Of a DNA stretch of 27,391 bases, positions 1-27,391 are shown piece after piece. This stretch comes from a virus. The number at the start of each line of letters is the position of its first letter. Position 1 is the first letter of the stretch. The stretch lies in IMG/VR virus record IMGVR_UViG_3300034072_001381, positions 1 through 27,391 of that record; one strand, 5' to 3'. Under the pieces are notes generated by a model. The model did no database searches and had not been told where the DNA came from. It saw only the letters and a list, made by a program, of their open reading frames with translations. The translations under genes were made by a program, and so were the position numbers.

Positions 1-1025
1 CGAAAGAATTTGGTATTCAGATTGGAATAACATGTGTTATTTTAATCTCTGCATTTGGAATTGGTTATGGGGTTTCAGATATTTATACGCAAAGTTATAG
101 TACAACCAAAATTAATAAATTTGTATATGAAGAGTCTTGGACAGAAAGAGTTACTTATACAGAAACATATTCTTGTGGTAAAAGTACTTGTACAAGAACA
201 AAGGTTAGATATGATTATCACCCTGATAGATATTATTACACCACAGATGTGGATACTATTTTTACAAATAGTATTTCTAAAAAACAATATCAAAAAGCAA
301 AAGATGAATTTGGTGAAATTTTAACAAAAAGATCACATTCTGACCAAAGCTCTTATGGGGATGGTAGAATATATGATGTATATCCAAATAAAAATATTGT
401 ACATAGTTATTCTAATTCAGAGTTAAATTATATTTATGCTTCTAAGAAAAATATAATTAAGTCTCCAGAATTTAAAGATTTAGAAGAAAACTATAAATCT
501 GAATTAATTCAGTACCCAAAATTCTTTACTGATACATACGGAAATAATAATTTTAACAGAATTATAAATTCTCATTTAATAGCTAAAGAAATAAAAGATA
601 AATTACAAAAAGATATAGAACAGTTAAGTATTAATTTAAATGCTAATCCCATTATATATTTAACAACAGCAATAGATAGAAATTTTGCTTATGTTGTAAA
701 AGGTTATTATAAAGATATGTACTACAATGATGCTATGTTGGTTATAGGTGTTAAAGATAATAAAATTATTTGGATTGAACCAATTAGTTTATCTAAATCA
801 GCTGAATTTAAGGTTCATAGTACAAATTTAACAGATGATTTTAATGATTTAATTCCAAAATTTTCAGAAGTAATTAAAAATTATTGGGAAAAACCAAATC
901 TTGATGAATATAGTTATTTGTCGGGTGATATTGATTTACCGTTATGGTATGAATTACTTATTGTTATAATTAATATAATAGGAAGTTATTTAGCATTTAG
1001 ATTTATGTTTAAAAATGAATTATAA
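1..1025 (+). CDS. Membrane protein of unknown function, 5' end outside window
   Basis: The reading frame is open from the window edge (first whole codon at base 3) to the TAA at 1023-1025, so an internal ATG at 249 is not the true start. Near the beginning is a hydrophobic segment (GIQIGITCVILISAFGIGYG, bases 12-71), and a second lies at the C-terminus (about 954-1010), followed by a short charged tail. Between them is a roughly 290-residue hydrophilic region rich in Tyr, Lys and Asp, with two nearby cysteines (SCGKSTCT). This suggests a protein anchored at both ends with a large loop on one side of the membrane. The GKST string is not in a P-loop context. I do not recognise the family. It heads the operon seen up to 3830. 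Confidence 0.8.
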   Translation, partial: KEFGIQIGITCVILISAFGIGYGVSDIYTQSYSTTKINKFVYEESWTERVTYTETYSCGKSTCTRTKVRYDYHPDRYYYTTDVDTIFTNSISKKQYQKAKDEFGEILTKRSHSDQSSYGDGRIYDVYPNKNIVHSYSNSELNYIYASKKNIIKSPEFKDLEENYKSELIQYPKFFTDTYGNNNFNRIINSHLIAKEIKDKLQKDIEQLSINLNANPIIYLTTAIDRNFAYVVKGYYKDMYYNDAMLVIGVKDNKIIWIEPISLSKSAEFKVHSTNLTDDFNDLIPKFSEVIKNYWEKPNLDEYSYLSGDIDLPLWYELLIVIINIIGSYLAFRFMFKNEL

Positions 1026-1036
1026 AGGTTGAAAAT

Positions 1037-1231
1037 ATGTGCGTAAAAATTGTTTCAGAAATAAGTGAAATAGCGTTTGAAAGAGAATTAAATAAAATAA
1101 TATCAGAAAATCCTGATAATGAAATTGAGATAAAATATTCAACAACACATAATGAACAAGGTTTTAATGTTCGGCATCATGCAATTGTTATAATAACTAA
1201 TAAATTAAAAAATAATCACATTTCAATATAA
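1037..1231 (+). CDS. Small hypothetical protein (64 aa)
   Basis: A short soluble protein with alternating helix and strand character. It starts at ATG 1037, preceded by AAAGG at 1024-1028. A His-rich spot (NVRHHAIVIIT) is the only distinctive segment. It lies 11 nt after the upstream membrane gene and 11 nt before the next gene, so it belongs to the same operon. No family recognised. Confidence 0.65.
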   Translation: MCVKIVSEISEIAFERELNKIISENPDNEIEIKYSTTHNEQGFNVRHHAIVIITNKLKNNHISI

Positions 1232-1242
1232 AGGTTGATAAA

Positions 1243-1470
1243 ATGAAATTAAAACATAAATTTGCAGAAAATTATAGAGGTTTATATAATAACTATATTT
1301 ATTCATTGGTTGATAAAGTAAATGAAAATTATAATATTCAAATTCAGTTCAATGAGAATTTGAATGATTCAAGTATAGAAGATTTAGAAAAATATGTAGA
1401 ATTAGTTAATAAAACAGATAATAGTTTCGAATTCTTATACTCTGAGACAAATAAATTTAAAGGAGACTAA
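1243..1470 (+). CDS. Small hypothetical protein (75 aa)
   Basis: A helical, Asn- and Glu-rich small protein. The start is ATG 1243 with AAAGG upstream at 1230-1234. Its stop is one base from the next ATG, so translation is probably coupled. No recognisable domain or motif. Confidence 0.65.
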   Translation: MKLKHKFAENYRGLYNNYIYSLVDKVNENYNIQIQFNENLNDSSIEDLEKYVELVNKTDNSFEFLYSETNKFKGD

Positions 1471-1471
1471 A

Positions 1472-1822
1472 ATGTCAGATTATGAAAGTCACAAAGGTAA
1501 ATTAGTAAAAATTAAAGAAAATATTTCTAAGGATGAAATGGAGCATTTTGCAAAAACTGAATTAATACACAAAAATGTAAAAATACCGGATTATTATGAA
1601 GATGTTTTTGAATATATTAGAGATAATACAGATAAGTATCCATATTTCTTTGGGAAAAACACTATTTATGAAATTGAAAATCACGCATTAGACCCAGACA
1701 ATGATGAATTTTGGTATCAAAATAAAGGTGAAGAAGTAGAATATTCTTTTAGATTTTATAATGGCGGTACTTGCTTAGAAGAACAAGTACAGGAATTAAT
1801 TGAAATTTTGGAAAAGAAGTGA
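1472..1822 (+). CDS. Hypothetical acidic protein (116 aa)
   Basis: The ATG at 1472 follows AAAGGAG (1459-1465), a strong ribosome-binding site overlapping the end of the previous gene. The protein is acidic, with a Tyr/Phe-rich middle (about residues 35-65) and a C-terminal helix (EEQVQELIEILEKK). The 3' end overlaps the next gene's GTG. I do not recognise it. Confidence 0.65.
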   Translation: MSDYESHKGKLVKIKENISKDEMEHFAKTELIHKNVKIPDYYEDVFEYIRDNTDKYPYFFGKNTIYEIENHALDPDNDEFWYQNKGEEVEYSFRFYNGGTCLEEQVQELIEILEKK

Positions 1823-2022
1823 ATAAATCTATTTTTGATGATCTATTAAACGAATTTCAATACCAAGTAATTTCAAAAGAAAATATGTATAAAATATTAT
1901 ATTTTCTTAAAAATTATAATGAAAATATGAATTACATTATAAGAGCTTATACTACAAATGGTATTGTTAGTATAAATTATCACAATAAAGACATCATATT
2001 TATTGATGGAAAAGAAATTTAA
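1819..2022 (+). CDS. Small hypothetical protein, GTG start (67 aa)
   Basis: The GTG start at 1819 overlaps the upstream TGA (GTGA), a standard coupled start in compact phage operons. The product is predicted to be a helical N-half followed by strands (RAYTTNGIVSINYHNKDIIF). No function can be read from the sequence. Confidence 0.6.
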   Translation: MNKSIFDDLLNEFQYQVISKENMYKILYFLKNYNENMNYIIRAYTTNGIVSINYHNKDIIFIDGKEI

Positions 2023-2036
2023 AATAAAGGAAGTAA

Positions 2037-2546
2037 ATGGAATTGGTTTTATTTGGGGCATTCTCTGCTCTAGCATGGTACTATATGATTGGTATAATTG
2101 TTATTGGTATTTGGTTTTTAGGAGCTATATTTAGTGAGAGTTTAGAATTTTCTCTTTTGAGTTTAGCATTATTTATTGGATTAGGACATATCAGTGGTTG
2201 GTATGATTTAACAACAATTGATTTAATTAATACATTTTATATTGTAGTTGTTTATTTAATTATTGGTGTGCTTTGGTCATTTTTTAAATACAAACACGAG
2301 GTGAAATTAATCATTGAGTATATAAAAATTGATAACAGAAAAGGCATAAATTTAAAAGATGAAGCAAAAAAAGAAATTAATTACCAACTTAAAAAATCTA
2401 GAATTTATCAATGGATTATGTTTTTCCCTGCAAGTATGCTAAAATTTGTTTTTGGTGATATGGTTGAATATATCATTAAGCGTCTTGGAAAAGTTTATGA
2501 TAAAATTGCAGAATATGTTATTAATTCGGAATTAAAAGGAGAATAA
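2037..2546 (+). CDS. Multi-pass membrane protein (169 aa)
   Basis: Three hydrophobic segments occupy about residues 3-30, 38-52 and 62-83. They are followed by a Lys/Glu-rich region with amphipathic helices and a less hydrophobic segment near residues 120-145 (YQWIMFFPASMLKFVFGDMV). The topology suggests an inner-membrane protein with a charged cytoplasmic tail. RBS AAAGGAAG (2025-2032) precedes ATG 2037. The next gene starts directly at the stop codon, so they are co-translated. Phage membrane proteins of this kind can act in lysis timing or exclusion, but nothing here decides it. Confidence 0.7.
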   Translation: MELVLFGAFSALAWYYMIGIIVIGIWFLGAIFSESLEFSLLSLALFIGLGHISGWYDLTTIDLINTFYIVVVYLIIGVLWSFFKYKHEVKLIIEYIKIDNRKGINLKDEAKKEINYQLKKSRIYQWIMFFPASMLKFVFGDMVEYIIKRLGKVYDKIAEYVINSELKGE

Positions 2547-2741
2547 ATGAAAGTAGTAAAAGTTTGGTGCGAATGGGATATGGGATTTTCAAATATAGAT
2601 GGGGAATATTATTCTGTATTTGAAAATATGGAAAAAGCTATTGAAACACTAGAAAATGTTGATTGGAAAATGGTTGGGTATGATACTTGGGAAGAAGTTG
2701 AACAAGATGGCTTATTAACTATAGAATATATTGAAATTTAA
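2547..2741 (+). CDS. Small acidic hypothetical protein (64 aa)
   Basis: The ATG is immediately after the upstream TAA, with AAAGGAG (2535-2541) inside the end of that gene as its RBS. The protein is strongly acidic with four tryptophans (VWCEWDMGF, NVDWKM, YDTWEEV). Acidic mini-proteins of this size are common as phage host-takeover or DNA-mimic factors, but that is only a possibility here. Confidence 0.65.
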   Translation: MKVVKVWCEWDMGFSNIDGEYYSVFENMEKAIETLENVDWKMVGYDTWEEVEQDGLLTIEYIEI

Positions 2742-2750
2742 AGGATTAAA

Positions 2751-3149
2751 ATGACTTTAACAAAAACAAAAATGCTAACGATTTTAGCAAAAATGGCGGT
2801 ACAAAAGAAATTGGATATTGATTATACCGGTAACAAGTACTCAGAGGAAGAGTACTATCAAATTCTTAGTACCTGTGATGAATTAAATTATAATATTGAT
2901 GAATTGTATGGGTTAATTGACGATATAAGAATTGAAATAATTGAAGACAACTATAAATACGCCGAAGATAATGATCTTTTATCATTAGTTCTAAAATTCA
3001 CTGATATTAAATCAAATTCAGAAGGCTATTTAGAATTTAAAGGTAGATATAGTTCTTGGGATAGTTCTTCTTATTATTTGGTTCAACAAGTGCACCCAAG
3101 AAAAATTGAAAAAACAATTTATGTGACAAAATTAGATGAAAATTATTAA
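2751..3149 (+). CDS. Hypothetical protein, 'GxYxSW' family member 1 (132 aa)
   Basis: The C-terminal half (about residues 82-130) reads as a strand-rich module: YLEFKGRYSSWDSSSYYLVQ, then a basic/Pro turn and EKTIYVTKL. The same module (Gly-x-Tyr-x-SW, variable loop, then a K-T-I-x-V strand) appears in the genes at 3456 and 13373, so these are paralogues or share a domain. The N-terminal half is helical. The start is ATG 2751 with AAAGG at 2739-2743. The function is unknown to me; the module is probably a small beta-fold. Confidence 0.7.
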   Translation: MTLTKTKMLTILAKMAVQKKLDIDYTGNKYSEEEYYQILSTCDELNYNIDELYGLIDDIRIEIIEDNYKYAEDNDLLSLVLKFTDIKSNSEGYLEFKGRYSSWDSSSYYLVQQVHPRKIEKTIYVTKLDENY

Positions 3150-3158
3150 GGAGACTAT

Positions 3159-3446
3159 ATGGAATCAGAAATACAATTAGCAAATGAAATATCAAGATTG
3201 ATACTTTCAAAAGAAACAGATTTTAATAAAATAAAAAATGAAGTTAAAATTTTTGATGAGTTATTGGAAGAAACTTGTAGAAATTTTTATGAAGTTAAAA
3301 TGGATAAAGAAGCACCATTATTTGAATTATGTGAGGCTTTGGAATTAGGTGCTGATAATTATGATTTAAGTGAAGCTGAATTTGAAGAATACATCATTAA
3401 TTTAAAAACTCAAATTAATGGTATGTTCGGTTATATTATAAAATAA
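3159..3446 (+). CDS. Acidic helical hypothetical protein (95 aa)
   Basis: An almost entirely helical, acidic small protein preceded by AAGGAG (3149-3154). It sits between two members of the GxYxSW family in the same operon. No family recognised. Confidence 0.65.
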   Translation: MESEIQLANEISRLILSKETDFNKIKNEVKIFDELLEETCRNFYEVKMDKEAPLFELCEALELGADNYDLSEAEFEEYIINLKTQINGMFGYIIK

Positions 3447-3455
3447 AGGATAAAA

Positions 3456-3830
3456 ATGTATTTAAACAATAAAACACAAAAATATTTAGAGGATAAAATT
3501 ATTGTACCATCTGAAGATATGATTAGTAATATCTTTAATCAATTTAAAGCAGATGAAGATGATGATTATGAAATTTCTGATTTTGTAAAAGATGAATTAC
3601 AATATTTAAAAGATGAAAATGAAGATTATAAAATTGAATCAGAGATTGAACAACACGGTGGTGAAGGAGAAGGTGAAGATTATTGGATGATTTCAAGAGT
3701 TATTAATAAGAAAACAAATGAAGTATTCTATATTAAATTCTATGGTTATTATAATTCTTGGGAAGGAACAGAATGGGAAGGTTGGAAATTAGTAAAACCT
3801 TATAAAAAAGAAATTATTGAATTTAACTAA
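3456..3830 (+). CDS. Hypothetical protein, 'GxYxSW' family member 2 (124 aa)
   Basis: The last gene of the first operon. A Glu/Asp-rich N-terminal half is followed by a glycine-rich turn (QHGGEGEGEDYWMISRV) and the shared module FYIKFYGYYNSWEGTEWEGW, then LVKPYKKEII. The glycine-rich segment also matches the one in the 13373 gene (ENGGYEGAGEEMSI), so the homology covers more than the GYYNSW core. The intrinsic terminator follows directly after the stop. Confidence 0.7.
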   Translation: MYLNNKTQKYLEDKIIVPSEDMISNIFNQFKADEDDDYEISDFVKDELQYLKDENEDYKIESEIEQHGGEGEGEDYWMISRVINKKTNEVFYIKFYGYYNSWEGTEWEGWKLVKPYKKEIIEFN

Positions 3831-3836
3831 AATTTT

Positions 3837-3865
3837 AAAGCTAGATAGAAATATCTAGCTTTTTT
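3837..3865 (+). terminator. Intrinsic terminator, GAAA-capped hairpin
   Basis: An 11-bp stem (3837-3847 with 3852-3862, core AGCTAGATA/TATCTAGCT) closed by a GAAA loop and running into a T-tract at 3860-3865. It ends the first operon. Near-copies follow the ligase gene (5491) and the 25917 gene (26558). Confidence 0.9.
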
Positions 3866-3880
3866 AGTTTAGAAGAACAT

Positions 3881-3930
3881 TTTAAAAGATTTTTTGAACT
3901 TAAACATTTAAGTTAAATTTTTCTTTTAAA
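3881..3930 (+). repeat. 24-nt repeat, inverted copy plus diverged partner
   Basis: Bases 3881-3904 are the exact reverse complement of the 24-nt repeat at 26607-26630, which begins TTTAAGTTCAAAAAATCTTT. A diverged forward copy follows at 3907-3930, so the two form an imperfect palindrome of about 50 nt. It lies between the terminator and the ligase promoter. A third copy, with one mismatch, is at 5533-5556, again just after a terminator of the same design. Confidence 0.7.
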
Positions 3931-3949
3931 TTTCAAAAGTTTTAATTTA

Positions 3950-3974
3950 CTTTTAATAATCTTTTGTATATAAT
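3950..3974 (+). promoter_or_regulatory. Phage promoter for DNA ligase gene
   Basis: CTTTTAATAAT, then an 8-nt spacer, then TATAAT at 3969-3974 within TGTATATAATA. It matches the recurring promoter of this genome (upstream box, 8 nt, TATAAT) and lies 22 nt upstream of the ligase ATG. Confidence 0.75.
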
Positions 3975-3996
3975 AAAATAAAAATAAAGGAAAAAT

Positions 3997-5487
3997 ATGC
4001 AATTAACAAATTCAGAACAAATTCAAAATTTCTTAAATGAAATAAATGAAAATAATAGTACTAATTATAAATTGGAAGTACTTAAAAAATATAAAGATTC
4101 AGAATTAATTAAAAGAATTCTAAAATTAACACACGATAGAGTTCAATATAATTTTGGTATTGGTAGAACAACATTAGCAAAATATATACCAAGTTCAACA
4201 GGTTCATTAGATATTATTGAAATTTTAGACTTTCTTGAATATAAATTAGCAACAAGAGAATTAACTGGTAATGCTGCTATAAATGGTTTATTTGACTTAT
4301 TTAATCAAGCAAATGCAGATGATATTTTTATTATTCAAAAAATTCTTGAAAGAGATTTAAGAATTAATATCGGTAGAACACAAATAAACAAAGTTCATAA
4401 AGATTTAATTGTAAAACCAGCTTATCTTAGATGTGATGTACTAACTAAAAAAACTGCTAAAAATATTTCATATCCAGCAATTTTAGAAAAGAAAGCAGAT
4501 GGAACCTATAGAGAATTTGCTGTCGATGCCGAATTAGTAAATTCAAGAAGTAGAAGTGGGGAATCTTATGAATACCCTTTATTAAGCACTTATCTTTCAA
4601 AATTACCAAGTAATACTTATGCCGGAGAATTAACAGTTAAAGCAACAGAAAGAACTATTAAAATTGTTCAGGAAAAATTAGATTATGCTAAAAGAAAAGG
4701 TGATGACACAGAAGAATTAGAAAATATTATTGCTTTATATAACACATATAAAGAGCAAAATAAAGAATATATTCTACCTAGAGGAATTGGAAATGGAATT
4801 ATTAACTCAGATAACTTTCCAGAGGAAGATTTAATTCTTGAATTGTGGGACTGCATTTCATTTGAAGATTATAATACAGCAAGAAAAAAAGATAAGAAAA
4901 ATCCATGTAAAACAACTTATGCAGAAAGATGGGAAAATTTAAAAGAAGCTTTAAAATCTATTGATTACCCAAATATCAGATTAATTGAGCATAAAATTGT
5001 AAATAATCCACATGATGTTATGCTTCAAAATAAAATTTGGATGGAAGCTGGATTTGAAGGAAGCATTTTAAAAGATTGGAAAGGTGTATTTGCTGATAGC
5101 ACTTCTAAACACCAATTAAAAATTAAATTAAAAATTTCAGCTGAAATGAGAATTATTGGATTTCAGGATGGGACTCCTGGAACAAAAAGAGAAGGTAAAG
5201 TTGGTTCATTAATTTTTAAAAATGATGAAGGAACTGTAAAAGGTAGATGCTCTGGATTCACTGATGAACAATTAGAAGAATTTACTAATAATAAAGAATA
5301 TTATTTAAACAAAATTATTGAAGTTGAATTTAATGATTTAAGTAGAGCAGCTGGATCAGAAGAATATGCTCTTTCTCACCCTAGATTTATCGAAGTAAGA
5401 GATGATAAAGATAGTACAGATACTTTAGAACAAATATTTAAAATGCGAGAAATGGCAATGGATGTAAGTTCATATTTTGAAAATTAA
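3997..5487 (+). CDS. lig: ATP-dependent DNA ligase (T4 gp30 type)
   Basis: Seals nicks in duplex DNA during phage replication, recombination and repair, via an enzyme-AMP intermediate. The nucleotidyltransferase signature is clear: KADG with nucleophile Lys166, then the SRSRSG segment (183-188), motif III GEL with Glu211, motif IV EGSILK around residue 354, and lysines of motif V around 375-379. A C-terminal OB-fold region follows (about 380-475). At 496 aa it matches the T4 ligase type rather than the NAD-dependent bacterial enzyme. Residues 1-150 form the helical DNA-binding N-terminal domain. It stands alone: its own promoter at 3950, RBS AAAGGAAAA before ATG 3997, and a terminator right behind it, which suggests independent regulation. 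Confidence 0.95.
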   Translation: MQLTNSEQIQNFLNEINENNSTNYKLEVLKKYKDSELIKRILKLTHDRVQYNFGIGRTTLAKYIPSSTGSLDIIEILDFLEYKLATRELTGNAAINGLFDLFNQANADDIFIIQKILERDLRINIGRTQINKVHKDLIVKPAYLRCDVLTKKTAKNISYPAILEKKADGTYREFAVDAELVNSRSRSGESYEYPLLSTYLSKLPSNTYAGELTVKATERTIKIVQEKLDYAKRKGDDTEELENIIALYNTYKEQNKEYILPRGIGNGIINSDNFPEEDLILELWDCISFEDYNTARKKDKKNPCKTTYAERWENLKEALKSIDYPNIRLIEHKIVNNPHDVMLQNKIWMEAGFEGSILKDWKGVFADSTSKHQLKIKLKISAEMRIIGFQDGTPGTKREGKVGSLIFKNDEGTVKGRCSGFTDEQLEEFTNNKEYYLNKIIEVEFNDLSRAAGSEEYALSHPRFIEVRDDKDSTDTLEQIFKMREMAMDVSSYFEN

Positions 5488-5490
5488 TTT

Positions 5491-5518
5491 AAAGCTAGAT
5501 AGAAATATCTAGTTTTTT
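5491..5518 (+). terminator. Intrinsic terminator after ligase
   Basis: The stem AAAGCTAGATA / TATCTAGTTTT with a GAAA loop (502-505 of this block) runs into six Ts. It is almost identical to the terminator at 3837, with one G-T wobble. Confidence 0.88.
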
Positions 5519-5532
5519 ACTTTTGAAACAAA

Positions 5533-5556
5533 TTTAAGTTCAAAAAATATTTTAAA
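5533..5556 (+). repeat. 24-nt repeat, forward copy (one mismatch)
   Basis: Copy of the repeat at 26607-26630, with ATATTTT instead of ATCTTTT near the 3' end. It is placed 15 nt after a terminator. Confidence 0.65.
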
Positions 5557-5573
5557 ATTGATATTAATTTAAC

Positions 5574-5585
5574 TTTTATTATAAT
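5574..5585 (+). promoter_or_regulatory. Probable promoter for 5604 operon
   Basis: TTTTATTATAATAA with TATAAT at 5580-5585, 18 nt before the start codon and just upstream of a strong RBS (AAGGAG, 5593-5598). The upstream box is weaker than in the other phage promoters. Confidence 0.5.
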
Positions 5586-5603
5586 AAAACATAAGGAGCT
5601 ACA

Positions 5604-6095
5604 ATGCAAAGAGATATACTAAATAGAAAAATAAAAAAATATTATACTAATCACGAGAAACACTTTTTTGGTAAGTTTTACGAGTATAATAATAAGTATT
5701 ATAAAATAGTAAGATTGAGATATATAGATAATTTTAAAACTCCATTTTATATATTAACAATACTCGGTAATAAATTAAATACAAAAGATATAATTGTATC
5801 TAAAATTGATTTTAATAAAATGAAGTTTTTTGACAAGAAACCAAAAAGTAGAATGAATAATTACAAATATAGATTTTGTTATTTTAGTACTAAAGAAATG
5901 AAAAATAAAATGAATATTATTGAAAAATTATATGAATTAGGTTATACAAATTATTCTAGAACAACTGCTATTTCTTTTTATCAGTATCCATATTGCATTA
6001 TTAATAAAAGAGGTGAATTTATGACAACTGGTGATAATTCAGAAATTTTAGAATCATTAGGTTATAGAAATCTTTTTGATTTCTATGAAATTTAA
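5604..6095 (+). CDS. Basic hypothetical protein (163 aa)
   Basis: A Lys/Tyr-rich basic protein predicted to be mostly strands: YNNKYYKIVRLRYI in the N-third and YQYPYCIINKRGEFMTTG in the C-third. The start is ATG 5604 after AAGGAGCTAC. It is first in a three-gene unit with 6123 and 6596. No family recognised; the charge would allow nucleic-acid binding, but no motif supports it. Confidence 0.65.
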   Translation: MQRDILNRKIKKYYTNHEKHFFGKFYEYNNKYYKIVRLRYIDNFKTPFYILTILGNKLNTKDIIVSKIDFNKMKFFDKKPKSRMNNYKYRFCYFSTKEMKNKMNIIEKLYELGYTNYSRTTAISFYQYPYCIINKRGEFMTTGDNSEILESLGYRNLFDFYEI

Positions 6096-6122
6096 AAGAA
6101 AAATTTAACTTAAGGAACTAAA

Positions 6123-6599
6123 ATGATAAATATATGTAAAATATTTTCATTCTTTTTTAATACAGAAAATAAAAATAAAAAATCAAAAAAGAAAAATAAT
6201 TTTAAAAAATTTACCACTGAATTAAGAAATTTTATATACTACAATGAAAAATCTGTTAATAAAAGAATAGGACTTGGAATAGCTTCTGAAAATATGAAAC
6301 CAAAAGATATGTATTGTTTTCATGTTGTTATACAATTAAAATCATTTACAATTGTTTTTTGTCATCAAATAAGAGGAGATTTAATTTATGTTTATAAAGA
6401 AAATATGGTGCAAAAATCAAGTGAAGAAATTTTAGAAATATCATATGACGATAGTAATGAAACAGATTTGGCTTATGTTGATCAAACTTATGCTTATGGT
6501 TCTGGTGTTGGATTAAATGATATTAAAAGTAATTTAAGTACAGATGATATGATTTTATTGTGCGGTGAATTAACATCTTATATAGAGCAAATAAAATGA
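6123..6599 (+). CDS. Hypothetical protein with Lys-rich N-terminus (158 aa)
   Basis: Residues 1-35 are Asn/Lys-rich low complexity (NKKSKKKNNFKK). The rest looks like one folded alpha/beta domain ending in YAYGSGVGLNDIKSNLSTDD, where a Gly-rich loop precedes a helix. It overlaps the next gene by ATGA (6596-6599). Function unknown. Confidence 0.65.
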   Translation: MINICKIFSFFFNTENKNKKSKKKNNFKKFTTELRNFIYYNEKSVNKRIGLGIASENMKPKDMYCFHVVIQLKSFTIVFCHQIRGDLIYVYKENMVQKSSEEILEISYDDSNETDLAYVDQTYAYGSGVGLNDIKSNLSTDDMILLCGELTSYIEQIK

Positions 6600-6991
6600 G
6601 AATAGCTATTGTTGGTAGTAGAAATTTTAATGATTATACTTTATTTAAAAAAGAATTTGAATTATTCTTAGAAGAAAATAATATAAAAAATTATAAAATA
6701 ATATCAGGTGGCGCAAAAGGTGCTGACAATTTTGCTAAAATTTATGCATTGGAAAATAATATTGAAATTATTGAATTTATTCCTGAGTGGGAAAAATATG
6801 GTAAGAAAGCAGGATTCTTAAGAAATAATACAATTTGGGATAATGCAGATATTGGTATAGCATTTTGGGATGGAAAATCTACAGGAACTGCACATTCATT
6901 CGAAATTTCGAAAAAACAAAATAAAATTCTGAAAGTAATTAATTATAATACAAAAGAAAGTTGGTACTTAAATCTTTCAGAAGAATGGTAA
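6596..6991 (+). CDS. SLOG-fold nucleotide-binding protein, DUF2493/YspA-like
   Basis: The N-terminus MRIAIVGSRNF is the first strand and loop of the Rossmann-like SLOG/DUF2493 fold. The family's nucleotide-binding loop is at residues 37-44 (SGGAKGAD), followed by the conserved AGFLRN (72-77) and WDGKSTGT (91-98). At 131 aa it is a stand-alone domain without a fused effector. SLOG proteins bind nucleotides or nucleotide-derived signals; bacterial relatives occur in signalling and defence systems. A phage copy could sense, sequester or modify a nucleotide signal, which is inference. It is translated in overlap with 6123. Confidence 0.85.
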   Translation: MRIAIVGSRNFNDYTLFKKEFELFLEENNIKNYKIISGGAKGADNFAKIYALENNIEIIEFIPEWEKYGKKAGFLRNNTIWDNADIGIAFWDGKSTGTAHSFEISKKQNKILKVINYNTKESWYLNLSEEW

Positions 6992-7002
6992 ATTTAATTT
7001 AG

Positions 7003-7026
7003 CTTTAATATTCTTTTATATATAAT
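7003..7026 (+). promoter_or_regulatory. Phage promoter for 7049 operon
   Basis: A full match to the recurring promoter: CTTTAATATT (7003-7012), 8 nt, TATAAT (7021-7026). It is preceded by AG, giving AGCTTTA, which resembles a T4 MotA box. Confidence 0.8.
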
Positions 7027-7048
7027 ATATAAATTAAAAGGATATAAA

Positions 7049-7276
7049 ATGCTAAGAGAAATTGAATTTAAAAATTATCCGATTGATTGGGAAACAAAGG
7101 AATTTATTTGCGATATATTTCCTGAACTCAAAAAATCATTTACACAAAGAAAGAATTATAGTGAATATTATTTTAGTTCGGGTGTAAAAATAGAACTAAA
7201 TGCCGAAAGTATAAGAAAAATTTCAGAAGAATATACTATTGAAATTAATTCTTTTAGTACTATTATAAAAAATTAA
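7049..7276 (+). CDS. Small hypothetical protein (75 aa)
   Basis: First gene of a run of short genes from 7049 to 11071. The start is ATG 7049 with AAAAGGA at 7036-7042. The N-terminal half reads as helices, and the C-terminal half repeats short strands with Ser and Glu. No family recognised. Confidence 0.65.
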   Translation: MLREIEFKNYPIDWETKEFICDIFPELKKSFTQRKNYSEYYFSSGVKIELNAESIRKISEEYTIEINSFSTIIKN

Positions 7277-7284
7277 GGGTTAAA

Positions 7285-7536
7285 ATGAAAATTTTGGGTG
7301 TAAAAATAGTTCTAGGAAAAAGACTAAATAGATGTTGGCTTTCGCCAATGCAAGTTATAACAACAGATGAAGGCGAATTTATTGATGCAAACCCAGGTAG
7401 AAATCACAATCATAAAACATCTAGAAATCACAAACCTGGTTATGATTGGAGTGTTTTAATTGGAAAAGAATTAAATTCTTTTGAGTACAAAATTGTTTTA
7501 AATTCTGGTTATAAATGGATTAAATACTATGGGTAG
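7285..7536 (+). CDS. Small basic hypothetical protein (83 aa)
   Basis: A basic small protein with a His/Asn-rich stretch in the middle (GRNHNHKTSRNHKPGYDW) and a C-terminal strand ending NSGYKWIKYYG. The histidine cluster could bind metal or nucleic acid, but no standard motif is complete. The 3' end overlaps the next gene by 8 nt. Confidence 0.65.
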   Translation: MKILGVKIVLGKRLNRCWLSPMQVITTDEGEFIDANPGRNHNHKTSRNHKPGYDWSVLIGKELNSFEYKIVLNSGYKWIKYYG

Positions 7537-8086
7537 CATAAAAATAGAAAATGGATTTAAGTATGTTAATTTTTTAGAGTATGAAAATATACATTCTTTG
7601 TTAGAATTAACCTCTCAAGCAAACCTATCCGAAAGAGAAATAGATGAATTGTCATTTGATATGAACACAACATATAGTTCATTTTTTGATATTGATGCAG
7701 GTGAATCAGAAGAAGGAATATATTTATGTGTTCATGAAGTTGGTGGCTGTTTTTGTGAAGAAATGTACACTTTAAAATTAAAAGAATTTCCATCAGAAGA
7801 AATATGTTCTAAAATTAAAGAAATTGTTTTTAATTTAAAAATTAGAAATAGTACTGTTTATAACTTTGTAATTGAATTACAAAATATTAAAGATTTACTA
7901 AATGTTGAATCTGTTATTCTAAATAATTTTGAAAAAGATTCTAAAAAACAAGATGCTATTTCAAAATTGAGAAATAATATTGAAGACTCTATTGATTTAG
8001 CAATTATTACTTTTAGAAAAAACTCTGATTTACCAAAAGAAATCTTAGATGACATATGTAGAACAGTTAGAAAGGAATATAGGTGA
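7529..8086 (+). CDS. Hypothetical acidic protein (185 aa)
   Basis: The start ATG 7529 lies inside the end of the previous gene. The N-half has a Cys-containing strand region (YLCVHEVGGCFCEEMYTLKL, with C-F-C and an isolated His). The C-half (about 105-185) is a long helical, probably coiled segment. The C-x-C plus His could be a metal site, but it is not a recognised finger. The stop overlaps the GTG of the next gene. Confidence 0.65.
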   Translation: MGSIKIENGFKYVNFLEYENIHSLLELTSQANLSEREIDELSFDMNTTYSSFFDIDAGESEEGIYLCVHEVGGCFCEEMYTLKLKEFPSEEICSKIKEIVFNLKIRNSTVYNFVIELQNIKDLLNVESVILNNFEKDSKKQDAISKLRNNIEDSIDLAIITFRKNSDLPKEILDDICRTVRKEYR

Positions 8087-8451
8087 AAATTATATTAGAA
8101 AAAATTCTAAATATAGAAGTTATTGAAATACTTGGAGTATTTGAAGATAATCAAGAAAAATATATAGATTTTATAACAGAAAAAGAAACAAATTATTTTA
8201 TAGATTATATTTCAAAAGCCGATGCAACTGAACCAGATTGTCTAAATTCAATTCCAAAATTTGAATTATTGCATCTAATAAAAGAATATTTATTAAAAAA
8301 TGATTATCATATAGATTATGATGCATCCAGAGATGTTAAATGGTTAAATATTTATTATGATAATTCAAGTGTTTGGTTTAACAAAATAATAGACATTTCT
8401 GAATTTGATATATTTGTAAAAGCATTCAATGAAATATTTAAACAAAATTAA
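8083..8451 (+). CDS. Hypothetical protein, GTG start (122 aa)
   Basis: The GTG at 8083 overlaps the upstream TGA, with AAAGGAA (8071-8077) at good spacing. The protein is acidic, with predicted helices and strands (LNIYYDNSSVWFNKI). No domain recognised. Confidence 0.6.
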   Translation: MKIILEKILNIEVIEILGVFEDNQEKYIDFITEKETNYFIDYISKADATEPDCLNSIPKFELLHLIKEYLLKNDYHIDYDASRDVKWLNIYYDNSSVWFNKIIDISEFDIFVKAFNEIFKQN

Positions 8452-8460
8452 AGGATTAAA

Positions 8461-8856
8461 ATGATAAGTAATAAACTTTTAAGTGCGATTCTTAATAAAA
8501 AATGTGTTATTGTTGATTTTATTAAAGAAACAAATAATTTGTATTATCAAACAGATTGTAATATTGGTACTGAACTAAGAAATAAAGAATGTTGGATTAA
8601 TGTCTATGAGTTATCTGAAAGATGTAAACAATGGGCTTTTATTAAATGGTACAGCATAGAAAGCTCCATTGATAGTGATGGTTTTGATGAACAAGACAAC
8701 ATTGAATGGGTTTATTATGTGTATTTATCTGATTTAAAAAATATAGAACACATTGGTAATAGAAATAAATTTATAAAAGAATTTAAAGCAAAAACTGAAC
8801 CTGAAGCAATATTTAAAGCTTGTGAATGGATTTTAGAAAATAAGGATTACAAATGA
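8461..8856 (+). CDS. Hypothetical protein with 'ACEWIL' C-terminus (131 aa)
   Basis: An acidic alpha/beta protein. The C-terminal helix EPEAIFKACEWILENK looks like the C-terminal signature of small phage proteins with an A-C-E/D-W helix; this is from memory of such proteins, not a database match. RBS AAAGGA at 8451-8456. It overlaps the next gene by ATGA. Confidence 0.65.
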   Translation: MISNKLLSAILNKKCVIVDFIKETNNLYYQTDCNIGTELRNKECWINVYELSERCKQWAFIKWYSIESSIDSDGFDEQDNIEWVYYVYLSDLKNIEHIGNRNKFIKEFKAKTEPEAIFKACEWILENKDYK

Positions 8857-9071
8857 AAACAATTCAATTGCCTGATGAATTTTTATCTAATATAACAAAA
8901 GAAGATCTAAAAGAAAATTATGATTTATTAAAAACTGACTTAGAAGAATGTATTAGAACTAAAAAATCAATGAATTATTATTCTGATAAGTACATTGAGG
9001 AAAAGAAACATTTAACTAAAATAGTTAATGCATTTGAAGTAGTTCTTGATTTTTATGGTATAAAGGTATAA
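8853..9071 (+). CDS. Small helical hypothetical protein (72 aa)
   Basis: An all-helical, charged protein (KEDLKENYDLLKTDLEECI and a second helix ending AFEVVLDFYG), probably a two-helix hairpin. It starts within the ATGA overlap with 8461. Function unknown. Confidence 0.65.
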   Translation: MKTIQLPDEFLSNITKEDLKENYDLLKTDLEECIRTKKSMNYYSDKYIEEKKHLTKIVNAFEVVLDFYGIKV

Positions 9072-9078
9072 AAAAATT

Positions 9079-9333
9079 ATGATTTTAGAAATTTACAAAC
9101 ACCCAAAAAATGATGCAGTCAAAGAATATTATGTTTATGCATTAAATAGAGTGAATAATGATGATATTTGGTATTTTGCTTTTGATTTAAAGACTATTAT
9201 AGAAATGTATAAAACATATGACTATAGGTTTACAAAGAAAGACGCGAATACAGATAAATTTGAGCTAATTTCATCAAAAGAATATAAAAATATTGAAGAA
9301 ATAGAATTTGAATATATTGAGTATTTAATATGA
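9079..9333 (+). CDS. Small hypothetical protein, tandem family copy 1 (84 aa)
   Basis: One of three tandem genes (9079, 9330, 9764) of 82-84 codons that share their ends: a hydrophobic N-terminal strand beginning M-I, and a C-terminal helix of the form E-Y-x-x-I/L-E/D-E/D, ending I-E-Y-L-I. Here the tail is IEEIEFEYIEYLI. They look like diverged duplicates. There is no good RBS, only AT-rich sequence, so it may depend on coupling with 8853. Function unknown. Confidence 0.6.
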   Translation: MILEIYKHPKNDAVKEYYVYALNRVNNDDIWYFAFDLKTIIEMYKTYDYRFTKKDANTDKFELISSKEYKNIEEIEFEYIEYLI

Positions 9334-9578
9334 TTATTTTTAGTATAATTACGTTAATAAATAATCAAAAAATTTATTCTTTATGTGATGTTACAAAAAC
9401 ATCTGATTCAATTGTGTTTGGTAATCATATTAAACAATTATTACACCCTGATTACACCATAAGCAGAAATATATCATTTAAATATGAACTTTTATTATAT
9501 TCAATTAAACAAGTGGAAAATGAAGAATTTAGTAATATTGAAGAATTTAAACACAAATATATGCATAAATTAATTTAA
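9330..9578 (+). CDS. Small hypothetical protein, tandem family copy 2 (82 aa)
   Basis: Overlaps copy 1 by ATGA. The N-terminus is more hydrophobic (MIIFSIITLI) but too short and interrupted for a sure membrane span. The C-terminal helix NIEEFKHKYMHKLI aligns with the tails of the copies at 9079 and 9764. Confidence 0.6.
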   Translation: MIIFSIITLINNQKIYSLCDVTKTSDSIVFGNHIKQLLHPDYTISRNISFKYELLLYSIKQVENEEFSNIEEFKHKYMHKLI

Positions 9579-9587
9579 AGGAATAAT

Positions 9588-9767
9588 ATGACAGAAAGAG
9601 AAGCAGAAATTAAACTTTATAGTGCCCTAGAAGATACAGCTATGATTCCTGTTGGTTATGTTGATAATTTAATAGGTCAAATTTATAAAGATTTCAGAAA
9701 AGAAAAAACAAATTTAAAAAAGATTTTGAACTTAAATTTGAAGCATAAAAACAAGAAAAGAAAATGA
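9588..9767 (+). CDS. Very small hypothetical protein (59 aa)
   Basis: An open frame of 59 codons from ATG 9588 to TGA 9765-9767, preceded by AAAGGAA (9577-9583) at proper spacing and ending in the ATGA that starts the next gene. It fills an otherwise empty gap in the operon. It begins MTEREAEIKLYSALEDTAMI and ends in a Lys-rich tail (NLNLKHKNKKRK). No family recognised. Confidence 0.65.
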   Translation: MTEREAEIKLYSALEDTAMIPVGYVDNLIGQIYKDFRKEKTNLKKILNLNLKHKNKKRK

Positions 9768-10012
9768 TTTTAAATAAATACATATCTCCTAATGATAATA
9801 TAATTTTTGAAATTGAAATAAATTCAATAAAATATACATCGAGTTATTTACAACATATAATTGAATATATAAAAGGTGAAAGAAAATCAGATGCTGAAGT
9901 TCAAAGAACGATTGAACATATGATTAAATACAAAAATTATAAAAAATATTCTTCTTGTGAATATGAGACTCTTGATGATTTAATTAAAGATTATATTGAA
10001 TACTTAATATGA
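9764..10012 (+). CDS. Small hypothetical protein, tandem family copy 3 (82 aa)
   Basis: Third member of the tandem family, with tail TLDDLIKDYIEYLI. It overlaps both neighbours by ATGA. Two extra lysine/tyrosine-rich turns in the middle distinguish it from copies 1 and 2. Confidence 0.6.
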   Translation: MILNKYISPNDNIIFEIEINSIKYTSSYLQHIIEYIKGERKSDAEVQRTIEHMIKYKNYKKYSSCEYETLDDLIKDYIEYLI

Positions 10013-10248
10013 AAATAATTATCTACATAAAAGCAAAAATAAGACTTTTAGTTCTGTATTTTTATCTAAGAACAATGAATTTCATAACAAATGATTTACA
10101 TCAACGAATATTTGAATACAAAAACGATCAAAAAGAACTTCAAAACATTTTAAAAGAAATTTTAATCTTAAAAGAAAAATATCCAAATGAACCAGAAATC
10201 ACAAGAGCAGAAACAATTGTAACTAGATTATTAATAATGAAATCATAA
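10009..10248 (+). CDS. Small basic helical protein (79 aa)
   Basis: A hydrophobic/basic N-terminal helix (MKIIIYIKAKIRLLVLYFYL) followed by a charged helix. It could be membrane-associated by an amphipathic helix. It overlaps the upstream gene by ATGA. Function unknown. Confidence 0.6.
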   Translation: MKIIIYIKAKIRLLVLYFYLRTMNFITNDLHQRIFEYKNDQKELQNILKEILILKEKYPNEPEITRAETIVTRLLIMKS

Positions 10249-10260
10249 AAGGAAAATAAA

Positions 10261-10446
10261 ATGAAAATAGATAAAACAATAAAAACAGTAGAATTATGTT
10301 TAGAAGCAGAGGCATTAAAAGATGTACTTTGGTATATTTCGGGTAGAATTGAAGAAAGTAACAAAAATTCAATGAGATGTGTATTTACAGATGAACATGT
10401 TGATGCTTTAGAATTAGCAATAAAATTACTAAATGAAAGAGCTTAA
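10261..10446 (+). CDS. Small helical hypothetical protein (61 aa)
   Basis: Two acidic helices around a short loop (LWYISGRIEESNKNS). RBS AAAGGAAAA at 10247-10255. It lies directly before RNase HII in the same operon. No family recognised. Confidence 0.6.
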   Translation: MKIDKTIKTVELCLEAEALKDVLWYISGRIEESNKNSMRCVFTDEHVDALELAIKLLNERA

Positions 10447-10447
10447 T

Positions 10448-11071
10448 ATGCAAGAATTATCTAGAAAAGATTATGATCAAAAATTTTTAAATTATGTTGG
10501 TGTTGATGAAGCAGGAAGAGGTTGTTGTGCAGGTTCTATGTTTTTTGTTGGAACAAAATTAAAATCAAATAAAAATATTGAAGATTATGCTTTTCTTTGT
10601 GATTCAAAGAAAACATCTAAAGTTCACAGAAAGAAAATTATAGATACAATATTTGAAAATTTTGAAGTAAAAGTAATAGAAAAAACTTCAGAAGAAATAG
10701 ATAAAATTGGATTATCGAAAGCAATAAGTTCTTCATTGGAAGAGATTAAAGAGTATTATGATTTTTTATATAAAGAACAACATTATATTTACGATGGGAA
10801 TACTAATTATAAAGTTTCAGGTGTTGAAACTTTGGTAAAAGGTGATGATAAAGTAACTTTAATATCAGCTTCAAGTTTAGTAGCAAAATATCTAAAGGAT
10901 ATAAATTCAGAAGAAATTCATAATGAATATCCAGAATATGGATTCATAAATCACAGTGGTTATGTTAATAAAGCTCATACTGAAAATATTATAAAATATG
11001 GCTATACAAAATATCATAGAAAATCTTATAAAATTAAGGCATTGCTGGATAAAAATATAATTTGTAGATAA
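10448..11071 (+). CDS. rnhB: Ribonuclease HII
   Basis: Cleaves RNA-DNA hybrids and ribonucleotides embedded in DNA; in a phage it probably removes replication primers. With start 10448, the catalytic motif VGVDEAGRG places Asp20 and Glu21. Next come YDG with Asp116, SASSLVAKYLKD with Asp151, and the family tail EYPEYGFINHSGY with HRKSY near residue 190. All four acidic catalytic residues are present. An in-frame ATG at 10433 lies inside the previous gene without a ribosome-binding site, while 10448 has GAAAGAG 7 nt upstream, so I chose 10448 (207 aa). The canonical GVDEAGRGPLAGP is here GVDEAGRGCCAGS, with a double Cys replacing Pro-Leu. Confidence 0.92.
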   Translation: MQELSRKDYDQKFLNYVGVDEAGRGCCAGSMFFVGTKLKSNKNIEDYAFLCDSKKTSKVHRKKIIDTIFENFEVKVIEKTSEEIDKIGLSKAISSSLEEIKEYYDFLYKEQHYIYDGNTNYKVSGVETLVKGDDKVTLISASSLVAKYLKDINSEEIHNEYPEYGFINHSGYVNKAHTENIIKYGYTKYHRKSYKIKALLDKNIICR

Positions 11072-11082
11072 TTTTAAATTAT

Positions 11083-11106
11083 CTTTAATATTAGTTTGTA
11101 TATAAT
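11083..11106 (+). promoter_or_regulatory. Phage promoter for 11134 operon
   Basis: CTTTAATATT (11083-11092), 8 nt, TATAAT (11101-11106), just after the RNase HII stop codon. Confidence 0.8.
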
Positions 11107-11133
11107 TATAATATATAAATTAAAGGATATTAA

Positions 11134-11349
11134 ATGCAAATTTTAAAAATGCAAAACATAAAAACAGTCATTCTCACTTTAGACACCCAATTATCGGATA
11201 AAGATACATATGATTATGATTTAGAGATAGAGCAATTAAAAGAATTATTAAATACAGAAGCAATTTATAAAGTTACATTTGTTTCTTGTTATGTGGACAA
11301 TAACCAAAGATATGTTTATGAATACAAAATTAAATATCTAGAAAACTAA
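11134..11349 (+). CDS. Small hypothetical protein (71 aa)
   Basis: Predicted strand-helix-strand small protein: the N-terminal strands contain KTVILTL and the C-terminus reads YKVTFVSCYVDNNQRYVYEY. RBS TAAAGGA upstream. First gene of a four-gene unit running to 11967. No family recognised. Confidence 0.65.
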   Translation: MQILKMQNIKTVILTLDTQLSDKDTYDYDLEIEQLKELLNTEAIYKVTFVSCYVDNNQRYVYEYKIKYLEN

Positions 11350-11359
11350 GGAAATAAAA

Positions 11360-11551
11360 ATGGAAGTAATGGCATTTACAATATTCATATGTACAATAAT
11401 GTATTTGGATCATAAATGGTATATTAGAGGTTCTGAAAAAACATTATTCTTTAAAGATGAAACAGATATCGAGAAAGATTTAAGAGAAATCCAAAGACTT
11501 GAAATTAAACAAAGATTAAAAGAACTCAGAGAAAAAGATTTACATGAATGA
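11360..11551 (+). CDS. Small protein with N-terminal membrane segment (63 aa)
   Basis: Residues 2-17 (EVMAFTIFICTIMYLD) form a short hydrophobic helix. The rest is a highly charged helix rich in Glu, Lys and Arg (EIQRLEIKQRLKELREKD), likely a coiled coil on the cytoplasmic side. The 3' end overlaps the next ORF by 8 nt. Confidence 0.65.
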   Translation: MEVMAFTIFICTIMYLDHKWYIRGSEKTLFFKDETDIEKDLREIQRLEIKQRLKELREKDLHE

Positions 11552-11723
11552 GTATATATTTTTAGATAAAGAATATATTAAATATTGTGAAATTTTAGGT
11601 ATCAATCCAAAGAAACCAATTAATGATAAACAATGGCGTGATTGGTGCAATTATAGAGATAAAAAATGGCCAAAAAATAAATATATTTCTACAGCACCGA
11701 ACATATTAAAATTAAAGGGTTAA
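11544..11723 (+). CDS. Very small hypothetical protein (59 aa)
   Basis: Open frame from ATG 11544 to TAA 11721-11723, filling the gap before 11725 with 8 nt overlap upstream and one base before the next ATG. The product is Trp-rich and basic (KQWRDWCNYRDKKWPKNKY), with a KPINDKQW segment resembling a small folded domain. Gap-free packing in the operon is the main evidence. Confidence 0.65.
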   Translation: MNEYIFLDKEYIKYCEILGINPKKPINDKQWRDWCNYRDKKWPKNKYISTAPNILKLKG

Positions 11724-11724
11724 A

Positions 11725-11967
11725 ATGAAATATTTAAAAATAATTTTATTTATTATTTTGATAAAAATATCTGCTTTTGCCGAAGGTTCAAAATATAATG
11801 AAAGACAATTCATAAGTATTGGGATGCTAGATGAGAATTATTCATTTGTTTGTATTGATGGAGAAAAATGGCTAGAACATAAGTTAGAAGACGAGATAGA
11901 AATATCTAAAATCTATATTTATGATGAAGAACAAAATAAAGATATTCCTGTGAAGTGTAATCTTTAA
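11725..11967 (+). CDS. Secreted or periplasmic small protein with Sec signal peptide
   Basis: The N-terminus MKYLKIILFIILIKISAFAE has the charged start, hydrophobic core and AFA-E cleavage site of a type I signal peptide (cleavage after about residue 19), leaving a mature protein of about 61 aa. The mature part is acidic with two cysteines (FVCIDGEKW and PVKCNL) that could form one disulfide in the periplasm. Small phage periplasmic proteins include superinfection-exclusion and lysis regulators such as T4 RI, but I cannot assign one. Confidence 0.7.
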   Translation: MKYLKIILFIILIKISAFAEGSKYNERQFISIGMLDENYSFVCIDGEKWLEHKLEDEIEISKIYIYDEEQNKDIPVKCNL

Positions 11968-11972
11968 TTAAG

Positions 11973-11996
11973 CTTTAATATTCTTTTGTATATAAT
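11973..11996 (+). promoter_or_regulatory. Phage promoter for 12023/Thg1 operon
   Basis: CTTTAATATT (11973-11982), 8 nt, TATAAT (11991-11996), within AGCTTTA...TGTATATAATA. Confidence 0.82.
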
Positions 11997-12022
11997 AAAT
12001 TATATAAATTAAAGGATATAAA

Positions 12023-12241
12023 ATGAAAAGAGAATATATAAAATTTTTGATTTTGGTTTTATCAAAAAGAAAAAGAAATTTTAATAGATTAATAAGAAGA
12101 TATAATCTATTATATTCTAAAGATAAAGGAAAAAATAAGTATTTATTATTTGCTTTATGCGAAAGAATGAGTGATTATATGGTAAATTATGATGAACTTT
12201 TTACAGCAAGAGAATTGCTTCATAAAACATATGAAATATAA
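12023..12241 (+). CDS. Small strongly basic protein (72 aa)
   Basis: Lys/Arg-rich helical protein (SKRKRNFNRLIRRYNLLYSK), basic enough for nucleic-acid binding. It is the leader gene of the unit that carries the Thg1-like enzyme. No motif identifies it. Confidence 0.65.
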   Translation: MKREYIKFLILVLSKRKRNFNRLIRRYNLLYSKDKGKNKYLLFALCERMSDYMVNYDELFTARELLHKTYEI

Positions 12242-12257
12242 AGAATAAAGGACAAAA

Positions 12258-13118
12258 ATGGAAATTGGAAATAGAATTAAATGCTATGAAATAAAAAGTG
12301 AGTATTATTTATCAAAAGATGAACCTGTAATTATAAGAATTGACGGTCACCACTTTAGTAAATTTACTTCGGGATTTAAAAAACCATTTGATCATATTTT
12401 TAGAACAGCAATGATTGAAACAACAAAAGATCTACACAATAGATTTAATGCTTATACGAGTTATACACAATCAGACGAAATTAGTCTGTATTTACCTGTT
12501 TTAAAAGATAAGAGAACAAATGAGAATTTAGAACACCAGTTTAATGGGAGAACACAAAAACTCGTTTCTTTGGCAAGCGCTTATGCAACAGTTTGTTTTA
12601 ATAGACATTTAAGAAAATTATTGGAAGATTACAAACAAACAATAGATAATGAAAATTCTAATGATGAGTTTAATGATGAAATGAGAGATTATGCTAAAAA
12701 ATGGAAATATCATCGTTCATTATTAAATAAATTAGATTTGGCTTATTTTGATGCTAGAGCATTTAATGTTCCATGTATTGAGGAAGTTGCAAATACATTT
12801 ATTTGGAGAGCAAGAGACTGTGTTAAAAACAGTAAAGGAACTTTTGCACAAGCTTATTGTTCACATAAAGAACTTCAAAATAAAAATTCAGAAGAACAAA
12901 TTCAATATACATTAGAAAATTATAATGCTGATTGGAACACAATTGAAGATAAATACAAATATGGTATTCTTATTAAAAAAGAATTATATCAAAAGGAAAT
13001 AGATATTCATTCAGGTGAAACTGGGTTATGCACTAGAAGTAGATTAAAAGAATTATATGTTCCAATGAACACTTATACGGATGAATTGGTTCAATTAATT
13101 TCACAAAAAAATATTTAA
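12258..13118 (+). CDS. thg1: Thg1-like tRNA 5'-end 3'-5' polymerase
   Basis: Thg1 superfamily enzymes add nucleotides in the 3'-5' direction to tRNA 5' ends. Eukaryotic Thg1 adds G-1 to tRNA-His; bacterial and archaeal Thg1-like proteins repair truncated tRNA 5' ends with a template. Seen here: palm-domain motif RIDGHHFSKF with metal ligand Asp29, and YTQSDEIS with Asp73 and Glu74. These are the residues that bind the two catalytic metals in the family. The following FDARAFNVP and FIWRARDCVKNS segments also match family landmarks. Length 286 aa is normal. RBS AAAGGAC precedes ATG 12258. No tRNA-His is visible in this window, so 5'-end repair of phage or host tRNAs is the more likely role (inference). 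Confidence 0.88.
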   Translation: MEIGNRIKCYEIKSEYYLSKDEPVIIRIDGHHFSKFTSGFKKPFDHIFRTAMIETTKDLHNRFNAYTSYTQSDEISLYLPVLKDKRTNENLEHQFNGRTQKLVSLASAYATVCFNRHLRKLLEDYKQTIDNENSNDEFNDEMRDYAKKWKYHRSLLNKLDLAYFDARAFNVPCIEEVANTFIWRARDCVKNSKGTFAQAYCSHKELQNKNSEEQIQYTLENYNADWNTIEDKYKYGILIKKELYQKEIDIHSGETGLCTRSRLKELYVPMNTYTDELVQLISQKNI

Positions 13119-13126
13119 GGGTTTAT

Positions 13127-13351
13127 ATGGAATTTTTAACAATATATCTTATAAGTTTAGTATTATGTTTTTGTTTATTTGTATTCAATAATTATTTAGT
13201 TAAAATTAAAAAATTAGAATATAGATTAAAAAGAGAAGCAGATACAATTTGGTTTTTTACGTTATTCCCGGGACTTAATGCTATAGTTTTTATAGTAGTA
13301 CTATGTGCAATTATTTATTATTTAACAAAAAATATTATAGAACAAAATTAG
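13127..13351 (+). CDS. Small membrane protein, two TM segments (74 aa)
   Basis: Two hydrophobic helices, about residues 3-24 and 42-67, are separated by a basic loop (KIKKLEYRLKREAD). The positive loop predicts both ends facing outward. It follows Thg1 by 8 nt with AAGGG upstream. The size and topology would allow a holin-like or exclusion role, without specific support. Confidence 0.7.
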   Translation: MEFLTIYLISLVLCFCLFVFNNYLVKIKKLEYRLKREADTIWFFTLFPGLNAIVFIVVLCAIIYYLTKNIIEQN

Positions 13352-13372
13352 CAAAATTAAAAGGAGAAAAAA

Positions 13373-13723
13373 ATGAGATTAACAAAAGAAGAAATGCAGA
13401 ATGCAATCAATGAGATTAGATGTGCTGAGGGCGGAAGTGAATTAAATTTTAATACTAGTGAAATTTCAGTTAATGCTGAATATTCAGATGGTGAAAATGA
13501 AAATTTTATCATTGAAAAAGTAGATGAAAATGGTGGTTATGAAGGAGCTGGTGAAGAAATGTCTATTACGTTTGAAATTACTAGAAAAATAGATGAAGCA
13601 ATTGGGTATTTAACTCTTGAAGGTTATTACAATTCTTGGGCTGATAGTTATTATCACACTGTGTATGCTTCAGAACCAGTTCAGAAAACAATTACAGTAT
13701 ATGAAAAATTAAATGAAAAATGA
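13373..13723 (+). CDS. Hypothetical protein, 'GxYxSW' family member 3 (116 aa)
   Basis: Shares with the genes at 2751 and 3456 a Gly-rich turn (ENGGYEGAGEEM), the core LTLEGYYNSWADSYYHTVY and the closing strand QKTITVYEKL. The copy closest in layout is 3456. A strong RBS (AAAAGGAG, 13360-13367) suggests good expression. The family has an acidic N-half and a beta-rich C-half; function unknown. Confidence 0.7.
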   Translation: MRLTKEEMQNAINEIRCAEGGSELNFNTSEISVNAEYSDGENENFIIEKVDENGGYEGAGEEMSITFEITRKIDEAIGYLTLEGYYNSWADSYYHTVYASEPVQKTITVYEKLNEK

Positions 13724-14150
13724 AGATTTTGAAGTACTATATTCAAAAGAATATATAGGAAGAATTATATTTGTTATAAAATATAAAGATAAAGTTACAT
13801 TTGTTTATAAAAGTTCGGGTTTTTCTGGAACTGGTCATGGTGGCGAAATAATTCCCTTTATGTATCTTAACACTAGGAGAACAATTAGAGGACCTATGAT
13901 TGGTTATATTTGGAAAGAATATTTTAAAGGAAATCAATACAGAACTCATGAAAAAGATTTTTGCAATAAAGATAAAATGTTCTTGGATACAATAAAAGAA
14001 CTTGTTAAAGATTATAAAATAACACAATCCGAAGAAGAAATGAATAAATTATTGGAATCTGAAGATTTTATTGATTTGGTAAATGAAATAAATTCGCATT
14101 TAAGAACATATGAACAAGAATATGGGCTTTTAGATTATGCTTTAATTTAA
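13713..14150 (+). CDS. Hypothetical protein with Gly-rich loop (145 aa)
   Basis: Starts 11 nt inside the end of 13373 (ATG 13713). A glycine-rich loop (SSGFSGTGHGGEIIPFMYL) follows two N-terminal strands, then a basic segment and a helical, acidic C-half. The loop has no Lys in P-loop position, so it is not a Walker A motif. Function unknown. Confidence 0.65.
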   Translation: MKNEDFEVLYSKEYIGRIIFVIKYKDKVTFVYKSSGFSGTGHGGEIIPFMYLNTRRTIRGPMIGYIWKEYFKGNQYRTHEKDFCNKDKMFLDTIKELVKDYKITQSEEEMNKLLESEDFIDLVNEINSHLRTYEQEYGLLDYALI

Positions 14151-14174
14151 TTTTAATATTTATTTGTATATAAT
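14151..14174 (+). promoter_or_regulatory. Phage promoter for 14194 gene
   Basis: TTTTAATATT (14151-14160), 8 nt, TATAAT (14169-14174), overlapping the end of the previous operon. Confidence 0.72.
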
Positions 14175-14193
14175 AAAATAAAAAGGATTATAA

Positions 14194-14673
14194 ATGCAAA
14201 AATTTAGTGATTTTTTAGCTGAAATGGCAGGTAAAGACCCATTAAATATTAAATGGACTAAAAAACGTGAACTATGGTTGGGTAAATTTAATATCGAAGA
14301 AAATAAATTTATAATAAGAATTGAAAACTCAGATAGATATTGTGAAAAAATAAGTGTTTGGGAATTTGAATTTTCTAGAAACAATAAAACTTCTATGGTG
14401 AATGATTATAAATACCCTTATTTAGTTGTTCCAACAATCAAAAAAGCAATGGAAGATTTCTTAAAAGAGATTTCACCGGATGTTATAGGTTTTGTTGGGA
14501 ATAAAGATGATAAGGGCAGAGTAAAAATGTATGAGAAAAATGCAAAATATTATTCAGATAAATTTAATTATTCATTATTTTTAGATAAAAGTACGGAGTA
14601 TTATGCTTTTGTATTATATAAAGATAAAGAATTTGAAAAATGCGCGGAAGAACTTATTAAGGACAAAAGTTGA
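14194..14673 (+). CDS. Candidate capsid-targeted protein with T4-type leader (159 aa)
   Basis: The first ten residues, MQKFSDFLAE, follow the same plan as the T4 internal-protein leader MKTYQEFIAE: basic/polar start, aromatic at 4, acidic at 6, Phe-Leu/Ile at 7-8 and Glu at 10. They end at L-A-E, a possible prohead-protease (gp21) cleavage site. After cleavage about 149 residues would remain: strands with aromatic residues, then a helix around KKAMEDFLKEISPDVIGFVG and the segment KGRVKMYEKNAKYYSDKFNY. That tail resembles the R-x-x-x-Y helix of acetyltransferase-like folds, but the catalytic pattern is not complete. It may be a head-packaged protein; the body function is unknown. Confidence 0.75.
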   Translation: MQKFSDFLAEMAGKDPLNIKWTKKRELWLGKFNIEENKFIIRIENSDRYCEKISVWEFEFSRNNKTSMVNDYKYPYLVVPTIKKAMEDFLKEISPDVIGFVGNKDDKGRVKMYEKNAKYYSDKFNYSLFLDKSTEYYAFVLYKDKEFEKCAEELIKDKS

Positions 14674-14807
14674 TAATTTTTAAGTACATTATTCTAACTG
14701 TGTTACTTTTTATTTTAGTGAAATGTTTTCATATTATATTGCAATCAATTTCATATAGTGCTTGGGGAGATGTTTTTGGCGTATCAATTATAAGTATATT
14801 TTATTAA
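14670..14807 (+). CDS. Short hydrophobic ORF, TTG start (45 aa)
   Basis: A TTG at 14670 overlaps the upstream TGA and has AAGGA (14659-14663) at correct spacing. The frame runs to TAA 14805-14807. The product starts with a hydrophobic helix (IIFKYIILTVLLFILVKCF), so it would be a mini membrane protein. It fills the gap between 14194 and 14838. The unusual start codon and small size lower the confidence. Confidence 0.5.
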   Translation: MIIFKYIILTVLLFILVKCFHIILQSISYSAWGDVFGVSIISIFY

Positions 14808-14837
14808 TTATATTATTTATTATAAAAAGGAGAAAAA

Positions 14838-15047
14838 ATGAAAATTCTAAGTGAATTTATTAAAATAGCAATGACAATTTTATTGAGTACTGTTTTGGTA
14901 TTTAGTTCTTATATAATGTATATATCTATTGGTTATGCATTATGGTATGATACATTAACAATGTTTATTGTATCTATTGTTTTATTTGGTTTTATTGTTA
15001 GTTTTGGTAGCAATATTTGGTTTATAAAAAATTTAATTAAAGGATAA
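14838..15047 (+). CDS. Small two-TM membrane protein (69 aa)
   Basis: Two hydrophobic helices (about residues 9-33 and 41-62) are separated by a short WYDTLT loop. RBS AAAAGGAG (14825-14832). It is followed after 2 nt by the SPFH lipoprotein gene, with which it is translationally linked, so they may act together in the membrane. Confidence 0.72.
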   Translation: MKILSEFIKIAMTILLSTVLVFSSYIMYISIGYALWYDTLTMFIVSIVLFGFIVSFGSNIWFIKNLIKG

Positions 15048-15049
15048 AA

Positions 15050-15853
15050 ATGAAATATATAATTTTTGCAGTAATTTCTGCATTTATGTTTAGTGGTTGC
15101 ATAACACCGAGCTCGGTAGATGCAGGTGAAGAAGCAGTTCTTGTTAAGAAACCTTGGTTCTTTGGACATGGTGGTGTTGATCCGGAACCAGAAAAAACTG
15201 GTCTTGTTTGGACTGCATTTAGTACAGAAGTTATTAGAATAAATGTTAAACCATTTAATATTACAGAACCATTTGATGATTTAATTACATATGATAATAA
15301 CCCTGTTGATTTTGATATTCACTTAACATTTAAACACATTGAAGGCAAAACACCTATTCTTGTGGAAAAATTTGGAAATGATTGGTACCAAAATAAAGTT
15401 AGAGAACCATTAAAAAATTCTGTTAGGGAATTTACTAAAAATAATACTATGTTCCAAATGACCACTGATCCAAATGTTATTACAAAATTAGAAAATGTTG
15501 TTACAACAGAGGTTCAAAAATTCTTAAAAGATGAAGGAATTCCTACTGAATTGGCGAAGGTAACTGTTGGTAAGGTTAGCCCACCTCAAGCGGTAATTGA
15601 TAGTACTATTCAAACAGCAGTACAAAAACAAAATGTTAAAACTCAAGAAGAAAGAGTTAAAGCTGAGCAAAGTAGAGAATTGGCTGAAAAAGCAGCCGCA
15701 AATGCGGATAGGGCTTATATGCAAGCAATTAATATGAATGCTGAGCAATATTTAAAAATGAAAGAATTAGATAATCAAAAATTAGCAATTGAAAAAGGTT
15801 CAAATGTTAATATTATTATGGGTACTGGTATTCCTTTAATTCAAACAAAATAA
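15050..15853 (+). CDS. SPFH/Band 7-like lipoprotein
   Basis: The N-terminus is a lipoprotein signal with lipobox FSGC, so the mature protein would start at Cys17 and be lipid-anchored. Residues about 25-165 have the strand pattern of an SPFH (stomatin/prohibitin/HflKC) domain, including GLVWTAFSTEVIRINVKPF, PVDFDIHLTF and an amphipathic helix REPLKNSVREFT. A long charged helix follows (about 185-245, rich in Gln, Glu, Lys and Ala), as in prohibitin-type oligomers. Such proteins form large rings that organise membranes and regulate proteases. A phage copy facing the periplasm might alter the envelope or block superinfection (inference). It ends just before a new promoter. Confidence 0.75.
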   Translation: MKYIIFAVISAFMFSGCITPSSVDAGEEAVLVKKPWFFGHGGVDPEPEKTGLVWTAFSTEVIRINVKPFNITEPFDDLITYDNNPVDFDIHLTFKHIEGKTPILVEKFGNDWYQNKVREPLKNSVREFTKNNTMFQMTTDPNVITKLENVVTTEVQKFLKDEGIPTELAKVTVGKVSPPQAVIDSTIQTAVQKQNVKTQEERVKAEQSRELAEKAAANADRAYMQAINMNAEQYLKMKELDNQKLAIEKGSNVNIIMGTGIPLIQTK

Positions 15854-15872
15854 ATATCTGAATTTAATTTAG

Positions 15873-15896
15873 CTTTAATATTCTTTTATATATAAT
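15873..15896 (+). promoter_or_regulatory. Phage promoter for 15924 gene
   Basis: CTTTAATATT (15873-15882), 8 nt, TATAAT (15891-15896). The block from about 15862 to 15890 is nearly the same as that at 6992-7020. Confidence 0.82.
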
Positions 15897-15923
15897 ACAT
15901 TATATAAATTAAAAGGATATTAA

Positions 15924-16205
15924 ATGCTAAGTAATTCACAAAACAGAAACATTGGAAAATTAATTAAATTAGAAGAAAATGGTAAATACACAATTGGGTT
16001 TGGCAAAAAATTTAGTATAATTGGTTTTACTAAAAATAATGAAGTGATTTTAGATGTTATCGATACAGATAAGTATTACTACGAAGCTGGTTATCAAAAA
16101 ACAATGAAGAGAAAAATAAATCTAAAAACTATGTGTTTTAATTTTGAAAGAAAACTATTTAATATAGAAAATGTTCTTGGAGCGAAAGAACTTTTTAAAT
16201 TATAA
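15924..16205 (+). CDS. Basic hypothetical protein (93 aa)
   Basis: A basic small beta-rich protein: IGKLIKLEENGKYTIGFGKK resembles an SH3-like start, followed by further strands. RBS AAAAGGA. The stop region overlaps a late-promoter octamer at 16201. No family recognised. Confidence 0.65.
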   Translation: MLSNSQNRNIGKLIKLEENGKYTIGFGKKFSIIGFTKNNEVILDVIDTDKYYYEAGYQKTMKRKINLKTMCFNFERKLFNIENVLGAKELFKL

Positions 16206-16208
16206 ATA
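16201..16208 (+). promoter_or_regulatory. T4-type late promoter TATAAATA
   Basis: An exact TATAAATA octamer ending 18 nt before ATG 16226. It is one of five plus-strand copies in the window, all 17-21 nt upstream of a start codon, as expected for the gp55-type late sigma factor of T4-like phages. Confidence 0.72.
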
Positions 16209-16225
16209 ATTCAAAAAGGTTGGGA

Positions 16226-16861
16226 ATGCAAACATTTAGAGAATGGTTAAATGAAAATGAACAAAGAAATAAAGTAATAGATTTTAGAAATTTCTTTGAA
16301 TCAGAATTATCAGAATCGGTTATAAATAAGATAAAAAATCTTTATTATATTAAAGATCCAAATAAAATTGTTGATGAATTTAAAAAAATATTTGATATTG
16401 CAGATAATATTAAAATTTCAAAAATTAATATTGGTTGTGCTACAAATCCTAAAACAAAAGAAATTAAATATAGTACACTAAATTCTCTTATACATGAATT
16501 AATTCATTACTTGCAATTAAAAGCAGGTGTTGCAGAAGATATATATAAATTTCCTGATTTTACTGATTGTGCAATATTAAAATATATTTTACAACCATTA
16601 GAATTAAATACTTGGGCTATATCATTGGCAGCTGAATTACTACGAAAAGATATTTCTTTTCAAACAGCGGGTAGAAATAAGAGATTAAAACACTGTATAT
16701 ATTTATTAACACACAATATGAATTGTGGTGTGCAAAAGAAATATAAAGATAAACTATTAAAATTATCAAAACAGTATATGTTGATTGTCAAATCTTTAAG
16801 TAAAGATATAAATGAACATTATACAAAATATACTTCAGATGCATTTATACACATAATTTAA
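16226..16861 (+). CDS. Putative zinc metallopeptidase with T4-type capsid-targeting leader
   Basis: The likely start is ATG 16226 rather than the TTG at 16220, because AAAAAGG (16214-16219) then sits at normal spacing and the protein begins MQTFREWLNE. That is a ten-residue match in layout to the T4 capsid-targeting leader, ending at L-N-E. The 211-aa protein carries HELIH at 90-94, the HExxH zinc-binding/catalytic motif, inside a helix (NSLIHELIHYLQ). Glu126 (QPLELNTWA) is a candidate third ligand on a following helix, as in gluzincins. Together with the late promoter at 16201, this suggests a protease made late, packaged in the head and injected. Catalytic activity and packaging are both inference. 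Confidence 0.72.
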   Translation: MQTFREWLNENEQRNKVIDFRNFFESELSESVINKIKNLYYIKDPNKIVDEFKKIFDIADNIKISKINIGCATNPKTKEIKYSTLNSLIHELIHYLQLKAGVAEDIYKFPDFTDCAILKYILQPLELNTWAISLAAELLRKDISFQTAGRNKRLKHCIYLLTHNMNCGVQKKYKDKLLKLSKQYMLIVKSLSKDINEHYTKYTSDAFIHII

Positions 16862-17215
16862 AAATACTTAGTGGTGGAATTCATTAAAGACACAATGACG
16901 GTATGAAGTTATTCCTAAACTTCATTCATAGGTGGAAGTCCTATGACTAAGTAATACCGAGTCCGTTAATTCGGGTTAATAGCTATCCTGTTAAGTCAGG
17001 GTAAATTTACCAACGCTAAACCTCTACTTAGAAGTAAAATACTACTAAGAAACGTTTAGCTTTTCTTAAATAATTCATCAAAGCATTCTAGATTAGTACC
17101 GGAATGCTTTGATGAATTATTTGAATCTCAAAGTACTAAATCCGGGGGAGCCTGTGAAACTAGTTTTTGATAATAAGCTATAAAAAAACCCTTCATTCTG
17201 TGGAATGATAAAATT
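16862..17215 (+). ncRNA. Structured non-coding RNA segment, class unknown
   Basis: There is no gene in 434 bases between 16861 and 17296, but many helices. TACTTAGT (16865-16872) pairs with ACTAAGTA (16946-16953). It encloses ATGAAGTT/AACTTCAT (16903-16910 with 16918-16925) and CATAGG/CCTATG (16927-16932 with 16940-16945), forming a three-way junction. GCTAAAC (17015-17021) pairs with GTTTAGC (17054-17060). A perfect 21-bp hairpin follows (17068-17088 with 17102-17122, 13-nt loop). Part of its loop, GATTAGTAC, can pair with GTACTAAATC at 17133-17142, a possible pseudoknot. G and C are locally enriched compared with the genes. I tested it by eye against group I, group II, tmRNA and RNase P landmarks and found no match. 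Confidence 0.55.
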
Positions 17216-17246
17216 TTAAAGTTCGGATTTTTCAAATTTAATTAAA

Positions 17247-17270
17247 CTTTAATATACTCTATTATATAAT
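17247..17270 (+). promoter_or_regulatory. Phage promoter for 17296 operon
   Basis: CTTTAATATA (17247-17256), 8 nt, TATAAT (17265-17270), 25 nt before ATG 17296. Confidence 0.75.
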
Positions 17271-17295
17271 ACTATTAAATATAAAAGGAAATAAA

Positions 17296-17685
17296 ATGAT
17301 AAAATTCACAGATTTAACTGATGAACAATTTGAAGATTTTTTTTACTTTGGGTTTAATTTAACTCCAAAAGAAAGTGGATTATCAGGAGATATTTGGGTT
17401 ACAGCAAAACCCTTTTATGATGAAATCTCTGAACCATATATTGTAGTTTTTGATAAATTTGATTGGACTATTCGAAATCCAAATTATGTTCAAATTAGTA
17501 TTGAAGATGAACCAAAAATAATTGAAAGTAACAATTTTAAAATATCTGCTGAATTTTTTGATGAAATAAAAACATTTGTGAAAATAAATAAAGATCCGTT
17601 AATAAAACAATGGACTATGGAGTATGACACAAGAGATTTTAATAGAAATAAAATAAAATATCATAAGGATAAGACACATGAATGA
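17296..17685 (+). CDS. Hypothetical protein, paralogue of 17678 (129 aa)
   Basis: The body aligns with the next gene: DIWVTAKPFYDEISEPYIVV here against YIWISTKQASHGPRIKVYDK there, then VQISIEDEPKI against VSISDKPNI, and the C-terminal helix IKTFVKINKDPLIKQWT against IFAFILKHKDDLIAYWN. So this is a tandem duplication of a compact beta-strand plus helix domain. The first 35 residues are acidic/aromatic and unlike the leader of the 17678 gene. Function unknown. The start is ATG 17296 with AAAAGGA. Confidence 0.7.
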   Translation: MIKFTDLTDEQFEDFFYFGFNLTPKESGLSGDIWVTAKPFYDEISEPYIVVFDKFDWTIRNPNYVQISIEDEPKIIESNNFKISAEFFDEIKTFVKINKDPLIKQWTMEYDTRDFNRNKIKYHKDKTHE

Positions 17686-18010
17686 ATTTAGAGAATATTT
17701 AAGAAGCGCAGAAATAAATGAGATGGCGCCAAATTATTCACCGGATAAAACAGGGTTAAATGAATATATTTGGATATCAACAAAACAAGCTTCGCACGGC
17801 CCGAGAATTAAAGTTTATGATAAACCAAATGGTAAAAATTTTTCTGTTTCAATTTCGGATAAACCCAATATTGTTGCAGGAGATTGTTTTGTTAATTCGA
17901 AAGAATTAAAAAGAATATTTGCATTTATTTTAAAACATAAAGATGATTTAATAGCGTATTGGAATAGTGAATTAACTACCGATGAACTTGAACACAATCT
18001 TTTTGATTAA
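17678..18010 (+). CDS. Hypothetical protein with possible virion leader, paralogue of 17296 (110 aa)
   Basis: Overlaps the previous gene by 8 nt. The N-terminus MNEFREYLRSAEINEMAPNY is like the capsid-targeting leaders elsewhere in the window, with I-N-E at 13-15 as a possible prohead-protease site and a flexible Pro-containing stretch behind it. The remaining body is the same domain as in 17296 (strand IWIST, motif HGPRIKVYDKPNG, helix LIAYWNSE). One copy with and one without a leader suggests that one product is packaged and the other acts during infection (inference). Confidence 0.7.
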   Translation: MNEFREYLRSAEINEMAPNYSPDKTGLNEYIWISTKQASHGPRIKVYDKPNGKNFSVSISDKPNIVAGDCFVNSKELKRIFAFILKHKDDLIAYWNSELTTDELEHNLFD

Positions 18011-18040
18011 TTTCAGTTCTTTATTCAGAATTTAATATTA

Positions 18041-18064
18041 CTTTAAGTGATTTTTGTATATAAT
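18041..18064 (+). promoter_or_regulatory. Phage promoter for 18092 microORF
   Basis: CTTTAAGTGA (18041-18050), 8 nt, TATAAT (18059-18064). It is followed by the standard leader with AAAGGATATAAAATG. Confidence 0.78.
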
Positions 18065-18091
18065 TATAATATATAAATTAAAGGATATAAA

Positions 18092-18175
18092 ATGAAAATC
18101 ACGAAAAGAAAAATTTTAAAAACAATTGCAAGAATTGATAAATCAATTTATAAATTAGGTGAAAGAATTTTATAA
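18092..18175 (+). CDS. 27-aa basic microprotein
   Basis: ATG 18092 to TAA 18173-18175, with its own full promoter at 18041 and the standard RBS (AAAGGA, 18080-18085) used by larger genes of this phage. The product MKITKRKILKTIARIDKSIY followed by KLGERIL has nine Lys/Arg residues and would form an amphipathic helix. It is the only coding unit between 18010 and the tRNA promoter. It may be a real micropeptide, or a short leader ORF or degraded gene; conservation would decide. Confidence 0.55.
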   Translation: MKITKRKILKTIARIDKSIYKLGERIL

Positions 18176-18215
18176 TTCTTTCTATTTTAATAAAGAATTA
18201 ATATTTTATATATAT

Positions 18216-18221
18216 TATAAT
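18216..18221 (+). promoter_or_regulatory. Promoter for tRNA cluster
   Basis: AATTAATATT at 18196-18205 and TATAAT at 18216-18221, in TATATATTATAATAC. It is close to the recurring promoter but with a 10-nt spacer. Transcription would begin near 18228, just before the helix that closes the first tRNA-like fold. Confidence 0.6.
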
Positions 18222-18234
18222 ACTATTAATAAAC

Positions 18235-18362
18235 AAATTGCTTATAAATTATTTAGTGATTGGCTGAGAAGGGTTAAAGCAATCGGTGTACACGATGCAT
18301 AGAAATATAGAAATATACAACTGGTTTGATTCCAGTATTACTAAATAATTTATAAGCAATTT
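18235..18362 (+). tRNA. tRNA-Tyr(GTA)-like fold closed by an extra 19-bp helix
   Basis: The body 18254-18344 folds as a class II tRNA: acceptor TAGTGAT/ATTACTA, a 3-bp D stem with a GG-containing loop, an anticodon stem of about 4 bp with loop GTGTACA (anticodon GTA, Tyr), a TATA-GAAA-TATA variable arm and a perfect T arm ACTGG-TTTGATT-CCAGT. Odd points: residue 37 is C, residue 32 is G, and no CCA is encoded, although the five other tRNAs all encode it. Beyond the acceptor, bases 18235-18253 pair perfectly with 18344-18362, giving one continuous helix of 26 bp. It could be a tRNA that needs unusual processing, or a tRNA mimic. Confidence 0.6.
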
Positions 18363-18389
18363 ATTATTTAAAAATAAGTTGTTATTCGC

Positions 18390-18466
18390 GGGCAAGTAAC
18401 ATAGTGGTCTAATGTACCCGACTCATAATCGGATTATCGTGTGTTCAAATCACACCTTGCCCACCA
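18390..18466 (+). tRNA. tRNA-Met(CAT), or Ile2 if lysidine-modified
   Basis: Perfect acceptor GGGCAAG/CTTGCCC with A73 and encoded CCA. D stem ACAT/ATGT with a GG-containing loop, anticodon loop CTCATAA (CAT) and T arm GTGTG-TTCAAAT-CACAC. The paired first acceptor base makes initiator tRNA unlikely. Whether it reads AUG or AUA cannot be told from sequence alone. Confidence 0.9.
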
Positions 18467-18469
18467 AAT

Positions 18470-18557
18470 GGATAGTTGGTAGAGTGGTTTATTACATCTG
18501 TTTGCTAAACAGATGCTGAGAAATCAGCCGCAGGTTCAAATCCTGTGCTATCCGCCA
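18470..18557 (+). tRNA. tRNA-Ser(GCT)
   Basis: Class II tRNA: acceptor GGATAGT/GCTATCC, G73, encoded CCA, anticodon loop TTGCTAA (GCT) on a strong stem, a long variable arm GCTGA-GAAA-TCAGC, and T arm with TTCAAAT. It lies 3 nt after the previous tRNA. It reads the AGU/AGC serine codons. Confidence 0.92.
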
Positions 18558-18566
18558 TTTATTAAT

Positions 18567-18642
18567 GCTTGCATAGCTCCAATGGTAGAGCAATTCCATG
18601 GTAAGGAAGAGGTTGTTGGTTTGAATCCAACTGTGAGCACCA
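18567..18642 (+). tRNA. tRNA-Thr(GGT)
   Basis: Acceptor GCTTGCA/TGTGAGC with two wobbles, A73, encoded CCA. D stem GCTC/GAGC, anticodon loop ATGGTAA (GGT), T arm GTTGG-TTTGAAT-CCAAC. The last A of CCA is also the first base of the next long hairpin. Confidence 0.9.
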
Positions 18643-19235
18643 TAAACATAGCTAAAAGTTAAAAATATGTTTAGTTTTTAGCTGTGTTTATTTAAAGTGA
18701 TAAGTAAATAAACCAGTAAAAGATTAAATTTTGCATATTATCTAAAGCTTATGTGTAATCTTTAGAACTAAGTGAATAGGTTAATTCACATTTTCTTTGA
18801 AGAGAAATTTGGTTTAACAACGGAATAAATTAGGCAAATATTCTGAGAACTTTATTTATTGAAGTTAAAAGTTTCTTGTAAATCTTCCCTTGTTTTAAAG
18901 TATTTAGCTGCAGACAATGAATATTTTTAAAATCAAAAGACGCATCGGTGTTGGCTTGGATGGTCTATAGCCGTAAAACTAGACAAGATTGGTGTGATGG
19001 TTAAACAGGTCTCCAGCCAAACTGAGAGGTGAAAATCCTCTCATTTCTGAAGATTAAGGAATATATTTTCAAAAATATTTTCTCTAGTCTTCACCCAACT
19101 AGCGTTTTACAGATAATCGTAAATGTTCTGTCAGATGGAAGTAAGAATTGCCGTACTCTGCTAAAGTAAAATAATTCTAGAGATAAGTGCGGGGTTGAGT
19201 GAACTTATCTCAAATTTTATAAAAGTTTATATAAA
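18643..19235 (+). ncRNA. Large structured non-coding RNA between tRNAs
   Basis: About 600 nt without a gene, folding into many helices. A 16-bp stem (18642-18657 with 18676-18691) directly follows tRNA-Thr. Others: AAAGATTA/TAATCTTT (18719-18726, 18756-18763); GTGAAT/ATTCAC (18772-18777, 18784-18789); TTGGCT-GGA/TCC-AGCCAA (18951-18960, 19012-19020); GTCTA/TAGAC (18963-18967, 18980-18984); GAGAGG/CCTCTC (19024-19029, 19037-19042); GAAGATT/AGTCTTC (19049-19055, 19086-19092); and GAGATAAGT/ACTTATCTC (19180-19188, 19203-19211). A long-range pair GTAAAAC/GTTTTAC (18973-18979, 19104-19110) would make a pseudoknot. Size and placement among phage tRNAs recall the GOLLD and ROOL classes, but I cannot confirm membership. 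Confidence 0.6.
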
Positions 19236-19258
19236 ATTAATAACTTTTAGTATATAAT
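19234..19258 (+). promoter_or_regulatory. Promoter for tRNA-Gln/Asn unit
   Basis: TTAATAAC, 8 nt, TATAAT (19253-19258) inside AGTATATAATA. It lies 14 nt before tRNA-Gln. It separates the large RNA from the next transcript. Confidence 0.7.
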
Positions 19259-19272
19259 ATACATAATAAAAA

Positions 19273-19346
19273 TGGGATATCATCTAGTGGTAGGACATCT
19301 GCTTTTGGCGCAGAGAACTCATGTTCGAATCCTGATATCCCATCCA
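19273..19346 (+). tRNA. tRNA-Gln(TTG)
   Basis: Acceptor TGGGATA/TATCCCA starting with a U-A pair, as in bacterial tRNA-Gln, then T73 and encoded CCA. Short D stem TCT/GGA, anticodon loop TTTTGGC (TTG) on TCTGC/GCAGA, T loop TTCGAAT with one stem mismatch. T at position 73 is unusual for Gln (G in E. coli). Confidence 0.85.
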
Positions 19347-19350
19347 AAAT

Positions 19351-19424
19351 TCCCTTGTAGCTTGAAGGTCAAGCAACACCCTGTTAAGGTGAAGTTGATG
19401 GTTCGATTCCATCCGAGGGAGCCA
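19351..19424 (+). tRNA. tRNA-Asn(GTT)
   Basis: Acceptor TCCCTTG/CGAGGGA, G73, encoded CCA. D stem GCTT/AAGC, anticodon loop CTGTTAA (GTT), T arm GATGG-TTCGATT-CCATC. It lies 4 nt after tRNA-Gln. Confidence 0.92.
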
Positions 19425-19823
19425 CTTAAAATTGTTTTCTACACAGTTTATAATCTATTATTGAAAAGAAGAAACTTATACCGATGTTTTGAAACAGATT
19501 TTCATTGGTTAAGATACATTGTATCAATAAAGCTCTTTACAATTAAAAATATCCAGCCAAGGGTAACAAATTATACTAGCATGAAAGCAAGTTATATTTT
19601 AATAAAAATATGTTTACTCTAAAGTTAAAAGATATAAAATTATAAAGATCTAAATTAATAAACTACTAAACTACTAAAGATTTAAAGCAAAAAGATTTAT
19701 AAAATCCAACAACAAAGGATTAATAGTTCTATAAGTACTATGTTCTATCCTGTTGGCTAATATTAGATCATAAATTGTGTAGAGAATACTCTAAATTTAA
19801 AATTATAAAGATAAAGGATAATT
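19425..19823 (+). ncRNA. Structured leader or non-coding RNA between tRNA-Asn and 19824
   Basis: About 400 nt with no plausible gene and no promoter of the usual type before the next ATG, so it is probably transcribed from 19253 through the tRNAs. A clear stacked hairpin lies at 19706-19756: CCAAC/GTTGG, then AGGAT/ATCCT, then ATAGT/ACTAT, with an internal bulge and a 9-nt loop. Smaller hairpins include GATAC/GTATC at 19513-19525 and AGAG/CTCT near 19781-19792. It could be a second part of the large RNA locus or a 5' leader controlling the coiled-coil gene. Confidence 0.45.
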
Positions 19824-20468
19824 ATGTCAAATCAAACAAACACAAAAGAATTTACACTTACAAGAGCATTAGTTGAATTAAAATTATATGATTCAAAAAT
19901 TGAAAAAGCTATCAAGGAATTAAAACCTGTTTCTTATGCAATTAATAAAATTGTAGTTGATTATAGACAAACTAAAGAAGAATTTTTAGATAATTATAAA
20001 GCTCAAATGCAAAGTGTTTCAGATTTAAGAAAAAATAAAACAGTTCTTAAAAATGCATTAATGAAAGCAAATGCCGAAACAATTGTTAAAATTGGTGATA
20101 AAGAATACACAATTCTTGAAGCTCTAAATAGAAAAAATGATATTAGAACTGAACAGCTGTTAATTTCACAATTAAAAAATCATTTAAATAATGCTATCGC
20201 GAGAACAGAAAACATCAAAAATGATATTGAAGCAAATATTGAAAGAACAATTAATTCAAGAAGTTCAAGTTCAAGTAATCAATCAAAAGATTATGTTCAA
20301 ACAATTAGAGATTCTTATAAAGATCAAATGCCTGAATTAGTAAATGCAGATGTTATTGAAAAATTAATCACTGAAAAAGAAGCAGAAATTACAGAATTTA
20401 TTGCAGAAGTTGATTTTGCTTTAAGCGAAATTAATGCAATTACAAAAATTAAGGTTCAATTAGCTTAG
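19824..20468 (+). CDS. Coiled-coil phage protein of unknown function (214 aa)
   Basis: Nearly all-helical with two long helical blocks (residues 10-75 and 95-145), a Ser-rich linker (SRSSSSSNQSKD, about 149-160) and a C-terminal helix. The segments TRALVELKLYDSKIEKAIK and IVKIGDKEYTILEALNRKND give the layout of a small helical protein family I associate with large tailed phages (similar to DIP1984-like proteins); that link is from memory. RBS AAAGGATAATT before ATG 19824. It has an unusually long leader behind two tRNAs. The codon usage looks regular, which suggests strong expression. Confidence 0.75.
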   Translation: MSNQTNTKEFTLTRALVELKLYDSKIEKAIKELKPVSYAINKIVVDYRQTKEEFLDNYKAQMQSVSDLRKNKTVLKNALMKANAETIVKIGDKEYTILEALNRKNDIRTEQLLISQLKNHLNNAIARTENIKNDIEANIERTINSRSSSSSNQSKDYVQTIRDSYKDQMPELVNADVIEKLITEKEAEITEFIAEVDFALSEINAITKIKVQLA

Positions 20469-20483
20469 TGCCGAACCTTAATT
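20447..20483 (+). terminator. Hairpin across the stop codon of 19824
   Basis: The 11-bp stem AATTAAGGTTC (20447-20457) / GAACCTTAATT (20473-20483) with a 15-nt loop that contains the end of the gene. A T-rich stretch (AACTTTTAAT) follows, but the T-tract is weak. It may be a terminator or an mRNA 3'-end stabiliser. Confidence 0.5.
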
Positions 20484-20486
20484 AAC

Positions 20487-20510
20487 TTTTAATATTCTTT
20501 AGTATATAAT
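20487..20510 (+). promoter_or_regulatory. Phage promoter for 20536 operon
   Basis: TTTTAATATT (20487-20496), 8 nt, TATAAT (20505-20510), directly after the hairpin. Confidence 0.8.
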
Positions 20511-20535
20511 ATATTATTAAAACAAAAGGATATAA

Positions 20536-20829
20536 ATGAAATATAATATAAGAGCACTTTTTAGTAGAAAATATAGATTGGTTCAAGTTGGGTTGATTGA
20601 TTGGGAATTATATCAAGAAGATCGAAAAATTTTAGATTTTGAAGCTAAATATGAAAATGCTATATTAGAAGATATTTACAACGGATTGGAAAGAGAATTA
20701 AAATATCATATTTCTAATATTGAAGAAAATGATGAAGATTATTTTTATGATATGACAGAAGAAGAACAATTATTCAAAAAGACTTTTTTCCTAAAAGAAC
20801 TAAAAGATATTTATGATTGGTTGATATAA
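20536..20829 (+). CDS. Acidic hypothetical protein (97 aa)
   Basis: Starts with a basic/aromatic segment (RALFSRKYRLVQVGLIDWEL) and continues as acidic helices (ISNIEENDEDYFYDMTEEEQ). It is coupled to the NUDIX gene by a TAATG overlap. No family recognised. Confidence 0.65.
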   Translation: MKYNIRALFSRKYRLVQVGLIDWELYQEDRKILDFEAKYENAILEDIYNGLERELKYHISNIEENDEDYFYDMTEEEQLFKKTFFLKELKDIYDWLI

Positions 20830-21236
20830 TGAAAGAATATAGTTATGGAATTTGTCCATATTATAAAGTTCAAGATGAAATTTATATTATGTTAATACAG
20901 CCAAAAGGGCATGTTGAATGGGGTTTTGCAAAAGGTAAAATAGAAGAAAATGAATCCAGAGAAGAATGTGCAGTTAGAGAATTTTATGAAGAAACTGGAT
21001 TAACAATTAATAAAGCAGTATTAGAAAATTATTTTGAACAAAAGAATAAAAGAAAGGATGTTGGAATATTTTTAGTTAATATTTTTAATATGAATAAAGA
21101 TGATAAGATTAATCTACAATCAAAAGAAGTACATAAAATTAAATTATTTAATATAACTGATAAAATTGATATTTATAAAAATCAAGAAATTATATTAAAT
21201 GATATAATTAAATATTTAAGTAATATAAGGGGTTAA
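20829..21236 (+). CDS. NUDIX hydrolase
   Basis: Hydrolyses a nucleoside diphosphate linked to another moiety. Counting from ATG 20829, residues 36-58 match the Nudix box (G-x5-E-x7-R-E-x2-E-E-x-G-x) exactly, with Gly36, Glu42, Arg50, Glu51, Glu54, Glu55 and Gly57. The 135-aa length fits a single-domain enzyme. Substrate candidates include dinucleoside polyphosphates, NAD-type molecules, ADP-ribose, damaged nucleotides or capped RNA; the sequence does not decide. Phage T4 also carries a Nudix enzyme (NudE.1), so the presence is not odd. An in-frame ATG at 20817 exists inside the upstream gene, but the TAATG junction favours 20829. Confidence 0.9.
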   Translation: MKEYSYGICPYYKVQDEIYIMLIQPKGHVEWGFAKGKIEENESREECAVREFYEETGLTINKAVLENYFEQKNKRKDVGIFLVNIFNMNKDDKINLQSKEVHKIKLFNITDKIDIYKNQEIILNDIIKYLSNIRG

Positions 21237-21244
21237 CTAACCCC
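21229..21244. terminator. Hairpin between convergent genes
   Basis: GGGGTT/AACCCC (21229-21234, 21239-21244) with a 4-nt loop covers both stop codons of the convergent genes, which abut with no gap (TAA 21234-21236 on plus, complement of CTA 21237-21239 on minus). It has no strong T-tract on either side, so it would be a modest bidirectional terminator. Confidence 0.55.
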
Positions 21245-21455
21245 CTATAATTAATTGAGCTGCTGCAATCAATAATGAAATAACAGTAGGTATACCTATT
21301 GTTAATGAAATTACTTTTGTTTTTGTCTCTATTACTAAACCTCGTATATCTTCCACTTTAACTTTAAGCTTATCCAAAGAGTCTTTAAGATCTTTTATTT
21401 CCTCAATAACATAAATTCTGTATGCTGCCCAGTCATTTGATTCATCGTAGTTCAT
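21237..21455 (-). CDS. Small coiled-coil protein with C-terminal TM segment (72 aa)
   Basis: An N-terminal hydrophilic part, a heptad-like helix (IKDLKDSLDKLKVKVEDIRG, residues 20-39) and a C-terminal hydrophobic segment (about 50-70, ISLTIGIPTVISLLIAAAQL). This layout resembles small tail-anchored phage proteins such as XhlA-type holin accessory proteins. That is the best guess, but the sequence evidence is only the layout. It lies downstream of the PAS gene on the same strand, 11 nt apart. Confidence 0.7.
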   Translation of the reverse strand: MNYDESNDWAAYRIYVIEEIKDLKDSLDKLKVKVEDIRGLVIETKTKVISLTIGIPTVISLLIAAAQLIIGG

Positions 21456-21466
21456 AATATACCTCG

Positions 21467-22120
21467 TTAAGCTTCAAACTTATATTTATCTAACTCTCGT
21501 AATATAGTATCTTTCATACCAGTATTACATGTGTTTTTGCACTTTGCAATATCAAGAACAGCATTTTTAATAGACATGTACCACTCAGTTACATCTCTTC
21601 CTGTTCCAACAGTCCCTATAACCTCTTTACCTCTGTATAATGGTGCTTTATAAACCTCTAGATAAACTTCTTTACCATTAATTTTACCCCACTCTAAAAA
21701 TCTACCTTTTTCAAGATTTTCAAGAACTACTAAATCAGAGTTACCGCATACTTCACCAAATGTGTGATTTTCAGCACCAACTTTTTTTCTGCATTTTTCA
21801 GCAATTTCAACATCAGTTTTACCAATTATATTTCTATAACTCATTCCGTAGAATAACCCATTTAAAATACCTGTATTTACATATATGTATTTACCGTTAA
21901 TATCTTTTGCCCACATCATATCGGGAATGGTATCACCTATTGCTAGAACCAAGTTTTTATATTCTTCTAGCTGTAATCTTGATTTTTTTAGTTCATCTTC
22001 AAGAACTTGTGTTCTTGCTTGATCTTTTTCAATCTCTTCTAAGATTTTTTCGAGTTTGTGTTCAATTTCACCATAAATTAAAGAGCCAAGAAAATCACTA
22101 ATATTTTTTAATAAGTTCAT
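21467..22120 (-). CDS. PAS-domain sensor-like protein without output domain
   Basis: An N-terminal helical, coiled-coil part (about residues 18-56, EHKLEKILEEIEKDQARTQV) is followed by one PAS domain (about 58-185): MMWAKDINGKYIYVN, then IIGKTDVEIAEKC, and the closing GTVGTGRDVTEWY. No kinase, cyclase or HTH follows. The C-tail has C-K-N-T-C, possibly redox-active or metal-binding. PAS domains sense small ligands, redox or oxygen and mediate dimerisation. This and 21237 are the only minus-strand genes in the window and look like an acquired cassette. Start ATG 22120, RBS AAGG 6 nt upstream on the minus strand. Confidence 0.85.
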   Translation of the reverse strand: MNLLKNISDFLGSLIYGEIEHKLEKILEEIEKDQARTQVLEDELKKSRLQLEEYKNLVLAIGDTIPDMMWAKDINGKYIYVNTGILNGLFYGMSYRNIIGKTDVEIAEKCRKKVGAENHTFGEVCGNSDLVVLENLEKGRFLEWGKINGKEVYLEVYKAPLYRGKEVIGTVGTGRDVTEWYMSIKNAVLDIAKCKNTCNTGMKDTILRELDKYKFEA

Positions 22121-22182
22121 TTACCAACCTTAATTAATTTTAGTTCACGCGATTTTTCGAAAATATTTCAAATACAATTTAT

Positions 22183-22227
22183 ATAAAATACTTAAAATAT
22201 AAATGCATTTTAAGTATTTTATTTTTT
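22183..22227 (+). terminator. Long perfect hairpin with T-tract
   Basis: A 16-bp stem (22183-22198 with 22207-22222, core AAAATACTTAAAAT) with an 8-nt loop and following Ts at 22223-22227, so a terminator reading rightward. It lies in the leader of the minus-strand PAS gene, so it may also act there as an mRNA structure. Confidence 0.65.
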
Positions 22228-22245
22228 AGTAAATAGTATTTTTAA

Positions 22246-22253
22246 TATTTATA
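22246..22253 (-). promoter_or_regulatory. T4-type late promoter on minus strand
   Basis: TATTTATA on plus reads TATAAATA on minus. It faces the PAS gene but lies about 126 nt from its start, farther than the plus-strand copies. It is back-to-back with the octamer at 22263. Confidence 0.45.
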
Positions 22254-22262
22254 TTTTTGATT

Positions 22263-22270
22263 TATAAATA
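22263..22270 (+). promoter_or_regulatory. T4-type late promoter TATAAATA
   Basis: Exact octamer ending 19 nt before ATG 22289, with AAAAGGGGGG at 22275-22284 between them as RBS. Confidence 0.7.
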
Positions 22271-22288
22271 TTTTAAAAGGGGGGCATT

Positions 22289-22579
22289 ATGCTTTATTAC
22301 ATTTTTATAGGATTGTTTATAAATCTTATATGTTTTATAATTTTTACAATAATTTGTTCAATTGTTATAATTAATTCAAATATAGATAAACTTAAGAATG
22401 AAATGCAAGAAGAAAAATATTTTTACGGTACAGTATTTTATTATATTATACCGTTATATGGTTTATTTTATCTTATTATTCTTATAAAAAATTGTTTTTC
22501 AGGCTTATCATTCATAAAAACTATTCAAAAAACGGATATACAAACAAACATTTTTAAATTAAAGAGGAAAAGAAAATGA
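22289..22579 (+). CDS. Membrane protein, two TM segments (96 aa)
   Basis: Two hydrophobic spans (about residues 2-29 and 48-66) and a basic tail ending KLKRKRK. It starts behind a late promoter and an unusually G-rich RBS. A late, small, two-span protein would fit a holin or envelope protein, without direct proof. It overlaps the next gene by ATGA. Confidence 0.7.
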   Translation: MLYYIFIGLFINLICFIIFTIICSIVIINSNIDKLKNEMQEEKYFYGTVFYYIIPLYGLFYLIILIKNCFSGLSFIKTIQKTDIQTNIFKLKRKRK

Positions 22580-23229
22580 GTTTTATAACTATAGATGCAT
22601 ATTACGATGTTAATTTTTATAATCAGTGCAAAGAAGCGTTAAAAAATAATTCAATTAAATTTACTGAATTCATTGAGATTAAATCTCCTTATAGATGGTT
22701 TTTTAAACTTGAAGACACAATTAAACCTATTATGATAAATTATGATGAAATAAACAAGAATAGATTTATAGTACGAAAAGTTCAAGCATTAAGACCAAAT
22801 GAAGAATATTTATTACAAAGAAGAGGAAGTACAGAAGGTTCTAATATAACAAAATATATTTATAATGATGCTTTTGAAGATTCTAAAGATTATGGTGTTT
22901 TTATCAATATTAGTTCTAGGGATGAATTATTAAGAATTTCAAAAGAATATCCTGGTAAGATTTATTATCTAGGAAAATATTATGGTAATAGATTTAGAGT
23001 TTGTTTAGTTAACAATTCTATGATAAAGAATTATATAAATCCATCTCAAATTTTATTAGAAAAAACTCCAGATATGAAAGAACCCGGTAGATTTGAAGCA
23101 GAATTTAATTATAAAGTTCTAAAACACAATGACTATATTTATAAAACTACAGAAACTATTTATGCACAAAATGGGAGTATTATTAGGCCAAAAGTATTTG
23201 ATACAACAAATACAAAATATTTTATTTAA
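22576..23229 (+). CDS. Hypothetical protein (217 aa)
   Basis: A mixed alpha/beta protein with many Tyr and Asn: ITIDAYYDVNFYNQCKEAL at the start, a central NISSRDELLRISKEYPGKIY and a beta-rich C-third. No catalytic motif recognised. It starts in the ATGA overlap and is followed by 23240 after 10 nt. Confidence 0.65.
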   Translation: MSFITIDAYYDVNFYNQCKEALKNNSIKFTEFIEIKSPYRWFFKLEDTIKPIMINYDEINKNRFIVRKVQALRPNEEYLLQRRGSTEGSNITKYIYNDAFEDSKDYGVFINISSRDELLRISKEYPGKIYYLGKYYGNRFRVCLVNNSMIKNYINPSQILLEKTPDMKEPGRFEAEFNYKVLKHNDYIYKTTETIYAQNGSIIRPKVFDTTNTKYFI

Positions 23230-23239
23230 AAGGAAGTAT

Positions 23240-23629
23240 TTGAAAAATTTACAAAATTACACAACAGAGAAATTAAAGGATGCTGCTTTATTGGATATAA
23301 AACAAACTTGTATGAAATATTTACACAATAAGAATTTAATTTCAAAAATTTCTGATGAAGAAATAGTTATTTGTTATGATATGATTTTAAATGAATATAA
23401 TGCTATATCCGATTTAAAGAAAGGTTTGAAAATTAAAACATATTTTTCGCCCTTTTATGAAATATATTTTAATTTGGATAATATGATTATGAAAGATCAT
23501 TTATTACAAAAAGAAGAAAAAATTTCATTTCTAGAATTAACAAAAGAAATAAATTATCTAGAAGATATTTTAGCATTTTGTTATGGAGTACTGCATAAAA
23601 TTATAGAAGAAAGAAAAATTCTTCTATAA
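23240..23629 (+). CDS. Helical hypothetical protein, TTG start (129 aa)
   Basis: The reading frame is open from 23129, but the first 110 bases overlap the end of 22576 in another frame. TTG 23240 follows AAAAGGAAG (23228-23236) at ideal spacing and gives a clean start (LKNLQNYTTEKLKDAALLDI). The protein is largely helical with hydrophobic heptads in the C-half (LELTKEINYLEDILAFCYGV). Function unknown. Confidence 0.6.
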   Translation: MKNLQNYTTEKLKDAALLDIKQTCMKYLHNKNLISKISDEEIVICYDMILNEYNAISDLKKGLKIKTYFSPFYEIYFNLDNMIMKDHLLQKEEKISFLELTKEINYLEDILAFCYGVLHKIIEERKILL

Positions 23630-23640
23630 TTTAATCTTCA

Positions 23641-23664
23641 AATTAATATTTTTTAGTATATAAT
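23641..23664 (+). promoter_or_regulatory. Phage promoter for helicase gene
   Basis: AATTAATATT (23641-23650), 8 nt, TATAAT (23659-23664), 28 nt before ATG 23693. Confidence 0.78.
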
Positions 23665-23692
23665 CTCTTATTAAACAAAACAAAGGATAAAA

Positions 23693-25282
23693 ATGACTGA
23701 TATGGAACTATATGAACCTATATTGCTTAAAAACTTAATAAAGAATCCTGAATTCTTTTCAAAATCTCTAAGTATTATAGAACCTAAATATTTTAAAAGA
23801 ATAGGAAATCAAGAACTATTTAAACTTATAAAAAATTATTACACTACTTACAAAAATATACCAAATTCAACAGAATTGATTGCTTCAGTTAAAAATATTC
23901 AAAATGCCGAAATTAGAAATAGTATTATAGATGCTTCAAAAGAAATGCAATCAGCTGAATTATGTGGAACAGAATATCTTTTAGATGAAACAGTTAAATG
24001 GGTAAAAGATTCATTATATCTTGAAGCGCTTATGGTTGGTTCAGATGGCCTTCAAAAGAAAAATGATGATATGAAATTAAAAGCAAAACAAATTCTGGAT
24101 GAAATGGCTAAAGTTAGTATTGATTCTGATTTGGGATTATCTTTTGATGATATTGACGAAATGATCAAATACTACCAAGAAAGAAACATTGGTATTAAAA
24201 CTCAACATAAAGAACTAAATAAAAGATTAGGAAGTGGATTTTTACCAGGAACATTAAATATAATCTTAAGTCAATCTGGAGGGGGTAAATCTTTATTAAT
24301 GACAGATTTTATTTCAGGTATGATTAAAGAAAAGAAAAATATTCTTTTAGTTTCATTAGAAATGTCTGATAAAGAAATTATGAAAAGAGTTCACGCAAAT
24401 GCAATGAATTTACCAATAAATTCTTTAGTTCATTTATCTAAAACTGACGGTGAAAAGAAAAGATTGCTTGAAGAAAATCCAAATTTATCAATTATAGATA
24501 AAGAACAAGTTCTAGAAGCATATAATAAAATGAAAGCATCAGGTAACTGTGGACAATTTTTTGTTAAGGATTATCCAGCTGGTTCATTTAGTGCATTACA
24601 ATTGGAAGCTTTAGTTGAATCATATAGAATAGAAAAAAATATAACATTTGATATTATTTTTGTGGATTATCTTGGTATTATGAAATCTGATTTAATTTCA
24701 CCAAGTGCGGGTTTATATAGTTATTTAAAAAGTATTGCTGAGGAAGTTAGAGCAAGTGCTAAAAAATTAAAAGTTCCAATTATTTCAGCTTCACAATTAA
24801 ATAGGGGAGCTACAGGAAGTACAGAAGCAGATAATAGTAATGTTTCGGATTCAATGGGTTCTGTAATGACTGCCGACCTGTTATTATTCTTATTACAAAC
24901 ACCTGAAATGAAAGAAAATAAAGAAATTATTTTAAAATGTACTAAAAATAGATATACTGGTAGAACAGATACATGGATGATGAATATTGACTATGAACAT
25001 ATGAGATTTGCCGACATGATTACAGAAAATTCTTTAGAACACACAAAACTTTTAGAAGAATTAGTAAAAGAAAAAGATCCGACAGATGCCTTAGATTTTG
25101 GGATAAATATACCCAATGTTGTAACAGCGGATAAAATTAAAACAGCGGAAGAATTTGCAATAAATGAAATAAAAGAAATAGCAAAAACAGATGCAGAAAT
25201 ATTAAAAGCTGATTCAGAAAAGAAAAAAGACCCATTATCTGATAGTACAGAGGATTTGTTTAGAGAATTAGGAATTTTATAA
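23693..25282 (+). CDS. dnaB: DnaB-type replicative DNA helicase (T4 gp41-like)
   Basis: Ring helicase that unwinds DNA at the fork in the 5'-3' direction, fuelled by ATP or GTP. Residues 10-140 form the helical N-terminal domain. The RecA-like motor begins with GFLPGTLNIILSQSGGGKS, giving Walker A at 193-200 with Lys199. The H1a segment is LLVSLEMSDKEI (218-229), Walker B is IIFVDYLG (321-328) and the sensor stretch is PIISASQLNRGA (362-373). An arginine-rich KCTKNRYTGRTD lies farther on. At 529 aa it is of gp41 size or slightly longer, with an acidic C-terminal tail (DSTEDLFRELGIL) that may bind primase or a loader. It stands alone behind its own promoter. Confidence 0.93.
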   Translation: MTDMELYEPILLKNLIKNPEFFSKSLSIIEPKYFKRIGNQELFKLIKNYYTTYKNIPNSTELIASVKNIQNAEIRNSIIDASKEMQSAELCGTEYLLDETVKWVKDSLYLEALMVGSDGLQKKNDDMKLKAKQILDEMAKVSIDSDLGLSFDDIDEMIKYYQERNIGIKTQHKELNKRLGSGFLPGTLNIILSQSGGGKSLLMTDFISGMIKEKKNILLVSLEMSDKEIMKRVHANAMNLPINSLVHLSKTDGEKKRLLEENPNLSIIDKEQVLEAYNKMKASGNCGQFFVKDYPAGSFSALQLEALVESYRIEKNITFDIIFVDYLGIMKSDLISPSAGLYSYLKSIAEEVRASAKKLKVPIISASQLNRGATGSTEADNSNVSDSMGSVMTADLLLFLLQTPEMKENKEIILKCTKNRYTGRTDTWMMNIDYEHMRFADMITENSLEHTKLLEELVKEKDPTDALDFGINIPNVVTADKIKTAEEFAINEIKEIAKTDAEILKADSEKKKDPLSDSTEDLFRELGIL

Positions 25283-25299
25283 TTTCTTTTTCTTTTAAA

Positions 25300-25307
25300 T
25301 ATAAATA
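25300..25307 (+). promoter_or_regulatory. T4-type late promoter TATAAATA
   Basis: Exact octamer ending 21 nt before ATG 25328. The whole stretch from the octamer through TGGAGAATTAAAATG is identical to the one in front of 25917. Confidence 0.75.
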
Positions 25308-25327
25308 ATATAAAATGGAGAATTAAA

Positions 25328-25885
25328 ATGAAATTTAGTGATTGGTTAATCATAAATGAAGTTTTTGATTATATTTCCAATTATAAAGAAGTAAATAAAA
25401 GTGTTTATATAGAAAATTGGATTAATATGTTAAAAAAACATAACCCAGATTCATTAAAACAAAAGGGCATTGATTTAGAAAGAACTGTTTATGATAATCA
25501 CGGTCCTAGAGTACATTATTATATTTATGATAATTATTTAATTTTTTATGGTAAATTTAAAAGTTCAAATAAATATGAAATACATTTTTGGGATATTAAA
25601 AATTTGGAATATGAAAATAATGTTGGCAAATCTGGATTTAATAAGATATTTAGTGCGATAATGAGCATCATAAAAGATAAACATTTAAAAACCAATGCTA
25701 GATTATATATGAAACATGATATTAAAGAACGGAGAGAATTTTATCAAAAAATTATAACAAAAATATTTAAAGATAAAAATATTAATTGGAAATGTGAAAT
25801 TATAGGTGAAAATGTTATAATATATCCTGGTGAAGATGAATTAAAAGAATCTTCTAGTAAAATTATGTTTCCAAACACCTATTAA
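25328..25885 (+). CDS. Candidate capsid-targeted late protein (185 aa)
   Basis: The N-terminus MKFSDWLIINE fits the T4 internal-protein leader pattern and ends at I-N-E, a possible prohead-protease site, leaving about 174 residues. The body has a strand region with HGPRVHYYIYDNYLIFYGKF, whose HGPR also occurs in the 17678 protein, then a helix and the segment NARLYMKHDIKERREFYQKI, similar in layout to KGRVKMYEKNAKYYSDKF of the 14194 protein. It is under a late promoter with GGAG as RBS. Activity unknown; a packaged, injected protein is the working idea. Confidence 0.75.
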   Translation: MKFSDWLIINEVFDYISNYKEVNKSVYIENWINMLKKHNPDSLKQKGIDLERTVYDNHGPRVHYYIYDNYLIFYGKFKSSNKYEIHFWDIKNLEYENNVGKSGFNKIFSAIMSIIKDKHLKTNARLYMKHDIKERREFYQKIITKIFKDKNINWKCEIIGENVIIYPGEDELKESSSKIMFPNTY

Positions 25886-25888
25886 ATA

Positions 25889-25896
25889 TATAAATA
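25889..25896 (+). promoter_or_regulatory. T4-type late promoter TATAAATA
   Basis: Exact octamer ending 21 nt before ATG 25917, duplicate of the control region at 25300. Confidence 0.75.
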
Positions 25897-25916
25897 ATAT
25901 AAAATGGAGAATTAAA

Positions 25917-26546
25917 ATGAAATTTAGAAACTTCTTATTAGATTTGGACCCTTCACTATTATTAGAAGGTGATGAATCAATTATGGATAATACAGCGATG
26001 TACTTAGAAATAAAAAATATTTTGGAACATATGTCTGATGATGAAATTGATGAATTTGGTGCTTTTTTAGCAGTGGAATTTTTTGATACACCTGAAGAAG
26101 ATATTAATGATATTTATTTTGCTATTGATAATGTTCTTGAAATGATTGGTGAATTAGGTGAAGAAAATTATAGTACTATTTTGGAGTTATTATTACCTGA
26201 CGAATTTGAAGGAAGCGATGACACTGAAACAGAATATATTGAATTAGATTATGATGATTCAACTGATTCAGGAGAATTGGAAGAAGTAGTTGAGGGTGTT
26301 TCAAGAGTTATGAAAGTATCAAAATTAAATAAAAAGAAAAGAAAATTCTTTAAAAAATCAGCTGCTATTTTAAGAAAAGAAAGAGCAGAAAGAGTAAAAC
26401 AAAATAGATTAACTAAAGCATCAAGAAGAGCTTATAGAAGAGCAAATGTTGCTAAATTAAAGGCTTATCAAAAAAGTAGAAAAACTTTTATTAAAAAAGG
26501 AAGACATTTTGTTAAAATCAGAAGAAAGGGTGGAGCAGAAGCTTAA
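25917..26546 (+). CDS. Late acidic/basic two-part protein, possible prohead core or packaged DNA-binding protein
   Basis: The N-terminal two thirds (about residues 1-128) are strongly acidic and helical. The last 75-80 residues are extremely Lys/Arg-rich (KLNKKKRKFFKKSAAILRKE and onward to the end), suited to bind DNA. The start MKFRNFLLDLDPSLLLEGDE resembles the other leaders and has L-L-E at 15-17. Late promoter, good RBS and a strong terminator directly behind suggest a highly expressed structural gene. T4 prohead core proteins also combine acidic and basic parts, but I see no definite match. Confidence 0.72.
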   Translation: MKFRNFLLDLDPSLLLEGDESIMDNTAMYLEIKNILEHMSDDEIDEFGAFLAVEFFDTPEEDINDIYFAIDNVLEMIGELGEENYSTILELLLPDEFEGSDDTETEYIELDYDDSTDSGELEEVVEGVSRVMKVSKLNKKKRKFFKKSAAILRKERAERVKQNRLTKASRRAYRRANVAKLKAYQKSRKTFIKKGRHFVKIRRKGGAEA

Positions 26547-26557
26547 TTATTTTTTCT

Positions 26558-26591
26558 AAAAGCTAGGTACTTAATTGTATCTAGCTTTTTT
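26558..26591 (+). terminator. Intrinsic terminator after 25917
   Basis: A 13-bp stem AAAAGCTAGGTAC / GTATCTAGCTTTT with loop TTAATT and a T-tract at 26586-26591. The downstream TTTAGTTTAGAAGA is also found after the terminator at 3837. Confidence 0.9.
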
Positions 26592-26606
26592 AGTTTAGAA
26601 GACAAA

Positions 26607-26630
26607 TTTAAGTTCAAAAAATCTTTTAAA
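26607..26630 (+). repeat. 24-nt repeat, forward copy
   Basis: Begins TTTAAGTTCAAAAAATCTTT and ends TAAA. It is the exact reverse complement of 3881-3904 and differs by one base from 5533-5556. All copies follow terminators of the same hairpin type. Confidence 0.7.
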
Positions 26631-26736
26631 TTTGTAGTCTTATAACTAAACATATATCTTTTACTTTTGAAAATATTATTTTTGATAAATAATAACTTTC
26701 TATTTCACCAATTGAATATAATCATATATAAAAATG

Positions 26737-26744
26737 TATAAATA
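26737..26744 (+). promoter_or_regulatory. T4-type late promoter TATAAATA
   Basis: Exact octamer ending 17 nt before ATG 26761, with AAAGG at 26751-26755 in between. Confidence 0.6.
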
Positions 26745-26760
26745 AATATAAAGGTGCAAT

Positions 26761-26880
26761 ATGTTTATAAGTGCAAAAGAAGTTAAAGATAACAAATAAT
26801 ATATAATTGAAGGACATCAAATAAGATTAAATATAAAGTGTATTCAAATAGAAGAGAAATTAAAATCCAAAGAAAATTAA
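26761..26880 (+). pseudogene. Short late ORF with in-frame stop
   Basis: Late promoter, RBS and ATG 26761 are all in place, but the frame stops after 12 codons (TAA 26797-26799). The same frame then stays open for 26 more codons to TAA 26878-26880, reading YIIEGHQIRLNIKCIQIEEK and a few more residues. The simplest view is a small gene of about 40 codons broken by a nonsense mutation. A functional 12-aa peptide or stop readthrough is possible. Confidence 0.4.
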
Positions 26881-26898
26881 TATCTTATATTATATAAT
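26875..26898 (+). promoter_or_regulatory. Phage-type promoter for tnpB
   Basis: AATTAATATC (26875-26884), 8 nt, TATAAT (26893-26898). It has the same spacing as the other phage promoters, so TnpB is placed under the phage's own transcription. Confidence 0.65.
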
Positions 26899-26922
26899 AA
26901 TACAAATTTAAAAGGAGTAAAG

Positions 26923-27391
26923 ATGGAAATTATTAGAACAAATAAGTACAGATTGTATCCTAATTCTAAACAGAAATCTTTACTTCATAATATATTTGGA
27001 CAAACAAGATTTGTATTTAATTCTGTTCTAAATATGATTCAAGAATGTAAATTTGGTTCTTATATCAATAAGAAAGGTATAACTTGTGGTTCAATTCCAT
27101 CTCAAACTGTTCTCACTAATCAAGTAACTGAACTAAAGAACAAATATCCATTTCTATATCAAACAGGTAATGACTTTTTACAAGCTGAATTAAACAATTT
27201 ATATCTTGGGACAAAAGGTTTTCTTAAGGGAATCTATGGTTATCCTAAATTTAAGTCAAGAAAAAATAAAGAGCAATCAATTAATCTTAGAGCTGGTTCT
27301 AGAGCTAAATTTGATTCTGAATATGTTTATTTACCTTTTGCTAAAGGAACACAATTCAATAAATCTGATTTTAAAATTAAATATAAGAAAC
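26923..27391 (+). CDS. tnpB: IS200/IS605-type TnpB (OrfB), 3' end outside window
   Basis: RNA-guided nuclease of IS200/IS605 elements, ancestor of Cas12; it cuts donor or target DNA guided by an omega RNA made from the element's right end. The visible 156 residues are the conserved N-terminal part: KYRLYPNSKQKSLLHNIFGQ, then TRFVFNSVLN, and ELNNLYLGTKGFLKG with YGYPKFKSRKN. The RuvC-type catalytic residues, zinc ribbon and omega RNA lie beyond the edge. No TnpA is visible upstream, so it may be a lone TnpB acting as a homing-type selfish gene. Strong RBS AAAAGGAG (26910-26917). Confidence 0.88.
   Translation, partial: MEIIRTNKYRLYPNSKQKSLLHNIFGQTRFVFNSVLNMIQECKFGSYINKKGITCGSIPSQTVLTNQVTELKNKYPFLYQTGNDFLQAELNNLYLGTKGFLKGIYGYPKFKSRKNKEQSINLRAGSRAKFDSEYVYLPFAKGTQFNKSDFKIKYKK

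Follow-up and report, generated by a model that had tools for sequence, protein, structure and literature searches.

Five proteins of a T4-superfamily phage with unrelated bodies share a leader of the capsid-targeting type and probably comprise injected cargo and a head-core component

Five of the 56 genes in a 27,391-nt viral sequence (IMG/VR record IMGVR_UViG_3300034072_001381, positions 1 to 27,391; hereafter the window) begin with a common N-terminal tag, M-x(1-3)-F-x-x-[FWY]-L, which ends at [IL]-x-E. We consider it probable that these leaders are portable propeptides of the T4 capsid-targeting type, that four of the proteins (14194, 16226, 17678 and 25328, each named after the first position of its gene) are most likely injected cargo, and that the fifth, 25917, is a core component. 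The set looks like two classes, a head-core-like protein and a variable cargo group. In the proposed mechanism, the leader phenylalanine and the F/W/Y-L pair three and four residues further on would bind the growing prohead core; after closure of the shell, a prohead protease of the gp21 type would cut behind [IL]-x-E and leave the mature protein inside the head. The four cargo candidates would then be packaged, enter the cell with the DNA, and act on host factors or defences in the manner of T4 IPI, and 25917 would be a structural component of the core that uses the same signal as the cargo.

All five genes start with an ATG behind a Shine-Dalgarno-like sequence. On the plus strand, as are the leader genes and the repeats, promoter-like elements, helicase gene and paralogue described below, the leaders are MQKFSDFLAE (14194..14223), MQTFREWLNE (16226..16255), MNEFREYLRSAEINE (17678..17722), MKFSDWLIINE (25328..25360) and MKFRNFLLDLDPSLLLE (25917..25967), with predicted cuts behind E10, E10, E15, E11 and E17, respectively; the residue after the cut would be Met in 14194 and 17678. 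A sequence-only reading of this DNA had pointed out these similar leaders, compared them with the T4 type and proposed a pattern search of N-termini. When run on the window with the core M-x(1-3)-[FYW]-x-x-[FWY]-[LIVM] plus [LIVM]-x-E within the first 20 residues, such a search matches exactly 5 of 56 genes, whereas internal windows of these proteins lead one to expect 0.03 matches and shuffling the residues of the N-termini gives 0.22 (P=3e-6); none of 400 shuffles reached five matches. A weight matrix with six columns, built from the leaders of other phages, ranks the same genes first to fifth (6.4-12.4 bits, with 14194 the best; the sixth gene scores 3.7) and finds T4 IPI, IPII and IPIII, including IPI from outside the training set, although its independence is not full because that set was picked with a similar pattern. 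Genetics of T4 IPIII assigned targeting to residues 4 and 7 and processing to residues 8 and 10 (PMC9026906), and equivalents of Y4, F7, I8 and E10 are present in all five leaders. The bodies, which the same reading had called unrelated or only partly related, show no sequence similarity among the five; for the families of 25328 and 14194, profile comparison aligns the leader only, and a sequence-profile test for common ancestry of their bodies was negative.

Such resemblance might also arise without any function at the protein level, if AT-rich, lysine- and phenylalanine-rich gene starts and a common ribosome-binding region simply produced similar first codons. A 40-nt exact repeat (family D7) speaks for this possibility, as its copies at 25299..25338 and 25888..25927 each contain a TATAAATA box, the ribosome-binding site and the first 11 coding nucleotides of 25328 and 25917, respectively; so does phage K, in which similar starts are in mild excess (3/239 genes, compared with 0/133 in SPO1, both being controls that lack a T4-type head protease). 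However, permuting the N-termini by column, which preserves position-wise composition bias, yields only 0.42 matches against the observed five (P=8e-5), and the [IL]-x-E ending is left unexplained. Moreover, the residues of the motif are those kept between orthologues: the only relative of 25328 found in viral contigs (in contig L006) is 88% identical and has an altered leader, MDSFRDWLVLNE, which agrees with that of 25328 only at M, F, D, W, L, N and E. We therefore regard a translational or compositional by-product as highly improbable. The pattern count exceeds that of the pooled controls both in the window (P=0.0013) and in contigs of its lineage (16/204 vs 3/372, P=1.3e-5), and the leader recurs across the lineage. 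Nevertheless, unrelated phages show the pattern at a background rate of about 1%, so that a match alone is not enough to call a protein cargo.

A gp41-type DnaB-like replicative helicase (23693..25282) places the phage in the T4 superfamily near the pv27/Va1 group. The window is a 27-kb fragment without head genes, and gp21 was not found in it or in six related contigs, all of which are fragments, in a search whose control gave no signal. The closest complete genomes, those of the Vibrio phage pv27 group, encode gp21, gp22 and gp23 together with leader proteins. In pv27 itself, the gp21-type protease lies at 21200-21898 (PF03420, E=1.7e-24), gp22 and gp23 are also present, and leader proteins are found at 20129 (between tail tube and gp21), 125525, 126456 and 174109. 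CP220, whose genome is annotated with a gp21, has six leader proteins by pattern; SDS-PAGE of its virions gave 11 major proteins from excised bands only, none recognizably a leader protein (PMC2853527). For IBB_35, the proteome's authors inferred that proteolytic modification was absent from most of the proteins they detected (PMC3322345). Defence-gene models gave no match, and a genome scan for relatives of a PAS-domain gene (21467-22120), sought as a clue to the host, found none.

Promoter-like elements link three of the leader genes to late expression. TATAAATA boxes stand upstream of 16226 (box at 16201..16208), 25328 and 25917, their distances to the ATG, measured from the end of the box, being 17, 20 and 20 nt, respectively; late promoters had been noted before three of the five genes, at a spacing of 18-21 nt that does not hold. 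The boxes as such were rejected as proof of late expression, since their total is at chance level (8 on the plus strand vs 8.2 expected). Four of the eight copies are found 17-20 nt ahead of a gene start, and three of these four belong to leader genes (P=0.002). In pv27, roughly half of the structural and leader genes checked have the box upstream, as against none of nine replication genes. The link was retained for the three genes because of the position of the box and because it marks pv27 structural genes. Upstream of 14194 and of the 17296-17678 gene pair there is instead a promoter-like repeat, D1, present in eight window copies, each immediately upstream of a gene start; the copy before 14194 (TTTAATTTAATTTTAATATTTATTTGTATATAATA..., 14141..14184) is 91% identical to the reference copy, and that before the pair lies at 17237..17280. 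Because they are preceded by this different element, 14194 and the pair, including 17678, are not obviously late genes.

The four cargo candidates differ in their bodies. Protein 14194 (159 aa, 14194..14673) consists of its leader and a DUF6934-like domain, identified by tblastn and HMM, that is common to KVP40-type Vibrio phage proteins (tblastn, Va3_149 group). An HMM of three Va3 proteins matches it from residue 3 (E=2.3e-7), and Va3_149 matches PF22028 (DUF6934) at 3.7e-5, under the cut-off; peptide patterns found no relatives of 14194 in viral contigs. The Va3 proteins, one of which is matched by 49 Vibrio phage records, have bodies homologous to 14194 and leaders in the same place (MKFSEYQRLNE and MKFSEYQNELTE), but the window protein has a single such domain behind a canonical FLAE leader, whereas in one Va3 member a leader-like stretch is internal and separates two parts of the protein. 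Protein 16226 (211 aa, 16226..16861; mature pI 9.2) carries a zincin-type HELIH at residues 90-94 (16493..16507), a candidate zinc-binding motif that agrees with the HExxH of zinc metallopeptidases at the motif level. Searches including peptide patterns in viral contigs found no relatives, Pfam, NCBIfam and PDB sequences gave no convincing match, and a single-sequence structure model was unusable (pLDDT 38). An in-frame TTG lies two codons upstream of its ATG.

Protein 17678 (110 aa, 17678..18010) joins its leader to a DUF4160/DhiT-like domain, with profile matches that reach neither family cut-off (PF13711, DUF4160: E=3.4e-4, 21.2 bits, cut-off 23; NF048015, toxin_DhiT: E=0.012, 16.2 bits, cut-off 100). 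Its start is overlapped by a leaderless paralogue of 129 aa (17296..17685; 32% identity over 98 columns, BLASTP E=3e-10), LR745208 encodes a leaderless homologue, and peptide patterns gave no relatives in viral contigs. Protein 25328 (185 aa, 25328..25885; mature pI 9.1) has a predicted mixed alpha/beta fold that is weakly GNAT-like. Its model from two sequences has a pLDDT of 48 and matches known folds weakly (best Z about 6-7), GNAT toxins being interspersed with RNase E domains among the matches, so that the GNAT assignment is a hint.

Related genomes contain further cases in which leader and body are separable. In contigs L001 (gene 18744) and L003 (gene 17950), a ligase/nucleotidyltransferase-like enzyme stands behind leaders of 8-9 residues (MNFVQYINE and MDFLRYLNE), and in 6 Vibrio and 15 Campylobacter phages the orthologous protein begins just past the leader. 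In pv27 CDS0243, a leader precedes a domain found in 412 phages, where most matches listed start at residues 23-27. Judged from these sequences, together with the leaderless paralogue 17296 and the 40-nt repeat, the leader can be regarded as a portable module; genes appear to have acquired it and received copies of it from one another, at least once along with promoter and ribosome-binding site. It is conceivable, though we lean slightly against it, that the leader serves this branch of the T4 superfamily as a mobile export tag, added with late promoter and ribosome-binding site to enzymes and toxin-like domains to make them head cargo, and that the window phage would thus deliver zincin-like and DUF4160/DhiT-like proteins. 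The ligase-like enzyme of L001 and L003 would then be a natural before-and-after pair. Such leader-plus and leader-minus orthologues make it testable whether 8-9 residues alone shift an enzyme from the cytoplasm to the head.

Protein 25917 (209 aa, 25917..26546) stands apart. An acidic half is followed by a basic half (charges -35/+30), and its family, including the leader, is found downstream of gp41 in pv27 and in five related contigs (L001, L002, L003, L005 and L006), adjoining gp41 wherever a relative has sequence for that region. Because it is conserved, has these two halves, lies next to gp41 and retains a conserved late promoter, 25917 is read as a head-core component, probably a prohead-core protein and functional counterpart of T4 gp68, whose acidic N-terminal and strongly basic C-terminal halves (-13/+22) resemble it. 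Unlike 25917, gp68 has no canonical leader, and its gene lies between gp20 and gp21 rather than beside gp41. Homology of the two was considered but finds no support in sequence, as the family HMM matches no T4 protein at E<=1. With 25917 in this role and a late promoter before only three of the five genes, the "arsenal of injected effectors" of the sequence-only reading is unsupported as written. One could go further and suppose that the leader is a docking peptide by which all five proteins bind the prohead core and help to build or size the head, none of them being injected or acting on the host. This would suit 25917 well, pv27 CDS0028 sits within the head-gene cluster, and T4 IPIII also affects head assembly (PMC9026906). 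However, conservation is usual for assembly proteins, and most relatives lack any counterpart of four of the five; the bodies of these four are unrelated, some being enzyme- or toxin-like, and the leaderless orthologues of the ligase-like protein function without a head. A purely structural role for the whole set therefore seems unlikely, and we favour injected cargo plus a core protein.

The capsid targeting sequence of T4 was reportedly described by Mullaney and Black in 1996. T4 internal proteins are diverse first-response anti-defence proteins whose only common part is the leader, and IPIII is said to have been found recently to be necessary on a natural E. coli strain. As in the window, T4 leaders of 9-20 residues have an aromatic residue at position 3 or 4, an aromatic-aliphatic pair three residues on and an [IL]-x-E cut site, followed by unrelated bodies; those carrying the sequence, IPI, IPII, IPIII and Alt, have been reviewed (PMC9026906, PMC3012670). 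The giant phages SPN3US and phiKZ also package injected proteins via protease-processed propeptides (PMC5694885), but these mostly exceed 100 residues, with a distant protease and no common short leader, unlike the window set. Should sequence suffice to recognize the leader in distant T4-type phages, the injected proteins of phages never brought into culture could be listed directly. Compared with T4, the window bodies are unrelated to those of the internal proteins, the cargo candidates include HELIH, DUF4160/DhiT-like and DUF6934-like proteins, and two of the five genes stand behind a non-late promoter element; the tag likely marks cargo for injection as well as a protein of the head core, a familiar device seen here in a new lineage and attached to new cargo.

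The five leader-like N-termini that the sequence-only reading had picked out, in genes named here by start coordinate (14194, 16226, 17678, 25328 and 25917), are present in the window and exceed chance expectation. The leader pattern, a short tag of the form M-x(1-3)-F-x-x-[FWY]-L ending in [IL]-x-E, has five matches, compared with 0.03 expected from internal windows of the same proteins, 0.42 from column-permuted and 0.22 from residue-shuffled window N-termini. A weight matrix trained on leaders from other phages places the same five at the top of 56 window genes (fifth 6.4 bits, sixth 3.7 bits) and, applied to T4, ranks IPI, IPII, IPIII and gp61.1 highest; IPI was left out of training and gp61.1 was included, so that the gp61.1 score is not independent. 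T4 gp61.1 (L015:18966-19130), a 54-residue protein, starts with a textbook targeting leader, MKTFKEFIKE/D (slash, end of leader). The comparison covered the complete pv27 genome, T4, Va3 (KVP40-type), CP220, Staphylococcus phage K and 100 kb of SPO1. The background of the pattern is nonzero (phage K 3/239, SPO1 0/133), and these pooled controls are exceeded by the window (P=0.0013) and by the lineage contigs combined (16/204, P=1.3e-5). In a set of 35 leaders, 32 have F as the anchor, the following aromatic is F, Y or W, L or I comes after this second aromatic in all but one, and the commonest endings are INE, LNE, LEE or LAE. In contig G001, a leader protein starting MKFKTFLEE (L035:634-1017) adjoins a gp23/gp24-like gene and has its C-terminal half in common with the pv27 leader protein CDS0327 (174109-174294).

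The window, an IMG/VR fragment of 27,391 bases, comes from a member of the T4 superfamily outside the well-studied genera, and a nucleotide search of phage records with it gave no match. Among phages, the best matches to the DnaB-like helicase encoded at 23693-25282 are the gp41 proteins of six Vibrio phages, with 61-62% identity (pv27, phiTY18, phiKT1024, Va1 and two others), and CP220-type Campylobacter phages come next (42%). The helicase is 81% identical to its counterpart in L006, a related 6.5 kb contig. The window also encodes a Thg1-like tRNAHis guanylyltransferase (12258-13118; PF04446, E=4e-28) and RNase HII (10433-11071). Two minus-strand genes at 21237-22120 oppose the general direction, one encoding a PAS-domain protein (PF08448, E=1e-7) whose resemblance to sensor proteins of Campylobacterota may hint at the host; a genome scan for its relatives found none. 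At the window edge, downstream of 25917, lies the beginning of an IS605-type TnpB/OrfB gene (26923-27390).

Judged from proteins with and without it, the leader behaves as a module. One case is a protein of 502-503 residues in two related contigs (L001:18744 and L003:17950), which has a KxDG motif, read by us as ligase-like, and a weak match of cytidylyltransferase type. These copies start MNFVQYINE/GKEQLDISI and MDFLRYLNE/GKEQLDISI, and their orthologues start MSKQHLDISI (pv27) and MQKDQIDISI (CP220). The protein was found by tblastn in 6 Vibrio and 15 Campylobacter phages, and among the matches listed the alignment begins at query residue 7-11. In pv27 CDS0243, a leader is followed by a phrog_6147 domain, which matches 412 phage records (most among the matches listed begin at residues 23-27) and occurs alone in the T4-type phage ECD7. 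Within the window, the leader is present on 17678 and absent from 17296, the neighbour that overlaps it and whose body is 32% identical. A 40-nt stretch that starts at the TATAAATA box, includes the RBS and ends with the eleventh coding base is identical in genes 25328 and 25917, and the start of the L006 orthologue of 25328 differs from that in the window, so one of the two genes probably received a copy of the other's 5' end. In 14194 and 17678, methionine follows the predicted cut (post hoc P about 0.003), which would fit a leader added ahead of an older start codon.

An injected arsenal of all five had been proposed; we read four (14194, 16226, 17678 and 25328) as putative cargo and set apart 25917, conserved and charge-split, as a candidate head-core protein. 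The body of 14194 corresponds to a domain found in KVP40-type Vibrio phage proteins, and two of these proteins have leaders of their own (MKFSEYQRLNE and MKFSEYQNELTE). An HMM from Va3 proteins alone matches 14194 at 2.3e-7, aligning from residue 3; a Va3 member is matched by 49 Vibrio phage records, and the family touches DUF6934. In Va3_149 (L013:2488-3408, 306 residues), a leader-like KKTWREWLSSVNLTE lies internally, ahead of the domain that the protein shares with 14194, which suggests an internal site for the prohead protease gp21 that would release two proteins. A search for relatives of 16226, a basic protein with a HELIH motif, found none. The 25328 protein is basic, predicted alpha/beta and weakly GNAT-like, and 17678 has weak matches to DUF4160 and DhiT, each below cut-off; DhiT is a growth inhibitor in both Dickeya dadantii and E. 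coli (PMC8198452). The 25917 family lies downstream of gp41 in L001, L002, L003, L005, L006 and pv27, with the leader in every one, and a TATAAAT-type late box stands upstream in the window, L001, L002, L003, L006 and pv27. The charge of 25917 is -35 in the first half and +30 in the second, the same acidic-then-basic run as in the T4 prohead core protein gp68 (-13 to +22).

Of the listed pv27 structural and leader genes, about half have TATAAATA in their upstream 100 nt, compared with 0/9 replication genes; TATAAATA is therefore a late box in this lineage. It precedes three window leader genes, as had been noted, the spacing being 17 nt (16226), 20 nt (25328) and 20 nt (25917) rather than 18-21 nt. 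Gene 14194 and the 17296-17678 pair are preceded by a repeated 44-nt element containing TATATAAT. The eight copies of this repeat (like TTTAATTTAGCTTTAATATTCTTTTGTATATAATA) span window 3941-20520 (copies at 3941, 6993, 11073, 11963, 14141, 15863, 17237 and 20477), stand just upstream of eight gene starts, and probably act as an early or middle promoter. Such a promoter does not exclude packaging; in T4, too, the internal proteins are made ahead of replication.

At the other end of proteins, about 18 mostly unrelated small pv27 proteins finish in [YFM][PA]E[YL][FL][IV]-COOH or something very similar, where 0.5 would be expected; the count is 0-1 in T4, Va3, CP220, phage K and SPO1. Examples lie at L009:18218-18514 (pv27 is L008-L011), at L005:1206-2921 and, weakly, at window 9333 and 10012. 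Because codons vary and bodies differ, this ending looks like a common C-terminal tag at the protein level. In a run of small tagged ORFs, part of L005:1394-1636 matches the N-terminal region of the major capsid protein gp23 (PF07068, E=4.5e-12), by sequence a capsid-protein fragment within a small tagged protein.

The pv27 genome encodes gp21 (PF03420, 1.7e-24) and the head proteins gp22 (PF25623, 7e-30) and gp23 (PF07068, 4e-107). Its gp23 contains RLVNE/GTLSG, which by comparison with T4 we take to be near the expected processing site. Over the whole protein, 25328 matches its L006 orthologue at 88% identity; in the leaders, MKFSDWLIINE and MDSFRDWLVLNE, only M, F, D, W, L, N and E are common to both. 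In the ten-residue leader of T4 IPIII, residues 4 and 7 direct targeting and 8 and 10 cutting (PMC9026906); the window leaders keep these positions, which supports the proposed T4-type capsid-targeting leader. Thus far sequence comparison establishes the leader, its excess and spread, its separability from bodies, and gp21 in relatives. Of the 11 major virion proteins in the CP220 gel data, none can be recognised as a leader protein (PMC2853527); for IBB_35, 25 virion proteins are reported to lack homology (PMC3322345). Among the internal proteins of T-even phages, which are diverse, the targeting leader is the only common link (PMC3012670), and a natural strain has been found on which growth requires IPIII (PMC9391042). 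Our literature search, with subscription journals mostly outside it, found no mapping of leaders of this kind in T4-type phages of Vibrio or Campylobacter. This is therefore a known kind of system with new cargo, and its most useful part is the before-and-after pair of the ligase-like enzyme, with and without the leader.
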